NCBI RefSeq assembly: GCF_004345675.1
Contig: NZ_SLWU01000001.1
Location: forward strand, 62,001-126,000
Source of the DNA: Caldanaerobacter subterraneus
GTDB taxonomy: Bacteria > Bacillota > Thermoanaerobacteria > Thermoanaerobacterales > Thermoanaerobacteraceae
Direction of reading: 5' to 3'
Length of the DNA stretch: 64,000 bases
Shown here: one piece after another, positions 1-64,000 of the stretch
How positions within the stretch are numbered: the first letter of the stretch is position 1
Layout of the letters: each line of letters begins with the position of its first letter
Made by a program: the position numbers and the translations under genes
Notes under the pieces: model-generated
Database searches by the model: none
Seen by the model: only the letters and a program-made list of their open reading frames with translations
Told to the model about the DNA's origin: nothing

Positions 1-2
1 CT

Positions 3-3000
3 TTGGAGTATCAGAATATAGACATAGTCGCATCAAACGGTTCTACTGCTACTTTAGTAGGAGCATTGAAAATAATACCTACACCTGCCATATTCACAAT
101 AGATAATATTACTCCTAATGCAGGTTCTGTCTCTGGCGGGACAAAGGTTGTCATTGTTGGGCAGAATTTGAGAGAGGATTTAATCGTGAAATTTGGCGGT
201 GTAGCTGCAAAAAGTGTTCAGAGTATTACACTACCTGGCCTTACAGAAAATCAAAGGGCTATACAAGTCGTGACACCTCCTTATTCGAAGTCAGGTCCAG
301 TCGATGTGACGGTTGTAGACCCTGTTACGGGCTATACTGTTACTAAGCAAAATGCCTTTTTCTATTTGGCTGTTGAAGATACTATGGTAGTAATAGATAT
401 GAACCCAACAGAGGGGTATGAAAGCGGAAATACGCCAGTTACTCTTTGGGGATTTAATTTTCAAAAAAATGATGACCCTTCTACCTATACCTATAACGAA
501 GATAAGACAGAGATAACTTATGTTAATACAAATTACACCTACAAAGATCCTGTTACTGGAAATTATGTTACGGGTACCAGAGAAAGAAAGCTTTATGTGA
601 CATTTGGAGGAAATAAGGCGCAAATTGAAAATGTGTATAAACCTGAGACAGGACAGCAGACTTTAAATGTATTATCTCCCAGTGTGACCTTGAATCCTCC
701 TGGACAAAATATGCCTGTAGATGTAGTCGTCACAGTTGAAACGACAGTCAAGGATACAAACGGGAATGTAGTCATGCAGTATTCTGAACAGAGCTCTCCT
801 CCTTCCAAATTTACTTATAAGCCTTTGCCGTCAAATCCTGTAATTCTGTCTGTTTCTCCAAATACGGGAAGCCGTGCGGGAGGAGATACAGTAATTATAC
901 AGGGCTTTGACATAAGGCCTGGAGTAAAAGTATATTTTGGAGATAAACTGGCAACTGTGAAAGACCTTACAACAGGAGGAGATAATAAATCAGTATTGAC
1001 AGTCATCTCACCTCCTTCTACTGCCTTAGGTTATGTGGATGTAAAAGTAGTAAATAAAGATGCTGATTCACAGAGAGGCTTTTATGTGTACGAAAATGGC
1101 TATTATTACTACACTGCTCCTTCTATAAGCAGTATATTTACAAATTTTGGGTCGAAATATGGGGGTAATCTCATTACCATCTACGGGTCAGACTTTTTTG
1201 TAGGGCAAACAGTGGTAGATGGAGTTTATTCTCCTAAATACCCGGATGTCAGAATAGGCAATATACAGCTTAAAGTGATAAGTGTTGAAGATAAGGATGG
1301 GAATTTGATAGATGGGAAAAAGTTTAACATAGGTACAAAGATAAAGGCTTTAATACCGGAGACATCTACTCCATATCCTGTAGGTTGGTACGATGTCACA
1401 ATTAAAAACTACGATGGAATAAACGGGACAATAGGTGGAAGCGTTACTTTGCCAAACGCCTTTGAGATAAAAGATACTCAGAAAAAACCCAGCATTATTT
1501 CTGTAGACCCTAATAAAGGGCCTACAAAAGGGGGAACCCTCATTAAGATTACAGGCAGCAATTTTGAAAAAGGAAGCATTGTGACCATAGACGGAGTGCA
1601 GGCGAGCGTTAAAAAGGTTTCAAGCGGAAACACTGAGATAGAAGCTACCACACCTCCGGGCACTCTGGGCAAAAAAATAGTTCAGGTTGTGAATCCTTCT
1701 GATGGAGGAGTGGCTTCGCTTGTAGATGGATTTGAGTACGTGCTTATTGAGACAAAGCCTCAGATAACAAAGGTAGTTCCAAATTATGGTGGAAAAGGCA
1801 CATTGATTTACATCTTTGGAAGTGACTTTTCTAAAAAAGTAGGGGACAGTGAAGGAGCAAAAGCGTATATAGGCAATACTGTCCTTGAAAATGTGTATGT
1901 GCTGGATGAAAACACTATAATAGGCATTATTCCTGATATGAAGTACACCGGCCTTTATGAAATAAAAGTAGTAAACCCAGACACCGCTACGGCAGTGGCT
2001 CCTGAAAAATTCCACTTTTTAGTACCAGAGAGCAATCCCGTAATAACCTCTGTTACCCCTAATTTTGGTACGGTAAATGGCGGTACAGCTATTTTGATTG
2101 AAGGGCAGGACTTTAGAAGAGGGGCAGAAGTTTTCATAGGAGGAAATAAAGCCACAAATGTGGTGGTAAGCCCTGACGGCAAGTCGATAACAGCAATTAC
2201 ACCTCCGGGCAAGCCTGGCAAGACGTATGTCACAGTTGTAAATTATGACGGTGGGAATTACACTTATGGAATCCACGAGGGAGAAACGGGATTTACTTAT
2301 GTAATTCCAAACAGCCAGCCTGTAATTACAAAAGTCGAGCCTGACAAAGGCTCTACCTATGGAGGTCAGGAGGTCACAATATACGGACAGGATTTCAGAA
2401 TTTCTAAAGATGAACAAGGGAACATTTTAAAAGATGAAAATGGCAACCCGATAGGCCCTGATGTGTATTTTGGGAATGTAAAAGCACAAAAAGTCGTATA
2501 TATAGACTATGGAACTCTTCAAGTCATAACTCCTCCCAATGCACCTGGGAAAGTGAGAGTTACTGTGGTAAATTACGACGGAGGGTTAGGATACCTTGAG
2601 GGAGGATATACTTACATTCAATCAAAGCCGCAAATTAAGCAGGTAATTCCTCCTAAATTTGACAAAACCGGTGGAACCTACGGAATAATAGTAGGAAACG
2701 ATTTTTCAGTACCCGTTTATGATAAGGACAAATTGATACTTCCTGGCTCCTCTGTCTACATAGATGGGGTGGAGGTAAAAGACGTGCAGGTTGTCGACAG
2801 CACAATGATAAAATTTATCGCTCCACCAGTGGATAAAGTGGGAACGAAAGAGTTAAAAGTTGTCAATCCTGACGGTGGCACGGCTACTTTTAAGGTAGAA
2901 TATGTGTCTCCCAGCACACATCCTCAGATATATTCTATTACACCAGACAGAGGCAGTATAAATGGCGGGACGTATGTGGTGATAAAGGGAAAAGACTTTA

Positions 3001-4343
3001 GAGATAAAGTCAAAGTGTACTTTGATGCCTATGAGGCGAAAGTAATCTCTGTCTCTCCAGACACAATTGTGATACTTACACCGCCTGGAGACCCTCAGAA
3101 AGATATAAATAGGTCAGTTGATGTAACAGTCTTTAACGAAGAGGATGGAGGAAGCTTTACTTTGAAAAACGGATTTACATATATTGCAACAGAGACCAAG
3201 CCCAAGATCACATCTATTACTCCAAACACGGGCTCTACCAAAGGCGGAGAGACAGTGACAATTACAGGCGATGATTTTAGGCAGGGAGCGAGAGTATTTT
3301 TTGGAGAAAAAGAAGCTTTGAATGTAGTTGTAAAAAGCTATAACACGATTATTGCTACTACTCCTTCTCATCCAGAAGGGAAAGTAGATGTCATTGTCAG
3401 AAACCCTGACTATGCCGATGCAGTTTTTCCGCAGGGATTTACCTATGTACAGACTGTCCCTGATGAACCTGTAGGCTTCTGGGTGGAATATATACCGGGA
3501 AATGACCATACTTTAAGGCTTCACTGGTCGGAGACAAAGGGGGCAAAGTATTACGAGATATACCTGGTTTCGGACAGTACCTATAAATTTATAGCTTCTA
3601 CTGACAAACTGGAATACTATGTAACAAATTTGAGCCCAAATACAAAATACACGTTTGCGCTGCGGGCTGTCAATGAATTAGGACCTAGTGATTTTGTGAG
3701 AGCTTCCAATACAACTGACAGGTCCTCAAACAGCAAGTATGACACTTATGTTGAAGGGGCAAAGGAGAATAAGACGACCATTTCTACATCAAATGGATCA
3801 CTAGTTGTGACACTGGGAGATACTTCTGAAAGCGAGTACGTTTTGAACTTTAAAGACGATGTTTATAAAAATGTAAACAAATGGATAATAAATATACCTT
3901 CCAAGTATAAAAATACAGCAAAAAAGGTTAAGATTTATACTCAAAAATTTGAGATGGAATTTTACTTAACTGACCTTTACCTTAATGGAGATTATGATAG
4001 GGTAACGATAACCAGAATTACGGGGAAAGAGTACGACGATATAGTGAAAAACTTGCCTAAAAATATAACAATTCTGTCAGATATATACGACATAAAGTAT
4101 GAAAAAATAACCAATGGCAAGGCGGAAAATTACAACAATTTCAAAAATAACATTTACGTGTTGATAAGTGTAGAAAATAATAGATTGTGGAAGAAAGATA
4201 TAAACCGTGCAAAAATCTCTTACATTGCCTATTATTCGCCGTACAGTTCTAATCCTTCCGTGTTTATGTATGGAGTAGAGAAGGATAAAAATACTGTATC
4301 GGCCAAAATTTCTTCGCCAGGGCAGATTGCTGTAACATATTAA
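3..4343 (+). CDS. IPT/TIG-repeat surface protein (5' end outside window)
   Basis: The frame is open to the left edge and no ribosome binding site precedes the first possible start, so this is the C-terminal 1446 residues of a longer protein. I count eleven tandem IPT/TIG (immunoglobulin-like) repeats, each marked by a P-x-x-G-x-x-x-G-G-T/D block and a following G-x-[DN]-F motif. A fibronectin type III-like domain follows at about residues 1150-1240, then about 200 residues of unrecognised, probably beta-rich sequence. No SLH or sortase signal is visible in this part. Two SLH-domain genes follow at once on the same strand (the next starts 12 nt downstream), suggesting a cell-envelope operon. 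Role inferred: secreted S-layer-associated structural or adhesive protein. Confidence 0.8.
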   Translation: MEYQNIDIVASNGSTATLVGALKIIPTPAIFTIDNITPNAGSVSGGTKVVIVGQNLREDLIVKFGGVAAKSVQSITLPGLTENQRAIQVVTPPYSKSGPVDVTVVDPVTGYTVTKQNAFFYLAVEDTMVVIDMNPTEGYESGNTPVTLWGFNFQKNDDPSTYTYNEDKTEITYVNTNYTYKDPVTGNYVTGTRERKLYVTFGGNKAQIENVYKPETGQQTLNVLSPSVTLNPPGQNMPVDVVVTVETTVKDTNGNVVMQYSEQSSPPSKFTYKPLPSNPVILSVSPNTGSRAGGDTVIIQGFDIRPGVKVYFGDKLATVKDLTTGGDNKSVLTVISPPSTALGYVDVKVVNKDADSQRGFYVYENGYYYYTAPSISSIFTNFGSKYGGNLITIYGSDFFVGQTVVDGVYSPKYPDVRIGNIQLKVISVEDKDGNLIDGKKFNIGTKIKALIPETSTPYPVGWYDVTIKNYDGINGTIGGSVTLPNAFEIKDTQKKPSIISVDPNKGPTKGGTLIKITGSNFEKGSIVTIDGVQASVKKVSSGNTEIEATTPPGTLGKKIVQVVNPSDGGVASLVDGFEYVLIETKPQITKVVPNYGGKGTLIYIFGSDFSKKVGDSEGAKAYIGNTVLENVYVLDENTIIGIIPDMKYTGLYEIKVVNPDTATAVAPEKFHFLVPESNPVITSVTPNFGTVNGGTAILIEGQDFRRGAEVFIGGNKATNVVVSPDGKSITAITPPGKPGKTYVTVVNYDGGNYTYGIHEGETGFTYVIPNSQPVITKVEPDKGSTYGGQEVTIYGQDFRISKDEQGNILKDENGNPIGPDVYFGNVKAQKVVYIDYGTLQVITPPNAPGKVRVTVVNYDGGLGYLEGGYTYIQSKPQIKQVIPPKFDKTGGTYGIIVGNDFSVPVYDKDKLILPGSSVYIDGVEVKDVQVVDSTMIKFIAPPVDKVGTKELKVVNPDGGTATFKVEYVSPSTHPQIYSITPDRGSINGGTYVVIKGKDFRDKVKVYFDAYEAKVISVSPDTIVILTPPGDPQKDINRSVDVTVFNEEDGGSFTLKNGFTYIATETKPKITSITPNTGSTKGGETVTITGDDFRQGARVFFGEKEALNVVVKSYNTIIATTPSHPEGKVDVIVRNPDYADAVFPQGFTYVQTVPDEPVGFWVEYIPGNDHTLRLHWSETKGAKYYEIYLVSDSTYKFIASTDKLEYYVTNLSPNTKYTFALRAVNELGPSDFVRASNTTDRSSNSKYDTYVEGAKENKTTISTSNGSLVVTLGDTSESEYVLNFKDDVYKNVNKWIINIPSKYKNTAKKVKIYTQKFEMEFYLTDLYLNGDYDRVTITRITGKEYDDIVKNLPKNITILSDIYDIKYEKITNGKAENYNNFKNNIYVLISVENNRLWKKDINRAKISYIAYYSPYSSNPSVFMYGVEKDKNTVSAKISSPGQIAVTY

Positions 4344-4355
4344 GGAGTGAAAAGG

Positions 4356-6911
4356 ATGAAGGGGAAAAAATTTATAGCCTTTTTGCTTGTGTTGATTTTT
4401 TCACTTCCATTAAATTCTTCAGTTTATGCTCAGACAACTTACTACGGAGTGGAATATGCTCCGAGCATATATTACAATATGTCATTTAAGGATATACAAA
4501 ATAGCTTTGCCAGTTATGACATAATGAAGATGGTGGCTTTGGCCGTTATAAAAGGCGGCGGAAATCAGAAATTTTATCCGAAGGGCTACTTAAAAAAAGA
4601 AGAGGCTCTGGCTTATATAATAAGGCTTATGGGATTAGAAGATCAGATTGTGCAAACTACTACATCCTCCTCTACAGGAATGGCAGGAAGTATGCCTGCC
4701 ACTCTTCCCCCCAAATTTAAAGTGGACGATTGGGCAAAGGGAGTAATTGATGCAGCCTTAAAGGCCAATTTGCTTACAAAGGATGAACTTGATACTGATT
4801 TTACTTTAAATGCCACAAGAGAAGAAGTTGCTTACTGGCTTGCAAAAGGTCTGGGCTTTCAGCCTTTATCCGGCACTGATTTGCAGCAGGTTTACACCTT
4901 TCGGGACGTAAAAGATATTAATTCTTCCTACCTTCCCTATGTAGGTGCTGTTGTAAAAAGGGGTATAATGTCAGGGTACAGCGATGGAAAATTTAGACCC
5001 AAGACAAATATTACAAGAGAACAGATGGCTTCAGTCCTCAATAGAGTCTTTAATTATTCCTACTCCTTGATGGGATACTCCGTTTTGACTGGCACCATAA
5101 AGAATATTTTGCAGGAAAATTTGGTTGGAGAAGGAGCTATGAAGAATACCTTTGTAATTTCAAGTCAAATTGGTCAGGAAAATTTTGTAGTTACTAAAGT
5201 AAGACCTTCTTCAAACGGTGGGGGGCATCTTTTGGATTTTTTAACCATTTCTAATGGAAAGCCAGTATATTCGCAGGCCTTTACAGTGGGGGATAAAGTC
5301 AGATTTTATATAAAAGATGGCAAAGTGATATTTGCAGAGAAACTGCCTCAGAATGAGACGGTGGTGTATGGCGAGATAGTTAATATAACGCCTTCTACAA
5401 TAGCTTTGAAGGGAGGCTATAATTACAGCAATACTTTTTCCTACACCCCTTATACTGAAGTGTATATAAACGATTATCCAGCTTCTACTAAAGACTTGAG
5501 AGTAGGGCAGACTATCCTTGCCTATCTTGAGGGAGGCACTGCTTACAGGATAGATGTCAATTATGAAGAATACGCTTCTGATAAGATAGAGGCAGGTTCC
5601 AGGCAGGTCACAGGTAGTATAATTTCTATTCAAAATTCACAGGGAGATTTAAGAAAAGGTGGAATTGATATAACGCTGGATAGTGGGGATACCTACTACA
5701 TATCTCCAAATACTCCTTTAGTAAAAGGAGGAGTTTCTGCCTCTTTATCTTCTTTGAAGGTAGGGGATTATGTAAATCTCATTTTTGATGACCCTTATAG
5801 CGATACCCCTATAAAAGTTTTGGTAGACAACGGCTATTACAATATTACTGGTGTATTCAGAGGGACTTTGGGTAGTGTAATGCCTCTTAGTAAAGTTATT
5901 AATTTGAGCAATATAGAAAAGTATTACCAAGGTACGTGGCAGAAAGTGTATGATTATGTTTCATATCCTTTTGAGAAGGCAGAGTTTTATCTAAATGGCT
6001 TGAAAATTGATGAGTCAAGTCTTAAAAATTACACTGGCAGGACAATTTACATAACTACAGAGAATCACTTTGGCAAAGAATATATAACCTTTGCAAATAT
6101 AGTTTCACCCTTTACAATGGCTTATCAGGGGGTTGCCACTTTTGATCCATATTCTATGACTTTGAACCTTTCTGATGGGAGAAAAGTAATTGTCAATGAA
6201 GGCACAATTGTGATGAAGGATGGAAGGAGAGTGCCGGCAAGTACCCTTAAGAACAACCAAGTTTATGTTTCATTCTCAAAAGAAGACAACCTTTATGCCA
6301 ATTTCGTATCAGTAATAGATACTGTTGATGTTCCATCTTACTATTACGCTAAAGGGTATTTGTTCTACGCCACAGCAAATTCTGTGACAGTTGGAGATGT
6401 TCCGTGGAGAGGTTCTTACTACTCTACTGTGACAGGCTATTATGAAATAAGCAATAACCAGTGGAGTTTTGTTTCAGGTTCTAGGGTATTTTACGTAGGA
6501 GATAGTACTTTTGTAGTAGACAATAGGGATAAAGAAAGTAAAGTGATTCCTTACAGTGAACTTCTCAATATAAGATACGGAAGTTCACAGTTTAAGGACG
6601 CCTTTGCTTATGTTGTTGCTAATGGCGATAATGCTGTTGCCATTAACATAATGCCTTCTGATAATAATGAGAGGGTGTCTACTGCAAAAGTTGAGGGTAT
6701 AGAAGGGACTAAAGTTACAGTTTCTGAAGTAAAGGATTGGAATGAAGTAGAGGGCATATGGAATCTTAACACCAGCTTAGAGGTGGTAGACCTTTCAAAG
6801 GCAGTTATTGTGAAGGATGGTGGCACAGTTGATGTTTCTTCTCTCAAAAAAGGAGATTTTATATACATGATAAGAAGCGCCTCCAGGGGAATAATTGTAA
6901 CTGTCAAATAA
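4356..6911 (+). CDS. SLH-domain cell-surface protein (851 aa)
   Basis: An N-terminal signal peptide (MKGKKFIAFLLVLIFSLPL, then an A-Q junction after VYA) is followed by three S-layer homology repeats in about the first 240 residues; the third (FRDV ... GIMSGYSDGKFRPKTNITREQMA) is canonical. The remaining 600 residues are beta-rich and unrecognised. SLH triplets bind pyruvylated secondary wall polymer, so the protein is expected to be anchored in the S-layer. The ATG at 4356 is preferred because the ribosome binding site TAAGGAG lies 8 nt upstream; a GTG at 4347 sits inside that site. It lies between the IPT-repeat gene and another SLH gene and is probably cotranscribed with both. Confidence 0.85.
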   Translation: MKGKKFIAFLLVLIFSLPLNSSVYAQTTYYGVEYAPSIYYNMSFKDIQNSFASYDIMKMVALAVIKGGGNQKFYPKGYLKKEEALAYIIRLMGLEDQIVQTTTSSSTGMAGSMPATLPPKFKVDDWAKGVIDAALKANLLTKDELDTDFTLNATREEVAYWLAKGLGFQPLSGTDLQQVYTFRDVKDINSSYLPYVGAVVKRGIMSGYSDGKFRPKTNITREQMASVLNRVFNYSYSLMGYSVLTGTIKNILQENLVGEGAMKNTFVISSQIGQENFVVTKVRPSSNGGGHLLDFLTISNGKPVYSQAFTVGDKVRFYIKDGKVIFAEKLPQNETVVYGEIVNITPSTIALKGGYNYSNTFSYTPYTEVYINDYPASTKDLRVGQTILAYLEGGTAYRIDVNYEEYASDKIEAGSRQVTGSIISIQNSQGDLRKGGIDITLDSGDTYYISPNTPLVKGGVSASLSSLKVGDYVNLIFDDPYSDTPIKVLVDNGYYNITGVFRGTLGSVMPLSKVINLSNIEKYYQGTWQKVYDYVSYPFEKAEFYLNGLKIDESSLKNYTGRTIYITTENHFGKEYITFANIVSPFTMAYQGVATFDPYSMTLNLSDGRKVIVNEGTIVMKDGRRVPASTLKNNQVYVSFSKEDNLYANFVSVIDTVDVPSYYYAKGYLFYATANSVTVGDVPWRGSYYSTVTGYYEISNNQWSFVSGSRVFYVGDSTFVVDNRDKESKVIPYSELLNIRYGSSQFKDAFAYVVANGDNAVAINIMPSDNNERVSTAKVEGIEGTKVTVSEVKDWNEVEGIWNLNTSLEVVDLSKAVIVKDGGTVDVSSLKKGDFIYMIRSASRGIIVTVK

Positions 6912-6929
6912 GAAGCGGGGGAATGGGAA

Positions 6930-8411
6930 ATGAAAAAATTGGCTTTTGCGTTTTTCTTTGTCTTTCTTTTTTCTATGTTTCCTGCTAATATCTTTGCCTA
7001 TAATTCTGGATTTGAAGCGGGAATTTCAAATGAGCAGGAGTACAAAGAGGTAGTTTTCATAACAGGAGAACCTGTTGTATTTAGCGGCTTCTTAAAAGTG
7101 ACAAGCTCTAAAAGAGGAGATACTACCACTACTACTTACAGGTATACCCTTTCTACTCCTTCTGGGGACAAGCTTACAAGGACTCTTACATTTGTTACGG
7201 AAGAAAAGCAAAAACCTGAATATAATCAGATTATAGCTGAGACTACACTTAAAAACTACACTGAAAGTATAAAAATTGGGGGAGATACTTATACCCTCGA
7301 CAGAAATAACGGCTATATTTACCAGGGATCTGAGGTGAAAAGCATAAATCCAGCTGTTACCTATTACGCAGGGAATTACTCTGGTTCAAAGGTCTACAGG
7401 ATGAACGGAAATAAAGGTACTGTAAAGGTGAGTATAGAAGACAAGACCGTAGGATTTTCCCACAAATATGGCAGTGCAGAGACTCACCAGATGTACTATC
7501 AAATTGAAGCTACAATTGGAACGGGGAATAACGTAAAAAAATGGGTTGGAGAGGTGCAGGTAAATGTCTCTTTTACAGATAAGTCTTCTATAGAGTATGT
7601 GGAAAATGACCCGCAGTATATAAGCTTTAGAGGGGGCTATCTCTTAAGGAGAAACAGCGAAGATGTTATGACTTATGCTTACAACCTCCCTAAGTTTGAC
7701 GAGAATGGGAATGAAATAGGCAGAAATACTGGTAGCAATAGCTTAAGGCTGGATGGAATTTATACAGAGAATAGGCTTGTTGTCCCGGAGGTTAGAGATA
7801 TAAGCGGGACATGGGGTAAAGACGACATAAACAAGCTTTTAAGCTTAGAAATTTTCCCAAAGGATTCTTTGTACTTTGGTCCCAAGCTTTACATACTTCG
7901 TTCAGATTTTGCTGTAGCGGTAGCAAAAGCTATTGGGATTGCTCCTTATGAGCCTCCCAAAAATGCTCTTTACTCTGCGAGGAAAATGCCGGTCGAAGTT
8001 TCGCCTTTTAAGGATGTACCGACAAATGACCCCAATTACGGTTATATAAAAGCTGCAAATGATGTAGGCCTTATAAGTGGGATTGGACCTTCTCAATTTG
8101 GGCCCTCCCTGCCTCTTACCCGGGCTCAGGCAGCCGTGATATTTATAAGGGCTTTGGGGCTTGAAAATCTGGCGCCACAGGGGTATTTCAAAACAGGTTT
8201 TTTAGATGATTCTTCAATTCCCTTGTGGGCAAAAAGAAGTGTATATGTGGCCCGTGAAATAGGGCTTGTGGGCGGAGATACCTTTGGGAGGTTTAATCCT
8301 GAAAGCTATGTGACAAGGGAAGAAGCCGCGTCAATGATTTCGCGTATGATAGATTTTATGATGAAGGATTTGACTTTTGATTATGTGGAAAGAGTATTGA
8401 ATTTTAGATAA
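6930..8411 (+). CDS. SLH-domain surface protein (493 aa)
   Basis: A signal peptide (about residues 1-23) is followed by roughly 270 residues of unrecognised beta-rich sequence, then three C-terminal SLH repeats (about 295-493); the second and third carry the typical FKDV ... A-x-x-x-G-L-I-S/V-G-x ... F-x-P ... TRAQAA / TREEAA pattern. The anchor is at the opposite end from the preceding gene, whose SLH repeats are N-terminal. The gene starts 19 nt after the previous stop behind GGGGGAA and ends at a strong terminator, closing the surface-protein operon. Confidence 0.85.
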   Translation: MKKLAFAFFFVFLFSMFPANIFAYNSGFEAGISNEQEYKEVVFITGEPVVFSGFLKVTSSKRGDTTTTTYRYTLSTPSGDKLTRTLTFVTEEKQKPEYNQIIAETTLKNYTESIKIGGDTYTLDRNNGYIYQGSEVKSINPAVTYYAGNYSGSKVYRMNGNKGTVKVSIEDKTVGFSHKYGSAETHQMYYQIEATIGTGNNVKKWVGEVQVNVSFTDKSSIEYVENDPQYISFRGGYLLRRNSEDVMTYAYNLPKFDENGNEIGRNTGSNSLRLDGIYTENRLVVPEVRDISGTWGKDDINKLLSLEIFPKDSLYFGPKLYILRSDFAVAVAKAIGIAPYEPPKNALYSARKMPVEVSPFKDVPTNDPNYGYIKAANDVGLISGIGPSQFGPSLPLTRAQAAVIFIRALGLENLAPQGYFKTGFLDDSSIPLWAKRSVYVAREIGLVGGDTFGRFNPESYVTREEAASMISRMIDFMMKDLTFDYVERVLNFR

Positions 8412-8445
8412 GGACCTCTTTTACTATGGGGTCCTTTTTATATAT
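8410..8445 (+). terminator. Rho-independent terminator of the surface-protein operon
   Basis: AGGACC (8411-8416) pairs with GGTCCT (8430-8435) and is followed by a T-rich tract. It overlaps the stop codon of the SLH gene. Confidence 0.8.
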
Positions 8446-8565
8446 TTTTTGAAGTAATATGAGTATCTTTTCTGACATATACTTTTATGTAGGCTCAAAG
8501 ATGGGAAGTCAAAACAGTTGAAATTAGTAGTAAAAAATGACATAATTTTGATTAGGTGATGATAA

Positions 8566-8808
8566 ATGTTATTAACTATAAAAAAGGTTAAAGAGCTGTA
8601 TGATATAAGCAGAATTACATTAATAAACTGGGAAAAGAAGGATTAATAACCCCAGTTAGAACACCAAAAGGAAGAAAGATAGCAGTGTGAAGTTATACAT
8701 GAGATAGCAAGTGGAGTAAATAGAATAAAGAACTAGCAGAAGACTTAATAGCAATAGTAACATCTTTCGCAGCAAGAATTTACGGGCAAAGGGGCAAAAA
8801 GCATGATA
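8566..8808 (+). pseudogene. tnpA: IS607-family serine resolvase tnpA remnant
   Basis: From the ATG at 8566 the translation MLLTIKKVKELYDISRITL is the helix-turn-helix start of an IS607 recombinase. A one-base loss near 8640 shifts the frame; the next frame continues GLITPVRTPKGRK. After 8690 the protein jumps to its last residues: KELAEDLIAIVTSFAARIY, then GQRGKK, which is the typical C-terminal end of these enzymes. The serine-recombinase catalytic domain of roughly 110 residues between them is deleted. The tail overlaps the tnpB start, as in intact elements. Non-functional. Confidence 0.8.
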
Positions 8809-10239
8809 GTAATACAGGCTAAACTCATTTTTCTAAACCAACAAGACAAACAAATAGTATTAGACTTAATGAGAAGATGGTCATCCTGCATGAGATTTGC
8901 ATACAAAAGGCTTCTAGAAGGTTATGATAGAAAAACATTAAAAAGAGACCTTCAGGGAACATTTGACTTAAACTCAAGATATGTAGATGATGCAATAATG
9001 AAAGCAAGAAGCACACTAGAATCTGCTAGAGAATTAGGTAAGAGTCCAAAGAAAGTCATTTTTGGAGGAAGAGACTTATTTGGAAAACTTCAAAAGCGCC
9101 ATATAAATGGGAAAGAATATCAAAAGCTAAAAACAAAGTGGCAAGAAAGAAGAAAAGGAAATCTCTATTCAAGAGGAGATAAAAGCAAAAAAGGAAATCT
9201 CAACACAAGAATAGAAGTAGAAAAAAATGGCACTTTCTTAAGGATAAATGTAGGGGAAAGAAAATATGTATATGCGAAGATACAGGCGGGATGGAAGAAG
9301 AATAAAAACAGAGAAGGGATACTTCAGCAAATCTCCATGTCAAACATACCATACTCTGTAGAATTAAAACTTAAAAATGGCAATATATACGCCTATTTTT
9401 CTATTGAAGAAGAATATCCAGAAATAAAAATAACAAAAGAAAAAGGAGTCATAGGAATAGACATAAACGCATATCCGGACAACATATCATGGACAGAAGT
9501 AGATGAAAAAGGGAATCTAATAAGCTATGGGAATATACCAATGCCAGAGCTTGCAAGTGGCAGTAAAGACAAAAAAGAATATTTCAGATGGCAATATGCT
9601 CACAAGATAGTAAAAATAGCAAAAGAGAAAGGAAAAGCGATAGTAATTGAGGACTTAGAAATAAAAGAAAAAGGCAAAAGAGGAGACTTTTCAGGGAGAA
9701 AATCAAGAAGAATAAGACATAGCTTTAGCTATAAATCACTTCTTTCAAAAATAAAAACACTAGCAAAAAGAGAAGGGATAGAAGTAATAGAAGTCAATCC
9801 TTCTTACACCTCAATAATAGGGATGTTAAAATATGCACCTCAGTATATGATAACAAAAGATGTAGCAGCGGCCTATGTAATAGCAAGAAGAGGGTTAGGC
9901 AGAGAAGAAAAAATACCGGATAACTATATAAACTTTCTCAACACATTGACTGAAAAGGAATTAGAAGAATTAAAAGACCATATAAAAAACACAGTCAAAA
10001 ACATACATTTAAAGAAAAAGCACTTAAAAGAGATAAACAAAGTAATAAAACTCATACAAAGCCTTGAGAGTGAGTTAGAAAGGGTACTAAAATCTCTGTA
10101 CGGAACAAGTTTTAGTGCCTATGATTTCTGGCAAGTTCTCAAGGTAGCGGTGGTAACGTCACTCTCTCCTGAGAAGGTAAAAAGAGACTTCTCTACCCTG
10201 AAAGGATTACTAATTCAGGGTAAGTGGAGAGACCCTTAA
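8803..10239 (+). CDS. tnpB: TnpB RNA-guided nuclease (IS607-associated, no zinc finger)
   Basis: 478 residues with a RuvC-like nuclease fold. Candidate catalytic residues are D220 (GIDIN), E283 (VIEDLEI) and D353 (TKDVAAAYVIARRGLG). Family knowledge: TnpB uses an omega RNA from the element's 3' end to cut matching DNA and so maintains the element. The zinc-ribbon CxxC pairs normally found between the second and third RuvC motifs are absent, and about 110 residues of mostly helical sequence follow the last motif. The ATG at 8803 overlaps the decayed tnpA tail. All three acidic residues and the reading frame are intact, so activity is possible although the transposase partner is dead. Confidence 0.85.
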   Translation: MIVIQAKLIFLNQQDKQIVLDLMRRWSSCMRFAYKRLLEGYDRKTLKRDLQGTFDLNSRYVDDAIMKARSTLESARELGKSPKKVIFGGRDLFGKLQKRHINGKEYQKLKTKWQERRKGNLYSRGDKSKKGNLNTRIEVEKNGTFLRINVGERKYVYAKIQAGWKKNKNREGILQQISMSNIPYSVELKLKNGNIYAYFSIEEEYPEIKITKEKGVIGIDINAYPDNISWTEVDEKGNLISYGNIPMPELASGSKDKKEYFRWQYAHKIVKIAKEKGKAIVIEDLEIKEKGKRGDFSGRKSRRIRHSFSYKSLLSKIKTLAKREGIEVIEVNPSYTSIIGMLKYAPQYMITKDVAAAYVIARRGLGREEKIPDNYINFLNTLTEKELEELKDHIKNTVKNIHLKKKHLKEINKVIKLIQSLESELERVLKSLYGTSFSAYDFWQVLKVAVVTSLSPEKVKRDFSTLKGLLIQGKWRDP

Positions 10240-10372
10240 GGGCGCAAGTTCCTGCTTCTTGGGGCAGGGGCTATGGCTTTCCCAAAAACCGCCTGCTGGG
10301 GCAGGGAAAGTCTGAAGGGCGGACTAGAAATACCCCAGCTATCTAAACTGTACATTTTTGTACAGTTTGGGT
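10200..10372 (+). ncRNA. Candidate omega RNA (TnpB guide scaffold)
   Basis: The last codons of tnpB and the next 130 nt form several nested pairings: CTTTCCC (10277-10283) with GGGAAAG (10304-10310); CCTGC with GCAGG inside it; a possible pseudoknot of CTGGGG (10296-10301) with CCCCAG (10333-10338); and a final hairpin at 10345-10368 with 10-bp arms and a TTTT loop. This GC-rich structured block against an AT-rich background, ending at the presumed element end, fits TnpB omega RNA. The guide would then be the first 16-20 nt after about 10370, that is, the spoIID leader. Inference from structure and position. Confidence 0.6.
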
Positions 10373-10385
10373 AACCAAGAGGAAG

Positions 10386-11423
10386 ATGAGATATCTACTT
10401 TACGGGGTATTGTCCATTTTCTTAAGCCTTATAATCTTGCCCTCCATTGTAATTTTTGGCTTTTCAACTCATGAGGTTTCAGTAGAAGAAAATTTAGTAT
10501 TGGTTGAGGGAGGTAAATCAGTAAAGCTTGACAAACTCCCCCCTTATGAAGTTATAAGAGTTTTTATTACAAATCAGAATAAAATTGAAGAAATGCAGCT
10601 AGAAGATTATGTAAAAGGTGTTGTGGCGGCAGAGATGCCTGCGGAGTTTGAAATAGAAGCCTTAAAAGCTCAAGCAGTTGCAGCAAGGACTTATGCCCTG
10701 GCAAAAGAGGTAGTTTTAGGCGGGAAGGGCTGTGATTTGCATGAAGGGGCTGATGTGTGTACAGACCCCGAACATTGTCAGGCTTGGCAATCCGTAGAGG
10801 AGCTTAAGGAAAAATGGGGAGAAAACTTTGAAAAATACTATAGCAAGATATCCCAGGCAGTGGATTCAACAAGAGGATTTGTGATGGTGTATCAGGATGC
10901 TTTGATTTTGCCTGTATATCACGCAATAAGCGGTGGCAGGACTGAAAACTCTGAAGATGTTTGGCAGAAAAAGATACCCTATTTAAGAAGCGTCGTATCT
11001 CCGGGGGAAGAAGTAGCTTCAAAGTACAAAACTACTGTAGTTGTTTCTCAGGCTGACTTTGTAAAAAAATTAAAAGAAAGGCAACCTTCTTTGAAATTGA
11101 CCGGCAAGGATATTTTGTCAGAAATAAAGGACATAGAAAGGACACAGGCAGGTCATGTAAAAACTTTAAAAATTGGGGATGTAACTTTTGAGGGGAAAGA
11201 GATAAAAGAGCTTTTTGGGCTTAATTCTACAAATTTTACCTTCAGCAAGCAAGGAGAGAACATTGTAATAACGGTGATAGGTTACGGTCACGGAGTGGGA
11301 ATGAGCCAGTATGGAGCTAATGCATTAGCAAAAGAGGGGAAAAAGTTTGATGAGATATTAAAATACTACTATCAGGGAATTGAGATAGTGAAAATTGAGG
11401 ATTTGTTGAAAGGTAAACACTAG
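10386..11423 (+). CDS. spoIID: Stage II sporulation protein D (peptidoglycan lytic transglycosylase)
   Basis: 345 residues: an N-terminal membrane anchor (about 1-26), then the SpoIID domain with the candidate catalytic glutamate E83 in VVAAEMP and the adjacent ALKAQAVAARTYAL motif, a Cys-rich segment (GKGCDLHEGADVCTDPEHC) and the C-terminal GYGHGVGMSQYGA motif. It cleaves septal peptidoglycan during engulfment together with SpoIIM and SpoIIP. The gene begins only about 15 nt after the IS607-type element, so its native promoter may have been displaced. Its ribosome binding site AAGAGGAAG touches the start codon, an unusually short spacing. Confidence 0.92.
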   Translation: MRYLLYGVLSIFLSLIILPSIVIFGFSTHEVSVEENLVLVEGGKSVKLDKLPPYEVIRVFITNQNKIEEMQLEDYVKGVVAAEMPAEFEIEALKAQAVAARTYALAKEVVLGGKGCDLHEGADVCTDPEHCQAWQSVEELKEKWGENFEKYYSKISQAVDSTRGFVMVYQDALILPVYHAISGGRTENSEDVWQKKIPYLRSVVSPGEEVASKYKTTVVVSQADFVKKLKERQPSLKLTGKDILSEIKDIERTQAGHVKTLKIGDVTFEGKEIKELFGLNSTNFTFSKQGENIVITVIGYGHGVGMSQYGANALAKEGKKFDEILKYYYQGIEIVKIEDLLKGKH

Positions 11424-11441
11424 ACAACCTTTCATTTTTTT

Positions 11442-11471
11442 GTATAAACAGCCTCCACAGTGGTTAAAATA
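11442..11471 (+). promoter_or_regulatory. SigF-type promoter of spoIIQ
   Basis: GTATA (11442-11446), 15 nt, then GGTTAAAATA (11462-11471), which fits the SigF -10 pattern GGNNANAHTR. Transcription would start just before the spoIIQ ribosome binding site GGAGGTGA. Forespore (SigF) control of spoIIQ is known in Bacillus. Confidence 0.65.
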
Positions 11472-11491
11472 CCATTTGGAGGTGAGAATTT

Positions 11492-12304
11492 ATGAGGATA
11501 AACAGAGAAAATTTTCTTAGGTTCTTTGACAGAAAAGGGTTTTACATAGTGCTTTTCCTCTCAATTGTGGTAATCGCTGCTACAGCAGTTTACGTTACTG
11601 ATAGCAACTTAAAAAAATTAGAAGAGATTAGAAAGGCGCAGCAGGAAGAAATAAATTCTGCAGTGGAGAGCAACTTAAACTATGACTATGAAGAGGAGAT
11701 GAAGAGAGCAAAAGAAGAAAAGCCGGCAGTAGGGCAAGATTTCAATGTAGCTCAAAAGGAGCCAGAGAAAAAGGAAGCAGAGCCTGAAGCAAAATCTGAG
11801 CAAATAAAAACCAAAGAAGTGTTTTCAACAGAGGCGAAAAAATTGACTGTCACGCCTTCTCCTGCAAAGACAGATAAGAAGACTTCTATATCAACTAGAT
11901 TGGTATTGCTAAGGCCTTTGGAAGGCAAAGTGGTAATGGAATTTGCAAAGGACAAATTAGTGTATTCTAAGACTTTAAATGAATGGACAACTCACAAAGG
12001 AATAGACATTGCAGGTAAATTAGGAGAGCCAGTGGTGGCTGCTTCAGGCGGAATAGTCAGTAAGGTGTACAAGGACCCCAAGTTGGGTAACACAGTGGTC
12101 ATAAAAAATGGAATATGGGAAATGGTGTACGCGAGTTTGGGTGATAATATAAAAGTGAAAGAAGGAGATAAAATTACAAAAGGGCAGCAAATAGGTGAAG
12201 TAGGGGATACGGCTAAATTTGAAATAGCTGAAGGGCCTCATCTTCATTTTGAACTGAGGGAGAATGAAGTTCCCATCGATCCAACCCCCTATTTTGGCGA
12301 GTGA
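11492..12304 (+). CDS. spoIIQ: SpoIIQ-type M23 family protein
   Basis: 270 residues with one transmembrane segment (about 16-35), a charged coiled stretch rich in E, K and A (about 38-125), and a C-terminal M23 (LytM) domain. The metal ligands are present: HKGID near residue 170 and GPHLHFEL near 250. Bacillus SpoIIQ has lost part of this set, whereas clostridial SpoIIQ proteins keep it, so this one may be an active endopeptidase. In the forespore membrane it pairs with SpoIIIAH to form the channel across the two membranes. It sits between spoIID and spoIIID, has its own SigF-type promoter and is followed by a terminator. Confidence 0.88.
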   Translation: MRINRENFLRFFDRKGFYIVLFLSIVVIAATAVYVTDSNLKKLEEIRKAQQEEINSAVESNLNYDYEEEMKRAKEEKPAVGQDFNVAQKEPEKKEAEPEAKSEQIKTKEVFSTEAKKLTVTPSPAKTDKKTSISTRLVLLRPLEGKVVMEFAKDKLVYSKTLNEWTTHKGIDIAGKLGEPVVAASGGIVSKVYKDPKLGNTVVIKNGIWEMVYASLGDNIKVKEGDKITKGQQIGEVGDTAKFEIAEGPHLHFELRENEVPIDPTPYFGE

Positions 12305-12308
12305 AAAA

Positions 12309-12342
12309 AAGGCTTGGATACTCTGTATTCAGGCCTTTTTTG
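12309..12342 (+). terminator. Rho-independent terminator after spoIIQ
   Basis: GGCTTGGATAC (12311-12321) pairs with GTATTCAGGCC (12325-12335) through two G-T wobbles, followed by TTTTTTG. Strong hairpin with a 3-nt loop. Confidence 0.8.
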
Positions 12343-12353
12343 TTTTTGAAATA

Positions 12354-12384
12354 GTATTCTAATGATTTTCTTCGGGCATATACA
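12354..12384 (+). promoter_or_regulatory. Possible SigE-like promoter of spoIIID
   Basis: GTATTC (12354-12359) and CATATACA (12377-12384) resemble the mother-cell SigE elements at a spacing of 17. The match is imperfect; SigE control of spoIIID is known from Bacillus. Confidence 0.35.
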
Positions 12385-12424
12385 TATTAATGAGATTTGA
12401 AAAAGTCTAAAGGGGGTTGTAGTT

Positions 12425-12688
12425 TTGAAAGATTATATAGAAGAAAGGACTCTGGAAATATCAAAATACATAGTGGAGCATAAAGCCACAGTGAGGGAAG
12501 CGGCAAAAGTTTTCGGTGTGAGCAAAAGCACAGTCCATAAGGATGTCACTGAAAGGCTTCCAGAGATAAATTTTGAGCTTTACAAGGAAGTTAGGGAGGT
12601 CTTGAGCAAAAACAAGGCAGAAAGGCATATAAGAGGAGGAAAAGCCACAAAAATGAAATACCAAAAGCTCAATAATAAAATTTCGTAA
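12425..12688 (+). CDS. spoIIID: Sporulation transcription factor SpoIIID
   Basis: 87 residues, close to the family length of about 90. The sequence DYIEERTLEISKYIVEH, the helix-turn-helix AAKVFGVSKSTVHKDVTERLPEI, and the RHIRGGKATKMKY basic tail match SpoIIID closely. It is a mother-cell DNA-binding protein that modulates SigE-dependent genes and sigK. The start is TTG at 12425, 8 nt after AAAGGGGG; no ATG gives the full N-terminus. The gene is monocistronic in appearance, between a terminator and the mreB leader. Confidence 0.95.
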   Translation: MKDYIEERTLEISKYIVEHKATVREAAKVFGVSKSTVHKDVTERLPEINFELYKEVREVLSKNKAERHIRGGKATKMKYQKLNNKIS

Positions 12689-12748
12689 AATAAAAAGGAA
12701 TTTGGGAGTTTGTATCGAATTAAATAATTTATGATAGATTAAACATTT

Positions 12749-12781
12749 CGGCATCGATGTCGATAATTAAAGTAGATGCCG
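12749..12781 (+). other. Inverted repeat in the mreB/mbl leader
   Basis: CGGCATC (12749-12755) and GATGCCG (12775-12781) flank 19 nt that contain the further repeat GATGTCGAT. The hairpin lies 35 nt before the mreB start and has no T tract, so it is not a terminator; operator or RNA structure is possible. Confidence 0.4.
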
Positions 12782-12815
12782 TTTGTGTCGAAATACATGA
12801 GAAAGGTGAGTTTTG

Positions 12816-13844
12816 ATGTTTGCGATTTCAAGAGACATAGGGATTGACCTTGGTACGGCATCTGTCCTGGTCTACGTGCGGGGAGAGGGGATCGTATTAA
12901 ACGAACCATCAGTTGTCGCAATAGACAGGAATACCAACAAAATCCTGGCAGTAGGAGAAGAAGCCCAGAGGATGGTAGGCCGGACTCCAGGAAATATTCT
13001 GGCTATTAAGCCTTTGAGAGCAGGAGTCATTTCTGATTATGACATCACTGAAAAAATGCTCAGGTATTTTATAAACAAAGCTTGTGGCAGTAGATTTTTG
13101 ATAAGACCCAGGATAATGATATGCATACCTAGTGGAGTTACACAGGTTGAAAAAAGAGCCGTGATAGACGCTGCACTGCAGGCAGGAGCCAGAAAAGCCT
13201 ATCTCATAGAAGAGCCTATTGCAGCCGCAATTGGAGCGGGGCTTGATATTTCCCAGCCCAGCGGTAATATGATAGTAGACATCGGAGGGGGTACCACTGA
13301 TATCGCCGTAATTTCTTTGGGAAGTGCTGTGGTATCTAAAAATATCAAAGTGGCAGGGGATAACTTTGACGAGGCTATTATAAGGTACATGAGGAAGAAG
13401 TATCACATAATAATAGGGGAGAGGATGGCAGAAGAGATAAAAATAAACATAGGTACAGCATATTTTGACGGAAAAGAAGAAAAAATGGTAGTAAAGGGGA
13501 GAAGCTTGTTATCAGGCCTTCCACAGAATGTAGAAGTCACTTCCAGTGAAATTTGTGAAGCTTTGCAAGAGCCCCTCGAGCAGATTGTAGAAGCTGTTCA
13601 CAGTGTGCTGGAAAGAACTCCTCCAGAGCTTGCAGCGGACATAAGCGATAAAGGGATGGTGCTGACAGGAGGAGGGGCTTTGCTAAAAGGGATGGACAGG
13701 CTGTTAAGAGAAAGAATGCAGATACCTGTGTACCTTGCAAATGACCCTATAAGTTGCGTGGCATTGGGAGCAGGGAAGGCATTAGAATCTTTGGAACTTC
13801 TTGAAAAATCGGAAACTGTGATAGACATTCATAAGATAAGGTGA
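12816..13844 (+). CDS. MreB/Mbl-type rod-shape actin homologue
   Basis: About 342 residues with the actin-fold signature: phosphate-1 loop DIGIDLGTASVLVYV, connecting IEEPIAAAIGAGL, phosphate-2 DIGGGTTDIAVISLG, and adenosine motif MVLTGGGALLKGMDRLL. It forms membrane-bound filaments that steer peptidoglycan synthesis. The position between spoIIID and flagellar rod genes is the place occupied by mbl in Bacillus, which argues for an Mbl-like paralogue rather than the mreB of an mreBCD operon; the sequence alone does not decide. The ATG at 12816 is preferred over a TTG at 12813 because of the GAAAGGTGAG ribosome binding site. Confidence 0.88.
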   Translation: MFAISRDIGIDLGTASVLVYVRGEGIVLNEPSVVAIDRNTNKILAVGEEAQRMVGRTPGNILAIKPLRAGVISDYDITEKMLRYFINKACGSRFLIRPRIMICIPSGVTQVEKRAVIDAALQAGARKAYLIEEPIAAAIGAGLDISQPSGNMIVDIGGGTTDIAVISLGSAVVSKNIKVAGDNFDEAIIRYMRKKYHIIIGERMAEEIKINIGTAYFDGKEEKMVVKGRSLLSGLPQNVEVTSSEICEALQEPLEQIVEAVHSVLERTPPELAADISDKGMVLTGGGALLKGMDRLLRERMQIPVYLANDPISCVALGAGKALESLELLEKSETVIDIHKIR

Positions 13845-13856
13845 GAAGGTGATTCG

Positions 13857-14612
13857 ATGATAAGAGGTTTGTACACTGCCGCCTCTGGTATGCTTGCCCA
13901 GACCAAAGTGATGGACGTTTTGGCAAACAACCTGGCAAATGTAAATACGGTTGGATACAAAAAAGACGTAGTAGTTTTGTCATCTTTTCCAAATTTTGAG
14001 ACGATAAGAGAGGGAGGAGACAACGTCCCTCCTGACAGAAAAGTGGGTAGAATAGAATACGGAGTTTTGATAGACACTTTTCACACGGTTTTTGAAGAAG
14101 GACCTCTCATGGAGACTACAGGGAAACTGGATTTTGCAATAGACGGAAATGGCTTTTTTGTGGTCAATACCCCTCAAGGGGAAAGGTATACCAGAGATGG
14201 TGCTTTTACAATGAATGCCGATGGATATCTGGTTACAAAGGACGGGTATCTAGTTTTGGGAGAAAATGGACCAATACGCCTGTCCCAAGGAGATGTCTCA
14301 GTCGATGAGAATGGAAATATTATAAACAATGGCCAGTTGGTGGACAGGCTGAGAATTGTGGATTTTGACAATTATGATGCTTTGAGAAAGCAAGGAGATA
14401 ACTTATTTTATCTGGATAATGCTGTAAATACTCAAATTATTCCAGCTACAGGCAGAATAAAGCAGGGATTTTTAGAAGGGTCTAATGTGAACTCTGTAAA
14501 AGAGATGGTGAACATGATAAGCGTGATGAGAAATTATGAGTCAAATCAAAAAGTGGTAACTGCTTTTGACGAGACTCTAGGGAAAGCGGTAAACGAAGTT
14601 GGGAGAGTGTAA
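13857..14612 (+). CDS. flgF: Flagellar rod protein of the FlgF/FlhO type
   Basis: 251 residues with the N-terminal rod signature (MIRGLYTAASGMLAQTKVMDVLANNLANVNTVGYKK, split over the first 36 residues), a central TRDGAFTMNADGYLVT block, and the C-terminal NSVKEMVNMISVMRNYESNQKVV coil. These define axial proteins of the basal-body rod and hook. At this length, and followed by FlgG, it matches FlgF/FlhO of the distal rod. It starts 12 nt after mreB/mbl and leads a three-gene flagellar group. Confidence 0.85.
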   Translation: MIRGLYTAASGMLAQTKVMDVLANNLANVNTVGYKKDVVVLSSFPNFETIREGGDNVPPDRKVGRIEYGVLIDTFHTVFEEGPLMETTGKLDFAIDGNGFFVVNTPQGERYTRDGAFTMNADGYLVTKDGYLVLGENGPIRLSQGDVSVDENGNIINNGQLVDRLRIVDFDNYDALRKQGDNLFYLDNAVNTQIIPATGRIKQGFLEGSNVNSVKEMVNMISVMRNYESNQKVVTAFDETLGKAVNEVGRV

Positions 14613-14627
14613 AGGGGGCATGAGTGT

Positions 14628-15428
14628 ATGATGAGAGCTTTGTGGTCTGCAGCGACTGGAATGACTGCCCAACAGCTCAATGTTGACGTAATTGCAAATA
14701 ACTTGGCAAATGTTAACACAACTGCTTTTAAAAGAGATAGGGCAGAGTTCAAGGATTTAATATATCAGACTCTGCAGAGGGAAAATGTCTACGGCGGTCA
14801 AGGGCGTCCTGTCAATATGCAGGTAGGAGTAGGTGTAAGACCTTCTGCCGTAGTAAAGGACTTTTCTGAAGGCAATCTCTACCAGACAGGCAATCTGCTG
14901 GATTTGGCTTTGGACGGGCCCGGTTTTTTTGCGGTTTTGGGACCTGATGACAAGGTGTACTATACAAGAGATGGAAGTTTCAAATTAAGCCCTGATGGGA
15001 ATACCCTTATGCTTGTGACTGCCGATGGCTATCCTGTTCTGGATGACAGCAATAACCCGATTGTGTTTGACGGAAATGTCAATGATATAACTGTGTCTCC
15101 TTTGGGAGTTATACAGGTAAAAAATCCTGATGGCACTACTCAAGAAGTTGCGACACTAGGAATATACAACTTTACTAATCCACAAGGGCTTTTAAGCGTT
15201 GGTAACAACTTGTATGAAGCGACAGAAGCTTCAGGACAGCCGGGTACTAGAGATGACTTTGAAGGAAGAATGGGCAAAGTAATGCAAGGCTTTTTAGAGA
15301 CCTCTAATGTACAGGTAGTGAAAGAAATGGTGGATATGATTGCTGCCCAAAGGGCTTATGAGATAAACTCAAAGGCTATACAGGCAGCAGATGAAATGTT
15401 GGGGATTGCCAACAATTTGAGAAGGTAG
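14628..15428 (+). CDS. flgG: Flagellar distal rod protein FlgG
   Basis: 266 residues, the normal FlgG length. N-terminal MRALWSAATGMTAQQLNVD and IANNLANVNTTAFK, central YYTRDGSFKLSPDGNTLM, and C-terminal TSNVQVVKEMVDMIAAQRAYEINSKAIQ are typical. The protein builds the straight rod that passes through the cell wall. Two adjacent ATG codons (14628, 14631) can start translation behind AAAGGGGG. It is cotranscribed with the preceding rod gene and the rod-binding gene 10 nt downstream. Confidence 0.9.
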   Translation: MMRALWSAATGMTAQQLNVDVIANNLANVNTTAFKRDRAEFKDLIYQTLQRENVYGGQGRPVNMQVGVGVRPSAVVKDFSEGNLYQTGNLLDLALDGPGFFAVLGPDDKVYYTRDGSFKLSPDGNTLMLVTADGYPVLDDSNNPIVFDGNVNDITVSPLGVIQVKNPDGTTQEVATLGIYNFTNPQGLLSVGNNLYEATEASGQPGTRDDFEGRMGKVMQGFLETSNVQVVKEMVDMIAAQRAYEINSKAIQAADEMLGIANNLRR

Positions 15429-15438
15429 GGGAAAATAG

Positions 15439-15774
15439 ATGGAGATAAACCCTATTGAAGGTGCTATAAAAAATATGCTTCCTCTCTGGGGCAATCAGCA
15501 GGTGGAGGATTTCGAAAAGGTAATCGATAAGGCGATGAAGGAAAAAGATAAAGAAAAGCTCATGGAAGCTTGTAAGCAATTAGAAGCAAGTTTTATAAGC
15601 CTTATGCTGAAAGAAATGAAAAAGACAATTCCAGAAGACCCCCTAACGGGAAATAGTTTGGCCAATGATATATTTACTTCAATGCTTTATGATAAATATG
15701 CGGAATTGATGGCGCAAAGTGGAGGCTTTGGATTGGCAGAAGAGATTTACAACCAACTTTCTAAAAAGGTTTAA
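15439..15774 (+). CDS. Rod-binding protein, FlgJ N-terminal-like
   Basis: 111 residues: KEKLMEACKQLEASFISLMLKEMKKTIP followed by SLANDIFTSMLYDKYAELMAQSGGFGLAEEIYNQL. This is the rod-binding (rod-capping) half of FlgJ without the C-terminal peptidoglycan hydrolase domain, as in many Firmicutes. Last gene of the flagellar group; a short inverted repeat with a T run follows. Confidence 0.8.
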   Translation: MEINPIEGAIKNMLPLWGNQQVEDFEKVIDKAMKEKDKEKLMEACKQLEASFISLMLKEMKKTIPEDPLTGNSLANDIFTSMLYDKYAELMAQSGGFGLAEEIYNQLSKKV

Positions 15775-15797
15775 AGGGTGAAAAGCCCTTTTTTGTT
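15773..15797 (+). terminator. Weak terminator after the flagellar rod genes
   Basis: AAAGGG and CCCTTT flank a 7-nt loop and are followed by a T run. Only a 6-bp stem, overlapping the -35 region of the next promoter. Confidence 0.5.
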
Positions 15798-15820
15798 TTT
15801 TCTGCAACTTGTGGTATAAT
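15793..15820 (+). promoter_or_regulatory. SigA-type promoter of fabZ
   Basis: TTGTTT (15793-15798), 16 nt spacer, TATAAT (15815-15820), about 39 nt before the fabZ start. Confidence 0.6.
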
Positions 15821-15858
15821 GAATATCAACTGAAAGTAATACGCGGGGTGAAGGATGA

Positions 15859-16284
15859 GTGGAAAACAAAGACATAAGAAAAATTCTTCCCCACAGATAC
15901 CCTTTTTTGCTAGTAGATAGGATAATAGAGCTTAAAGAAGGGAAAAGAGCTGTCGGGATAAAGAATGTTACAGCTAACGAGCCCTTTTTTCAAGGGCATT
16001 TTCCAGATAACCCCATAATGCCGGGAGTTTTGATTGTGGAAGCGCTAGCACAGGTGGCAGGGATTGCTGTAATGAATGTAGAAGAGTTTAAAGGGAAGCT
16101 GGGGCTTTTTGCAGGCATTGATAAATGCCGCTTTAAAAAAGTTGTGCGGCCAGGCGATCAACTCATCTTAGAGGTTTCAATAGAGTCAATTAGGATGGGA
16201 TTAGTCAAAGCTAAAGGCGTTGCAAAAGTGGGAGAGGAAATCGCAGCTACTGCTGAACTCATGTTTGTGATGACTGAAGAGTAG
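15859..16284 (+). CDS. fabZ: 3-hydroxyacyl-ACP dehydratase FabZ
   Basis: 141 residues, the family length, with the hot-dog motif [13 protein letters not shown] and the active-site region [21 protein letters not shown] (catalytic His and Glu). It dehydrates 3-hydroxyacyl-ACP to trans-2-enoyl-ACP in fatty acid synthesis. The start is GTG at 15859; an ATG at 15855 is out of frame. Here it is not in a fab cluster but heads a short group with murJ, 10 nt downstream, so envelope lipid and cell-wall export genes are coupled. Confidence 0.95.
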
Positions 16285-16294
16285 GTGTGGCAGT

Positions 16295-17857
16295 ATGTCT
16301 ACTGTTAAAAAGACAGTGAAGGCAGCTTCTCTCATAATGGTCTTGACCCTTATAAGCAAAATATTTGGTTTTTTTAGAGATGTGACTTTGGCTGCTAAAT
16401 TTGGCACCTCTGTATTCATGGATGCTTACAACATGGCAACTGTGATCCCTATGATATTATTTGCAGCAGTCACAGCTGCTATTGCTACAACTGTCATACC
16501 TATTTTCACCGAATACTATCAAAAAGAGGGTAAGGAGAAAGCTTTTGATTTCATAAACAATTTGTTAGGTACAGTAGGTGTTGTAACTATTGTTTTAACT
16601 TTTATTGGAATTATATTTGCTCCTTATCTTGTAAAGTTTGTAGCTCCGGCTTTTACAGGGGAAAAGTTTGAACTTACTGTTAAGCTTACAGAGATACTTT
16701 TGCCTACAATGGTTTTAATAGCGAGTTCCAACATTTTTACTGGCGCACTTCAGGCAATGGAGCATTTTACTGTGCCTGCTATGATAGGCATTCCTTATAA
16801 CATTGTGGTGATCGGAGCGGCTATCTTATACGCTCATAAGTTTGGGATAATTGCAATAGCCTACTCCATAATATTTGCGACATTTATTCAGGCATTGATG
16901 CAATTGCCTGTTTTGTATAAATTGGGCTATCGCTTTAGGCTGAAAATAAACTTTAAAGATGAAGGCGTAAAAAAGGTTATTGTATTAGCGATTCCTGTTT
17001 TAATTGGCACAGGGATACAGACTATAAATGTTTATGTAGATAGAGTAATTGCTTCTTTTTTGCCGGATGGAAGTATTGCCGCTTTAAATTATGCGAACAG
17101 ATTAAATATGTTTGCACTGGGGATTTTCTCTACAGCAATTACCACTGTAATATACCCTGTCCTGTCGCGGCATTCCGTTCAGGAAGATAAAGAAGGGTTT
17201 GTAAAAAGCCTTAATTTTGCAGTAAGCGGAATTTTATACATACTTCTGCCGGTGTCTATAGGAGCGATGGTGCTTAGAGTCCCCATAATAAGGGTTTTAT
17301 TCGAAAGAGGAGCTTTTGATGAGAGGTCTACCTATCTTACTTCCATTGCACTTTTTTACTTTGCTATAGGCATGACGGCCTATGGCTTAAGAGATGTCTT
17401 AAGTAGGAGCTTTTATTCTATGAAAGATACAAAAACTCCTATGATAAATGGAGCTTTGGCGGTTTTGGTAAATATAATCCTTAATTTAATACTGGTGAGG
17501 TATCTTGAACTAGGAGGACTTGCCCTTTCCACTTCTATCGCTGCAATATTTGCTACTTTTCTTCTTTTTAACTCTTTGAAAAAGAAGATTGGCAGTATAA
17601 ATGGAAAACAAATGCTTATAAGCTTTTTAAAAGCGATGGGGGCTTCTCTAGTAATGGGAATTACTGTATATTTTGTTTACAACCACCTAACAGCTAGAGT
17701 TCCAGATAAAAAGATTTATGAGGCCTTAACACTTTTTATGACCATAATAGTTGGGGCTTTGGTCTATATTCCAATTGTTCTATTAAGTGATAAAAATGCC
17801 TTTAATTATTTCAAAAAAGGAATTAAGTTTATAAATGCTAAATTTGTTAGATTATAG
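16295..17857 (+). CDS. murJ: MurJ/MviN-type lipid II flippase
   Basis: 520 residues with about 14 transmembrane helices. The start VKAASLIMVLTLISKIFGFFRD and the segment FGTSVFMDAYNMA are the MurJ signature; later GLRDVLSRSFYSMKDTKTPMING is also conserved. The MOP-superfamily flippase moves lipid II across the membrane for peptidoglycan synthesis. The gene starts 10 nt after fabZ and is followed 12 nt later by the DUF362 gene, consistent with one operon. Confidence 0.92.
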   Translation: MSTVKKTVKAASLIMVLTLISKIFGFFRDVTLAAKFGTSVFMDAYNMATVIPMILFAAVTAAIATTVIPIFTEYYQKEGKEKAFDFINNLLGTVGVVTIVLTFIGIIFAPYLVKFVAPAFTGEKFELTVKLTEILLPTMVLIASSNIFTGALQAMEHFTVPAMIGIPYNIVVIGAAILYAHKFGIIAIAYSIIFATFIQALMQLPVLYKLGYRFRLKINFKDEGVKKVIVLAIPVLIGTGIQTINVYVDRVIASFLPDGSIAALNYANRLNMFALGIFSTAITTVIYPVLSRHSVQEDKEGFVKSLNFAVSGILYILLPVSIGAMVLRVPIIRVLFERGAFDERSTYLTSIALFYFAIGMTAYGLRDVLSRSFYSMKDTKTPMINGALAVLVNIILNLILVRYLELGGLALSTSIAAIFATFLLFNSLKKKIGSINGKQMLISFLKAMGASLVMGITVYFVYNHLTARVPDKKIYEALTLFMTIIVGALVYIPIVLLSDKNAFNYFKKGIKFINAKFVRL

Positions 17858-17869
17858 GAGGGATAGTCA

Positions 17870-18988
17870 ATGAAGGCAAAAGTGTACTACTATAACATGA
17901 GGGCAGATAAGGCATCCAGCAGTTTGGCTTCAAAGGTGGCGCGAATTTTTGACCTGGCAGGCTTTAAAAGCATAATAAACAAAAATGACCTGGTAGCGAT
18001 AAAAATTCACTTTGGAGAAAAAGGGAACAATGCTTACATACATCCAATATACGTAAGAAAAATAGTGGACAAGGTCAAGAGCTACGGCGGAAAACCTTTT
18101 TTGACAGATACAAACACTCTTTACAAAGGCAGTCGTTCCAATGCGGTAGACCATTTGGTTACTGCCATTGAAAATGGCTTTGCCTATGCTGTTGTAAATG
18201 CTCCTATAATAATAGCAGACGGACTTTTGAGCAAAAACTCCATTGAGGTAAAAATTAACAAGAAGCACTTTGATACAGTAAAGATAGCTTCTGACATATT
18301 CTATGCTAACGCCATGATTGTCATGTCTCACTTCAAAGGTCATGAACTTGCGGGATTTGGCGGTGCTATAAAGAATTTGGCCATGGGATGCGCTCCTGCG
18401 GCAGGGAAACAGCAGCAGCACTCCACTGTAAAGCCTGTAGTGGGCAAAGGCTGTACCGCCTGTCAGATGTGTATAAGGAATTGTCCTGTAGGTGCCATAT
18501 CTTTGGTTAACGGTTCTGCCTATATTGACCATTCAATATGCATAGGGTGTGGAGAATGCGTTTCAATGTGCCAGTATGGAGTTATTAAGCCTCAATGGGG
18601 AACAGATATGGACGCTTTTATAGAGAGGATGACAGAATACGCCTATGGGGCATATTCTGTTAAAAAAGGTAAAATCGCTTTTATAAACTTTGTGATGAAT
18701 GTCACACCGCTTTGCGACTGTACTCCCTGGAGCGATGCGCCAATTGTTCCTGATGTTGGGATACTGGCTTCTTTTGACCCTGTTGCTATAGACCAGGCAA
18801 GCTATGACCTTGTAAACCAGCAATTTGGACATAGAGGTACAGCTTTGGAAGAAGCAGGGTATGGAATGGATCCGGGAGAGGACAAGTTTAAAGCGCTTCA
18901 TCCCGAGACTAAAGGAGAGCTGCAGCTAAAATACGGAGAAGAGATTGGCTTAGGTACTAGAGATTATGAGCTCATAGAACTGAAATAG
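17870..18988 (+). CDS. DUF362 protein with two 4Fe-4S clusters
   Basis: 372 residues. An N-terminal DUF362 domain (VAIKIHFGEKGNNAYIHP ... FLTDTNTLYKGSR ... MSHFKGHELAGFGGAIKNL) is followed by a bacterial ferredoxin segment with two cluster motifs, CTACQMCIRNCP and CIGCGECVSMC (about residues 194-235), and a C-terminal DUF362 part. Such proteins are common in anaerobes and presumed redox-active; no reaction is established. Terminator directly after. Confidence 0.85.
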   Translation: MKAKVYYYNMRADKASSSLASKVARIFDLAGFKSIINKNDLVAIKIHFGEKGNNAYIHPIYVRKIVDKVKSYGGKPFLTDTNTLYKGSRSNAVDHLVTAIENGFAYAVVNAPIIIADGLLSKNSIEVKINKKHFDTVKIASDIFYANAMIVMSHFKGHELAGFGGAIKNLAMGCAPAAGKQQQHSTVKPVVGKGCTACQMCIRNCPVGAISLVNGSAYIDHSICIGCGECVSMCQYGVIKPQWGTDMDAFIERMTEYAYGAYSVKKGKIAFINFVMNVTPLCDCTPWSDAPIVPDVGILASFDPVAIDQASYDLVNQQFGHRGTALEEAGYGMDPGEDKFKALHPETKGELQLKYGEEIGLGTRDYELIELK

Positions 18989-19011
18989 CAGGTTTATCCT
19001 GCTATTTTTTT
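18984..19011 (+). terminator. Rho-independent terminator of the fabZ-murJ-DUF362 group
   Basis: AATAGCAGG (18984-18992) and CCTGCTATT (18998-19006) form a perfect 9-bp stem with a TTTAT loop, followed by a T run; it overlaps the stop codon. Confidence 0.9.
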
Positions 19012-19089
19012 AAAATTTTTAATGATTTTTGATAACGTTTGTTGTATTATATTAATAGAAAGGGAGTATCTACAAAGGAGAGGAATTTA

Positions 19090-19245
19090 ATGGAAAAGTA
19101 TTTTATAATAATTCCTATAATTTCAATGATAACAGTGGCACTGCTTTTCTTTATACAGGTGCTTTTTATAAAGTGGACGGATAAAATCTTTGGGATAAAG
19201 GAAGAAAAAGAGAAAAAAGGTGTGGAAGATAAAAAAGAAGAGTAG
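19090..19245 (+). CDS. Small single-pass membrane protein (51 aa)
   Basis: The ATG at 19090 has AAAGGAG 9 nt upstream. The product is MEKYFIIIPIISMITVALLF and continues as one hydrophobic helix (about 5-28), then a lysine/glutamate-rich cytoplasmic tail (about 35-51). No family recognised. The next gene begins 10-16 nt later, so the two are probably cotranscribed. A longer in-frame TTG start at 19039 has no ribosome binding site and was rejected. Confidence 0.6.
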   Translation: MEKYFIIIPIISMITVALLFFIQVLFIKWTDKIFGIKEEKEKKGVEDKKEE

Positions 19246-19260
19246 AAGGAGCGGGTGTCG

Positions 19261-20073
19261 TTGAAGATAGGCTTTAAGAGAAATGAAAAAAATGGAGTGG
19301 TTTTCTACACTATACCTTCCTTTGAAGAGACAGGAATTGTTAAGCACCTTTTTACTACGAGAATAGGTGGTGTGAGCAAGGGCAAATTTGCTTCTTTAAA
19401 CTTGAGCCTTAAAAGATATGACTCGAAAGAAGAGGTATACGAAAATTTCAAGATAATATGCAGAATAGGGGAATTTACATGTGAAAACATGGTTTTTTCT
19501 GACCAGGTCCATGGTAATGTAGTGAGAAAAATCACATATGAAGATAGGGGCAAAAATTTTGGAAAAAATGATATTATAGGAGTAGATGGGCTTGTAACTA
19601 GCGAGAGAGGAATTCCACTTGTTACATTTCATGCCGATTGTGTGCCTTTGTTTTTCTTAGACCCTGTTAAAAAAGTTGTCGCTCTTTCTCATGCAGGGTG
19701 GAGAGGAACAGTGGCTTATATTGGACCAAATACAGTAGAAGTGATGAGAAAGGAGTATGGTTCAAATCCAAAAGACATACTGGTAGGAATAGGCCCCTCC
19801 ATATACAAATGTTGTTATGAAGTGGGGGAAGATGTGGCAGAAAGAGTAAAAGAAGCGATTGAGGACTGGAAAGAGGTTCTTGTTAAAAAGTCTGATGGGA
19901 AATGGCTATTAGATCTGCAACATGCTAATTATATCGAACTTGTAAAAAATGGGATACCTGATGAAAACATCACTGTAAGCCACATATGCACTTCCTGCAA
20001 TCTGGAGTTTTATTCTTACAGGAGAGATAAAGGCATAACAGGAAGTATGGCAGCTTTTGCAGAATTAAAGTAG
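19261..20073 (+). CDS. pgeF: YfiH/PgeF family (multicopper polyphenol oxidase fold) protein
   Basis: About 270 residues. FTTRIGGVSKGKFASLNLS, FSDQVHGNVV, VTFHADCVPLFFLDP, LSHAGWRGTV, GIGPSIYKCCYEVGEDV and CTSCNLEFYSYRRDKGITG carry the conserved His and Cys zinc ligands of the family. Characterised members act as purine nucleoside phosphorylases or peptidoglycan editing factors that remove aberrant cell-wall precursors. The TTG at 19261 has better spacing (9 nt) to AGAAGGAG than the GTG at 19255 (3 nt); either is possible. Confidence 0.85.
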   Translation: MKIGFKRNEKNGVVFYTIPSFEETGIVKHLFTTRIGGVSKGKFASLNLSLKRYDSKEEVYENFKIICRIGEFTCENMVFSDQVHGNVVRKITYEDRGKNFGKNDIIGVDGLVTSERGIPLVTFHADCVPLFFLDPVKKVVALSHAGWRGTVAYIGPNTVEVMRKEYGSNPKDILVGIGPSIYKCCYEVGEDVAERVKEAIEDWKEVLVKKSDGKWLLDLQHANYIELVKNGIPDENITVSHICTSCNLEFYSYRRDKGITGSMAAFAELK

Positions 20074-20138
20074 TTTTTCTTTTATCCTATTTGTTCTGAG
20101 GATTAAATTTAGGAATGACCATTTACGTTTTATTCCAC

Positions 20139-20163
20139 AAGACCTACTTCAAGGTCTTTTTTA
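20139..20163 (+). terminator. Rho-independent terminator after pgeF
   Basis: AAGACCT (20139-20145) pairs with AGGTCTT (20152-20158), followed by TTTTTT. Confidence 0.85.
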
Positions 20164-20234
20164 TTTTATCTAAAAAATTTTGTTCATGAGTTTTCTAGTT
20201 TACTAAATATTCGCCACAATTCATGCCACATTTG

Positions 20235-20250
20235 TGGTATACTTTTTGCA
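20235..20250 (+). promoter_or_regulatory. Sigma-54 promoter of the first LevR-type gene
   Basis: TGGTATACTTTTTGCA fits the -24/-12 consensus TGGYAYR-N4-TTGCW with GG and GC at the right spacing. The -24 box is overlapped by the inverted repeat CCACA-TT-TGTGG (20226-20237), a possible repressor site. TATACT inside it could alternatively be a SigA -10, but no good -35 lies upstream. Confidence 0.7.
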
Positions 20251-20280
20251 AAGTGAAATGTAAAGGGGGAGGCATTCATT

Positions 20281-23184
20281 ATGCTGGATAGGATTTTCGA
20301 AATTATACAAAAAGAAGATAAGAAAAATCCTTTGACTGATGAGCAAATTGCTGCTCTTCTTAATATCAAAAGAGAAGACGTTACGCAATTTAGACTTAAA
20401 AACAATATCCCTGATTCAAGGGAAAGAAGAAAACCCTATTTGTTAGAAGATTTAAAGAAAATAATTGAAGAAGACCCAAGTATTTCAGATAGAAATCTTA
20501 CTAAAAAGCTAAATCTTTTAGGCTACAACATATCTCGATTTGTAGTGTCACAGCTGAAAAAAGAAATTTTAAAAGAAATAAAAGTGGAAAGGAAGGTATA
20601 TCTTAAAAACTTTGTACCAGAAGAAGATGTAGAAAGTCAAAAAGAAGAGATATTGTCTTTCAAAGATATAATTGGCAGTGAAGGAAGTCTTAAAGCACAG
20701 ATAAGTTTAGCAAAAGCAGCAGTACTTTATCCTCCCCATGGTCTTCATACTTTGATAGTAGGTCCCCCTGGAGCAGGAAAAAGCCAGCTTGCTGAAGCTA
20801 TGTACAATTTTGCAGTAGAATCAGGCCGCTTTAAAGAAGGTGCTCCTTTTGTTGTGTTTAACTGCGCCGATTATGCAGATAATCCACAACTTCTAATGGC
20901 ACAGCTCTTTGGGTACGTCAAAGGAGCTTTTACCGGAGCTGATACAGAAAAAAGAGGGTTAGTAGAAAAAGCAAATGGAGGCATACTTTTTCTGGATGAA
21001 GTTCACAGGCTTCCTAGTGAAGGGCAAGAAATACTCTTTTATCTTTTAGATAAAGGCAAATTTAGGAGATTAGGGGAAACAGAGAGTACTAGAGAAGCGC
21101 AAATTATGCTCATTGCTGCTACCACTGAAAATCCAGAATCAGCACTTCTTCTGACTTTTAGAAGAAGAATTCCTGTTCTGATTGAACTTCCATCTCTTTC
21201 CGAAAGACCTCCTCATGAAAGATATGAGATAATCTATAACTTTTTCACAAAGGAATCTGTGCGTCTTAATAAGACTATTGTGATTAAAAAAGAGGCTTTA
21301 AAGGCTTTGATGCTATATGAGTGCCCAGGTAATTTAGGACAATTGCGGAGTGATATTCAGGTTGCCTGCGCAAAAAGCTTTCTAGCGTCACTTGGTAGTA
21401 AAAGTTCTTCTTTAGTTGTGGATGTTTCTGACCTTCCAAATCACGTCAAAATGGGCCTCTTTAGACTGAATAAAAGAGATCCTGAAATAGAAAGGTATTT
21501 GGGAGAGGACCTTGTCGTCTATCCTGACAAGAAGGTAAAAATATTTCCAAAAGAAGACAGGTATATGCTTCCTGACGAAATATACCAATTTATAGAAGAA
21601 AGGTTTATTGACTTAAAAAGACAGGGGCTTACAAAAGAAGAAATAGATAAAATTCTAAGCAAGGAAATGGAGATAGAGCTTAAAAAATTTGCTGCAAGTG
21701 TTAAAACCAGCATTTCAATTTCAAAGAAAGAGCTTGTAAATGTAGTAGGAGAAAAGATTGTGAATGCAGTCGAAAAAGCCTATGAAATCGCTAAGAGAAG
21801 TTTTAAGAATTTGGAGGATAATCTCTTTTACTCTCTTGCTATTCACTTGAGCGCGACGTATGAAAGGATATTGGGCGGCAAGCCCATCTTTAATCCTCAA
21901 CTGGAGAACATAATCAGAGAATATCCTTTGGAGTATTCCACAGCTAAGATTATGGCTAAAGAAATAAATAAAGAGCTTGGAATTGAGCTTCCCGAGGAAG
22001 AGATAGGGTTTATAGCTATGTACTTAAAGACTTTTTCAGGAGAAAAGCCCGTGGAAGGGGGAAGAGTGGGGGTAATTGTCTTGACTCACGGACATGTGGC
22101 AAGCAGTATGGCAGAGGTGGCTAATAGGCTTTTGGGAGTTAATCATGCTATAGGTATAGACATGGCTTTAGATGAAAAACCCGAAAAAGTTCTTGAGAGG
22201 ACAATTGAGGTTGTAAAAAGAATAGATGAAGGTAAGGGTTGCATTATACTAGTAGATATGGGTTCTCTTGTAACCTTTGGTGAAATTATAACAAAAAGAA
22301 CTGGAATACCTACGAGAGTTGTAGCAAGAGTGGATACTGTGATGGTGTTAGAGGCAGTGAGAAGAGCTATTATACCTGAGACTACTTTAGATGAAATAGC
22401 AGATGCTATAGACAGTGAAAAGTCATATGTAGGGAAGGTAGAAACACTTTTTGACAAAAAGCCTTCCAAAGCTATTGTGACAGTATGTATAACTGGAGAA
22501 GGTACAGCCCTTAAAATAAAAAAGTACATTGAAGATTTGATTCCAGAACTTAAAGAAAATTACAAAGTAATTCCTGTCGGTATGCTAAGACAAGAGGATA
22601 TAGCAAAAGAGATAGAAAAAATAAGAAAAGAAAATGATGTGGCAGCATTTGTAGGTACAATAAATCCCGGCATAGAAAGTATACCCTTCATATCTGTAGA
22701 AGAAGTTTTAAAAGGAGATGGGGTAGAAAAGATAAAGAAGATAATAGGGCTTAAAAAGGAAAATCCGCTAAAAGAGGTAATTGACAAGGAGCTAATTTTC
22801 TTAGATGTAGATGCTTTTGTCAAAAGCGACGTGATAGATTTGCTGGCAGAAAAACTCTATGAAAAAGGATATGTGGATGACAGGTTTTTATTAAGCGTAT
22901 ATAAAAGGGAAGCTATGGGAGCTACTATTTTAAACGATGGAATAGCCATACCCCATGGTTACCCAGAACATGTCATAAAACCAGCCATAGCTATTGCAAA
23001 ATTGAAAGAGCCTATATATTGGGAAAAGGACCTCATGGCAGATTTAGTATTTATGATAGCGTTGAAAGAGGAGTCGAAAGAGTATTTTATGTATCTATAT
23101 CATGTTTTAACAGATCAAAATAGCATAAATAAATTGAAGGGAGCGCGAAATCCTGATGAAGTAAGAGAGATTCTTACGAGTTAG
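20281..23184 (+). CDS. LevR-type sigma-54 activator with PRD and PTS domains
   Basis: 967 residues. Order: DNA-binding N-terminus (about 1-100); AAA+ sigma-54 activation domain with Walker A GPPGAGKS (about 160), GAFTGA loop (about 216) and Walker B ILFLDEVH (about 235); PTS regulation domain (about 480-600); mannose-family EIIA-like domain with THGHVASS (about 603); EIIB-like domain with TVCITGEGTA (about 733); and a C-terminal fructose/galactitol-type EIIA domain with IPHGYPEH (about 890). The last replaces the second PRD of classical LevR. It should activate the sigma-54 promoter of the PTS operon just downstream, its activity set by phosphorylation from PTS proteins. It starts 31 nt after its own -24/-12 site behind AAAGGGGGAGG. 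Confidence 0.9.
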   Translation: MLDRIFEIIQKEDKKNPLTDEQIAALLNIKREDVTQFRLKNNIPDSRERRKPYLLEDLKKIIEEDPSISDRNLTKKLNLLGYNISRFVVSQLKKEILKEIKVERKVYLKNFVPEEDVESQKEEILSFKDIIGSEGSLKAQISLAKAAVLYPPHGLHTLIVGPPGAGKSQLAEAMYNFAVESGRFKEGAPFVVFNCADYADNPQLLMAQLFGYVKGAFTGADTEKRGLVEKANGGILFLDEVHRLPSEGQEILFYLLDKGKFRRLGETESTREAQIMLIAATTENPESALLLTFRRRIPVLIELPSLSERPPHERYEIIYNFFTKESVRLNKTIVIKKEALKALMLYECPGNLGQLRSDIQVACAKSFLASLGSKSSSLVVDVSDLPNHVKMGLFRLNKRDPEIERYLGEDLVVYPDKKVKIFPKEDRYMLPDEIYQFIEERFIDLKRQGLTKEEIDKILSKEMEIELKKFAASVKTSISISKKELVNVVGEKIVNAVEKAYEIAKRSFKNLEDNLFYSLAIHLSATYERILGGKPIFNPQLENIIREYPLEYSTAKIMAKEINKELGIELPEEEIGFIAMYLKTFSGEKPVEGGRVGVIVLTHGHVASSMAEVANRLLGVNHAIGIDMALDEKPEKVLERTIEVVKRIDEGKGCIILVDMGSLVTFGEIITKRTGIPTRVVARVDTVMVLEAVRRAIIPETTLDEIADAIDSEKSYVGKVETLFDKKPSKAIVTVCITGEGTALKIKKYIEDLIPELKENYKVIPVGMLRQEDIAKEIEKIRKENDVAAFVGTINPGIESIPFISVEEVLKGDGVEKIKKIIGLKKENPLKEVIDKELIFLDVDAFVKSDVIDLLAEKLYEKGYVDDRFLLSVYKREAMGATILNDGIAIPHGYPEHVIKPAIAIAKLKEPIYWEKDLMADLVFMIALKEESKEYFMYLYHVLTDQNSINKLKGARNPDEVREILTS

Positions 23185-23204
23185 TACAATACATGTCAAA
23201 AAGA

Positions 23205-23220
23205 TGGCATAATTCTTGCT
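23205..23220 (+). promoter_or_regulatory. Sigma-54 promoter of the galactitol-type PTS operon
   Basis: TGGCATAATTCTTGCT is a full -24/-12 match (GG and GC ten apart), 38 nt before the EIIA start. The inverted repeat GTAAGA ... TCTTAC (about 23161-23177), just inside the 3' end of the activator gene, is a possible part of an activator site, although close to the promoter. Confidence 0.85.
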
Positions 23221-23257
23221 ATATAAAATTTGCGAGATAACGAGGAGGTTGTATTTG

Positions 23258-23734
23258 ATGAAGCTTACAGAGTTTTTCCACAAAGAATTGATTGTTACTA
23301 ATTTACAGGCCAATAACAAAGAAGAAGTTTTTGAGGTTCTCTTTAATAAATTATTAGAGAATGGGTACGTAAAAGAAAGTTTTTTAGAAGGGATAATGAC
23401 CCGCGAAAAGAATTTTCCCACAGGGCTTCTTTTAAATGGCAATAATGTTGCTATTCCCCATACAGATCCAGAACATGTTTTAAAACCTGCAATTGCAGTA
23501 GCTACTCTCTCAAAGCCAGTGGTATTTAAAAATATGGCTAATCCTCAAGAAGATGTAAATGTAAATATAGTATTTATGATAGCTCTAAATGCAGCTCACA
23601 GTCAAGTAGAGCTATTGCAGCGACTTGTTGAAATGATTCAAAACGAAAATTTACTTGAAGAAATTTTAAAAGCGAAAGGTGGTGATGAAGTTGTAAAAAT
23701 AATAGAAAGTTATCAGACATTAGAAAAGGAGTGA
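23258..23734 (+). CDS. PTS EIIA, fructose/galactitol family
   Basis: 158 residues from the ATG at 23258, 9 nt after GAGGAGG; longer in-frame starts lie inside the promoter region and were rejected. The phosphorylation motif is VAIPHTDPEHVLKPAIAVATL (one His is the phospho-acceptor). The protein transfers phosphate from HPr to EIIB during sugar uptake. It closely resembles the C-terminal EIIA domain of the activator encoded upstream. First gene of a IIA-IIB-IIC operon under a sigma-54 promoter. Confidence 0.88.
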   Translation: MKLTEFFHKELIVTNLQANNKEEVFEVLFNKLLENGYVKESFLEGIMTREKNFPTGLLLNGNNVAIPHTDPEHVLKPAIAVATLSKPVVFKNMANPQEDVNVNIVFMIALNAAHSQVELLQRLVEMIQNENLLEEILKAKGGDEVVKIIESYQTLEKE

Positions 23735-23738
23735 GAAA

Positions 23739-24032
23739 ATGGTTAGTATGAGGAAAAAGACAATATTAGTGGCATGCGGAACGGGAATTGCAACTTCTAC
23801 GGTGGTAACAGAAAAAATATTGGAAGCTGCAAAAAAGGAGAACTTGGATGTAAATATCATACAGTGTAAAGTATCTGAGATAAAAAGCTACGCAGAGGAT
23901 GCAGATTTTATAGTCACTACGACAATACTAAAAGATAGTTTTGGGAAAAAAAGTATAAATGCACTTCCTCTTATAACAGGTATAGGAGAAGAACAAGTAT
24001 TGAAAGAAATTATTGAAGAAATAAAGAAGTGA
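23739..24032 (+). CDS. PTS EIIB, galactitol family
   Basis: 97 residues with the P-loop ILVACGTGIATSTVV, whose Cys is the phosphorylated residue in GatB-type EIIB proteins. It starts 4 nt after the EIIA stop. It passes phosphate from EIIA to the sugar carried by the EIIC encoded next. Substrate not determinable from sequence; galactitol-type components also carry other polyols and pentoses. Confidence 0.9.
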   Translation: MVSMRKKTILVACGTGIATSTVVTEKILEAAKKENLDVNIIQCKVSEIKSYAEDADFIVTTTILKDSFGKKSINALPLITGIGEEQVLKEIIEEIKK

Positions 24033-24042
24033 GGTGTAATCT

Positions 24043-25290
24043 ATGAGTATTATCAAATATATTTTGGATTTGGGAGCAACAGTAATGCTTCCAATAATAA
24101 TTTTCTTACTGGCCCTTATATTAGGAGAAAAACCAGGTAGAGCTTTCAGATCAGCACTTACTATAGGAATAGGTTTTGTGGGGATAAATCTAGTAATTGG
24201 ATTACTCGTTAATAACCTCGGTCCTGCGGCTCAAGCAATGGTAGAACATATGGGAGTTCATCTTAACGTAATAGACGTCGGTTGGCCTGCTTCTGCAGCA
24301 ATTGCTTTTGCCTCAAAAGTAGGAGCTTTTGTTATTCCTATAGGTCTTTTAGTAAATATAATAATGCTTGCTACCAGACTTACAAAAACTGTAAACGTAG
24401 ACTTATGGAATTATTGGCATTTCGCATTCACTGGAGCTTTAGTGACAGCTGCTACAGGAAGCCTAACATGGGGATTGGTTGCAGCAGCAATAAATGCCGC
24501 GATTGTTTTATTGCTAGCCGACTGGACAGCAAAAATGGTACAGGATTTCTATGGCTTACCAGGTATATCACTTCCACACGGATTTTCTGCGGCTTATGTT
24601 CCAATAGCCATTCCTCTTAATAAACTCATAGACAAAATCCCAGTTATAAACAAAATTGAAGCGGACACAGATACAATAAACAAAAGATTCGGCATTTTTG
24701 GTGAACCTATTGTGATAGGATTAATTTTGGGTGTTGTTCTAGGTATATTGGCAAAATACGATGTGAAAGGAATTTTAAACTTGGGTATTTCAATGGCTGC
24801 TGTAATGCTTTTACTGCCCAGGATGGTACGAATTTTAATGGAAGGATTAATCCCTATCTCTGAAGCAGCAAAAGCTTTTATGCAAAAGAGATTTCAAGGC
24901 AGAGAATTTTACATTGGACTTGATTCTGCAATAGCTGTTGGACACCCTGCTGCAATAGCCACAGCATTGGTATTAGTTCCCATAACTATACTTCTTGCAA
25001 TAATATTGCCTGGTAACCATGTGTTGCCTTTTGGTGATTTGGCTACAATTCCTTTTATGGTAGTTATGGTTGTACCGGTAACTAAGGGTAATGTCTTTAG
25101 GTCTATATTGATTGGTACAATAGTTATAGGAGTGGGATTGTGGATTGCAACAAATGTGGCTCCTTTGTTTACTCAGGTTGCTGCAGAAGCTGCCTTCAAG
25201 TTCCCAACTGGAGCTACAGAAATATCCAGCATATGCGATGGTGCTAATCCTTTGACATGGGTGATTTTGCAGATAATGAGGCTATTTTAA
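24043..25290 (+). CDS. PTS EIIC, galactitol family permease
   Basis: 415 residues, about 10-12 hydrophobic segments. The N-terminal block LGATVMLPIIIFLLALILG, the ALTIGIGFVGINLVIGLL segment and FPTGATEISSICDGANPLTW at the end are typical GatC-type EIIC sequence. Membrane channel of the PTS; last gene of the operon, followed by a bidirectional terminator shared with the convergent regulator gene. Confidence 0.9.
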   Translation: MSIIKYILDLGATVMLPIIIFLLALILGEKPGRAFRSALTIGIGFVGINLVIGLLVNNLGPAAQAMVEHMGVHLNVIDVGWPASAAIAFASKVGAFVIPIGLLVNIIMLATRLTKTVNVDLWNYWHFAFTGALVTAATGSLTWGLVAAAINAAIVLLLADWTAKMVQDFYGLPGISLPHGFSAAYVPIAIPLNKLIDKIPVINKIEADTDTINKRFGIFGEPIVIGLILGVVLGILAKYDVKGILNLGISMAAVMLLLPRMVRILMEGLIPISEAAKAFMQKRFQGREFYIGLDSAIAVGHPAAIATALVLVPITILLAIILPGNHVLPFGDLATIPFMVVMVVPVTKGNVFRSILIGTIVIGVGLWIATNVAPLFTQVAAEAAFKFPTGATEISSICDGANPLTWVILQIMRLF

Positions 25291-25318
25291 AAAATGGGAG
25301 GGCTTCCTCCCATTTAAT
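25291..25318. terminator. Bidirectional terminator between PTS operon and SorC-type regulator
   Basis: AAATGGGAGG (25292-25301) and CCTCCCATTT (25306-25315), a perfect 10-bp stem with a GCTT loop and T or A tracts on both sides. Confidence 0.85.
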
Positions 25319-26261
25319 TTTCAATTAAATAGTGAGCTACTTCTATATCTGTGACAAGTATATCTATCCATTTTCCTACTAAAGCAGCTTTTACAATTTC
25401 TTTTTTATGAAGGCCACCTGCTACACCCATCATGATTCTGGCACTTTTACGTATTTTAGATAAATTGCCTGCAATTAATCGTTCGTGGATGGGGTGAGAT
25501 ACTATTCTGCCACTTGCATCAATAAAGTGCAGGGCAATGTCTCCTATTGCTCCTACTTTCTCTAGATCTTTTATTTCATCGACAGTGATGTAGTTGTATT
25601 CCAGAATTGTAGAATTCCATAGGCTTCCTAAGCCTACCAAAGCTATATCTATATTTTCACTTTTCTCAATTACTTGACTTACAAGTGGATTTTTTAAAAA
25701 GACTTCTTTTTCATGTTTATTGCTTGCAAAAGCAGGAGCGTGTAGTAACAGACATTTTCCGCTTATTGCAGAAGATATCTGCATGGCAATGTGGTTACTA
25801 AGGAGAGATGGAGTATGTCCCATTCCACCTATTAAAGGTACTACTGTAGTATCAGGGTAGTAAATAGGTATTAAGTGGTTTGCAAGTGCTGAAAGAGTTT
25901 TACCCCAGGACACGCCTATTACGTCATTAGGTTCTAGTATGGAAATAAAGTAGTTAGCAGCTGCTTTTCCAAGTTCTACAATATCAGCATCCGACATAAC
26001 AGCTTTTTTAATCACTTTTACGCCTTTTAATCTGTATTTTTTCTGGATTTCTTCTTCAAGTTCTTTTACCCCAGATGTAGATGTTAGGACCTCTACTCTA
26101 ACAAGGCCTAATTCTTCCGCCTTTTTTAAAAGTTTTGAAACCCATGGCCGAGAAATTTGTAGCTTATCAGCTATTTGCTGCTGTGTTAGACCATAAGTAT
26201 AATACAATTCCGCTACCAAACTTATTTTTTGAAAAAGATGTAAATCTTTGTCTATTTTCAT
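25314..26261 (-). CDS. SorC/DeoR-type sugar-binding transcriptional regulator
   Basis: About 315 residues. N-terminal helix-turn-helix (YYTYGLTQQQIADKLQISRP, then WVSKLLKKA) followed by the SorC sugar-phosphate-binding domain (GVSWGKTLSALA, VPLIGGMG, GVAGGLHKKEIVKAALVGKWIDILVTD). Such proteins usually repress a neighbouring sugar operon until a phosphosugar binds. Divergent from the epimerase-dehydrogenase operon; a palindrome at its promoter is the likely operator. The ATG at 26261 has GGTGA about 8 nt upstream; GTG/ATG codons at 26273/26270 are alternatives. Confidence 0.88.
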   Translation of the reverse strand: MKIDKDLHLFQKISLVAELYYTYGLTQQQIADKLQISRPWVSKLLKKAEELGLVRVEVLTSTSGVKELEEEIQKKYRLKGVKVIKKAVMSDADIVELGKAAANYFISILEPNDVIGVSWGKTLSALANHLIPIYYPDTTVVPLIGGMGHTPSLLSNHIAMQISSAISGKCLLLHAPAFASNKHEKEVFLKNPLVSQVIEKSENIDIALVGLGSLWNSTILEYNYITVDEIKDLEKVGAIGDIALHFIDASGRIVSHPIHERLIAGNLSKIRKSARIMMGVAGGLHKKEIVKAALVGKWIDILVTDIEVAHYLIEN

Positions 26262-26341
26262 TGTTTTCATCACCGTCTAATTTTGTTTAATTTGCTCTCC
26301 TTAATCTTATCACAGTCAAGTAATTATTACAAGATTTTGTC

Positions 26342-26371
26342 TATCTTTTGCTTGACTTTTTAAAAAAGATA
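26342..26371. promoter_or_regulatory. Probable operator of the SorC-type regulator
   Basis: TATCTTTT (26342-26349) and AAAAGATA (26364-26371) form an inverted repeat that overlaps the promoter of the rightward operon; binding would block RNA polymerase. Confidence 0.5.
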
Positions 26372-26380
26372 AGTTAAACT
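26352..26380 (+). promoter_or_regulatory. SigA-type promoter of the epimerase-dehydrogenase operon
   Basis: TTGACT (26352-26357), 17 nt spacer, TAAACT (26375-26380). Confidence 0.65.
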
Positions 26381-26444
26381 AAATAATAAGGAGCACGATT
26401 GATATCAATAGGAACATTTGTTACTAAATTTATGGAGGGCAAAA

Positions 26445-27089
26445 ATGAAGATTTCAGCTTCTATATTGGCCGCTGATACAGCTTTTTTAGGTAAGGAAGT
26501 TTTAGAACTGGAAAAATTAGGTATAGATTTTATTCATGTGGATGTTATAGACGGTCACTATGTAAATAATTTCGGATTTAGCCCTAAAACTGTTAAAGAT
26601 TTAAGACGAATAACTGACTTACCAATAGAAGTTCATTTGGAAATATTAAATCCAGAAAACTATGTCGAAATATTTTCAGAAGCTGGGGCAGATATTATAA
26701 TAGTCCAATTTGATACTTGTAGCCATCCTTTGCGAATTTTAAGAAAAATCAAGGCTTTAGGTAAAAAAGCTGGTGTTGCTTTAAGCCCATGTGTTTCTTT
26801 TGAAAGCTTAAGATGGTGTTTAAATGATGTGGATTATTTGTTGTTCATGAGTGTGGAACCCGGGTTTGGGGGACAAAATTTTGAAACTTTTACCATAGAC
26901 AAGATAAAATTAGCGAAAGTTCAACTGAAAGAGATGGGGTTTTCTATTCCCATAGGGGTGGATGGAGGAGTAAATTTAGGCAATATAAACTTACTGAGAG
27001 AAGTGGGGGTAGATATTGTAGTGGTAGGAAGTGCACTATTTTTAAATGAAAACAAAGAAAGATTTATTTTCCAAGTAAAAGGAGGTTAA
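26445..27089 (+). CDS. Ribulose-phosphate 3-epimerase family protein
   Basis: 214 residues of a TIM barrel with ISASILAADTAFLGKE, FIHVDVIDGHYVNNFGFSP (metal-binding His and Asp), MSVEPGFGGQNF and IGVDGGVNLGNI. These are the signature motifs of Rpe-type epimerases that act on ribulose-5-phosphate or allulose-6-phosphate. As the first gene of an operon with a SorC regulator it probably acts on a dedicated phosphosugar rather than in the housekeeping pentose pathway. Start ATG 26445, 6 nt after GGAGG; the longer TTG start at 26418 lacks a ribosome binding site. Confidence 0.85.
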   Translation: MKISASILAADTAFLGKEVLELEKLGIDFIHVDVIDGHYVNNFGFSPKTVKDLRRITDLPIEVHLEILNPENYVEIFSEAGADIIIVQFDTCSHPLRILRKIKALGKKAGVALSPCVSFESLRWCLNDVDYLLFMSVEPGFGGQNFETFTIDKIKLAKVQLKEMGFSIPIGVDGGVNLGNINLLREVGVDIVVVGSALFLNENKERFIFQVKGG

Positions 27090-27092
27090 GAA

Positions 27093-27452
27093 ATGATTGT
27101 ATCTCACAAAGACAAAAAAACACCTTCCAAATTGGAAGGGGAATTAAAAAACGTAGTAAAAAGAATTTTAATTACTCCCCAGGATGGATGGGAAGGCTGG
27201 GTTATGAGACATTTTGAAATAGGTCCGGAAGGTTATACACTAAAACACAGTCATCCTTGGCCTCACATAAATTACATTATAAAAGGCCAGGGAATGCTTT
27301 ATGTAGATGGGAAAGAGTATGAAATAACAGGAGGGTCTTTTGCTTATATACCCTCTAATGCCCTTCATCAGTTTGTAAACATGGGAGAAGAGGTACTTGA
27401 GCTTATATGTATAGTGCCAGAAGAAGGAGAAAGTGAAATTAAAAGGAGGTAG
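27093..27452 (+). CDS. Cupin-domain protein
   Basis: 119 residues with a single cupin fold: YTLKHSHPWPHINYIIKGQG (metal-binding His residues and Glu-type turn) and SFAYIPSNALHQFVNMG. Small cupins act as isomerases, epimerases or binding proteins for sugars and oxoacids; no specific activity can be assigned. It is 3 nt after the epimerase and 2-8 nt before the E1-alpha gene, so tightly coupled to the pathway. Confidence 0.8.
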   Translation: MIVSHKDKKTPSKLEGELKNVVKRILITPQDGWEGWVMRHFEIGPEGYTLKHSHPWPHINYIIKGQGMLYVDGKEYEITGGSFAYIPSNALHQFVNMGEEVLELICIVPEEGESEIKRR

Positions 27453-27460
27453 AATTGACT

Positions 27461-28432
27461 ATGGAACTTTCAAAAGAAAAATTGCTGTGGATGTACAAAA
27501 AAATGGTTCAAATAAGACAGTTTGAGCTAAAGACAGATGAGCTTTATAAGAAAAATATGATATGGGGGACATACCACCTGTACGTGGGAGAGGAAGCTGC
27601 TGCAGTTGGAGCTTGTGCCGCATTAGAGCCCACGGACTATATAACGAGTACTCACAGGGGACATGGGCATACAATAGCAAAAGGTGCGGATTTGAAGAGG
27701 ATGATGGCAGAGCTTCTTGGCAAAGAGACGGGGCATTGCAAAGGAAGAGGAGGTTCAATGCACATAGCAGATATTTCTACAGGCCATTTGGGTGCGAATG
27801 GAATCGTAGCTGGAGGAATTCCCATAGCTACAGGCGCGGCTTTAGCTTCTAAATTAAGAGGAGATAAAAGAGTTACGTTATGCTTTTTTGGTGATGGTGC
27901 AGCAAATACAGGAGCATTTAATGAATCTCTAAATATGGCAGCAATATGGCAATTACCAGTTGTATATTTCTGCGAGAATAATCAGTATGCTATGTCTGCA
28001 CCAGTAAATAAATTTACTGCTGTAAAAAATATTGCTGACAGAGCAGCATCTTACAATATGCCTGGTGTAATAGTAGATGGGAATGATGTGTTAGAGGTAT
28101 ACAAAGCGGTAAAAGAAGCAGTGGACAGAGCAAGGAAAGGTGAAGGGCCTACACTTATAGAAGCAAAGACTTATAGATGGTTTGGACATTCTAAGAGTGA
28201 TCCTAGAGTATATAGGACTAGAGAAGAAGAAGAGGAATGGAAGAAAAAAGATCCTATAAAGAGATTTGCAGAAAAACTGCTTTCAGAAGGAGTGGCAACA
28301 GAAGAGGAATTAAAGAAAATAGACGAAGAGGTTGCAAAAGAGATAGAAGAGGCCTATCAATTTGCAGTAGAAAGTCCTGAACCCATGGTAGAAGACCTGG
28401 CAAAATACGTTTATGCAGAGGAGGGAGAGTAA
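27461..28432 (+). CDS. 2-oxoacid (pyruvate/acetoin-type) dehydrogenase E1, alpha subunit
   Basis: About 323 residues: the thiamine diphosphate motif [20 protein letters not shown] with the downstream [11 protein letters not shown], and [10 protein letters not shown] and [12 protein letters not shown] in the first half, typical of AcoA/PdhA-type E1-alpha. It decarboxylates a 2-oxoacid (or cleaves acetoin) with ThDP and acylates the lipoyl group of E2. ATG at 27461 (11 nt after AGGAGG) and TTG at 27455 (5 nt) are both possible starts. The substrate is not evident. Confidence 0.88.
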
Positions 28433-28434
28433 AG

Positions 28435-29415
28435 ATGGCAGAAAAGCTCTATATAGAAGCGCTGGCAGAAGCAATAAAAGAAGAGTTTGAAAGAGACCCT
28501 AACGTTTTTATGATGGGCGAAGATATAGGAATATATGGAGGAGCTTTTGGAGTAACAAAGGGTATGTATCCTAAGTACAAAGACAAACTAATAGAGACAC
28601 CAATTTCAGAAGCTAGCATAGTAGGTGCAGGAGTAGGTGCAGCTCTTGTAGGTATGCGACCTATTGTAGAAATAATGTTTTCTGACTTTATGATGGATGC
28701 GATGGAGTGGATAGTAAACCAGGCTGCAAAACTAAGGTATATGACAGGAGGACAACTTAAAGTACCTCTTGTAATAAGGTCTCCTATGGGTAGTGGGACA
28801 GGTGCAGCAGCACAGCATTCTCAAAGTTTGCCTGCCATGTTTGCCCACATACCGGGTCTTAAAGTAGTGATGCCTGCAACTCCTTATGATGTAAAGGGGC
28901 TTTTTAAAGCGGCTGTAAGGGATGACAACCCAGTAATATTTTTTGAGCATAAACTCCTCTATTGGACAAAAGGGGAAGTGCCTGAAGGAGACTATATAGT
29001 TCCAATAGGAAAAGCCGATGTGAAAAGAGAGGGGAAAGATATAACCATAATAGCTGGGTCTATAACAGTAATAAGGTCACTAGAGGCTGCAGAAAAATTA
29101 AAAGGTGAAGGAATAGATGTAGAAGTAATAGATGTAAGGAGCTTGTCACCACTTGATACAGAAACTATAGTAAACTCAGTAATAAAGACAGGTAAAGTGC
29201 TGATAGTAGAGGATGACAACAAAAGCTATGGTTGGGGTGCGGAAGTTTTGTCGAGAATTGTAGAAAGTGATGCTTTTGACTATCTCGACTACCCAATACA
29301 GAGATTGGGTGGGAAGGATGTGCCAATTCCTTACAATCCCAAGTTAGAGAGAGCGGCTGTACCTCAAGTAGAAGACATAATAGAGGCAGTAAAAGCTATA
29401 TTTGGCAAGGAGTGA
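28435..29415 (+). CDS. 2-oxoacid (pyruvate/acetoin-type) dehydrogenase E1, beta subunit
   Basis: 326 residues, family length. Conserved [61 protein letters not shown] and the C-terminal [20 protein letters not shown]. Forms the alpha2-beta2 E1 with the preceding gene product (2 nt apart). Confidence 0.9.
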
Positions 29416-29422
29416 TTGAAGG

Positions 29423-30667
29423 ATGGCAAATGTAAAACTTATGCCTAAGTTAGGTATGACTATGACAGCTGGCAAAGTAGTTAGATGGTTGAAAAAAGAA
29501 GGTGAAAAAGTAGAAGCAGGAGAGCCTCTTTTGGAAATAGAAACTGACAAAGTTACAATGGAAGAAGAAGCAGGTTACACAGGGACTCTTTTAAAAATTC
29601 TTGTAAGAGAGGGAGAAGAAGTTCCTATAAATCAGCCTATAGCTATAATAGGAGGAGAAGGAGAAGACATAGAAGAGATACTAAAAACGTTAAAAGTCTC
29701 TGAGGGAGTTGAAGAAGAGAAAAAAGAAGAGAAGATAAAAGTAAAAATAGAGGAGAAGCCAGAAGAGGTGAAAAGAGAAGAAATATCTAAACCAAGAGCT
29801 ACACCGGCAGCAAGGAAAATAGCAAGGGAACATGGGATAGACCTGTCAGAAGTAATAGGCTCTGGAGCTCACGGCAGAATTCATAGGAAAGATGTAGAAG
29901 AATATATTAGAAAGCGTACTGAAATAGTGCCTTCACAAGTAACAGTAGAACAAAAAGTAGAGAAAAAAGAAGAAATACCCTCTTATAGAGTTATTCCTTT
30001 CACAGGAATGAGAAAAATAATAGCAGAAAAAATGCAAAAAAGTATAAATACAGCTCCTCATTTTTATGTTACTATGGAAGTAAAGATGAGAGAAATTTTA
30101 AAATTGAGAGAGACATTAAATAGTAAATTGAAAGAGGATGAAGCAAAAATTAGCCTTAATACCCTGCTTATGAAAGCTGCTGGAATAGCAATAAAAGATT
30201 ATCCGATATTTAATTCTTATGTAGAGGAAGGCCAGATAATTTTAAGGAATGAAATAAATATAGGATTGGCGGTAGCTTTGGATGAAGGACTAATTGTACC
30301 TGTTATAAGGGAAGTAGACAAAAAAGGATTGAAAGAAATAGCAGGGGAAGAAAAAGAACTTATTCAGAAAGCAAGAGAAGGAAAATTAACACCTGATGAG
30401 TATACTGGAGGAAGTTTCACAATCTCTAATTTAGGTATGTTTGATGTAGTAAGATTTACAGCCATAATTAATCCTCCAGAAGTAGCGATTTTAGCTGTAG
30501 GTAAAGTAAGGGAAATTCCCGTTGTAGAAGAAGGACAAATCGAAATAGAGCCGATAATGGAAATGACTTTATCTTCAGATCATAGAGTAATAGACGGTGC
30601 TCTCGCGGCTAAATTTTTGAGAAGGATAAAAGAAATTTTAGAAGATCCCTTACAGTTTATGTTGTAA
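29423..30667 (+). CDS. Dihydrolipoamide acyltransferase (E2)
   Basis: 414 residues. N-terminal lipoyl domain with lipoyl-lysine in EIETDKVTMEEEAGY (about residue 43), a Glu/Lys-rich linker, a peripheral-subunit-binding domain (RATPAARKIAREHGIDLSEV, then IGSGAHGRIHRKDV) and the catalytic domain ending in SSDHRVIDGALAAKFL (catalytic His and Asp). It transfers the acyl group to CoA. The operon stops here without a dihydrolipoamide dehydrogenase (E3) gene, so E3 must be supplied from elsewhere or by another complex such as the glycine cleavage system. Confidence 0.92.
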   Translation: MANVKLMPKLGMTMTAGKVVRWLKKEGEKVEAGEPLLEIETDKVTMEEEAGYTGTLLKILVREGEEVPINQPIAIIGGEGEDIEEILKTLKVSEGVEEEKKEEKIKVKIEEKPEEVKREEISKPRATPAARKIAREHGIDLSEVIGSGAHGRIHRKDVEEYIRKRTEIVPSQVTVEQKVEKKEEIPSYRVIPFTGMRKIIAEKMQKSINTAPHFYVTMEVKMREILKLRETLNSKLKEDEAKISLNTLLMKAAGIAIKDYPIFNSYVEEGQIILRNEINIGLAVALDEGLIVPVIREVDKKGLKEIAGEEKELIQKAREGKLTPDEYTGGSFTISNLGMFDVVRFTAIINPPEVAILAVGKVREIPVVEEGQIEIEPIMEMTLSSDHRVIDGALAAKFLRRIKEILEDPLQFML

Positions 30668-30689
30668 AAAAAGCGAGGATGTGAGTTTT

Positions 30690-31019
30690 ATGTACACTTA
30701 CATGAAAGGAATGCTTTACTGCCTTTACTGCAAAAAGGAGACTGAACATACGATAGTCTATGAAGGAGATATGATAAAAAAGATAAAGTGCGATGAATGT
30801 GGAACAGAATTGGAGATAGACAAGGAAAAGGCGAAGAAAAACTATACAGAAGATTTTATAAATAGAATATTTACAAAACCACAACGTATGACTGAGGAGT
30901 TGCAAAAAGACCTTACTGCTTTTCTACTTTCACTTCCCATAAGGATTGTCACTAAGCCGTACAGGGTTCTGGAGGAAGTTAAAGAACAAATTGATAAAAT
31001 TAGAAGGAAAGATATATAA
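30690..31019 (+). CDS. Small zinc-ribbon protein (109 aa), function unknown
   Basis: [17 protein letters not shown], then [16 protein letters not shown], gives a CxxC-x(n)-CxxC zinc ribbon in the first 45 residues, followed by a helical part (about 50-109) rich in K and E. No named family recognised. The ATG at 30690 has GAGG 11 nt upstream; a GTG at 30681 is too close to it. It starts 22 nt after the E2 gene, but its own terminator follows and it need not belong to the pathway. Confidence 0.65.
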
Positions 31020-31040
31020 CAATGATTTTTTTAAAATCTA

Positions 31041-31075
31041 CCCTTCCCTTATAATAATGGGGAAGGGAATTTTAC
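31041..31075 (+). terminator. Rho-independent terminator after the zinc-ribbon gene
   Basis: CCCTTCCC (31041-31048) and GGGAAGGG (31060-31067), perfect 8-bp stem, followed by AATTTT. Confidence 0.75.
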
Positions 31076-31076
31076 A

Positions 31077-31104
31077 TTGTTTTTCAGCAGTTTTCGTGTA
31101 TAAT
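31077..31104 (+). promoter_or_regulatory. SigA-type promoter of transketolase
   Basis: TTGTTT (31077-31082), 16 nt, TATAAT (31099-31104), about 45 nt before the start codon. Confidence 0.6.
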
Positions 31105-31149
31105 AATATTAAAGAAATAAGGCAAAATATAGTTCAAGGAGGAGAAAAC

Positions 31150-33153
31150 ATGGCAGAGAGAATAGAGCAGTTGGCCATAAACGCTATAAGAGTGCTGTCT
31201 ATTGATGCCATTGAAAAGGCGAAATCAGGCCATCCCGGGATGCCAATGGGAGCAGCTCCTATGGCGTATGTGCTTTGGACAGAGTTTATGAATCACAATC
31301 CTCTCAATTCTAAATGGTTCAACCGCGACAGGTTTGTCCTGTCAGCAGGACATGCTTCAATGCTTCTGTATGCGCTTTTGCACCTTTCAGGCTACAAAGT
31401 TTCCATGGAAGACATAAAGAATTTCCGCCAGTGGGGGTCAAAAACTCCTGGGCATCCGGAGTACGGCCTTACTGATGGAGTAGAGGCGACGACTGGACCT
31501 TTAGGGCAGGGCCTTGGGATGGCAGTAGGAATGGCAATGGCTGAACGTTTCCTTGCCAATAAGTATAACCGCGGTTCTTACAACATAATAGACCACTATA
31601 CATATGTAATTGCAAGCGATGGAGACCTAATGGAAGGGATATCTCACGAAGCAGGTTCATTGGCAGGCCATTTAAAGCTTGGCAAACTGATTGTGCTTTA
31701 CGATTCTAACGATGTAACCTTGGATGGAGACAGGCACTTATCCTTTACAGAAAGTGTTGCAGATAGGTTCAAAGCCTATGGATGGCAGGTTTTAAGAGTC
31801 GATGATGGCAATGACCTTGACGCTATAAGAAATGCTATAAGTGAAGCTAAGAAAAACACAGAACAGCCTACCTTAATTGAAGTAAAGACCGTCTTGGGTT
31901 ACGGGGCTCCCAATAAAGCAGGCAAATCTGATGCACACGGGGCTCCACTAGGTGAAGAGGAGGCTCGTTTGGCAAAAGAATATTATAAATGGGAGTATGA
32001 ACCTTTCTTTATTCCAGAAGAAATATACGAGCATTACAGAGCTAAAGTTCTTGAGAGAGGCAAAAAGGCAGAAGAAGAATGGAATAAACTGTTTGAGGCT
32101 TATAAAAAAGAATATCCTGAATTAGCAAAAGAGTTAGAAGATGCCATAAATGGAAACCTTCCAGAAGGCTGGGACAAAGACATGCCTTCTTATGATAAAG
32201 GGGCTTATGCGACGAGAGATGTATCTGGAGAGATGATAAATGCTTTAGCAAAAAATATCCCCTACTTCATAGGTGGCAGCGCAGATCTTGCAAGTTCTAA
32301 CAAGACAGCTATAAAAGGAGAAAAGCCCTTTGGGCCTACCAGCAATTACACTGGAAGAAATATATGGTTTGGCGTAAGGGAATTTGGAATGGCTACAGCT
32401 TTGAATGGGATGGCACTCCACGGAGGACTTAAAGTCTATGGCGGAACATTCCTAGTATTTAGCGACTATCTCCGCCCCGCTTTAAGGCTTTCAGCTTTAA
32501 TGGGAGTACCTGTAACTTATGTATTTACACATGACTCAATCGCTGTAGGAGAAGATGGGCCTACACATCAGCCAGTAGAGCATCTTGCGGCATTTCGCGC
32601 AATGCCAAATGTGTCAGTTATAAGGCCAGCAGACGGGAATGAGACAAGAGCTGCATGGAAATTAGCAGTGCAGTCTAAGAATGTACCCACGGTTTTGATT
32701 TTGACAAGGCAAAAACTTCCAATTCTTCCCACAACAAAAGAAAGAGCTGAAGAAGGCGTGGCAAAAGGTGCTTATATAGTATCAGACGGCGAAAAGGAAA
32801 CTCCTGATATCCTTCTTTTGGCATCTGGATCAGAAGTATCTTTAGCAGTTGAAGTGCAAAAGAAGTTAAAAGAAGAAGGGATAGACGCAAGAGTGGTGAG
32901 CATGCCCTCATGGGATAGATTTGAGGAACAGGACAAGTCCTACAAGGACTACATACTGCCTCCAAATGTTAAAAAGAGACTGGCTATTGAAGCGGCAGCA
33001 CCTCTTGGATGGGAGCGCTATGTAGGAGATGAGGGTAAAGTATTGGGGGTAAATACATTTGGCGCTTCTGCTCCGGGAGAAAAACTGATGGAGGAATACG
33101 GGTTTACAGTGGACAGAATAGTAAAAGAGGCAAAAGAGCTGCTCAGGAAGTAA
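31150..33153 (+). CDS. tkt: Transketolase
   Basis: 667 residues, the normal full length. ThDP-binding N-domain with [36 protein letters not shown] and [20 protein letters not shown]; pyrimidine domain with [19 protein letters not shown] and [21 protein letters not shown]-terminal domain with [11 protein letters not shown]. Moves two-carbon units between ketose and aldose phosphates in the pentose phosphate pathway. ATG at 31150 is 6 nt after AAGGAGGAG; a reading frame extends upstream to 30946 but runs through a terminator and promoter, so that extension is not coding. Confidence 0.95.
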
Positions 33154-33183
33154 ATAAATTTACAAGATTTAGGGAGTTTTACG

Positions 33184-33217
33184 CTGCTCCTGCTTTATAG
33201 GCAGGGGCAGTTTTATT
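33184..33217 (+). terminator. Rho-independent terminator of tkt
   Basis: CTGCTCCTGC (33184-33193) and GCAGGGGCAG (33201-33210), followed by TTTTATTTT. Confidence 0.85.
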
Positions 33218-33289
33218 TTCCTCTAAAATTTTTTCGCTTTCTATGGTATACTTTTTATTAAACATACACGAAAAAAGGGGAGATTCTCC

Positions 33290-36034
33290 TTGACAAATAA
33301 GGAGAAAGTTTTTAATCTGGTCAAAGAGCTATCCCAGAATATAAATGTAAAGGAGAAAAAGGGCATAACTGCTCAGGAGGTAGCCCGGAAATTAAATCTG
33401 AGAAGAAATGTAGCAAGTCACCTTCTAAACGAACTTCACAAGGAAGGTAAGTTAATAAAAATTAACACAAGGCCTGTGTATTTTGTAGATAGGGAAATTT
33501 ACGAAAAGAGGGCAAAGGAGTTTAAGGATACTACAAAGGATGTAAGCACTTCCTTGAAATCTTCATCAGAAGATCCTTTTGTAAAGCTTGTAGGCTACAA
33601 CGGCAGTTTAAAAGAACAGGTAAAACTGTGCAAATCTGCTGCTTCATACCCGCCAAACGGACTTCCTATTTTGCTTACTGGTAGTACAGGAGTAGGGAAA
33701 AGCTATATTGCTCAGCTAATTTATGAGTACGCCAAGTATATAGGAGTTATAGATGAAAATGCGCCGTATGTGATATTTAACTGCGCAGAATATGCAAATA
33801 ATCCTGAACTTTTGTCTGCTAATTTATTTGGTTATGTAAAAGGGGCATTTACAGGGGCTGACAGGGACAAACCAGGCCTTTTAGAAGAGGCTGATGGAGG
33901 TTATCTGTTCTTAGATGAAGTGCACAGGTTACCTCCTGAAGGGCAGGAAAAACTCTTCCTCTTTATGGACAAAGGCATATTCCGAAGGCTGGGAGAGACG
34001 AACAACTGGAGAACGGCAAAGGTAAGATTTGTATTTGCTACTACTGAAGACCCTGAAAAGACTTTTACAAAAACTTTTTTAAGAAGGATTCCTTTGGTGG
34101 TCCACATACCTTCTTTTGATGAAAGGCCTTTGCACGAAAGATTGCAATTAATTTACAATTTTTACAGAAATGAAGCAAGAAATTTAGGGATGGATATTTT
34201 AATAAGTAAACAGGTTTTGAATGTGCTTTTAAAGACAAAGGTTTCAGGGAATATCGGTAAACTTATAAATGTCATAAAATATAGCTGTGCCCAGGCTTAC
34301 AGCCATATTATCAAGAGCAAAACCAATATTTTAAGAATTCACCTTTATGACCTTCCTAAGGAAATGCAGACGGACCTTGATATAGTAAAAAGTAACTTCC
34401 ACTTCAATGGAATGCTCATTTCTCACAATAAAAAGGATGAAGGTTTGTCCTGGGAAAAGGATGACAATAGAGAGATATACAGTGCTTTAAACAAAATGTT
34501 TGAACTTTTTAAGGAATATCAAAATAATGGCATTGCTTCTGAAGAGTTTAAGAAAAACGTGTTGGTTTATTTAAACGAACTGACGGATACTATAATTTTC
34601 AAGAATGACAGCAGCTATATAGATTCAATAGTCTTTAACGCTATCAAAAATGTTGTAGAAAATGTTCTCAATATAATGCAAAACATGTATGGAATTAAAT
34701 ATTATGGCAATTCTGTTCTTGTCCTGTCTCATTTTATCAATTACCTTTTGAGTGATGTGACTTATGAGAAGTATTCTGAGAGCATAGAGTCAGCTTTGGA
34801 GATATTGAAAAATATCTTCCCGAAAGAGTTTATAATAGCAAACAAAATGGCGGATCTGATAGAGGTAAACCTCGATATTAAACTCAACAAGATTGCTGTG
34901 GCATATTTTACACTTTATGTAAGAAGTTTAAACAAGACTGAGTCAGCAAATTTGATAAATTCCATAATAATCGCTCACGGGTATTCTACTGCCAGCAGCA
35001 TTGCCAGCGTTGCTAACAGGCTTTTGGGACAGTTTGTCTTTGAAGCTTTTGACATGCCAATTGAGATGTCTACACAGGAGGTAATGGCAAGGGTTCAGGA
35101 GTATCTAAAAAATATTGATACCTCAAGAGGAGTTATCATTCTTGTTGACATGGGTTCTTTAGAGGAGATATACAAATCTTTAACTGACATTGTGGAAGGA
35201 GATATAGCGATTATAAACAACATAACAACGCAGCTGGCTTTGGATGTTGGGAATAGAATACTTCAAAATCAGCCTCTGGAGCAGATTGTTACAGAGGCGA
35301 TACAGAGGAACAGTATTACCTATAAGTTTATTAAAACAGAGAGAAAGAAAATCTCTATACTTACAACTTGTATTACAGGAATTGGAACTGCAGTTAAGAT
35401 AAGGGATTTACTATACGAATGTTTAAAAGGTGAAAAAATAGAAATAATTGCATACGACTTTAACAGATTAAGAGGAAATGGTATTGGGGATGAGATTTTC
35501 AAAGCCTATAATGTGAAACTAATTATAGGTACTGCGGATCCGGGAATAAAGGATGTACCTTATTTATCTTTAGAGGATTTAATCACAGGGAACGGGGAGG
35601 TATTGTTAAAGAGGGTTTTAGAAGGGGTTGTCGATAATGAGGTTATAGAAAAGGTAAATCAGGCAATAGTCAAACACTTTTCGTTGCAGAATGTGCTTCA
35701 ATATCTTACGTTCCTTAATCCTGCTAAAATAATTGACCAGGTAGAAAAAGCTATCAGTGATTTGGAAATTTATCTGGGATTCAAATTTCCAAATAGTCTT
35801 AAGATAAGTCTTTATATTCATGTGAGTTGTATGATAGAAAGATTGATAATGAAAGACCCTATCAATTGTTACGAAAATATTGAAGAATTTGAAAAGTGTC
35901 ATAGACACTTCATAGAAGGTGTAAAATCTTCTTGTAGTGTAATAGAAGAAACCTACAAAGTGGATATTCCACTATCAGAAATTGGGTTTATATACGATAT
36001 AATCCGCTCAAAGGTAAAAGATGTAGCTATTTGA
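33290..36034 (+). CDS. Second LevR-type sigma-54 activator (two PRDs, EIIA/EIIB-like)
   Basis: 914 residues. DNA-binding winged helix (ITAQEVARKLNLRRNVASHL, about 27-46); AAA+ domain with Walker A GSTGVGKS (about 131), GAFTGA (about 184), Walker B LFLDEVHRLP; first PRD (about 440-555); mannose-family EIIA-like domain with AHGYST (about 561); EIIB-like domain with TTCITGIGTA (about 691); second PRD (about 800-914) with IHVSCMIERL. This is the classical LevR architecture. Start TTG at 33290, 7 nt after GGGGAG. No PTS operon follows directly; repeated palindromes with a -24/-12 promoter point to the ABC operon at 36.9 kb and the mannose-type PTS operon at 50.8 kb as targets (inference). One palindrome lies within its own 3' coding end. 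Confidence 0.9.
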   Translation: MTNKEKVFNLVKELSQNINVKEKKGITAQEVARKLNLRRNVASHLLNELHKEGKLIKINTRPVYFVDREIYEKRAKEFKDTTKDVSTSLKSSSEDPFVKLVGYNGSLKEQVKLCKSAASYPPNGLPILLTGSTGVGKSYIAQLIYEYAKYIGVIDENAPYVIFNCAEYANNPELLSANLFGYVKGAFTGADRDKPGLLEEADGGYLFLDEVHRLPPEGQEKLFLFMDKGIFRRLGETNNWRTAKVRFVFATTEDPEKTFTKTFLRRIPLVVHIPSFDERPLHERLQLIYNFYRNEARNLGMDILISKQVLNVLLKTKVSGNIGKLINVIKYSCAQAYSHIIKSKTNILRIHLYDLPKEMQTDLDIVKSNFHFNGMLISHNKKDEGLSWEKDDNREIYSALNKMFELFKEYQNNGIASEEFKKNVLVYLNELTDTIIFKNDSSYIDSIVFNAIKNVVENVLNIMQNMYGIKYYGNSVLVLSHFINYLLSDVTYEKYSESIESALEILKNIFPKEFIIANKMADLIEVNLDIKLNKIAVAYFTLYVRSLNKTESANLINSIIIAHGYSTASSIASVANRLLGQFVFEAFDMPIEMSTQEVMARVQEYLKNIDTSRGVIILVDMGSLEEIYKSLTDIVEGDIAIINNITTQLALDVGNRILQNQPLEQIVTEAIQRNSITYKFIKTERKKISILTTCITGIGTAVKIRDLLYECLKGEKIEIIAYDFNRLRGNGIGDEIFKAYNVKLIIGTADPGIKDVPYLSLEDLITGNGEVLLKRVLEGVVDNEVIEKVNQAIVKHFSLQNVLQYLTFLNPAKIIDQVEKAISDLEIYLGFKFPNSLKISLYIHVSCMIERLIMKDPINCYENIEEFEKCHRHFIEGVKSSCSVIEETYKVDIPLSEIGFIYDIIRSKVKDVAI
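35895..35944 (+). promoter_or_regulatory. Palindromic activator-site pair inside levR-type 3' end (copy A)
   Basis: AGTGTCATAGACACT (35895-35909), a perfect palindrome, and the half-site AGTGTAATA (35936-35944), starting 41 nt later. The same arrangement is found at 36563 and 50595. Here it is also coding (CHRH of the second PRD). A terminator-like hairpin with TGGCATATTTTTTACT lies 150 nt downstream. Confidence 0.45.
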
Positions 36035-36035
36035 A

Positions 36036-36072
36036 AGTGCCAGCAGTGTTACACTGTCTGGCATATTTTTTA
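36036..36072 (+). terminator. Terminator of the second LevR-type gene
   Basis: TGCCAG (36039-36044) pairs with CTGGCA (36058-36063), with an inner CAGTG/CACTG stem, followed by a T run. Confidence 0.7.
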
Positions 36073-36082
36073 CTCCTTTACC

Positions 36083-36535
36083 TGTGGTCCTACCTCTCTC
36101 AGAATGCTTATGGGGTATTACAATGAATGGCATTCATTAGAAGAAATTGCACTTTATATGGAGCAAATTGGAAACAGCCTATATTATGGAGGTGTAGGAG
36201 GGGATACAATAGTAGAGGCTGCTCGGCATTTTGGGTTTAAAGAGGCGAAATTAAAATATGGATGGGAGGAATTGAAAAAATCCATAGCTTCAGGAAATCC
36301 CTGTATTGTATATCTCAGGATAAGAGCGGGAGATTATCCACGGTATTATCTGGATGACAAGCCAGTATATACCAATTTTACAGGGGGACACTGGGTAGTT
36401 GTTTGTGGGTTGGAAGCTGATGAAAATGGGAATGTAAAATATGTAGTAGTCAATGATCCGGCAAGTGGGGCTAATCCTAAAAATTTACACCCTTGTCCTT
36501 CGATACAGCATGGTCGAGATTTAGGCTTTTGGTAA
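36083..36535 (+). pseudogene. Truncated C39-like cysteine peptidase fragment
   Basis: The translation CGPTSLRMLMGYYNEWHSL ... FTGGHWVVVCGL ... VVVNDPASGANP holds the catalytic Cys, His and Asp positions of a C39-type (Peptidase_C39_2) domain. The first available ATG (36104) lies after the catalytic Cys codon (36083), and the frame upstream runs into the LevR terminator and stop, so the signal peptide and N-terminus are lost. Intact relatives are secreted proteins. I read this as a gene fragment left by a rearrangement; the C-terminus may also be altered. Confidence 0.65.
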
Positions 36536-36562
36536 TACTGAGGGAGGGAGAGAAAGCAGAAC

Positions 36563-36613
36563 AGTGTCATAGACACTTTTCTTCGGGATTTTAAATTTCT
36601 TTGCAGTGTAATA
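36563..36613 (+). promoter_or_regulatory. Palindromic activator-site pair upstream of the ABC operon (copy B)
   Basis: AGTGTCATAGACACT (36563-36577) and half-site AGTGTAATA (36605-36613), 42 nt apart, about four helical turns. The palindrome is centred about 112 nt upstream of the -12 GC of the -24/-12 site at 36669, the usual distance for a sigma-54 activator site. Confidence 0.6.
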
Positions 36614-36643
36614 AAAAATTGTTGATTGTTAAATAGATATAGA

Positions 36644-36681
36644 CCATGCCAACGGTTACTACACTTGTTGGCATGGTTTTT
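36644..36681 (+). terminator. Inverted repeat overlapping the -24 box (possible terminator)
   Basis: CCATGCCAAC (36644-36653) and GTTGGCATGG (36667-36676), perfect 10-bp arms followed by TTTTT. It could end upstream transcripts; it shares its right arm with the sigma-54 promoter. Confidence 0.6.
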
Positions 36682-36684
36682 GCA
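36669..36684 (+). promoter_or_regulatory. Sigma-54 promoter of the ABC/hexosaminidase operon
   Basis: TGGCATGGTTTTTGCA matches the -24/-12 consensus with GG and GC ten apart, 181 nt before the start of the binding-protein gene. It overlaps a terminator-like hairpin, so part of the match could be due to the hairpin arm and T run; the GC at the right place and the upstream palindromes favour a promoter. Confidence 0.6.
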
Positions 36685-36864
36685 ATTATTTTTTAGCGGA
36701 AAATGTGATATGCTTATTTTATGGAGAAAGTGTGGGACTACAGCAAGTATTTTCAGTAAACGATTGACAGTTTGAAGAAAAAGGAGGGAGAAGGGCGGGA
36801 AGAAGAAAAACATTTTAGATTTTTCAAATTTTAAGATTTTTACATGAGGAGGGAGCCATTTATA

Positions 36865-38169
36865 ATGAGAAAATTTATTGCTTTACTAGTAGTGATGGCG
36901 TTGATAATTGGTGCTATGGCAGGATGTGCTACTAAAACCAGTCAAAAAGAGCAGCAGCCTTCTCAGGAGGCTCAACAGCCCACTCAGCCGCAAGTCACTA
37001 TAAAATTCTGGCAGGCTGGTGGAGACACAGCAGGTGCAGCTGAAAAAATGTCTGAACTCATCAAAAAGTTTGAAGAGAAACATCCAAACATTAAGGTAGA
37101 GTATATGGCAATTCCATGGGCAGAGGAACCTCATAATAAGTTCCAGACAGCTATAGTAAGCGGTGAAGTAGCTGATTTGCTGATAGTAGGATCTCCTTTT
37201 GACCACGTTCTCGCAAGCAGTGGAGCGATAATTCCTTTAGACCAGTTTATAGATGAAGAATTGAAAAAAGATCTGATGGATGTCTTTTCAAGAGAAGGAA
37301 TTTATCACGGCAAGAACAAGGACCTTGATGGCAAATTAATCTCTATACCTATGTTTGGTGATGTTAGAACGATTGTATATAACAAAGACATCTTCAAGAA
37401 AGCAGGAGTGCCTGAGCCTACAGAATCTTGGACATTAGAAGAATTTAAGCAAAATGCTTTGAAACTCACAAAAGATGGCGTGTACGGATTTGGCACTTCT
37501 GGAAGATATGCATCCCAATGGTTGCCATTTGTATGGGACAAAGGTGGAGAAATACTCAACCAGGAAATGACAGAAGCAACTATTACTACTCCAGAATGGA
37601 AAGAAGCATGGGAATATTACATTGAGCTTATCAACAAAGCTAGTATGCCGGGTTCGGTAAATGTTAACTTGGCAGAGATTCAGAAATTGTTTGCACAGGA
37701 AAAAGTAGCAATGTTTGTAACCACACAGGACTATGTAGAAGAGCTCATGAAAGATCCCAACTTAAAAGATAAAATAGGTGTTGGACAGATGCCTCATGAC
37801 AAATATCAGACAGCTTTTGCTGGAGCAGATGTTTTTGTGATTACTAAGCAATCTAAGCATCCAAAAGAAGCTTGGGAACTTTTAAGATTCCTAGTATCCA
37901 CGGAGAACCAGCTAGAGTATTGTAAGACTGTGGGATTCTTACCTGCAGTTAAGTCAGCAGCTAGCGATCCTTACTTTACAAATGACCCTGTTAAAAAAGG
38001 CTTCTTGCAGGCTCTTGAACATGGTAAATTCTATGTGAAGTCAGACAAGGCAAATGGTATAACTACGATACTGCGTGCAGAGATTCAGAATGCTATTACT
38101 GGTAAAAAGTCAGTCCAAAAAGCTTTGGAAGATGCAAAACAAGCCATAGATTTACTTCTAAATTCTTAA
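36865..38169 (+). CDS. CUT1-type ABC sugar-binding lipoprotein
   Basis: 434 residues. Lipoprotein signal MRKFIALLVVMALIIGAMAGC with the lipobox cysteine at about 21, then a short Gln/Ser linker and a type-I solute-binding fold (VTIKFWQAGGDTAGAAEKM, FEEKHPNIKVEYMAIPW, KEAWELLRFLVSTENQLEY) like UgpB/MalE-type proteins for oligosaccharides. The start is ATG 36865, behind GAGGAGGGAG. First gene of the ABC operon. A hairpin follows it, which typically makes the binding protein more abundant than the permeases. Confidence 0.9.
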   Translation: MRKFIALLVVMALIIGAMAGCATKTSQKEQQPSQEAQQPTQPQVTIKFWQAGGDTAGAAEKMSELIKKFEEKHPNIKVEYMAIPWAEEPHNKFQTAIVSGEVADLLIVGSPFDHVLASSGAIIPLDQFIDEELKKDLMDVFSREGIYHGKNKDLDGKLISIPMFGDVRTIVYNKDIFKKAGVPEPTESWTLEEFKQNALKLTKDGVYGFGTSGRYASQWLPFVWDKGGEILNQEMTEATITTPEWKEAWEYYIELINKASMPGSVNVNLAEIQKLFAQEKVAMFVTTQDYVEELMKDPNLKDKIGVGQMPHDKYQTAFAGADVFVITKQSKHPKEAWELLRFLVSTENQLEYCKTVGFLPAVKSAASDPYFTNDPVKKGFLQALEHGKFYVKSDKANGITTILRAEIQNAITGKKSVQKALEDAKQAIDLLLNS

Positions 38170-38185
38170 CACTTCAAGTAAATGA

Positions 38186-38225
38186 GGGAGAGGGGAGCCT
38201 TAATTCAGAATTTGTTCCTCTCTCC
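38186..38225 (+). terminator. Intercistronic hairpin after the binding-protein gene
   Basis: GGAGAGGGG (about 38187-38195) pairs with CCTCTCTCC (38217-38225) with one mismatch. No strong T run; likely an mRNA-stabilising or partial terminator. Confidence 0.5.
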
Positions 38226-38317
38226 TGTAATAAATTTAGGTGCCTACAAATTGATCTTGTTTCCAGAAGAAATTTGCGGAAGAGAGAATTCATATTAGGA
38301 AAGTGGTGGAGGAAAAG

Positions 38318-39211
38318 ATGATCGTTACAAATAGAAAAGAGAAAGTTGGATATTACTTATTCTTGTTGCCAGCCTATTTGATTTTTGCAGTATTTATTTT
38401 TTGGCCTGTGGTTCACTCTTTGTATCTTTCTTTTTTCAAATATAACATAGTTACAATTACTTCTCCACAATTTGTGGGATTGAGGAATTATCTATATTTA
38501 CTCAAAGACGAGGTTTTCTGGATAAGTTGCAAAAACACCTTGTTTTTTGTGATAGGTACTGTTCCTGTGAAGATGTTTTTAGGCCTTTTGGCTGCAATGC
38601 TTCTCAATAGAAAGGATTTGAAATTTAAAGCTTTCTACAGAACCTGCTTTTATATTCCTGTGGTAGTCTCTATGGTAGCAATTTCCATCGTGTGGATGCT
38701 TCTTTTCAACCCGGGTCCAAATGGAGTAGTAAATATTTTGCTTTCAAAATTTGGAATTCAGCCGCTAGGTTGGATAGCAGATTCTAAACTTGCGCTGCCT
38801 ACAGTGATGTTGCTAGTAATATGGAAAGATTTGGGTTATATTATGGTAATTTACTTAGCAGGGCTTATGGCAATTCCCGATGAAATTTATGAAGCGGTGG
38901 CATTAGATCCCGTGAGCTCGTGGCAGAAATTTTGGTATATTACATGGCCTTTATTAAAACCAACAACGATCTTTATACTTATCACCCAGGTGATAGATTC
39001 ATTCCAGGTATTTACTCCAATTTATGTGATGACAGAAGGAGGACCGGGCTATAGTAGTACTACTATAGTAAATTACCTATATGATAAAGGTTTTAGAGAA
39101 TACGAGATGGGAATTGCATGTGCAGTAGCATACCTGTTATTTGTGGTGTTACTTGTTTTAACCATACTGCAGAACAAACTTTCTAAAGCAGAAGAAGTAT
39201 CTTACGACTAA
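38318..39211 (+). CDS. ABC sugar permease, UgpA/MalF type
   Basis: 297 residues, six predicted transmembrane helices, and the cytoplasmic EAA loop EAVALDPVSSWQKFWYITWP that contacts the ATPase. ATG at 38318 lies 5 nt after GGAGG; GTG codons at 38303/38306 overlap that site. Works with the next gene product. Confidence 0.9.
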   Translation: MIVTNRKEKVGYYLFLLPAYLIFAVFIFWPVVHSLYLSFFKYNIVTITSPQFVGLRNYLYLLKDEVFWISCKNTLFFVIGTVPVKMFLGLLAAMLLNRKDLKFKAFYRTCFYIPVVVSMVAISIVWMLLFNPGPNGVVNILLSKFGIQPLGWIADSKLALPTVMLLVIWKDLGYIMVIYLAGLMAIPDEIYEAVALDPVSSWQKFWYITWPLLKPTTIFILITQVIDSFQVFTPIYVMTEGGPGYSSTTIVNYLYDKGFREYEMGIACAVAYLLFVVLLVLTILQNKLSKAEEVSYD

Positions 39212-39253
39212 ATGACGAGAATACGAAAATTTACCTGAAGAGAGGGATGCAAA

Positions 39254-40078
39254 GTGAAAAAACTGTTGCTTTATTTAATATTGACTTTAATTGCCTTTTT
39301 GATGCTTTCCCCACTGTTATGGATGGTATCTACTTCGCTTTCTAAGGACTCTGTAATTGTATCTACAAGCCTTATCCCAAAAGAATTTACTTTAGAAAAT
39401 TATGTAAAAGCATGGAATTTTCCTCGTATATTCAATAAAGATGTGACTTTTGGCACATTCTTTTTGAATAGCATAATAGTGACGGTATGTCTTGTTATAG
39501 GAGGACTTTTTTTTGACTCGCTGGCGGGATATGTTCTTGCTAGAAAGGATTTCCCGGGAAGAAGTTTGTTTTTCTATGCTGCCCTTATAACCCTTATGAT
39601 TCCCTTTTATGTTACAGCAATACCTATGTTTCTTATAGTTAAAGGATTGGGCTGGATTAATACCTATCAGGGTTTAATTGTTCCCTTCCTATCATCTGGG
39701 TTTGGGATATACATGTTTAAACAATATTTCCAGACAATTCCTATTGAATTGGAGGAAGCTGCAAAAATAGATGGTTATTCAGACTTCTGGATTTACGCCC
39801 GAGTGATAGTGCCTCTTGCCAAGCCAGCATTTGCAACAATGGGAATTTTAAAGTTTTTGTGGTCATGGAACATGTTCTTTTGGCCTTTGATCGTTACTAC
39901 AGATATCAAGATGAAGGTATTGCAGCTAGGGCTTACAATGTTTAGGGGTCTTAATGTGACTCAATGGGGACTTCTTACAGCAGGTATGACCATGGCAACA
40001 CTGCCTACTATTTTGGTATACTTGCTTTTCCAGAGATACTTTACAAGTGGTTTGATAGCAGGCTCTTTAAAAGGCTAA
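39254..40078 (+). CDS. ABC sugar permease, UgpE/MalG type
   Basis: 274 residues, six transmembrane helices, EAA loop EEAAKIDGYSDFWIYARVIVP. Start GTG at 39254 behind AGAGAGGG. The second half of the CUT1 importer. No ABC ATPase gene occurs in this operon or window; CUT1 systems in Firmicutes often share one MsmX-type ATPase. Confidence 0.9.
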   Translation: MKKLLLYLILTLIAFLMLSPLLWMVSTSLSKDSVIVSTSLIPKEFTLENYVKAWNFPRIFNKDVTFGTFFLNSIIVTVCLVIGGLFFDSLAGYVLARKDFPGRSLFFYAALITLMIPFYVTAIPMFLIVKGLGWINTYQGLIVPFLSSGFGIYMFKQYFQTIPIELEEAAKIDGYSDFWIYARVIVPLAKPAFATMGILKFLWSWNMFFWPLIVTTDIKMKVLQLGLTMFRGLNVTQWGLLTAGMTMATLPTILVYLLFQRYFTSGLIAGSLKG

Positions 40079-40097
40079 AAAGTGGGGTCGAAATAGC

Positions 40098-41111
40098 ATG
40101 AAAATTTTTGCTGGGTACGACTGCGGAGGCAGTAAAACAAAGTGCATTATTGCAGATGAAAATGGAGAAATCTTGGCCAGTGCGGAAGAGGGGCCTTCAA
40201 ATTTTCTTTCTTGCGGTTATGAAATTGCAAGAAAATCCATAAAGGAATGCACCCGACAGGCTCTAATAAAGGCGGGTTTGGAAGAAGATCAAAAAATTTA
40301 CAGTGCCTATATAGGGTCAGCATCTGTTGAGTTGTTTTCTCAAAATGAAAGGATTTATAACTTTTTCAGGAGTTGTGTTAATGCAGAGCATCTGGGGATA
40401 AACAACGATGCCTATATAGCTTGGTATGGGACTACTTTTGGAAGTACAGGAATCATATCAATAGCAGGTACTGGGGCAGTGACTTACGGAATACGCGAAG
40501 ACGGGAGTTGGAAAAAGGTAGGAGGATGGGGATATCTTATAGGAGATGACGGCTCAGGATATTCGTTAGGGAGGAAAGCTCTTCAATTAGCAGTGAAGTC
40601 ATATGATGGAATAATTGAAAAAAATAGATTTGAAGAGGAGATATCAAAGTTTTTTAATTTGGATTCCATGAGAGACCTTGTAGGAATGTTGTATCAGGAC
40701 CCCTACAAAGGAGTGAAGATAGTAGCTTCTGCTGCCACATGTGTTTTTAAATTATTCGATGCCAACTATTGTTTAGCGATAGAACTCATAGATAAGGCAG
40801 TTTCTCAGATTGCCGATTCAATATATGCAGTTTATTCTTCGCTGGATTTAAGAAACCAATTTATCAAAATAGGAGTATCGGGAGGAGTATTTTACGGAGG
40901 AGGAAGTAAATTACTAGATCTTCTTCAAAGTAAACTTATAGAGCGTGGGGTGGAAAAGTTCTGCCTCACCTTCCCTCACATACCTCCTGAGGTTTCAGCG
41001 CTGTTACTTTCTTACAGCCAAGTAAAACATCAAGATTACGAGAAGATAAAGCAGGCTATCTTATGCCGATTCAAAAACAACAATGAGGTGGATCAAAATT
41101 GCGTATTCTAG
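40098..41111 (+). CDS. BadF/BadG-family ATPase, probable amino-sugar kinase
   Basis: 337 residues with an actin-type ATPase fold: phosphate-1 loop FAGYDCGGSKTKCIIADENG, IISIAGTGAVTYGIREDG and VGGWGYLIGDDGSGYSLG. The family includes N-acetylglucosamine kinases and MurK-type kinases for N-acetylmuramic acid and N-acetylglucosamine. In an ABC-importer and hexosaminidase operon it most likely phosphorylates the imported amino sugar. A paralogue heads the PTS operon at 50.8 kb. Its stop overlaps the next gene by 13 nt. Confidence 0.8.
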   Translation: MKIFAGYDCGGSKTKCIIADENGEILASAEEGPSNFLSCGYEIARKSIKECTRQALIKAGLEEDQKIYSAYIGSASVELFSQNERIYNFFRSCVNAEHLGINNDAYIAWYGTTFGSTGIISIAGTGAVTYGIREDGSWKKVGGWGYLIGDDGSGYSLGRKALQLAVKSYDGIIEKNRFEEEISKFFNLDSMRDLVGMLYQDPYKGVKIVASAATCVFKLFDANYCLAIELIDKAVSQIADSIYAVYSSLDLRNQFIKIGVSGGVFYGGGSKLLDLLQSKLIERGVEKFCLTFPHIPPEVSALLLSYSQVKHQDYEKIKQAILCRFKNNNEVDQNCVF

Positions 41112-42376
41112 GAGGATATGGAGAAAGAGTGATTACACCTCCTTTCCTGGGAATTATGGCAGGATATGATAAAAGAAAAAGCCCGGCAAAAGGAGTTCAT
41201 GATGACCTTTATGTTAAATGCTTGGTTTTTAAAAAAGAAGAGGAAATATTTGTTTTATTTTCACTTGACGTTTTAGGGGTGGACAAAAAACTTGTTGACG
41301 AAATAAAAACGCAGGTTAAATCTCTTGTGAATATCCCTGGCGAGCACATTCTTGTATGTGCTACTCATACCCATAGCGGTCCTTCAGAAATATTTTGGGG
41401 AAAAGATAATTTTAACCCTGAATACTGGAATTTTGTAGTTTCACAATGTAAGAATAGTTTTGAAGAAGCACTTAATGACCTGAAAGAGTCTGCTTTATGG
41501 TACGGAAAGAAGGAAATTTATGGAATTGGTTCAAAAAGAAATGCGTACAGCGCTGAAAGAAGAGAAGAAGGCATTAAATGCAAATTTTTTGAAGTAAGAA
41601 GGGAAAAAGATGAGATTGCCATAGTTAATTTTCCTTGCCACCTTACAGTATTAGATGAAAATAATCTTTACTATTCCAAAGATTTAGTCCAGGGATTAAA
41701 GTTGGAGCTGGAGGAAAATAAGATAAAAAAGTTTGTATTTATAAATGGAGCTGCTGGGGATATAAGTACCCGATTTTACAAAAAGGAATCTACGTTTGAA
41801 GAAGCGGAAAGATTGGGGCGTGTACTGGGGAAAGAAATATTAGGTGAAAGACCGCGGATGAAGAAAATTGAGATTAACGAGCCAAAATGGGCAAAAGAAA
41901 TTGAGCTTTTATTGAAATACAAAAGGAATTTCTCGAAAGAAGAAAAAGAGCGCAAAAAAGCTGAAATACTGCAAATTCTTGCTCAGATAAATGATAAGAG
42001 GGCCAGAAGAGACTTGGAGTCTGCATTGATAGTTCTAGAAAGGCCGGATAGGGACTTTTCAAAAATTCCTGAAGTTATTAAAAGAGGGGAAGATTTTCTA
42101 AAAAAAATAAAAATAAGTCTATGGAAAATGGGAGATATTGTTTTTGTAGGGGTTCCTTTTGAAATTTATTATGATACGGGGCTTAAAATTGAAAAAATGG
42201 TGAAGGAAAAATATAAAAAAGCTGTAGTACTGGTACTGGGATACTGTGGTGGGTATGAAGGTTATATCCCTCCCTCAGAGAATTTTTCTCGAATTTCCTA
42301 TGAAGTAATCGCATCTCCCTTTGAAGAAGATGCAGAAGAAGAAATGCTTGAAGCGCTAAGAAAAGAACTAAATTAG
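41099..42376 (+). CDS. Neutral/alkaline ceramidase-like hydrolase
   Basis: 425 residues resembling the N-terminal domain of neutral/alkaline non-lysosomal ceramidases: GERVITPPFLGIMAGYDKRK at the start, CATHTHSGP (about 88-96, zinc-binding His residues), FINGAAGDIS and FVGVPFEIYYDTGL. Short bacterial members in sugar operons are uncharacterised; the fold suggests amide hydrolysis, for example removal of an N-acyl group. No signal peptide, so cytoplasmic. Starts with TTG inside the kinase gene behind GAGGTGG, indicating translational coupling. Confidence 0.75.
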   Translation: MRILGGYGERVITPPFLGIMAGYDKRKSPAKGVHDDLYVKCLVFKKEEEIFVLFSLDVLGVDKKLVDEIKTQVKSLVNIPGEHILVCATHTHSGPSEIFWGKDNFNPEYWNFVVSQCKNSFEEALNDLKESALWYGKKEIYGIGSKRNAYSAERREEGIKCKFFEVRREKDEIAIVNFPCHLTVLDENNLYYSKDLVQGLKLELEENKIKKFVFINGAAGDISTRFYKKESTFEEAERLGRVLGKEILGERPRMKKIEINEPKWAKEIELLLKYKRNFSKEEKERKKAEILQILAQINDKRARRDLESALIVLERPDRDFSKIPEVIKRGEDFLKKIKISLWKMGDIVFVGVPFEIYYDTGLKIEKMVKEKYKKAVVLVLGYCGGYEGYIPPSENFSRISYEVIASPFEEDAEEEMLEALRKELN

Positions 42377-42390
42377 AGCGGTGGTGAAAA

Positions 42391-43518
42391 ATGAAATACT
42401 TTCAGCTGGAAGAAGCATTGAAGTTGTTAGAAGAATTTAGCAGAATAGAGAGTCCAAGTAGAGAAAAAAAGTATACTGATAGATTTGTAGATCGGTTGGA
42501 AATAGAATTTTATAATCTGGGAATGAATGTAAAGCGAATAAAACAGCAAGATGTTGGGGATTTTTTAGAATGTTCTATAGGAGAAGGAAAGAAAAAGATT
42601 CTTCTTTTGGGGCATATTGATACAGTCTTTCCTTCAGGTACTTTTTCAAAAAGGCCCTTCAGGGTAAAAGATGGCATGGCTTTCGGGCCTGGAGTACTTG
42701 ATATGAAGGGGGGAATTGTGGTTCTTCTGTATACCCTTAAAGAAGTTATTGATGACCTTCCAGATGGAGTAAAACTTGTGGCCTTTTTAAACAGCGACGA
42801 AGAAATTGGTTCGATTTACAGCAAAGATTACATTATGGACCTTTCAAAGGAGGCCGTGGCGTGTCTCTCATTTGAACCTGCCAAACCCGGGACTCTTACA
42901 GTAGAAAGAAAGGGAATTTTTAGCTTTGAAATGTTTGTAAAAGGAATTCCAGCCCATTCGGGAGTAAACTATGAAAAGGGAAAAAGTGCGATAGAAGAAA
43001 TATCTCGCAAAATATGTACTCTTTACGATGAAGTGAGAGACTTAGAAAAAGGTATAAGTGTGAACGTGGGATATGTGCAGGGAGGAGACAAAATAAATAT
43101 AGTTGCAGAAGAAGCAAGGGCCCAAGTGGAAGTAAGGTATTTTCAAAGAGAACATGAAAGGGAGATAAAAGAGAAAATTGAGAAAATAACTGCTACTTCT
43201 TTTGTTGAAGGAACAAGCACAAATATTGTCATACTTTCAGAAAGGCCTCCTTTAATTGCCAATGAGGGATGTAGGAAGTTATTTGAAATTGCTAAAGAAG
43301 AAGCTCAAAAATTGGGAAGAGAAATTATTGGAAGAAAAACTGGTGGAGGGGGGGATGCCTCTTTTGCGGCAGTATGGGGTATACCGGTGCTAGATGGACT
43401 TGGACCAGAGGGGGAAGATTCTCATACAGATGCAGAATTTGTTTTGGTGGATAGCCTCCCATTTAAAGTAGCTCTGGCTGCCAGAATTATACTAAGGATA
43501 GCGGAAGGAGGGTTCTAG
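42391..43518 (+). CDS. M20-family metallopeptidase
   Basis: 375 residues. Zinc ligands and catalytic residues of M20: LLGHIDTVFP, GPGVLDMKGG, NSDEEIGS (paired Glu), SFEPAKPG and HTDAEFVLVDSL near the end; a dimerisation domain sits between. It is closest in style to carboxypeptidase G2/ArgE types, which remove C-terminal residues or acyl groups. In this operon it may trim the peptide or acyl part of imported glycopeptides (inference). Confidence 0.85.
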   Translation: MKYFQLEEALKLLEEFSRIESPSREKKYTDRFVDRLEIEFYNLGMNVKRIKQQDVGDFLECSIGEGKKKILLLGHIDTVFPSGTFSKRPFRVKDGMAFGPGVLDMKGGIVVLLYTLKEVIDDLPDGVKLVAFLNSDEEIGSIYSKDYIMDLSKEAVACLSFEPAKPGTLTVERKGIFSFEMFVKGIPAHSGVNYEKGKSAIEEISRKICTLYDEVRDLEKGISVNVGYVQGGDKINIVAEEARAQVEVRYFQREHEREIKEKIEKITATSFVEGTSTNIVILSERPPLIANEGCRKLFEIAKEEAQKLGREIIGRKTGGGGDASFAAVWGIPVLDGLGPEGEDSHTDAEFVLVDSLPFKVALAARIILRIAEGGF

Positions 43519-44250
43519 GTGAATACCCGATATATAGAGAGTATCAGAAAATTAATAGATGAGATTGAAAAGACGCAGTGGCAGGTAATAGAACAGGTTT
43601 CCCAAGTATGTGCACAGGCAATAAAAAACGACAAACTTCTTTATTTCTTTGGGACTGGACATTCACATATGATGTGCGAAGAGCCTTTTTACAGGGCTGG
43701 TGGCCTTGCATGTGTATATCCAATATTGGAACCTTCTCTTATGCTCCACGAGGGAGGATATAAAAGCACCTTGATGGAGAGAGTAGAAGGGATAGGGAAG
43801 ATACTTCTGGAAAACAGTGGGCCAAGTGAAGGAGATGTACTATTTTTGATTTCAAATTCCGGTAGAAATTCTGCAGTAATAGAAATGGCTATCGAGGCAA
43901 AAGAAAAGGGAATTATCACTGTAGCCATTACATCTCTAAAACATTCAAAGACCTTCTCTTCCAGGCACAGAAGTGGCAAAAACCTCTATGAACTTACGGA
44001 TTATGTAATAGATAATTGTGGAATTCCTGGAGATGCAATAGTGGAATACGAAGGCTTTTCTCAGAAGGTAGGACCTACTTCTTCTATTGCTGGAATTCTT
44101 ATAATAAACACTATAATAACCAACGTAGTGGAGAAATTATTGTCCTGGGGTATAACACCTCCAGTATTCATAAGTGCCAATACGGACGAAGGTGAAAAGT
44201 TTAACCAACACCTTCTTGAAAAGTACAGGCTTCGAATAAAGGTTTTGTGA
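43519..44250 (+). CDS. SIS-domain sugar-phosphate protein (UPF0309-like)
   Basis: 243 residues with a phosphosugar-binding SIS fold: FFGTGHSHMMCEEPFYRAGG at the N-terminus and FLISNSGRNSAVIEMAIEAK in the middle. The MRAGG-like segment and length fit the UPF0309 group rather than MurQ etherases. It may isomerise or bind an amino-sugar phosphate. Start GTG at 43519 follows the previous stop without any gap, with GGAGG in the end of the M20 gene. Confidence 0.8.
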   Translation: MNTRYIESIRKLIDEIEKTQWQVIEQVSQVCAQAIKNDKLLYFFGTGHSHMMCEEPFYRAGGLACVYPILEPSLMLHEGGYKSTLMERVEGIGKILLENSGPSEGDVLFLISNSGRNSAVIEMAIEAKEKGIITVAITSLKHSKTFSSRHRSGKNLYELTDYVIDNCGIPGDAIVEYEGFSQKVGPTSSIAGILIINTIITNVVEKLLSWGITPPVFISANTDEGEKFNQHLLEKYRLRIKVL

Positions 44251-44281
44251 AAGATTAAAAGCGTTGAGGGGGGGGTATATT

Positions 44282-46507
44282 ATGAAATGGTGTAAAAAGG
44301 TTGTAAGCTTAATTATTTCGGTATGTATGGTGATGACTTTCATCAGTCTGAAAGAAAGCAGTGCCATTGCCAAAGAAAAAGAGGGGAGAGAAGAAGTGAG
44401 AGTAGCAGTATTAGAAGCGAAGGAAGCTACAACTCCAAAAAGTGTAGAACAAGTCATTCACGTGTTAAAGGAATATGGAATAAAAGCTGAAAAAATTTCA
44501 CCAAAGGAGGTTGCAAAGGACAAACTAGAGAAATTCGATGTAATTGTCATACCTGGAGGAAGGTCTCTCAATCAGGCAGAAGCCCTGGGAGAGAAGGGTC
44601 GGGAAGCTATTAAGGAATTTGTTAAAAGAAGAGGAGGATACATCGGAATTTGTGCAGGGACATATCTCGCTACCAAGGGCGAGGGTAAATATGATTCCTA
44701 TCTTGGAATTGTGAATGCTCAAGTCGTTGATATTGAACACTGGAACAGGGGATGTGGTGACGTCCAAATTAAGGTAAAATCGCTGGAGCATCCTGTGATT
44801 TCTGGTTATTATGGAACTCTCACCGTCCACTATAAAAACGGACCTATTTTGAAAAAAATTGATGTACCAGGTATGCCATCTTACGTAGAATTGGCTTCCT
44901 ACATCAGCGATATTCATGACAACGGACCGGAAGGAATTACGCCTAACACTCTGGCTTTAATTGCTTCAGAATATGGTGAAGGAAGAATAGTACTTTTCAG
45001 CTTTCATCCCGAATATACTGCGGGGCTGGGAAAAATGCTTATGCAAGCGGTATTGTGGTGTGCAAAAACTTCTCCCGAAGAGTATCCTCTCAAGTTAAAG
45101 AAAAGCCATGATGTGAAAGTCAAAGGGGCATGGCTGTGGGGAAGCACAGTGTACAATTTGGGAGTAGATGGAGCGAAGATAATAACAGATCAGATGAAAG
45201 AATATGGTTTTACCGATATATTTCTTCTTGTAAAAGGGACGGCAGGGAGAGTTGATTATAATAGCAGAATAGCTTTGGGACTAGCTCATCCCGATAGGGA
45301 TATATTAAAAGAAGTAGTAGAGGAAGCACACAAAAAGGGAATAAGAGTTCATGCCTGGTTTGTTGTGAACTCTGATAAACAGTGGGCAACGCTTCATCCC
45401 GAAGATAGGATGGTACACATCAAGAAAGGGCCCGATGATAGTAGGATATCTCCATTATCTATAAATTACAGGGAATATGTAAAGAATCTTGTAAAAGAAG
45501 TCTTGGAAAACTATAAGGTCGATGGAATTCACCTGGATTATATAAGATATCCACACGTGGTATTTGGATTTAATGAGAATTATGAGGTTACAGAAGCAGT
45601 AAAAATAGGAATAGATATGAATAAAATAAAATCTTTGATAGATCGCACTTTCTATACGGATAAAGATGGCAAATCTATATTTGAAGCGTATGATAGAGGA
45701 GATAAAGATGTTGTTGGATGGATAGAAATGAGGAAAAACGCCGTAAAATCTTTTGCAGAGGAAATAAAGGAAGTAGTGAAGTCCTACAGTCGAAAAGTGA
45801 AATTTTCTGCTGCATTGATGCCAGAAGGAGCATATGATTCTAACTTCTTAACAGCCCAGAATGATTCTAGAACCTTTGCATTAGTGCATTATGGACAGGA
45901 TTATAAAGATGCTTCTTCCATTTATGACTTTGCGGTGCCTATGCTTTATTGGGGGGACTATGGCAAATCACCCCAATGGACTGCAGTACTTTATAACAAT
46001 GCAGTAGAAATGTTTGATAATAATAAGAGAGTATATGCTGGATTACAGGCATACAGTCCTGTTAAAACTTATGACCTTTGTGATGCAGTAAATTATATAA
46101 GACAAAGTGAAAGCGAAGGAATAGTTTTCTTCAGGTTTGGGACTTTTGGCTTAAGTAAAACTGCAGTGAAAGAGGCGAAAGATGGCGAAAAAGTGATGAC
46201 CGTGATTATGACAAATCCTTTAAACCAGGATAATTCACCGAATGTCGACATTACGAAGGTTGAAATAGAGCTTAAAGGAAACTATGTAGCAAAGGAGATC
46301 GTGGAAACAAGTTCAGAAATCTCTGCCAAAATTTCTGAGAGTGGAAAAGTAGTTATAATAACAGGTAATCCTTGTATACCACAGAATGGAACATTGAAAA
46401 TTGCCATATCAGTTCGAGGGGAAGAACCCAAGGATGTAGAACCTGCCCAGGTTAGATTTTACGTAACAGACAAGTACTATGAAGTAAGAGTCTACAACCA
46501 ATACTAA
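44282..46507 (+). CDS. Secreted BPL_N amidotransferase-like + GHL10-type glycosidase fusion
   Basis: 741 residues. A signal peptide (about 1-30) is followed by a class-I glutamine-amidotransferase-like domain of the biotin-ligase N-terminal type (VIVIPGGRSLNQAEALG, GYIGICAGTYLA with Cys at about 125, FSFHPEY), then a TIM-barrel domain (about 280-600) of the GHL10/DUF187 type (AWLWGSTVYNLG, VHAWFVVN, VDGIHLDYIRYPH) and a C-terminal beta domain. GHL10 proteins are putative glycoside hydrolases acting on cell-wall or other glycans. Start ATG 44282, after a run of nine G; TTG 44264 rejected. A terminator-like hairpin follows. Confidence 0.75.
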   Translation: MKWCKKVVSLIISVCMVMTFISLKESSAIAKEKEGREEVRVAVLEAKEATTPKSVEQVIHVLKEYGIKAEKISPKEVAKDKLEKFDVIVIPGGRSLNQAEALGEKGREAIKEFVKRRGGYIGICAGTYLATKGEGKYDSYLGIVNAQVVDIEHWNRGCGDVQIKVKSLEHPVISGYYGTLTVHYKNGPILKKIDVPGMPSYVELASYISDIHDNGPEGITPNTLALIASEYGEGRIVLFSFHPEYTAGLGKMLMQAVLWCAKTSPEEYPLKLKKSHDVKVKGAWLWGSTVYNLGVDGAKIITDQMKEYGFTDIFLLVKGTAGRVDYNSRIALGLAHPDRDILKEVVEEAHKKGIRVHAWFVVNSDKQWATLHPEDRMVHIKKGPDDSRISPLSINYREYVKNLVKEVLENYKVDGIHLDYIRYPHVVFGFNENYEVTEAVKIGIDMNKIKSLIDRTFYTDKDGKSIFEAYDRGDKDVVGWIEMRKNAVKSFAEEIKEVVKSYSRKVKFSAALMPEGAYDSNFLTAQNDSRTFALVHYGQDYKDASSIYDFAVPMLYWGDYGKSPQWTAVLYNNAVEMFDNNKRVYAGLQAYSPVKTYDLCDAVNYIRQSESEGIVFFRFGTFGLSKTAVKEAKDGEKVMTVIMTNPLNQDNSPNVDITKVEIELKGNYVAKEIVETSSEISAKISESGKVVIITGNPCIPQNGTLKIAISVRGEEPKDVEPAQVRFYVTDKYYEVRVYNQY

Positions 46508-46516
46508 GAGATTGAT

Positions 46517-46572
46517 GGGGAGCACCTTTGTGGCTTTAGACACAAAGGTCTCCCTTGGCTTGTGCTTTTTAA
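46517..46572 (+). terminator. Strong hairpin before the GH3 gene
   Basis: GGGGAGCACCTTTGTG (from 46517) pairs with CACAAAGGTCTCCC (to 46554) with a small mismatch; a T run occurs only 14 nt later, so termination may be partial. Confidence 0.55.
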
Positions 46573-46611
46573 TGGGGTTTTACTTTATGGACTCATAGGG
46601 AGGGAGTAAAA

Positions 46612-48210
46612 GTGGAAATAAATAAGATGAGTTTGGATGAGAAAATAGGTCAAATGATTATGGCAGGTTTCCCTTCTAATTATTATGATGAGCACATTGA
46701 CGTACTTGTAAGCAAGTACAAGGTAGGAAATTTTGTATTGTTTACAAGAAATATAGGTTCTGTAGAAGAGATTGTCAGTCTTACCGAGACCATTCAAAAA
46801 AAGGTCCTTGAACAATCAGGTATACCTGCTATTATAGGAGCAGATCAAGAAGGAGGGATGGTCAGCCAAGTTAGGGAAGAGGCTGTATTTTTTCCAGGGA
46901 ATATGGCAGTATCCGCTGCAAATATAGAAGGAAGCACATTGAAAGAAGGAGAGATAGTAGGAGAAGGTCTCAAAGCCTTGGGTATAAATCTTAATATAGC
47001 ACCTGTACTGGATGTGAATAACAATCCTAAAAACCCCATAATTGGCGTGAGGTCATATGGGGATGACCCTGAGAGAGTAGCTAGACTAGGGATTGATTTT
47101 ATAAAAGGCATGCAAAGCAAAGGAGTAATTGCTACAGCAAAACACTTTCCAGGTCACGGAGATACGTCGGTAGACAGCCATCTTGATATGCCTGTTGTCC
47201 CTTATGACAGAGAGAGGCTTGAAAGAATGGAGTTTTATCCTTTCAGAAAAGCAGTGGAAGTTGGTGTGGATGCAATTATGACAGCTCATATATATTTTCC
47301 GGCAATGGATACTGAAAAAATTCCTGCTACCTTATCTTACAACATCCTCACAAAGCTTTTGAGAGAGGATATGTGTTTTGAGGGGATTACCATAACTGAT
47401 TGTATAGAGATGAATGCAATTTCAAAGAAATTCGGTTCGGAAAAAGGAGCAGTCAAGGCGATAAATGCTGGTGCTGATATGGTAGTTATATCCCATCATC
47501 TGGATGTACAGATAAGGTGCATAGAGGCTATAAAGGAAGCTGTTCTAAACGGAGAAATTCCTGAGGAAAGGATAAATGAATCAGTAGAGAGGATATTGAG
47601 GATAAAGAAAAAGTATGGATTCTTTGAAAATCCTTATCCTGACCTGATCAGAGCAAAAGAAGTGTTAAGTTGCAAAGAGTATATAGAATTTGCTAGAGAA
47701 CTCAGTGAAAAAAGTATTACCCTCATAAAAGATGAAAAAGGGCTGATACCTCTTGGTGATGCTAAAGATATGAGAATTGTCTTCATTTCTCCAGAGCCGA
47801 AAATGTTTATGGGAGGGATATGGGAGGCTGTCAGAAGGAAGTATACTCTATCAGAAGTTTTGAAGGAGGAGTTTGGAGGAAAATCAATAGTGATTTCCTT
47901 CAATCCGGAGGAGAATGAGCTAGAAAAAGTGGTTGAGGAGTGTAGAGAGAGTGACAAAATAGTAATAGGAGTTTCCGCGCTGAATTTAAACCCGGGGCAA
48001 GTAGAGCTTGTGCGCAGGTTATCTTGCTTGGGAAAAGATATAATAACGATTTTACTTGGAAATCCATATGATTTTCTTCTGATAAAGGAATATGTTTCTA
48101 CCTGCATTTGTGCTTATGAACATACTCCTTTATCGGTGAAAAGTGTTAGAAAAGTTTTAAAAGGAGAAATAAAATGTGAAGGAGTTTTGCCTGTAAAGAT
48201 AGAAATATAA
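46612..48210 (+). CDS. nagZ: GH3 beta-N-acetylhexosaminidase (NagZ-like)
   Basis: 532 residues: TIM barrel with GADQEGGMVSQVR, the NagZ signature KHFPGHGDTSVDSHLDMP (acid/base His-Asp pair) and GITITDCIEMNAI (nucleophile Asp), and a C-terminal second domain as in Gram-positive enzymes. There is no signal peptide, so it acts on imported glycans. It releases terminal N-acetylglucosamine from muropeptides or chitin-type oligosaccharides. Start GTG 46612 behind GGGAGGGAG. Confidence 0.9.
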   Translation: MEINKMSLDEKIGQMIMAGFPSNYYDEHIDVLVSKYKVGNFVLFTRNIGSVEEIVSLTETIQKKVLEQSGIPAIIGADQEGGMVSQVREEAVFFPGNMAVSAANIEGSTLKEGEIVGEGLKALGINLNIAPVLDVNNNPKNPIIGVRSYGDDPERVARLGIDFIKGMQSKGVIATAKHFPGHGDTSVDSHLDMPVVPYDRERLERMEFYPFRKAVEVGVDAIMTAHIYFPAMDTEKIPATLSYNILTKLLREDMCFEGITITDCIEMNAISKKFGSEKGAVKAINAGADMVVISHHLDVQIRCIEAIKEAVLNGEIPEERINESVERILRIKKKYGFFENPYPDLIRAKEVLSCKEYIEFARELSEKSITLIKDEKGLIPLGDAKDMRIVFISPEPKMFMGGIWEAVRRKYTLSEVLKEEFGGKSIVISFNPEENELEKVVEECRESDKIVIGVSALNLNPGQVELVRRLSCLGKDIITILLGNPYDFLLIKEYVSTCICAYEHTPLSVKSVRKVLKGEIKCEGVLPVKIEI

Positions 48211-48249
48211 ATAAAACTATCGTTATTGAATAAGGAGGTAAAAAATGTA

Positions 48250-49383
48250 ATGGAAGGTCCAAGAGCTTGTAGAAAAGAGGAATTTAAAGAAGCATTAGAT
48301 CTTATTAACCACGTATTTCGCATTACTCAGGGTCACGAGCCTACGATGGGGCAGGAGTTTCCTCTACTTCTCAGCGAAGATAATCTGGAAAACATGAGGG
48401 TAATTGCAGAGGATGGGAAAATAGTATCTATTGTAAATTTCTACATCACCACGATTCTAATAGAAGGAACTCCTATAAAAGCTGCTTCAGTAGGAGCAGT
48501 TTGTACTCATGAGGACTACAGAGGAAAGGGATATTCTTCCCTGTTACTGGATGATGCAGAAAAAGAGATGAAGAAAAAGGGAGTAGATGTTGTGCTTGTC
48601 TCTGGAGATAGAAGCCTGTACTTGAGAAGGGGGTATTGTAAAGCTGGATGGGCAATCCGATTTGATGTATACCCTGAAGAATTGGGAGAGGATATTGAGC
48701 TTGTGGAATTTGAAGATAAGTATTTGATTGAAATGGCGAAAATGTACAATAAACAAACTACTAGATATTATAGAAGCTTGTTTGAATTCAAAAACCTTCT
48801 AAAAGGTGCAACTACACCATGGGGAAATTTCACTTACAAGACTTATCTTGTAAAGAGAGGAGATGTTTTAAAAGGATATGTAGTTCTTCGTATAATTCAC
48901 GAAAACCCTGAAAGAGGATATGTAGTTGAATACGGGGGCGACGAGAGGACTGTGCTTAAGAGTTTAAAAAAGATGGCAGTAGTACATTCTCTGACCCATA
49001 TTCGAGTACCCTGTACTTTTAATGAAAAAATGGTAGAAGTCATAAAAGAAGAAAATATTCCTTTTGAAGAAATTAATCTTCTAGGAACAGTTAAAGTTTT
49101 GAATTTCAAACAACTAATGGAAAAACTAGTTCCATACTTTTCTCAGTATGTAGAAAAAGAAATTATAAAAAATTTGAAATTTGTCGAGGATGAGGGTAAA
49201 TATACTATAGAATTCAATGGAGAAACTCTGACATTGGATGGGGTAGAGAAACTTACAAAATTAGTTTTTGGAGACAAAGGATTTGGAATAGCCCTTGATG
49301 GAGTAGGACCTCGCCTAAAAGAATTTTTCTCAAGAGTGTTTCCATTGCCTTTTGTATGGCCTGGAAATCTCAATTTCCAGTGA
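48250..49383 (+). CDS. GNAT-family acetyltransferase, Eis-like
   Basis: 377 residues. N-terminal GNAT fold with acetyl-CoA loop VCTHEDYRGKGYSSLLLDDAE, a second GNAT-like half, and a C-terminal SCP2-like domain ending in a terminal FPLPFVWPGNLNFQ. This two-GNAT plus sterol-carrier layout is that of Eis-type aminoglycoside/lysine acetyltransferases. In this operon an amino-sugar or amine substrate is likely. ATG at 48250 chosen, 11 nt after AAGGAGG; TTG 48226 lies upstream of that site. Confidence 0.75.
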   Translation: MEGPRACRKEEFKEALDLINHVFRITQGHEPTMGQEFPLLLSEDNLENMRVIAEDGKIVSIVNFYITTILIEGTPIKAASVGAVCTHEDYRGKGYSSLLLDDAEKEMKKKGVDVVLVSGDRSLYLRRGYCKAGWAIRFDVYPEELGEDIELVEFEDKYLIEMAKMYNKQTTRYYRSLFEFKNLLKGATTPWGNFTYKTYLVKRGDVLKGYVVLRIIHENPERGYVVEYGGDERTVLKSLKKMAVVHSLTHIRVPCTFNEKMVEVIKEENIPFEEINLLGTVKVLNFKQLMEKLVPYFSQYVEKEIIKNLKFVEDEGKYTIEFNGETLTLDGVEKLTKLVFGDKGFGIALDGVGPRLKEFFSRVFPLPFVWPGNLNFQ

Positions 49384-49470
49384 GGTAGAGTTGGTGAAGG
49401 ATATATAATATATTATATTACTTAACTGTACTGTAGTATGGAACGTATAAGAAGAAGGAGATGAGAAAAA

Positions 49471-49851
49471 ATGCTCATGAAAATACTGAGAACATTCCTT
49501 GGATGTTTTTTGACAGGGTTAATAGTTCAAAGTGCATGGGTAGCGCTGGTAGAGGCCTACGGGCTTATAGGGGGATGGTTTGCGGCCTTCATCATAATAA
49601 GTCCTATGTGGTTTCTAAATCATTACCTGGGGTTGATTGAAAATGAAAAGGATGGAGCATGGATTGATATGGCAATAGGCATTGCTGTGGCGGGGCTGGT
49701 GAGAGATCTATTTAAGGTTCATTCTTTCAGCTTTGCTTTCAAAGTCTTGCCAGTTTTGCTTGCAGTCATCGCAGGAGGAATTGTAGGAGGCTATCTCGCG
49801 GTGTTTGTAAAACAAGGGATGGCAAAAGAAACGGAGGAGGAGAAGGTATGA
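49471..49851 (+). CDS. Small membrane protein 1 of a paralogous pair
   Basis: 126 residues with four predicted membrane segments. Core pattern GLIGGWFAAFIIISPMWFLN, HYLGLI, DGAWIDMAIG is repeated in the next gene's product. From memory this resembles proteins annotated as Lin0368-family putative glycerol-transporter subunits; that label is unverified. It overlaps the next gene by 4 nt, suggesting a two-subunit membrane complex serving this operon. Confidence 0.7.
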   Translation: MLMKILRTFLGCFLTGLIVQSAWVALVEAYGLIGGWFAAFIIISPMWFLNHYLGLIENEKDGAWIDMAIGIAVAGLVRDLFKVHSFSFAFKVLPVLLAVIAGGIVGGYLAVFVKQGMAKETEEEKV

Positions 49852-50180
49852 AGTATGAATGCATCATCACTGCATTTGTAGCGGGATTTATCTTTCCTTT
49901 TCTTATAGAATTATTGTGGCATGAGATGGTAAGATTGTGGGGACCGATGGGGGGATGGATTGGTGCAGGGTTCATTGTGGGAACAGTATGGATAGTGAAT
50001 CATGGTCTGAACTTGATACCCCAAATGGGGCCATGGGTTGATATGACATGGGGACTATGCGCAGGCCTTTTTACTGCTTCAATAGTGCGTGGTGGGAAAT
50101 TCAAAAAAGCTCTTCCTCATTTGGTGGGAGGGATTTTAGGAGGAATAGTGGCAGGGTATATTTTGTCATTGTTTGTTTAA
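49848..50180 (+). CDS. Small membrane protein 2 of a paralogous pair
   Basis: 110 residues, four predicted membrane segments. GPMGGWIGAGFIVGTVWIVN, HGLNLI, GPWVDMTWG aligns with the preceding protein, keeping the GGW, NH and W-x-DM residues. Tandem paralogues with an ATGA-type overlap are typical for heterodimeric small transporters. Last gene of the operon, followed by a terminator. Confidence 0.7.
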   Translation: MKYECIITAFVAGFIFPFLIELLWHEMVRLWGPMGGWIGAGFIVGTVWIVNHGLNLIPQMGPWVDMTWGLCAGLFTASIVRGGKFKKALPHLVGGILGGIVAGYILSLFV

Positions 50181-50194
50181 AAAATGTACAAAGA

Positions 50195-50240
50195 AGGCGG
50201 GTGCTAAACTTTCCAAAGCGCCTGCTTTTCAGTTGTTTTT
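50195..50240 (+). terminator. Terminator of the ABC/hexosaminidase operon
   Basis: GCGGGTGCT (about 50197-50205) pairs with AGCGCCTGC (about 50217-50225) including two wobbles, followed by TTTTCAGTTGTTTTT. Confidence 0.65.
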
Positions 50241-50319
50241 AGTGCAATTTTTGAGGGGAAAATATAAGAAAATAAAATTATTGCAACCAAAAATTCATAG
50301 ATATGCCTTAACCGAACAG

Positions 50320-50515
50320 GCATAGGAAATTGCCAATAAGTCCATGTTTAGCTCTTTTCATGCTAAACAATGAAGGAGTACCTGCAAATTATGAAGCAGA
50401 TATGGAAGCTTTAATTACTCTTTGTTTTTTACATTATATAGGGTGGTAGACCTGGTTTTCAGGCAGACTAGTATTGAGGTTGTGAATAAGCTTTATCTTG
50501 ACCTTTTTATATTAT
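50320..50515 (+). pseudogene. Remnant of an L-fucose-isomerase-like gene (C-terminal part)
   Basis: The frame near 50325-50450 reads LPISPCLALFMLNNEGVPAN, then YEADMEALITLCFLHYIG; a one-base shift continues GRPGFQAD and another SIEVVNKLYLDLF. The C-A-L-x-L-N-x-E-G-x-x-A-x-x-E-x-D pattern is that of the C-terminal domain of L-fucose isomerase and related sugar isomerases. Two frameshifts and the missing N-terminal two thirds show it is dead. Confidence 0.65.
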
Positions 50516-50594
50516 AACAAGTGTAACTCCTAAGAAGTGAGTGATGTTATTATTTGAGCCTGCTGCTTAGAGTATCTTTTAACACATTTAACCT

Positions 50595-50643
50595 AGTGTC
50601 ATAGACACATAGAAATTCTTATCCTGTTTTTATCAGTGTCATA
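50595..50643 (+). promoter_or_regulatory. Palindromic activator-site pair upstream of the PTS operon (copy C)
   Basis: AGTGTCATAGACACA (50595-50609; inner 13 bases a perfect palindrome) and half-site AGTGTCATA (50635-50643), 40 nt apart. Same arrangement as at 35895 and 36563. Confidence 0.6.
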
Positions 50644-50721
50644 GTCTGCAATCTTTAAATAGGCTGTAAAGAGGAGGAATAATCTAGTTATAAGGGAGAT
50701 AAAGAATTTTATTACACTGTT

Positions 50722-50737
50722 TGGCACATTTTTTGTT
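50722..50737 (+). promoter_or_regulatory. Near-consensus sigma-54 promoter of the PTS operon
   Basis: TGGCACATTTTTTGTT has a perfect -24 box (TGGCAC) and the right spacing, but GT instead of GC at -12. It lies 133 nt downstream of the centre of the palindrome and 60 nt before the kinase start. Confidence 0.35.
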
Positions 50738-50797
50738 ATAAGATAATGAGTAGAAATGTCGATTTTTAATGTAACTTGAGATAGGGGAGTTGAAAGG

Positions 50798-51787
50798 ATG
50801 TTTTTCTTGGGAGTAGATGGAGGAGGAACGAAAACAAAATTTGCACTCATTGATGATCAATTGGAAATTTATAGTACTTTTGAAACGACCACATCCCACA
50901 TAGCACAGGTAGGGATAGAAGGGGTTGTAAGGGTTCTTCAAGAGGGATTGAAGTCAGTACTTTTTGAAGAAGGGATATGCAAAGAAGAAATAAAATATGC
51001 AGTTTTGGGAATGCCGGGCTACACCGAAGTTAAGACTAACGACACCCAAATTGAGAGGGCTGTAAAAGAAGTATTTGGATTTACAAATTATCATATCGTA
51101 AACGATGCGGAAGCGGGATGGGCAGGAGCACTTGCCTGTCAGCCAGGTATTAATATAGTAGCAGGTACGGGTTCTATTGCGTTTGGAGTGGATGAAGAAG
51201 GTCGCAGGGAAAGGATTGGGGGATGGGGAGAATTTATAGGAGATGAAGGGAGCGCGTATTGGATTGCGAAGAAAACACTGGAAGTGTACAGCAAACAGAA
51301 AGACGGAAGGTTACCAAAAACAGTGCTTGTGGATATAATTGATGAAAAATACGGGATAAAAGATAAATTTGAGATAATCGATATAATGCACAACCGATTC
51401 AAATTAAAGAGGGATAAAATAGCAGAGCTATCTTTGTACACATTTGAGGCGGCGCAGAAAGGATGCAGATATTCTGCAGAGATTTTTGAGAAGGCAGCGT
51501 ATGAACTTTTTCTGCATGTAGAGGGGTTGACAAAAAAGATGAGATTTTCTAAACCAATTTTGGTTTCATATGTAGGAGGAGTATTTAAAGCAGGGGAATT
51601 AATTTTACAGCCATTGAGGACTTTTCTGGGGCAATTGGGCGATGAAATTCTATTAATTCCTCCTCGGATGGAGCCCTGTTTTGGAGCGGCATATTACGCT
51701 TATTTGAGATACAAGAATTTGAGAGCGGAAGAAAGTTTAACTGAGAAGCTATTAAAAGAAATCGCTAAATATTCAGAAAAAAATTAG
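50798..51787 (+). CDS. BadF/BadG-family ATPase, probable sugar kinase
   Basis: 329 residues: FLGVDGGGTKTKFALIDDQL, NIVAGTGSIAFGVDEEG, IGGWGEFIGDEGSAYWIAKK. Same family as the kinase at 40.1 kb (N-acetylglucosamine/N-acetylmuramic acid kinase type). It heads the operon of a mannose-family PTS; a kinase is not needed for PTS sugars, so it may act on a dephosphorylated or ABC-imported amino sugar feeding the same pathway. Confidence 0.8.
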   Translation: MFFLGVDGGGTKTKFALIDDQLEIYSTFETTTSHIAQVGIEGVVRVLQEGLKSVLFEEGICKEEIKYAVLGMPGYTEVKTNDTQIERAVKEVFGFTNYHIVNDAEAGWAGALACQPGINIVAGTGSIAFGVDEEGRRERIGGWGEFIGDEGSAYWIAKKTLEVYSKQKDGRLPKTVLVDIIDEKYGIKDKFEIIDIMHNRFKLKRDKIAELSLYTFEAAQKGCRYSAEIFEKAAYELFLHVEGLTKKMRFSKPILVSYVGGVFKAGELILQPLRTFLGQLGDEILLIPPRMEPCFGAAYYAYLRYKNLRAEESLTEKLLKEIAKYSEKN

Positions 51788-51841
51788 TTTACAAAAGGAC
51801 TTGAATATGATAAAACCTAAAGTAAAAGGAGATGAGTATTA

Positions 51842-52324
51842 TTGGGGAACATAGTTTTGGCGCGAATAGATGATAGATTAATTCATGGGCAGGTAGCAGT
51901 GGTCTGGGCTTCGCATGTGAAAGCAGATATGATAATAGTGGTGGATGATGAAGTAGCAGGAGACCCTACTCAACAGATGCTGCTAGACCTAGCAGCGCCA
52001 CAAGATGTAGAGACACTATACTTGACGGTGGATGGGACATTAGAAAAAATATCTCAAATATCTTTTAATAAAAGAGTGTTGATCATTGTTCGGGATGTGA
52101 GTATTTTACTGAAACTTGTAGAAGAGGGGTTACCAATAAAAGAAATAAACATTGGCAATATGCATTTTAAAGAAGGGAAAAGACAAATTACACCGACTGT
52201 ATGGATGGATGAGAAAGATATAGAAGCTTTCAAAAAACTGGTTAGTTTAGGTATAAAATGTGAGATAAGAAGGGTACCTTCAGAAAAGGGTAGAGAGATT
52301 ACCGAGTTTATTCAAGAGGTGTAA
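51842..52324 (+). CDS. PTS EIIB, mannose/fructose/sorbose family
   Basis: 160 residues with the phosphorylation site RIDDRLIHGQVAVVWASH (His is the acceptor). Cytoplasmic phosphocarrier between EIIA and the membrane domains. TTG start at 51842, 10 nt behind AAAAGGAG. In LevR systems this EIIB phosphorylates a PRD of the activator and so represses it when no sugar is transported. Confidence 0.92.
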   Translation: MGNIVLARIDDRLIHGQVAVVWASHVKADMIIVVDDEVAGDPTQQMLLDLAAPQDVETLYLTVDGTLEKISQISFNKRVLIIVRDVSILLKLVEEGLPIKEINIGNMHFKEGKRQITPTVWMDEKDIEAFKKLVSLGIKCEIRRVPSEKGREITEFIQEV

Positions 52325-52327
52325 ATT

Positions 52328-53860
52328 ATGCTGATAAAATCTTTAATAATAGGTTTGTACGCAGGCCTTGCAGGAGTTGATGGGAATAATACTCAGTTCA
52401 AGATAGGGAGACCTCTTGTAGCTGGCATGATAGTGGGATTTCTTTTAGGAGATGTAAAGAAGGGTTTGACCGTCGGTACTATATTAGAAATGTTAGGATT
52501 GGGTATGGTTGGTCTTGGTGGAGTATCTCCTCCCAATATCATTGTTGCAGGAATTTTGGGGGCAGCTTTTGCGATAGAAGCAGGAATTTCAGCAAAACTT
52601 GCAGTTTGTTTGGCTATTCCTTTTGCCATGATAGTTCAATGGGGGATGTCGAGAGTTTATAAGGGTTATAGTTGGTTTGCTGATAAGATCGATAAATATA
52701 CTGAGAGAGGAGAAATAAATAAAGTAGAACTTTTACATATTTCTGGCATAATCCCTTTGTTTATTTTTTATGGAGTAGTAGTGTTTTTTTCTTTTTATCT
52801 TGGTATAAATATAATAGAAAAATGGATAAAATTACTACCACAGTTCTTAGTAGAAGGTCTTGAAATGGCCGGAGGTTTAATGCCAGCAGTGGGTTTTGCA
52901 CTACTTTTAAAGGCTATGTTGAAAAGAAAATATATTTTCTTGGTATTATTGGGATTTGCTTTTGTGGCATTTTTTAGATTTCCCTTAATAGCAGTGGTTT
53001 TAATAGTTACTGCTTTTGTGATGTACAAGTTTCTTAAAGAAAGGGGCAATAAAAGTGAGAACACAGACCGAATAATGACATTTAATCTAAACAGTAGAAA
53101 GGTTACAAAAAAGGAGTTATATAAAATTGCCTGTCGCTCACTCTTTTTGCAGGCTTCCTTCAATTACAAAAAAATGCAGGCTACTGGATGGCTTTACAGT
53201 ATACTACCTGCTTTGAGAAGAATCTATAAAGAGAGGCAAAACGACTTAAAAAAAAGTTTGAAAGCTCATTTGGAAACTTTTAACAGTCATCCGTTTTTAA
53301 CTCCGTTAATTCTCGGAATTATAGTTGCCATGGAAGAGAAGCATCAGAATATCGATACAATTAAAAAGGTGAAAGCAACTTTAATGAGTGCATTTGGTGG
53401 AATTGGAGATTCAGTGATATGGATGATGGTATTTCCAATATGTGCGGGATTGGGAATTTCTCTAGCAAGTCAGGGGAGTTTATGGGGGCCTGTGCTTTTT
53501 CTTGCATTGTTTAATGTTATCCATTTTACACTGGTGTTTGGAGGAATAAATTATGGTTATAAAAAGAACCTAGGTCTTCTCCCCAATTTAAGAAACTATA
53601 CCAAGGTTATATCATCTGTGAGTTCTGTAGTCGGACTTGTGATAGTAGGAGCATTAATAGCGCTGTATGTAAATGTCAGTTTACCTGTAATAGTTGGATT
53701 AGTGAAAACCCGAAGTATTTATGCTGTTTTAGATAATTTTTTGGAAATCATATTTATGTTATTTGCATACTGTTTATTTAGAAAAGGATTATCTCCTAAC
53801 AAAGTTATAGGTATTGCTGTATTATTTGGGATTGTGCTGAAGTATTTGAAAGTTCTCTAA
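52328..53860 (+). CDS. Fused PTS EIIC-EIID, mannose family
   Basis: 510 residues. The first 240 residues are an EIIC membrane domain (GLYAGLAGVDGNNTQFKIG, LEMLGLGMVGLGGVSPPN, GLMPAVGFALLLKAML); from about residue 265 an EIID domain follows (RSLFLQASFNYKKMQATGW, SHPFLTPLILGI, MEEKHQ, LMSAFGGIGDSVIW). Normally these are separate genes; here a charged linker (KERGNKSENTDR) joins them without a stop. Carries the amino sugar or hexose through the membrane. Confidence 0.9.
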   Translation: MLIKSLIIGLYAGLAGVDGNNTQFKIGRPLVAGMIVGFLLGDVKKGLTVGTILEMLGLGMVGLGGVSPPNIIVAGILGAAFAIEAGISAKLAVCLAIPFAMIVQWGMSRVYKGYSWFADKIDKYTERGEINKVELLHISGIIPLFIFYGVVVFFSFYLGINIIEKWIKLLPQFLVEGLEMAGGLMPAVGFALLLKAMLKRKYIFLVLLGFAFVAFFRFPLIAVVLIVTAFVMYKFLKERGNKSENTDRIMTFNLNSRKVTKKELYKIACRSLFLQASFNYKKMQATGWLYSILPALRRIYKERQNDLKKSLKAHLETFNSHPFLTPLILGIIVAMEEKHQNIDTIKKVKATLMSAFGGIGDSVIWMMVFPICAGLGISLASQGSLWGPVLFLALFNVIHFTLVFGGINYGYKKNLGLLPNLRNYTKVISSVSSVVGLVIVGALIALYVNVSLPVIVGLVKTRSIYAVLDNFLEIIFMLFAYCLFRKGLSPNKVIGIAVLFGIVLKYLKVL

Positions 53861-53891
53861 GAATAGAACTTTATTTCTGGAGGTTAAAGCG

Positions 53892-54317
53892 ATGAAACTA
53901 ATTGTAACAGGGCATGGGAAATTTGCGAGCGGGTTAGCTAATGTAATAGAAGTTATAGCGGGAAAACAAGATGAATTGTTTGCTATTGAATTTGTCGGTC
54001 AGGACTTAGAAAAATACACGCAGGAAATGGAGAAAATTATAAAAGTTGCTTCTAAGGAAAAGGAAAGTGTGATAGTACTGACAGACTTGATAAGCGGTAC
54101 GCCTTTCAGGATATCTTCTTTTCTCAGTGAAAAATATCCTAATGTGTATGTAGTGGCAGGGACCAATGTGCCTATGCTAATAGAGGCGGTGTTTAAGAGA
54201 AAGGATTTTAAAGACCCGGAAGAATTGGTCAGACACCTCATTGCTGTAGGAAAGAATGGAATAGAAAGCCTTGATAATTTGTTAAGACAAAAGACCAATT
54301 CAAAGGTAGTTGGCTAA
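53892..54317 (+). CDS. PTS EIIA, mannose family
   Basis: 141 residues; phosphorylated His in LIVTGHGKFASGL, and LTDLISGTPFRISS typical of ManX-type EIIA. Completes a IIB-IICD-IIA set. Sequence relative of the EIIA-like domains inside the two LevR-type activators. Confidence 0.9.
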   Translation: MKLIVTGHGKFASGLANVIEVIAGKQDELFAIEFVGQDLEKYTQEMEKIIKVASKEKESVIVLTDLISGTPFRISSFLSEKYPNVYVVAGTNVPMLIEAVFKRKDFKDPEELVRHLIAVGKNGIESLDNLLRQKTNSKVVG

Positions 54318-54355
54318 TTTATATTCTCTCAAAAATATTACAAGAGGTGAACAAA

Positions 54356-55210
54356 ATGCCATTAGTTAACACAAAAAAGATGCTGGAAGATGCTAAGAAA
54401 AACAAATACGCTGTAGGAGCCTTTAACGTGCACAACCTTGAAACCTTGAAAGCGGTTGTAAAAGCTGCATATGATATGAGATCACCTTTAATTTTACAGA
54501 CAACACCTGGCACAATAAAGCATGCAGGAGAAGACTATATAGCGGCAATGGCAAAAGTCGCATCAGAAAAATATGACATACCAATAGCACTACATTTAGA
54601 CCACGGAAATTCCTTTGACCTCGTTGTAAAATGCATAAGGGCAGGTTACACTTCAGTAATGATTGATGGGTCAATGCTTCCCTATGAAGAAAATGTGGAA
54701 CTTACAAAAAAGGTTGTAGAAGTGGCTCATGCAGCAGGTGTAACCGTGGAAGCAGAACTTGGGAGTATAGTAGGCGTTGAAGACGATATGTACGTAAAAG
54801 AAGATAAAAGTGCATTTACAGATCCCAAAATGGCAGCGGATTTTGTAGAGAAGACAGGAGTTGACTCATTAGCTATAGCAATTGGCACGGCTCATGGGAT
54901 GTACAAAGGAGAAGTAAAGCTTGACTTTGAAAGGCTAAAAGAAATAGCGAGCTTAGTAGACATTCCATTGGTACTTCATGGTGCATCAGGAGTTCCTGAT
55001 GAGTTGGTAAAAAAAGCTATAGCACTGGGTATATGCAAATTAAACATTGCCACAGAATTAAAAATTCCTTTTGCAAATGCAATAAAAGAAGTATTTAAAA
55101 ATAACCCAGATGAGAGCGATCCGAGGAAATTCCTTGCACCTGGAGAAAAAGCGATAGAAGAAGTCGTAAAAGAAAAAATAAAACTTTTTGACTGCGGGGG
55201 AAGGGCATGA
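54356..55210 (+). CDS. Class II tagatose/fructose-bisphosphate aldolase (GatY/KbaY type)
   Basis: 284 residues: YAVGAFNVHNLET, IALHLDHGNSFDLVVKC (zinc His, catalytic Asp), VMIDGSMLPYEENVELT, EAELGSIVGVEDD, HGASGVPDELVKKAI. Length and motifs fit GatY/KbaY, which cleave tagatose-1,6-bisphosphate to glyceraldehyde-3-phosphate and dihydroxyacetone phosphate. ATG at 54356 is 7 nt behind AAGAGGTG; GTG 54347 is part of that site. Overlaps the next gene by 4 nt. Confidence 0.88.
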   Translation: MPLVNTKKMLEDAKKNKYAVGAFNVHNLETLKAVVKAAYDMRSPLILQTTPGTIKHAGEDYIAAMAKVASEKYDIPIALHLDHGNSFDLVVKCIRAGYTSVMIDGSMLPYEENVELTKKVVEVAHAAGVTVEAELGSIVGVEDDMYVKEDKSAFTDPKMAADFVEKTGVDSLAIAIGTAHGMYKGEVKLDFERLKEIASLVDIPLVLHGASGVPDELVKKAIALGICKLNIATELKIPFANAIKEVFKNNPDESDPRKFLAPGEKAIEEVVKEKIKLFDCGGRA

Positions 55211-56136
55211 TACTGACAGTTACTTTAAATCCCTCAGTTGACAGAAGTTACAGAGTGGACAATTTTCAAGTGGGCAAAATTTTCAGAGCACAGGAAGAAA
55301 ACAGCGTTGCAGGTGGGAAAGGAATCAATGTAACAAAGGTTATAAAAACATTGGGAGAAGAGGTAACAGCAACAGGATTTTTAGGCGGCAAATCAGGAGA
55401 ATTCATAGAAGAAGAGCTTAACAAAATAGGTGTCAAATGTAGCTTTATCAAAATAGATGGAGAAACCCGCACATGTATAGCAATTTTAGACCCTGTATCA
55501 AAAACTCAGACGGAAATCTTGGAAAAGGGACCTTATGTGTCTCAGGAGCATGTAGAAAAATTTTTAGACAATTTTAATGAACTATCAAAGAGCTGCAATA
55601 TCATAACAGCCTCAGGCAGTGTACCTCGGGGTGTTTCTGAAGATATATATGTAGAACTCATAAACATTGCAAGACAAAACGGTGCTAAACTAATTTTAGA
55701 TACAAGCGGTGAATACCTCTCAAAAGCTGTTAGGGCAAAACCATTCATGATCAAACCTAACAGAGAAGAAGTAGAAAAACTGCTCAATAGAAAATTAAAA
55801 GATATTGAAGAAGTCAAAAAAGCGGCTTTAGAGCTCAAACAGTTTGGAATAACTATTGTGTCAATATCTTTAGGAAGTGAAGGTTCTATCGTTGCATGTG
55901 AGGAGGGAGTATTTAGACTTATACCACCTCAAATAAAAGTAGCAAGTCCTGTGGGCTCAGGGGACTCATATGTTGCAGGTATGGCAGTAGGCATAAAAAG
56001 AGGATTTGATATTGTTGATGCTGCGATATTAGCAACTGCATGCGGCGCGGCAAATGCCATGTATTACAAGACAGGATATGTGACGATTGAAGACATAGAA
56101 TATCTAAAAAATAATGTCAAAGTACAAAAACTTTAA
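55207..56136 (+). CDS. PfkB-family phosphosugar kinase (tagatose-6-P kinase / 1-phosphofructokinase)
   Basis: 309 residues with LTVTLNPSVDRSYRVDNF, AGGKGINVTKVIKTLG and the catalytic VGSGDSYVAGMAVG near the C-terminus. LacC/FruK subfamily. With the aldolase before it and the AgaS-type protein after it, tagatose-6-phosphate is the likely substrate. Start ATG overlaps the aldolase stop (ATGA). Confidence 0.88.
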   Translation: MILTVTLNPSVDRSYRVDNFQVGKIFRAQEENSVAGGKGINVTKVIKTLGEEVTATGFLGGKSGEFIEEELNKIGVKCSFIKIDGETRTCIAILDPVSKTQTEILEKGPYVSQEHVEKFLDNFNELSKSCNIITASGSVPRGVSEDIYVELINIARQNGAKLILDTSGEYLSKAVRAKPFMIKPNREEVEKLLNRKLKDIEEVKKAALELKQFGITIVSISLGSEGSIVACEEGVFRLIPPQIKVASPVGSGDSYVAGMAVGIKRGFDIVDAAILATACGAANAMYYKTGYVTIEDIEYLKNNVKVQKL

Positions 56137-56151
56137 AATAAAGTAGGGGGT

Positions 56152-57324
56152 ATGGACATGTTATTAGGTTACAGTGAAGAACAATTAAAAGAAAGGAAAG
56201 GCTATGCTACAGCGAAGGAAATAAATCAGCAGCCGCGATTATGGAGAGAACTTTTTAATAATATTCTTTTAAATCAAAAAAGAGAAATCACTGAATTTTT
56301 AAATCCAATATTCCAACTAAAAGATTTAAAAATTATACTAACTGGTGCAGGAACATCTGCTTTTGTAGGCTATAGCAGTGAAGGCTATCTAAGGAGAATG
56401 CTTGGACTAGACGTAGAAGCAATTGATACTACAGATATTGTTGCAGCACCAGAGAACTTTTTCTTTAAAGACAGACCAACTCTTTTAATTTCCCATGCAA
56501 GGTCTGGCGATAGTCCAGAAAGTTTAGCTACAATAGAGTTAGCAGAAAAGATTATAAAAGATGTTTACTTCCTAAACATCACCTGCAATAAAGATGGCAA
56601 AATGGCAAAAAGCACAATTGACAAGAAAAATTGTTTAAACATATTTATGCCTGAAGAAGCAAATGATGAAGGTTTTGCAATGACAAGTAGTTTCACATGT
56701 ATGCTTTTAACAGATTTAATGCTGCCACACATAGAACAAATTGAGAACAAAAAAGACCTCTTTGAAAAATTAGCAAAAGAAGCAGAAAGAATAATAGAAG
56801 AAGAGGCGAGGATAATAGAAGAAATATCAAAAAATGACTATGACAGATTGATATATCTGGGCAGTGGCAACTTAAAAGGATGTGCTGCAGAAGCTGCATT
56901 AAAATCTTTAGAATTATCACGAGGGGAAGTCAATACTAATTTTAACACCCCTTTAGGATTTAGACATGGTCCCAAATCTGTGATAAACGATAAAACACTT
57001 TTAGGATTTTTTGTATCAAACAATCCTTATACACAAAAATATGATTTGGATCTCATAAAAGAAATAGCAAACGAACCCGGTCAAAGAAAATTAATGGCTT
57101 TTTTGCCGACAGATATGCAAATAGAGGGAGTAGATTATATATTCAAATTGAGACAGGACTTTACCAATATAGAAGAAGCCTATTTAACACTTTTATATAT
57201 TATTTATGCACAAATGTTAGCTTTTTATAAATCCTTGAATTTAGGAATACCACCTGACAATCCAAATCCTGAAGGAAGAATAAATAGGGTTGTTAAAGGT
57301 GTAATAATTTATGAATATGTTTAA
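56152..57324 (+). CDS. agaS: AgaS-type SIS-domain sugar isomerase/deaminase
   Basis: 390 residues, two SIS domains: ILTGAGTSAFVGYSSEGYLR, LISHARSGDSPESLAT, then YLGSGNLKGCAAEAALKSLE and FRHGPKSVIN. AgaS converts galactosamine-6-phosphate to tagatose-6-phosphate with release of ammonia. Together with PfkB and GatY this gives a complete galactosamine-6-phosphate to triose pathway. No N-acetylgalactosamine-6-phosphate deacetylase is present in the window. Confidence 0.85.
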   Translation: MDMLLGYSEEQLKERKGYATAKEINQQPRLWRELFNNILLNQKREITEFLNPIFQLKDLKIILTGAGTSAFVGYSSEGYLRRMLGLDVEAIDTTDIVAAPENFFFKDRPTLLISHARSGDSPESLATIELAEKIIKDVYFLNITCNKDGKMAKSTIDKKNCLNIFMPEEANDEGFAMTSSFTCMLLTDLMLPHIEQIENKKDLFEKLAKEAERIIEEEARIIEEISKNDYDRLIYLGSGNLKGCAAEAALKSLELSRGEVNTNFNTPLGFRHGPKSVINDKTLLGFFVSNNPYTQKYDLDLIKEIANEPGQRKLMAFLPTDMQIEGVDYIFKLRQDFTNIEEAYLTLLYIIYAQMLAFYKSLNLGIPPDNPNPEGRINRVVKGVIIYEYV

Positions 57325-57327
57325 CTT

Positions 57328-57360
57328 AAAGCCATGGAGAAGTTACTCCGTGGCTTTATA
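57328..57360 (+). terminator. Terminator of the mannose-type PTS operon
   Basis: AAAGCCATGGAG (57328-57339) pairs with CTCCGTGGCTTT (57346-57357); only a short T run. Confidence 0.65.
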
Positions 57361-57396
57361 ACTGAAAGGAGTACTATCTCAAGGAAAGTAGAATGA

Positions 57397-57425
57397 TTGA
57401 CTCTATGACAGTAATTTGTTATAAT
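57397..57425 (+). promoter_or_regulatory. SigA promoter of ktrB
   Basis: TTGACT (57397-57402), 17 nt, TATAAT (57420-57425): near-consensus at perfect spacing. Confidence 0.85.
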
Positions 57426-57455
57426 TTAAACGTCGAATCTTTTTGCTTTAAACAT

Positions 57456-57497
57456 TTTATCAGTAAAAACCGATAAAGGCCTTAATAGGCCTTTTCT
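57456..57497 (+). terminator. Tandem hairpins in the ktrB leader (possible attenuator)
   Basis: TTTATC (57456-57461) pairs with GATAAA (57472-57477); overlapping it, AAAGGCC (57475-57481) pairs with GGCCTTT (57488-57494), followed by TCTCC. The two hairpins share bases and are mutually exclusive, as in attenuators. The leader is only about 85 nt. Confidence 0.5.
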
Positions 57498-57517
57498 CCA
57501 TAGGAAGATGATTTTTT

Positions 57518-58852
57518 ATGACAAAAATAAAACTGACACCTACGCAAGTACTTGCTTTAGGATTTGCGACTATTATATTGATTGGGACTTTATTACTAAT
57601 GCTACCTGTGGCAACTAAAAGTGGAGAAGGTGCAGATTTTATAACTGCACTATTTACAGCCACATCAGCCACGTGTGTTACTGGCCTTGTAGTTGTTGAC
57701 ACAAAAACATATTGGTCTACTTTTGGGCAAATAGTGATAATATTGCTGATACAAGTTGGCGGTTTGGGTATTATGACCATGTCAACGCTTTTTGCGTTGA
57801 TCCTTGGGAGGAGAATTACATTTAAAGAGAGATTGGTGATGCAAGAAGCTTTCAATACAAATAGTCTTGGAGGCATTGTGAGATTTGCCAAGTATATACT
57901 AATGGTTTCTTTTTTATTTGAAAGCATTGGCGCAATTATATTGACTTTGAGATTTTTACCTCAGATGGGATTAAAAAAAGCAATGTATTACGGCTTTTTC
58001 CATTCTATTTCTGCATTTAATAATGCTGGCTTTGATCTTATGGGGAATTTTAGGAGTCTAACGGGTTATGTATCTGACTGGGTGGTAAACCTGGTCATAA
58101 TGGGCTTAATAATATTTGGTGGATTAGGATTTTATGTTTTGCTTGACATATGTGAACATAGACATTTTAGCAAACTTACATTGCATTCAAAAGTTGTTAT
58201 AACTATTACATTGTTTTTGATTGCTGGTGGAGCACTGCTTATATTTTTATTTGAATACAATAATCCAAAAACATTAAAGCCATTGGACTTTCCTACAAAG
58301 ATACTTGCATCATTATTTCAAGCTGTGACACCTAGGACAGCTGGTTTTAATACGCTATCGCTTTCTGACATGACCATAGCGTCTAAATTTTTGACAATAA
58401 TACTCATGTTTATTGGTGCTTCTCCAGCTGGAACAGGGGGAGGTATCAAGACAACTACTTTTGGAGTTATACTATATACTGTATTATCAGTTATAAAGGG
58501 TGAAGAAGAGACAGTACTTTATAAGCGCACTATTAGCAGAAACATAGTCTATAAAGCTGTAGCTATATCCTTTATAAGCGTTTTTATTATTTTCTCTGTG
58601 ACTATGGTTTTATCTATTACTGAAACATCCGACTTTTTGACCTTGTTATACGAGACAACCTCAGCTTTTGGAACTGTAGGATTATCACTCGGGCTTACAC
58701 CTGAATTGACTACAGTGGGCAGAATTATTATAATATTTACAATGTATACTGGCAGAGTTGGTCCTTTAACATTGGCGTTAGCATTGGCACAAAGGCAGAA
58801 GAAACCTAAACCTATTATGAAGTATGTGGAAGAAAAAATTATGGTAGGTTAA
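57518..58852 (+). CDS. ktrB: Potassium uptake protein KtrB (TrkH family)
   Basis: 444 residues with four pore-loop repeats of the Trk/Ktr type: TATSATCVTGLVVVDT, HSISAFNNAGFDLMG, FQAVTPRTAGFNTLS and YETTSAFGTVGLSLG, and about eight membrane helices plus pore helices. A sodium- or membrane-potential-driven potassium channel. Own promoter and structured leader; the RCK regulator gene follows 15 nt later. Confidence 0.93.
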   Translation: MTKIKLTPTQVLALGFATIILIGTLLLMLPVATKSGEGADFITALFTATSATCVTGLVVVDTKTYWSTFGQIVIILLIQVGGLGIMTMSTLFALILGRRITFKERLVMQEAFNTNSLGGIVRFAKYILMVSFLFESIGAIILTLRFLPQMGLKKAMYYGFFHSISAFNNAGFDLMGNFRSLTGYVSDWVVNLVIMGLIIFGGLGFYVLLDICEHRHFSKLTLHSKVVITITLFLIAGGALLIFLFEYNNPKTLKPLDFPTKILASLFQAVTPRTAGFNTLSLSDMTIASKFLTIILMFIGASPAGTGGGIKTTTFGVILYTVLSVIKGEEETVLYKRTISRNIVYKAVAISFISVFIIFSVTMVLSITETSDFLTLLYETTSAFGTVGLSLGLTPELTTVGRIIIIFTMYTGRVGPLTLALALAQRQKKPKPIMKYVEEKIMVG

Positions 58853-58867
58853 AATAGAGGTGGAACG

Positions 58868-59521
58868 ATGAAACAATTTGTTGTTATTGGGTTAGGAAGC
58901 TTTGGCATGAGTTTGGCCAAAACTTTATATGAAATGGGCAATGACGTACTGGTTATAGATAAAGATGAAGAGTTGGTACAATCTATGGCTGGTTTGGTAA
59001 CTCATGCAGTGCGGGCTGATGCTACTGATGAAAATGTACTTAAGTCACTTGGTGTGAAAAATTTTGATGTGGCCATAGTCGCTATAGGAAAGAATATGGA
59101 ATCAAGTATTATGATAACAATGTTGGTCAAAGAGATGGGGGTAAAATATGTAATAGCAAAAGCTCACAATGAATTACATGCAAGAGTTCTTTACAAAGTG
59201 GGAGCAGATAGAGTGGTGATGCCTGAAAAAGATATGGGTATAAGGGTTGCCAGGAATATTTTTTCAAGCAATTTATTGGATCTTATTGAGTTTTCTAAAG
59301 ATTACAGCATAGCAGAAATTCTCCCGATTGAAGAGTGGTTTCATAAGACATTAAAGGAGATAAGGATGAGGGAAAGATACGGATTAAATGTCATAGCTGC
59401 AAAAAAGATGAATGATGAGATTATTGTGTCACCGGGGCCAGATTATGTGGTTGATGAAGGTGATATATTGGCTGTTTGCGGCAAAAATATAGATATTAAG
59501 AAATTCGAGATAAAAATGTAG
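58868..59521 (+). CDS. ktrA: Potassium uptake regulator KtrA (RCK domains)
   Basis: 217 residues: Rossmann FVVIGLGSFGMSLAKTLYEMGN with NAD/ATP-binding DKDEE, and a C-terminal RCK_C domain (IAAKKMNDEIIVSPGPDYVV, EGDILAVCG). Forms the cytosolic gating ring of KtrB; RCK_C domains of this family bind ATP, ADP or cyclic di-AMP. Confidence 0.93.
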   Translation: MKQFVVIGLGSFGMSLAKTLYEMGNDVLVIDKDEELVQSMAGLVTHAVRADATDENVLKSLGVKNFDVAIVAIGKNMESSIMITMLVKEMGVKYVIAKAHNELHARVLYKVGADRVVMPEKDMGIRVARNIFSSNLLDLIEFSKDYSIAEILPIEEWFHKTLKEIRMRERYGLNVIAAKKMNDEIIVSPGPDYVVDEGDILAVCGKNIDIKKFEIKM

Positions 59522-59606
59522 ATTATAAGAAAGCAAGAAAAATAAAGCCATTGGAGATTTATATAACATTTCATTATATCAGTAGGTGCCAAAATGTTAT
59601 GAATCT

Positions 59607-59730
59607 ATGGATGTAACTGGATATGTTACAGAAGATGTAGTTGATTTAACAGGATTAAAAGAAGGAACAATAATTATAGGAAGAACTTCAATTTCAAGCA
59701 GGAGCAATTGGAGCAGTATCTCTTGTTATT
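59607..59730 (+). pseudogene. Xylulokinase (FGGY) remnant
   Basis: 59607 onward reads MDVTGYVTEDVVDLTGLKEG, then TIIIGRT, and after a one-base shift QAGAIGAVS. This is the segment before and within the nucleotide-binding motif of xylulokinase-type FGGY kinases (TGLKEGTPV ... DQAAGAIG). Only about 40 residues remain, frameshifted. The surrounding 256-nt gap holds nothing else recognisable. Confidence 0.6.
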
Positions 59731-59777
59731 TCAGAGTTGTTTGCGTATTCGAGACTACGATTTAACGAGGTGTTTCC

Positions 59778-60701
59778 ATGAAAAAATTAAAAGCAATTAT
59801 TGTGGGGCCGGGGAACATTTTTAATAAAGCTTATCTGCCTTTTATATTTACTTTAGAAGAGCTAGAGATAGTAGGAATAGTGGGCAGAAATGAAGAGAAA
59901 CTTAAAAAATATAAAGAAAAATATGGTTGTAATGTTTACACAGACTTGGAGGAAGCGATTAAGTTAAAGCCGGACTGTGCATTTGTCCACACGGCAACTG
60001 TTAGCCATTACGAGATAGTAAGAATGCTTCTAGAAAATGGAGTTAATGTGTATGTAGATAAGCCTATTACAAATGAAATAGATAAAACAAAAGAGCTTAT
60101 AGATTTGGCAAGAAAAAAATCACTTATTTTTACTATAGGATTTAATAGGCGATATGCGCCTTTGTATCAAAAAGCTTTTGAATTCTTTGAAAGTGTCAAA
60201 CCAGAGCTTTGTCTAATGGAAAAACACCGAGATAATGATATAAGAGATGATTTAAAATATACCTTGTACGATGATTTTATTCACATTGCAGATACGCTTT
60301 ACTACATAGTAAAAGAAGTCGGAGAACTAGATATACATGTTTTAAAAGAAAATAATGCTTTAAAATCCATAATGGTTACACTGAAATCCAAAAATTCTAC
60401 GGCAATAGGTTTAATGCACAGAAATACAGGGAAAGACTACGAGAAGCTAGAAATACATGGTAATAATAGAAGCGCTGTTGTAGAGGATATGGAATTATTA
60501 AGAACAATGGAGAAGGGGCGCGTGGAAGTTCATACTTTTGGAAGTTGGGACAGCACATCTTACAAAAAAGGTTTTGTAAATATTGTAAAAAGTTTTATAA
60601 GAAATGTATTAGATGACAATAAAAAATTAGCAAATGAGGAATTAGATTATGCTTTGAAAGCTCATGAAATTGTGGAAGAGATATATAAAAAGGCGTTATA
60701 A
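59778..60701 (+). CDS. Gfo/Idh/MocA-family oxidoreductase
   Basis: 307 residues. N-terminal Rossmann fold with GPGNIFNKAYLPF (a looser version of the usual GxGxxG), VHTATVSHYEIVRMLLENGV and the DKPIT motif that replaces the common EKP; TIGFNRRYAPLY follows. NAD(P)-dependent dehydrogenase acting on a sugar, inositol or related polyol; substrate unknown. A xylulokinase remnant lies upstream, so this may be the survivor of a former sugar operon. Ends in a bidirectional terminator. Confidence 0.85.
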   Translation: MKKLKAIIVGPGNIFNKAYLPFIFTLEELEIVGIVGRNEEKLKKYKEKYGCNVYTDLEEAIKLKPDCAFVHTATVSHYEIVRMLLENGVNVYVDKPITNEIDKTKELIDLARKKSLIFTIGFNRRYAPLYQKAFEFFESVKPELCLMEKHRDNDIRDDLKYTLYDDFIHIADTLYYIVKEVGELDIHVLKENNALKSIMVTLKSKNSTAIGLMHRNTGKDYEKLEIHGNNRSAVVEDMELLRTMEKGRVEVHTFGSWDSTSYKKGFVNIVKSFIRNVLDDNKKLANEELDYALKAHEIVEEIYKKAL

Positions 60702-60725
60702 AATCAGGGCATCTGCCCTGATTTT
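60700..60725. terminator. Bidirectional terminator between convergent genes
   Basis: AAAATCAGGGCA and TGCCCTGATTTT form a perfect 12-bp stem with a TC loop, overlapping the ends of both genes. Confidence 0.9.
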
Positions 60726-62065
60726 ATAACAATTTTGCTGCTAGTTCTGCTACTTTTGAGCGTTCACCCTTGATTAAGGTTACATGTCCTGATAATTTCG
60801 ATTCTTTGAATTTTTCCACTACCTGCGTAAGTCCATTGCTTGTTGCGTCAAGGTAAGGATTATCAATTTGTTCGGGATCCCCTAAAAGGACTATTTTACT
60901 ACTTTCTCCTACGCGGGAGATGATTGTTTTTATCTCGTGGCGTGTAAGATTTTGTGCTTCATCTATTATTATGAATTGTTTCGGTATGCTTCTCCCTCTT
61001 ATATAAGTCAGCGCTTCAATTTCTATATTTTTTATACCGGCAATTACATCTTCAATATTTGTGTCTGTTTTTCTATTCCTGAAGATGTATTCAAAATTAT
61101 CATATATTGGCTTCATCCATAGTTTTAATTTTTCTTCTTTATCACCAGGAAGATATCCTATGTCATTCCCCATTGGTACAATTGGGTGGGCAATGAGAAG
61201 TTTATTGTACACTTTATCATCAAGCACTTTGGAAAGCCCACAGGCAAGAGCTAAAAGACTTTTTCCTGTTCCGGCTTTTCCTGTTAAAGTTACAATGGGA
61301 ATACTGTCGTTTACCAGCAAATCTATTGCCATTCGCTGCTGAACATTTCTGGGGGATACATCCCATACGGATTCGGGTGAATAGAGGTGTTCGAAAGAAT
61401 CTGTGTATTTGTTGTATCTAGCTACTGCTGATTTATTGCTTCCAAAAGAATCTTTGAATATCACGAACTGATTTGGATAAATGTCAATAGTTTCTTTTAA
61501 TTCGGGGACTTGACTTTTGGGAAGATGTTTTTCTGTATAAAAAGAATCTATGGTAGAAGGGTGTACAAATACTGTTATAAAACCTGTATAGAGGGCATCG
61601 TAATTTTTGATTTTGTCAGAGAGATAATCCTGGGATGAGATTCCTAGAGTATCAGCTTTTACGCGCATTATCACATCTTTTGGTACAAGAATCACAGGCA
61701 TAGGATTTTCCTTTTTTTGTTCTTCATGGAACAAATTTAAAGCTACTGCGAGAATACGATTATCATTGGCTATTTCAAGGAAGTGTTCTTTTACAGTTTC
61801 ATTTGCGATATGATTTAATTCAATTTTTATCAACCCACCATTTTCTAAAGGGACTCCTTCATTTAGTTTTCCCTTTTCTCTTAATCTATCGAGAATCCGC
61901 CCTACTAACCTTGCATTTCTTCCTACCTCGTTCTGAAGGTTTTTCATGCTGTCTATTTCTTCTATCACAACTGCAGGGATGATTACTTCATTGTCATCAA
62001 AATTGTATTAAAGACATGGGGTCATGCAAAAGAACATTTGTGTCGAGAATATACTTTTTCTTCAA
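60724..62065 (-). CDS. PIN-PhoH family ATPase (frameshifted near the N-terminus)
   Basis: The long frame starting at 61968 encodes 414 residues with PhoH ATPase motifs (LTGKAGTGKSLLALACGLSK; FIIIDEAQNLTRHEIKTI). Upstream on the minus strand, from a TTG at 62065 behind an AGAGGGGGG site, lies MKKKYILDTNVLLHDPMSLI, the start of a PIN domain; it joins the long frame only if one base is removed from the AAAA run at 61999-62002. The corrected product would be 446 residues, the usual PIN-PhoH length. Predicted role: RNA-related ATPase/nuclease, as for YlaK-type proteins. Sequencing error or true mutation cannot be told apart here. Confidence 0.82.
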
Positions 62066-62164
62066 TAGATTACCCCCCTCTTAGAGTTTATCCCTTCATA
62101 AAAATTGTATCACAATTTTGAAAAGTATGTGTTAATTTTGTGTAAAAAATTTTTATTTTTATAC

Positions 62165-62193
62165 TTGACAAAGAATAATTTTTATTCTATTAT
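62165..62193 (+). promoter_or_regulatory. SigA promoter of the LacI-type regulator
   Basis: TTGACA (62165-62170), 17 nt, TATTAT (62188-62193). Confidence 0.8.
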
Positions 62194-62227
62194 ATAGTTA
62201 AGCGTTTTACTAAAACGTTAAACTATA
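62193..62227. promoter_or_regulatory. LacI-family operator (autoregulation)
   Basis: Two 17-base arms around the C at 62210; right arm TAAAACGTTAAACTATA, left arm its complement with two mismatches. The central AACG-type half-sites are typical of LacI/CcpA family operators. It starts in the -10 box and covers the transcription start, so binding would block this gene. Confidence 0.75.
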
Positions 62228-62246
62228 TTAACAAGGTGATAGGAAT

Positions 62247-63269
62247 ATGGCAGTTACAATAAAAGATATTGCTAGATTAGCAAATGTATCTGTAACAACT
62301 GTATCAAGAGTCATAAACAATAAACCGGAAGGGGTTAGCGAGGAAACGAGGCAAAAAATTCTTAAATTAGTAAAAGAGCTTGGGTATCAGCCTAATGCCA
62401 TTGCAAGGGGGCTAGTTACTAAAAAGACTAAAACCATTGGTCTTATAATTCCTGATATTTCTAACCCATTTTTCCCTGATATTGCCCGAGGAGTAGAGGA
62501 TAGTGCTCACATCTATGGCTACAATGTTTTCTTATGTAATACGGATGACAATTTAGAGAAGGAAAGTGAGTATATAAGGGCATTAAAAGAAAAATATGTG
62601 GATGGGATAATATTTACGAGTAGTGTACCGTCAGATTATCAGCATATTATGGAATTAGTTAGAGATGGAGTTCCTATTGTAATGATGGACAGACGAATGG
62701 AATCAGAGGAAATATATGGGGTTTTTATTGACAATTATGAAGGAGGATATCTTGCAACGAAACATTTAATAGATTTGGGGCATAGAAAAATTGGATGTAT
62801 TACTGGGCCTCTTAAAGTAAAAAACGCGAGAGAGAGGCTGGAAGGATATAAAAGGGCATTACTAGATAATGGAATAGAAGTAGACGAAAGGCTTATATTT
62901 GAGGGAGACTATAAAATAAACAGTGGAATAATTGGAACAGAAAAATTACTAAATGATAATAAAGATATCACAGCTATTTTTGCATGTAATGACTTAATGG
63001 CATATGGGGCATATAAAACAATACGTTCCTATGGTTATAAAATTCCGGATGATATTTCAGTGGTAGGGTTTGATGATATATTGCTTTCTCAAATAATGGA
63101 ACCTCAATTAACTACTATAAGGCAACCTGCGTATGATATGGGGCTTACAGCAGCCCGTATGTTAATAAAACTTATAGAAGGGAAAAAAGTAAGTAAAAAA
63201 ATCATAATTTTTAAACCCCAGCTAGTAATAAGACAAAGCACGGCATCTGTCGACGAGGGGGTTTTTTAA
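62247..63269 (+). CDS. LacI-family transcriptional regulator
   Basis: 340 residues: N-terminal VTIKDIARLANVSVTTVSRV helix-turn-helix and hinge (LGYQPNAIARGL), then a periplasmic-binding-protein-like effector domain (IGLIIPDISNPFFPDIARGV, FACNDLMAYGAYKTIRSYG, VVGFDDILLSQIMEPQLTTI). RbsR-like. Followed by a BMP-type binding protein gene, so it probably controls a nucleoside or sugar ABC importer that extends beyond the window, and itself. Confidence 0.92.
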   Translation: MAVTIKDIARLANVSVTTVSRVINNKPEGVSEETRQKILKLVKELGYQPNAIARGLVTKKTKTIGLIIPDISNPFFPDIARGVEDSAHIYGYNVFLCNTDDNLEKESEYIRALKEKYVDGIIFTSSVPSDYQHIMELVRDGVPIVMMDRRMESEEIYGVFIDNYEGGYLATKHLIDLGHRKIGCITGPLKVKNARERLEGYKRALLDNGIEVDERLIFEGDYKINSGIIGTEKLLNDNKDITAIFACNDLMAYGAYKTIRSYGYKIPDDISVVGFDDILLSQIMEPQLTTIRQPAYDMGLTAARMLIKLIEGKKVSKKIIIFKPQLVIRQSTASVDEGVF

Positions 63270-63288
63270 AAAAGAGTGATGGGGGCAA

Positions 63289-63309
63289 AATCCCGCTTTA
63301 TGCGGGATT
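63289..63309 (+). terminator. Hairpin between lacI-type gene and binding-protein gene
   Basis: ATCCCGC (63290-63296) and GCGGGAT (63302-63308), no T run. May limit read-through or protect the downstream message. Confidence 0.4.
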
Positions 63310-63346
63310 GCTAATAAATCACTATCTAATAAAAGGGGGAAAATAA

Positions 63347-64000
63347 ATGAGAAAAATTATTGTTTTTGCGGTTATTTTAAGTTTAATGTTTATTTTCGGC
63401 CTCACAGGGTGCGGGAAGAACAGTGAAGTATCGAAGGAACAAACTACAGTTGCTGATTCCAAAGAAAAACCACTTAAAATTGTTTTACTTATTAACGGTA
63501 CATTAGGAGACAAATCATTTTTTGACTCTGCAAATCATGGGATAGAATTAATCAAGAAAGAGTATGGAGATAAAGTAATAACAAAGGTAATTGAAATGTC
63601 TTATGATAATTCAAAATGGGAACCTACTCTTCAAGATGTTTCAGAGCAAGATTGGGATATTATAATTGTTGGTACTTGGCAGATGGCGGAATACCTCCAG
63701 AAGCTCGCTCCTCAATATCCAGAGAAGAAATATATAATTTTTGATACTTCTGTTGACTACTCTAAAGGTAATCTTTCCAATGTGTATTCTATTCTTTATA
63801 AACAGAATGAGGGTTCTTTTTTAGCAGGAGCTTTAGCCGCGAAAATTGCAAATTCAAATATGCCTCTTGTTACGGGGAAAAAACTTATAGGTTTTTTGGG
63901 TGGAATGGATATACCTGTAATAAACGATTTCCTAGTAGGTTATATTCAAGGTGCACAATATGTGGATAAAGATATAAAAGTTGCTATTTCGTATATAGGT
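63347..64000 (+). CDS. BMP-family ABC substrate-binding lipoprotein (3' end outside window)
   Basis: The first 218 residues are visible. ATG 63347 lies about 7 nt behind AAAGGGGGA. The signal MRKIIVFAVILSLMFIFGLT is followed by GC (lipobox cysteine), then LLINGTLGDKSFFDSANHGI, a typical BMP/Med-type start, YIIFDTSVDYSKGNLSNVYS and EGSFLAGALAAKIA. Family members bind nucleosides or purines for an ABC importer. The frame runs off the right edge. Confidence 0.85.
   Translation, partial: MRKIIVFAVILSLMFIFGLTGCGKNSEVSKEQTTVADSKEKPLKIVLLINGTLGDKSFFDSANHGIELIKKEYGDKVITKVIEMSYDNSKWEPTLQDVSEQDWDIIIVGTWQMAEYLQKLAPQYPEKKYIIFDTSVDYSKGNLSNVYSILYKQNEGSFLAGALAAKIANSNMPLVTGKKLIGFLGGMDIPVINDFLVGYIQGAQYVDKDIKVAISYIG

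Follow-up and report, generated by a model that had tools for sequence, protein, structure and literature searches.

In the 64,000-nucleotide stretch of Caldanaerobacter subterraneus DNA that we analysed (the window), the LevR-type activator LevR2 very probably acts together with sigma-54 to drive both an ABC import operon and a PTS operon through a shared composite enhancer, as judged from the sequence. The first-pass annotation had proposed tandem enhancers for the LevR-type protein at 33290-36034 that would join the two operons, and this is still the best reading of the in silico evidence.

LevR2 consists of an N-terminal winged helix, an AAA+ domain, an EIIA-Man domain and a PRD2 domain, in this order. 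The AAA+ domain (PF00158, E 6.8e-41) contains a conserved GAFTGA at residue 185, and a PF03610 match and two PF00874 stretches account for the EIIA-Man and PRD parts, as expected of a LevR-type protein. His563 in EIIA-Man and His844 in PRD2 are invariant in 18 sequences. The N-terminal winged helix was modelled with a pLDDT of 82 and matched MarR and Zalpha winged helices in Foldseek with probability 1.0, at E-values of only 3e-3.

The composite motif and its promoters

The elements around the three sites are as follows.

33290..36034, + strand: levR2, LevR-type sigma-54 activator of 914 aa (Pfam, residue conservation, winged-helix model and fold match)
35895..35909, + strand: UAS 1 palindrome, levR2 codons 869-874
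35936..35944, + strand: UAS 1 half-site AGTGTAATA, levR2 codons 883-885
36035..36535, + strand: C39-type peptidase gene fragment, fused into the site-1 promoter
36058..36074, + strand: site-1 sigma-54 element CTGGCATATTTTTTACT, defective at -12 (TTACT for TTGCW)
36563..36577, + strand: UAS 2 palindrome, 5' of the ABC operon
36605..36613, + strand: UAS 2 half-site AGTGTAATA
36641..36679, + strand: terminator-like hairpin, the 3' arm of which forms the -24 element at site 2 (MFE -21.2 kcal/mol, z -5.1)
36668..36684, + strand: site-2 sigma-54 promoter TTGGCATGGTTTTTGCA, matching the consensus throughout, with 105 bp between the start of UAS 2 and -24, preceding the ABC operon
50595..50609, + strand: UAS 3 palindrome, 5' of the PTS operon
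50635..50643, + strand: UAS 3 half-site AGTGTCATA
50721..50737, + strand: site-3 sigma-54 promoter TTGGCACATTTTTTGTT, near-perfect, with 126 bp between the start of UAS 3 and -24, preceding the PTS operon

The 15-mer AGTGTCATAGACACT is matched exactly at 35895 and 36563 and with one differing base, a final A, at 50595, and the half-sites begin 41, 42 and 40 nt after the 15-mer starts, at 35936, 36605 and 50635, respectively. A pattern search thus bore out the pairs that the first-pass annotation had described at these positions, 40-42 nt apart. The pattern searched, AGTGTMATWGACA-N27-29-AGTGTMAYA, occurs three times in the 2.58-Mb genome, always inside the window, against an expectation of ~9e-5 (~0.0001); it did not occur in 40 Mb of simulated sequence, and a reversed-pattern control gave no matches. 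At up to three mismatches to the 41-nt form, no further regulon members were found genome-wide. We also considered the motif as a dispersed repeat and the three sites as copies of one long duplicated segment, and rejected both: five other 15-mers with one or two mismatches that we inspected in the genome have neither a half-site nor a sigma-54 promoter nearby, and the three sites do not align outside the UAS and promoter. Site 2 has a weak additional similarity to the 3' end of levR2 in a sister genome (G007), and may be a decayed copy of that end.

A -24/-12 sigma-54 element lies 3' of every site (36058, 36668 and 50721), 105-163 bp after the UAS start. The genome has a single rpoN. Sites 2 and 3 have the layout of a sigma-54 enhancer/promoter unit (TTGGCAY-N5-TTGCW with a UAS ~100-250 bp 5'), whereas site 1 fails at -12, where its promoter is broken by the C39-peptidase gene fragment. 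This fragment is missing at the corresponding place in G007, where the element is intact (TTGGCACATTTTTTGCA); no full-length copy of the C39 gene was found in the genome, and the fragment is probably non-functional. Site 1 would be an intragenic enhancer that has lost its own promoter in this genome, leaving sites 2 and 3 as those that would drive the operons here. Of the three copies first put forward as regulon links, it is therefore these two, each before an operon, that keep this role. The -24/-12 elements and the position of site 1 within the activator's coding sequence had both gone unmentioned in the first annotation.

The palindromes could fold in RNA, and a terminator-like hairpin is present at most of the promoters, so the repeats might be RNA-level elements (terminator, attenuator or antiterminator target) or a mobile repeat instead of DNA enhancers. 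We regard this as highly improbable: the UAS palindrome is set apart from the hairpin and, being 5' of the expected sigma-54 start, would be outside the operon transcript; moreover, the palindrome is not dispersed in the genome, and the sites have only the motif and the promoter in common.

Conservation and distribution of the proposed enhancer

In a codon table of 12 Bacillota levR2 orthologues, ten have the UAS 1 palindrome at an identical place in the coding sequence; L061 and L057 have lost it. Site 1 might simply reflect protein-level conservation of the PRD2 stretches K-C-H-R-H and S-V-I-E, the other copies being chance or functionless decayed duplicates, and the residues are indeed fairly conserved and within a PRD domain. 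However, the codons TGT, CAT, AGA, AGT and ATA are kept where amino-acid conservation permits alternatives, and in a codon test of synonymous conservation the half-site window ranked 1st of 873 (excess 0.43 against a mean of 0.09, sd 0.08), and that of the palindrome ranked 8th. In Clostridium, the palindrome positions are kept even though the residues differ. Copies with the same geometry are found in non-coding DNA in L057, L058, G012 and G015 and at two sites of the window; in L057, whose levR2 is 57% identical, the coding site is lost and the same composite is present in the intergenic region, free of coding constraint. We therefore give the protein-sequence explanation very little credence, and the intragenic enhancer copy is, judging from its codons, under selection at the DNA level. 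Applied to the 3' ends of the LevR1 and C10 LevR genes in search of a similar intragenic enhancer, the test made no terminal window prominent, on sequence sets too similar to discriminate.

Among 20 genomes of the family, 12 carry levR2, and the composite motif is found in exactly those (12/12 versus 0/8; hypergeometric p ~8e-6), a co-occurrence with orthologues of the 914-residue activator that had been singled out beforehand as a check. This association is in part automatic, one site being within levR2, and the independent evidence consists of the extra intergenic copies only (the window, G012, G013 and G015). Across 398 genomes sampled from the phylum, the motif is confined to levR2 carriers of this family; the genome, family and phylum scans gave no sign of the motif at many unrelated loci, a result that would have told against the earlier reading.

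The protein that recognises the palindrome could instead be LevR1 (encoded at 20281), the C10 LevR paralogue or a distinct repressor, with LevR2 merely adjoining the site. The genome contains eight strong sigma-54 activator matches, at least two of them other LevR-type proteins, and the palindrome by itself could be the operator of a dimeric repressor. Nevertheless, the composite motif is missing from six family genomes that lack levR2 but encode three to five further LevR-type proteins, the motif and the LevR2 winged helix are conserved together, and the sites are at enhancer distance instead of overlapping the promoter (105-267 bp from UAS start to -24 at 22 sites, all with a sigma-54 promoter). 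We consider another regulator unlikely and retain LevR2 as the probable binder.

In G007, an orthologous ABC operon directly follows levR2, with the intragenic UAS and a perfect sigma-54 promoter. A UAS-like AGTGTCACAGACACA/AGTATCATA (L137:13005) plus TTGGCATGCTTTTTGTT precedes the orthologous PTS operon, although the rest of this intergenic DNA has diverged beyond the reach of blastn; this site-3 counterpart is degraded at two positions and lies outside the strict pattern. The motif accordingly recurs before both orthologous operons, where its absence would have weakened the original proposal. Only one further family genome has the ABC operon, so two genomes in all support the ABC link. In other genomes, levR2 and the enhancer stay in place while the PTS cassettes are swapped.

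The two operons and their proposed control

Profile and homology searches gave the following assignments (gene starts).

36844..50180, + strand: ABC operon
36865 (probable start), +: SBP
38303 and 39254, +: two permeases
40098, +: BadF-type kinase
41099, +: ceramidase-like
42391, +: M20
43519, +: SIS_2
44264, +: GHL10/GHL6-type hydrolase
46612, +: GH3 beta-N-acetylhexosaminidase-like
48226, +: GNAT
49471 and 49848, +: two DUF6905
50798..57324, + strand: PTS operon
50798, +: BadF-type MurNAc/GlcNAc-kinase-like, first gene
51842, +: EIIB
52328, +: fused EIIC-EIID
53892, +: EIIA
54347, +: tagatose-bisphosphate-type aldolase
55207, +: PfkB/LacC kinase
56152, +: AgaS-family SIS

In the scheme that we infer for binding, phosphorylation logic and substrate, LevR2 would bind the 15-bp palindrome AGTGTMATAGACAST and the half-site AGTGTMATA four helical turns downstream and, with sigma-54 RNA polymerase, would activate the -24/-12 promoters ~105-165 bp 3' of the enhancer. 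PTS phosphorylation, the common signal of the original proposal, probably sets its activity, as suggested by the conserved EIIA-Man and PRD2 histidines: HPr~P at His563 would be activating, whereas EIIB~P at His844 would inhibit until substrate pulls the phosphate away. The same control may hold where the substrate enters through the ABC transporter. The ABC operon would import and degrade a beta-N-acetylhexosamine-containing glycan, the PTS operon would provide an Aga-type mannose-family PTS and tagatose-pathway enzymes, and amino sugars delivered by the ABC importer would enter the lower pathway encoded there. The gene contents fit metabolically, with a GH3 N-acetylglucosaminidase-like protein, MurK/NagK-like kinases, Aga-like EII proteins, AgaS, and LacC-like and GatY-like proteins. 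The ancestral enhancer would lie within the last 50 levR2 codons, just 5' of the target promoter, an arrangement in which transporter cassettes could be swapped while the activator and enhancer ahead of them stay the same.

LevR-type regulation has been described as PTS control of PTS operons, and in the literature that we searched no LevR regulon is described as including an ABC importer, a negative that carries little weight. It is possible, at somewhat less than even chances, that we are dealing with a recurrent undescribed design of Bacillota, in which the PTS is mainly a sugar sensor gating a LevR-type activator and an ABC transporter under its sigma-54 promoter is the bulk importer. The design would have arisen at least twice, as Thermoanaerobacter-type LevR2 with a CUT1 ABC importer and as Alicyclobacillaceae/Bacilli LevR with a CUT1 or CUT2 one, rpoN being linked in two loci; the Thermoanaerobacter-type enhancer within the activator coding sequence would make import cassettes swappable. 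If an activator gated by phosphorylation drives an ABC importer as well, PTS flux would become a signal to a transporter that works without PEP. An intragenic, synonymously constrained enhancer also means that intergenic-only scans would miss such UAS elements. Finally, the levR2 locus offers a natural series, with activator and enhancer constant and transporters exchanged, in which to see whether and how inducer specificity tracks with the partner EIIB.

Comparison with known systems

Bacillus subtilis LevR/levDEFG-sacC and the CelR, AtlR and GfrR groups of Clostridiales have the same AAA+ (GAFTGA), EIIA-Man-like and PRD architecture; in these systems, as for levR2, the activator gene is directly 5' of the target operon and the UAS ~100-250 bp 5' of a TTGGCAY-N5-TTGCW promoter (PMC6615313, PMC10864463). 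The target operons of the four PRD-type groups are PTS and catabolic, with no ABC importer (PMC6615313, Table 1), whereas the LevR2 enhancer is common to ABC and PTS operons and has one copy within the activator's own coding sequence. The Clostridium orthologues L059, L060 and L068 could be members of a published PRD group.

Salmonella DgaR and GfrR, which resemble LevR, activate mannose-family PTS operons that handle amino sugars or sugar amines; their regulons are PTS-only, and their binding sites are given as not known (PMC4987338). Enterobacterial LevR2 homologues (L062-L065) are 36% identical to LevR2, and their loci have no composite motif; LevR2 itself falls under the NCBIfam DgaR/DagR equivalog cut-off (NF047795, 578 bits versus 1400). 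The EIIA, EIIB, EIIC and EIID of the window are closest to Aga proteins, the type found in the Escherichia coli GalNAc/galactosamine PTS pathway, and relatives of AgaS, tagatose-bisphosphate aldolase and tagatose-6-phosphate kinase are shared. Unlike E. coli aga, the PTS operon has no recognised AgaA-type deacetylase; it begins with a MurNAc/GlcNAc-kinase-like gene and is under predicted sigma-54/LevR control, whereas the E. coli aga genes are under the AgaR repressor.

Clusters of Bacilli/Alicyclobacillaceae that came to light in our analysis (L074, L078, L079 and L080) combine a LevR-type gene and PTS EIIB/EIICD with, next, a perfect sigma-54 promoter and an ABC sugar importer. Their LevR proteins are 26-29% identical to LevR2, and the enhancer is a different one (AGTGTATT repeats); L074, L079 and L080 have no separate EIIA ahead of the promoter, and in L074 and L080 rpoN itself lies 3' in the cluster.

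The putative composite enhancer and its promoters

The first-pass annotation had placed a palindrome followed by a half-site, together forming a composite upstream activating sequence (UAS), at three positions, and a pattern scan located all three copies there (35895, 36563 and 50595; sites 1, 2 and 3). The 15-mer is exact at the first two and carries one mismatch at the third, and the half-site starts 41, 42 and 40 nt, respectively, after the start of the 15-mer, i.e., about four helical turns. The composite AGTGTMATWGACA-N27-29-AGTGTMAYA is expected 9e-5 times in the 2.58-Mb genome versus the three copies observed, all of them within the window, and a genome scan with the reversed pattern gave no match. 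A sigma-54 -24/-12 element lies 3' of each copy, and the genome encodes a single rpoN.

Sites, promoters and genes (distances from UAS start to -24)
33290-36034 (+), levR2, encoding the LevR-type sigma-54 activator LevR2
36058, site 1 promoter, CTGGCATATTTTTTACT, 163 bp, without the -12 TTGC
36668, site 2 promoter, TTGGCATGGTTTTTGCA, 105 bp, perfect consensus, precedes the ABC operon
36844-50180, ABC operon
50721, site 3 promoter, TTGGCACATTTTTTGTT, 126 bp, one base off consensus, precedes the PTS operon
50798-57324, PTS operon

A terminator-like hairpin (MFE <= -14 kcal/mol, z -1.6 to -8.3) accompanies 14 of the 20 LevR-linked sigma-54 promoters that were examined: its 3' arm is the -24 element and its 5' arm covaries with that element, as at window 36641-36679 and at the levR2 promoters of loci L137, L055, L059, L060, L068 and L061, among others. 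Since sigma-54 transcripts would begin beyond the hairpin, a possible role is to keep read-through transcription out of the operon. The L049 promoter in the window genome, 5' of an E1-dehydrogenase-like gene, has the same design. Most LevR2-linked promoters also carry an inverted half-site, ACACT, 2 nt 5' of TTGGCA (for example, 36052-36063, 36662-36672 and 50715-50726), a candidate for either a third contact or a second operator.

The intragenic site and its putative binder

Site 1 lies inside levR2 (codons 869-885). A UAS occupies the equivalent coding position in orthologs from Thermoanaerobacter, Thermoanaerobacterium and Clostridium (48-84% identity), with a sigma-54 promoter 3' of the levR2 stop codon. 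When codons of unchanged amino acids are compared, the half-site window (codons 879-885) ranks 1st and the palindrome window (codons 869-875) 8th of 873 windows for conservation; these ranks indicate selection on the DNA itself. Synonymous conservation within levR2 is also unusual over codons 536-544 (34895-34921). In a more distant ortholog locus (L057, 57% identity), the coding copy is gone and the same composite is intergenic instead, and L058, G012 and G015 carry an extra intergenic copy 5' of a second PTS operon.

The association of motif and activator anticipated by the first-pass annotation was borne out: both are present in the same 12 of 20 family genomes and missing from the same 8, a co-occurrence that is partly built in because one UAS sits inside levR2, the intergenic copies being its independent part. 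Six of those eight genomes encode three to five other LevR-type proteins, and among 398 genomes sampled across the phylum, every one with the motif was a levR2 carrier from this family. LevR2 combines an N-terminal winged helix with the GAFTGA motif, and its EIIA-Man His563 and PRD2 His844 are both invariant. At 20281-25290, the window holds a second LevR-type gene, whose product has a C-terminal EIIA_2 domain, directly 5' of a Gat-type PTS, with its own sigma-54 element at 23204.

A C39-peptidase fragment breaks the site 1 promoter at -12, and the frame of this fragment (FTCGPTSLRMLMGYY) passes through the promoter. The corresponding ORF (36104-36535), the sole copy in the genome, is a remnant whose insertion point is the -12 element of the former levR2-linked promoter.

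Exchangeable transporter cargo

In the sister genome G007, the counterpart of the site 1 promoter is intact (TTGGCACATTTTTTGCA), with the ABC operon directly 3', and the orthologous PTS operon (BadF, EIIB, EIIC, EIID, EIIA, aldolase and PfkB) stands behind UAS-like elements in DNA too diverged for its intergenic parts to give a blastn alignment.

Elements 5' of the G007 PTS operon
L137:13005, UAS-like palindrome, AGTGTCACAGACACA
L137:13047, half-site, AGTATCATA, 42 nt after AGTGTCACAGACACA
L137:13138, promoter element, TTGGCATGCTTTTTGTT

The proposal that tandem sigma-54 activator sites link levR2 with the ABC and PTS operons is supported by the promoter behind each copy, the co-occurrence with levR2 and the recurrence of both links in G007, and is refined in that site 1 is intragenic and its promoter broken. 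Within the family, the ABC operon occurs only in G007 and the window genome. The cargo 3' of the levR2-enhancer unit is ABC in G007 and ABC then PTS in the window; in most relatives it is a mannose-family PTS, of which there are two kinds, and the aldolase, PfkB and AgaS genes may or may not accompany it. Its far boundary in several genomes is TrkH or the aldolase-PfkB-AgaS genes. As read from these gene orders, the levR2-enhancer unit is constant and transporter cassettes are swapped 3' of it.

Predicted function and comparison with known systems

Besides a CUT1-type importer, which comes without an ATPase gene, the products of the ABC operon include a NagK-like kinase, an M20 hydrolase, a SIS_2 protein, a GHL10/GHL6-type hydrolase and a GH3 enzyme. 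Of the relatives of the GH3 enzyme with a solved structure, the best is a beta-N-acetylglucosaminidase. The PTS operon encodes Aga-like EII proteins, a MurNAc/GlcNAc-kinase-like protein, a GatY-type aldolase, a LacC/PfkB kinase and an AgaS-family protein. A putative pathway in which N-acetylhexosaminides would be imported, cut, phosphorylated and passed to the tagatose route fits the gene content of both operons.

In Bacilli and Alicyclobacillaceae, distantly related LevR genes adjoin genes for PTS EIIB/EIICD, and next come a perfect sigma-54 promoter and an ABC importer (CUT1 in L074, L078 and L080; CUT2 in L079); therefore, the LevR-ABC link is probably not confined to this window. L074:687-14049 and L080:7567-21976 read GH65, LevR, EIIB, EIICD, sigma-54 promoter with AGTGTATT repeats, ABC importer, rpoN and radical SAM, which places the gene for sigma-54 together with the activator and both transport systems.

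The activator, UAS, promoters and operons are individually of known kinds; what appears new is their combination, with ABC and PTS under one LevR enhancer code, an intragenic enhancer and exchangeable cargo. Binding by LevR2, its effect on expression and its phosphorylation logic are predictions. For Bacillus subtilis LevR, activation of the equivalent system by HPr~P and its inhibition by EIIB~P are described (PMC4987338, PMC10864463). In a comparison of clostridial sigma-54 regulons, none of the targets given for the four PRD-type groups is an ABC importer (PMC6615313), whereas the window places an ABC operon behind a LevR-linked enhancer.

What the first reader, a model, noticed from the sequence alone, without database searches (positions are those of the whole stretch)
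36669..36684. Sigma-54 promoter for an ABC-type sugar importer operon
TGGCATGGTTTTTGCA is a full -24/-12 match 181 nt before the binding-protein gene and about 112 nt after the palindrome centre. Sigma-54/LevR control is known for mannose-family PTS operons; finding it in front of a CUT1 ABC operon is unusual. The -24 box doubles as one arm of a perfect 10-bp hairpin, so the DNA may serve as terminator and promoter.
Basis: partly seen in the sequence, partly recalled or inferred. Interest (0 to 1): 0.72.

Follow-up and report, generated by a model that had tools for sequence, protein, structure and literature searches.

The report
Sugar-importer operon captured PTS-type sigma-54 promoter
In two related thermophile genomes an ABC sugar-import operon sits behind a sigma-54 promoter, activator and enhancer that in their relatives switch on a different kind of sugar importer (a PTS), so a whole uptake system appears to have been slotted in behind an existing switch.

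Summary
TGGCATGGTTTTTGCA lies at 36669-36684, forms the 3' arm of a 10-bp hairpin and stands 181 nt before the CUT1 binding-protein ATG. A -24/-12 element follows the adjacent LevR-type activator gene (levR2, 33290-36034) in all 12 family genomes that hold a levR2 ortholog. In 10 of 12 it precedes a mannose-family PTS; in the window's genome and one relative (G006) an ABC operon stands there instead. The 'palindrome' is half of a paired enhancer, AGTGTCATAGACAC-about 41 nt-AGTGTMATA, found 11 times in 10 genus genomes, always at levR2-linked sites: nine inside levR2's own 3' coding region, one before the ABC promoter, one before a displaced PTS operon in this window. The codons under it are the most synonymously conserved of levR2. 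The hairpin is optional: the promoter persists without it in relatives. So the ABC operon most likely belongs to a LevR2/sigma-54 regulon together with that PTS. Caveats: everything is in silico, and this assembly's rpoN carries a one-base frameshift in a homopolymer run. New variant of a known kind.

The parts
33290..36034 (+). levR2: LevR/DagR-like sigma-54 activator (wHTH-like N-terminus, AAA+ with GAFTGA, PRD, EIIA-man, PRD)
   Evidence: Pfam; nearest NCBIfam DagR, below its cut-off; GAFTGA and His481/563/844/871
35895..35944 (+). intragenic paired enhancer (UAS) in the levR2 3' coding region: AGTGTCATAGACACT (35895-35909) and AGTGTAATA (35936-35944)
   Evidence: pair pattern in 9 of 10 genus genomes, 0 in the reversed control; codons FEKCH/EKCHR/KCHRH are the top 3 of 810 windows for synonymous identity
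36059..36074 (+). broken promoter copy P1 (TGGCATATTTTTTACT, -12 GC lost) and 3' arm of the hairpin just after the levR2 stop
36065..36535 (+). 5'-truncated C39-like peptidase ORF between P1 and the second enhancer; only in this genome of 10 of the genus
36563..36613 (+). second, non-coding paired enhancer: AGTGTCATAGACACT (36563-36577) and AGTGTAATA (36605-36613)
36644..36676 (+). 10-bp perfect hairpin, terminator-like with following T-run; 3' arm overlaps the -24 box
36660..36665 (+). promoter-proximal TACACT (matches the complement of AGTGTA), invariant in the 7 LevR2-type promoters aligned
36669..36684 (+). sigma-54 -24/-12 promoter P2 (TGGCATGGTTTTTGCA); predicted start near 36695
36865..38169 (+). 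CUT1-type extracellular solute-binding protein
38303..39211 (+). ABC permease 1
39254..40078 (+). ABC permease 2
40098..46507 (+). BadF/NagK-like kinase, ceramidase-like, M20 peptidase, SIS-domain, GHL10 hydrolase genes of the ABC block
46612..50180 (+). GH3/NagZ-like hexosaminidase, acetyltransferase-like and two small membrane-protein-like genes; also conserved in G006
50595..50643 (+). third paired enhancer: AGTGTCATAGACACA (50595-50609) and AGTGTCATA (50635-50643), non-coding
50722..50737 (+). LevR2-type promoter of the PTS operon (TGGCACATTTTTTGTT, -12 GT), no hairpin
50798..57324 (+). NagK-like kinase, mannose-family PTS IIB/IICD/IIA, tagatose/fructose-bisphosphate aldolase, PfkB, AgaS

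Best explanation
The element is the sigma-54 promoter of the ABC operon, activated by the neighbouring LevR2. LevR2 binds paired AGTGTCATAGACAC/AGTGTMATA sites 40-42 bp apart (about four helical turns), loops to the -24/-12-bound polymerase and opens it through its AAA+/GAFTGA domain. Ancestrally this switch (activator gene, enhancer in its last codons, promoter just after its stop) drove a mannose-family PTS. In the lineage of the window's genome and G006 an ABC amino-sugar/oligosaccharide operon lies between levR2 and a PTS, and each operon has its own LevR2-type enhancer and promoter. The PTS, by phosphorylating LevR2 on its PRD/EIIA histidines, would then gate the ABC operon too. The hairpin is most likely the transcription terminator of the preceding gene, laid over the -24 box. 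Shown: sequences, conservation, gene order. Inferred: binding, looping, activation, phosphorylation, termination.
For: A -24/-12 element 3' of levR2 in 12 of 12 loci; PTS behind it in 10, ABC in 2. The paired enhancer occurs 11 times in 10 genus genomes, every time at levR2 or its two target promoters; the reversed control has 0, and the genome without levR2 (G003) has 0. Exact palindrome in this genome: 3 places, all here. Synonymous codon identity is 1.0 at the enhancer against 0.665 overall, the best 3 of 810 windows (11 of 12 orthologs, the partial G015 left out). The same enhancer/promoter, non-coding, stands before the PTS operon in the window and, slightly degenerate, in G006. TACACT and TTGGCA..TTTTTG shared by 7 promoters (the first T of TTGGCA differs in the broken P1). 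GAFTGA (10 of 11; GTFTGA in G006) and candidate phospho-histidines kept in 11 of 11. No conserved SigA promoter between P2 and the gene.
Against: No transcript or binding data. rpoN in this assembly is frameshifted in a C run; if real, the promoter is silent here. The loose motif is not enriched in the window, and 20 of 30 strict genome hits examined lie in long sense or antisense frames other than the two spurious ones. A SigA-like 11-of-12 match lies at 36839-36866, though over the ribosome-binding site and not conserved in G006. A read-through route from levR2 is not excluded. G006 LevR2 has GTFTGA.
Confidence: 0.85

Rival explanations
1. The element is only the 3' arm and T-run of an intrinsic terminator that happens to resemble -24/-12.
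For: Strong hairpin with a T-run; hairpins with this arm in 8 of 13 promoters folded; the broken copy at 36059 has the hairpin without the -12 GC.
Against: In G012, G013, G009, G001 and the window's own PTS promoter the -24/-12 element is kept with no comparable hairpin; enhancer pairs accompany it.
Confidence: 0.07
2. The promoter was once functional but is a relic in this strain: rpoN is broken and the ABC operon is now read from another promoter or by read-through.
For: One-base frameshift in rpoN in this assembly; the CBD match is unbroken in 8 of 9 relatives searched, G008 also being split. SigA-like match at 36839-36866.
Against: The frameshift lies in a homopolymer run, a common place for sequencing or assembly error; promoter P2, enhancers and activator are intact, with no decay beyond P1.
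Confidence: 0.1
3. The promoter serves sigma-54 but is driven by another activator, not LevR2.
For: The genome has several AAA+ activators and another LevR-type gene at 20281-23184.
Against: The enhancer pair is present in 9 of 9 genus genomes that have levR2 and absent from the one without it; it sits inside levR2.
Confidence: 0.05

Closest known systems
Bacillus subtilis LevR / levDEFG sigma-L promoter (and MptR/ManR mannose-PTS systems)
   Same: PRD/EIIA AAA+ activator with -24/-12 promoter and palindromic upstream site; activator gene next to its target (B. subtilis details recalled; MptR passages read in PMC8262876).
   Different: Target here is a CUT1 ABC operon as well as a PTS; an enhancer pair lies in the activator's own coding sequence.
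DagR (NCBIfam NF047795), a sigma-54 regulator (its link to a mannose-family PTS is recalled)
   Same: Best family match over the full length, 578 bits.
   Different: Far below its equivalog cut-off of 1400 bits; different regulon.
Sigma-54 regulons reconstructed in Clostridiales (PMC6615313, passages read)
   Same: LevR group controls levDEFG-sacC; four PRD-type activator groups.
   Different: 'ABC transporter' and 'Thermoanaerobacter' have 0 occurrences in its main text.
Enterococcus faecalis sugar ABC EF2223-21 (PMC8262876, passages read)
   Same: An ABC sugar operon whose expression depends on RpoN status.
   Different: There it goes UP in the rpoN mutant, has a cre site and is up in the ccpA mutant: indirect, opposite sign.

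Membership tests
sigma-54-dependent promoter | -24 GG and -12 GC with 10 nt between | tested here: met
sigma-54-dependent promoter | conservation in orthologous loci | tested here: met
   12 of 12 levR2 loci
sigma-54-dependent promoter | rpoN in the genome | tested here: inconclusive
   present, but frameshifted in this assembly
sigma-54-dependent promoter | transcription lost without rpoN | not testable with these tools
   needs a mutant or in vitro transcription
LevR-type (PRD) sigma-54 activator | AAA+ sigma-54 interaction domain with GAFTGA, PRD and EIIA-man domains | tested here: met
LevR-type (PRD) sigma-54 activator | upstream activating sequence linked to the activator | tested here: met
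   (sequence evidence only; binding not tested)
DagR (NF047795) | score above equivalog cut-off | tested here: not met
   578 of 1400 bits
CUT1 ABC sugar importer | SBP_bac_1 binding protein and two BPD_transp_1 permeases | tested here: met
   no ATPase family among the block's proteins scanned, a shared ATPase elsewhere was not searched for
intrinsic terminator | GC-rich hairpin followed by a T-run | tested here: met
   the pattern scan did not list it (its loop limit is 8, loop here 13)

The most novel reading that the evidence does not exclude
levR2 is a self-contained, portable switch: its 3' coding sequence carries its own enhancer, its terminator hairpin overlaps its target promoter, and unrelated uptake systems (three mannose-family PTS types and one ABC block) have been exchanged behind it. 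An ABC importer thereby came under the phosphorylation control of a PTS that it does not belong to.
Probability: 0.55. Interest if true: 0.65.

Novelty: new variant of a known kind. Interest (0 to 1): 0.52.

Why it matters
It gives a traceable case in which a regulator, its enhancer and its promoter stay put while the transported cargo changes class, from group-translocating PTS to ATP-driven ABC. Because the enhancer lies in the activator's codons, the switch cannot easily be parted from its promoter, which may explain the repeated cargo exchange. It also predicts that PTS flux, not ABC substrate, gates the ABC operon.

Tried and rejected
Pure-terminator reading: rejected because the -24/-12 element persists without the hairpin.

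Chance match: the loose motif is indeed at chance level in the window, so the argument was moved to conservation.

Unit 2 as a decayed copy of the levR2 tail: the first 95 nt of the unit match the levR2 tails of G000 and G006 better than shuffles (44 and 49 against maxima 26 and 31 of 300). But the stretch between its two enhancer elements does not (241 and 231 of 1000 shuffles as good), so descent from levR2 is not shown.

A general rule of intragenic enhancers for all LevR paralogs: the same codon test on levR1 and levR3 orthologs (8 sequences each) did not single out any tail site, many windows being at 1.0.

Further LevR2 targets in the genome: the palindrome with up to 2 mismatches gives 13 hits against 5 for the reversed control. 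The one single-mismatch hit looked coding. No -24/-12 pattern was found in the loci of the weak hits, in this genome (9 of 10; one had no locus) or in G006 (7 of 7).

Home of the truncated C39 peptidase: no match in the 9 other genus genomes.

Close relatives of the binding protein outside G006: best at about 30% (80 of 230 loci listed).

Full report
OBSERVATION. TGGCATGGTTTTTGCA is at 36669-36684 on the + strand. The arms 36644-36653 and 36667-36676 pair perfectly over 10 bp, and the 66-nt segment folds at -21.9 kcal/mol, z -4.3, 0 of 200 shuffles as good. The binding-protein ATG is at 36865, 181 nt downstream. The palindrome AGTGTCATAGACACT is at 36563-36577, centred 112 nt before the -12 GC. 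All stated distances hold.

CHANCE. One-mismatch forms of TGGCN7TTGCW number 28 in the window against 26.2 expected, so the loose motif proves nothing. The strict form TGGCAN6TTGCW occurs 37 times in the genome and once for the reversed pattern. Of the 30 hits with loci (of 37), 22 have a long ORF across them, two of these (window 23205 and 36669) only an antisense ORF. Nine hits apart from ours lie outside long sense ORFs. The first sizeable ORFs behind them are PTS EIIA, Dak1, a G3P antiterminator, E1 dehydrogenase, a subtilase, enoyl-CoA hydratase, 3-hydroxyacyl-CoA dehydrogenase, an Asp23-like ORF and an AOR. None is another ABC operon. The identical 16-mer stands before the Dak1 gene, next to a sigma-54 activator.

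NEIGHBOURHOOD. Upstream is levR2 (33290-36034), 914 aa: sigma-54 interaction domain, EIIA-man, PRD, nearest NCBIfam DagR but below cut-off. Its GAFTGA is intact, and His481, 563, 844 and 871 are kept in 11 of 11 orthologs aligned. Downstream are a CUT1-type binding protein, two permeases, a NagK-like kinase, a ceramidase-like protein, an M20 peptidase, a SIS protein, a GHL10 hydrolase and a NagZ-like GH3. Then comes a mannose-family PTS operon with AgaF-like IIA (below cut-off), tagatose-type aldolase, PfkB-like kinase and AgaS-like protein. The gene set suggests amino-sugar oligosaccharide use; this is inference.

RELATIVES. Of 20 family genomes searched with LevR2, 12 hold an ortholog at 69% or more (one partial, G015). 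In all 12 a -24/-12 element lies 3' of levR2: 16-115 nt after the stop in the 11 relatives, and in the window's genome 637 nt after it, beyond a broken copy. G007's ends in G; I read it from the printed sequence because the script's pattern did not list it. Behind it lies a mannose-family PTS in 10 of 12 and the ABC block in 2, this genome and G006 (contig of 62,918 bases, matching DULG01000038.1, a Clostridia MAG). The PTS genes are of three kinds, sharing mostly about 23-38% between kinds and 47-100% within: G004/5/7/8; G009/1/2, whose kind recurs as a second PTS in G012 and G013 (72-82% where matched); and G012/13/15. No other close relative of the binding protein turned up.

ENHANCER. The palindrome and a second AGTGTMATA lie 40-42 nt apart in this genome. 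AGTGTMATAGN{26,38}AGTGTMATA matches 11 times in 10 genus genomes and 0 times reversed. There are three matches in this genome (levR2 tail; 36563; 50595, before the PTS operon) and one in each of the 8 other genomes with levR2, inside its 3' coding region; G003, without levR2, has none. In levR2 the codon windows FEKCH, EKCHR and KCHRH rank first to third of 810 for synonymous identity (1.0 against 0.665 overall, 11 orthologs; also first to third of 752 with 8 less redundant ones). G006 has a one-mismatch palindrome before its own PTS, with a promoter TGGCATGCTTTTTGTT. Seven such promoters share TACACT and TGGCA..TTTTT. Both PTS promoters (this genome, G006) have GT instead of GC at -12, which may weaken them.

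HAIRPIN. Of 13 promoters folded, 8 have the -24 box as arm of a hairpin of -16 kcal/mol or lower, and 5 do not: this genome's PTS, G009, G001, G012, G013 (G002 and G015 not folded). The promoter is the constant, the hairpin the option. Terminator-plus-promoter is therefore plausible in the 8 and not needed elsewhere.

LOCAL ACCIDENT. In this genome only, a 5'-truncated C39-like ORF (36065-36535) follows the first promoter copy, whose -12 GC is lost (36059-36074). An enhancer pair and the intact promoter then follow. Whether this second unit is a duplicate of the levR2 tail is not shown.

ALTERNATIVES. A SigA-like match (36839-36866) spans the ribosome-binding site and is not conserved in G006. 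rpoN of this assembly is split by a one-base frameshift in a C run. The CBD match is unbroken in 8 of 9 relatives; G008 is also split. This may be an assembly error or a real loss, and it is the main caveat.

LITERATURE. Nie et al. 2019 (PMC6615313, passages): LevR controls levDEFG-sacC, and 'ABC transporter' has 0 occurrences in the main text. PMC12316311 (passages): in the passage on Bacillota carbohydrate transport, sigma-54 targets are PTS, gluconate symporter and MFS. PMC8262876 (passages): LevR-like activators are activated by HPr and inhibited by EIIB phosphorylation; a sugar ABC operon there is raised in the rpoN mutant and carries a cre site. Searches for a LevR-driven ABC operon or an enhancer inside the activator gene listed none that I recognised; only titles and abstract starts of those lists were seen, and most subscription papers are not held. 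B. subtilis LevR details are recalled.

Noticed in passing
L001 621-1983 (G000:C18): rpoN is split by a one-base frameshift in a C run in this assembly; its CBD match is unbroken in 8 of 9 genus relatives (G008 also split).
   Followed up: partly
window 20281-23184 and 23205-23220: A second LevR-type activator (levR1) with a -24/-12 element (TGGCATAATTCTTGCT) just after its stop and a PTS EIIA gene behind it: the same layout as levR2.
   Followed up: partly
window 20278-20433 (L002 1501-1656): The N-terminus of levR1 matches the C-terminal part (positions 104-160) of the sigma-54 DNA-binding domain family above its cut-off: an activator with a sigma-54-like DNA-binding element.
   Followed up: no
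L058 downstream of levR3 (G000:C10) and orthologs: A third LevR paralog has a palindrome-like ACACATATGTGTA or near form at or just after its stop, then, in the loci printed far enough, a -24/-12-like element about 110 nt on; seen in 7 of 8 loci printed (not L052).
   Followed up: no
window 36065-36535: Truncated C39-like peptidase ORF starting at the broken promoter; no match in the 9 other genus genomes.
   Followed up: partly
L208 4094-4150 (G006): PTS promoter with a very strong hairpin (-24.2 kcal/mol) whose 3' arm is the -24 box.
   Followed up: partly
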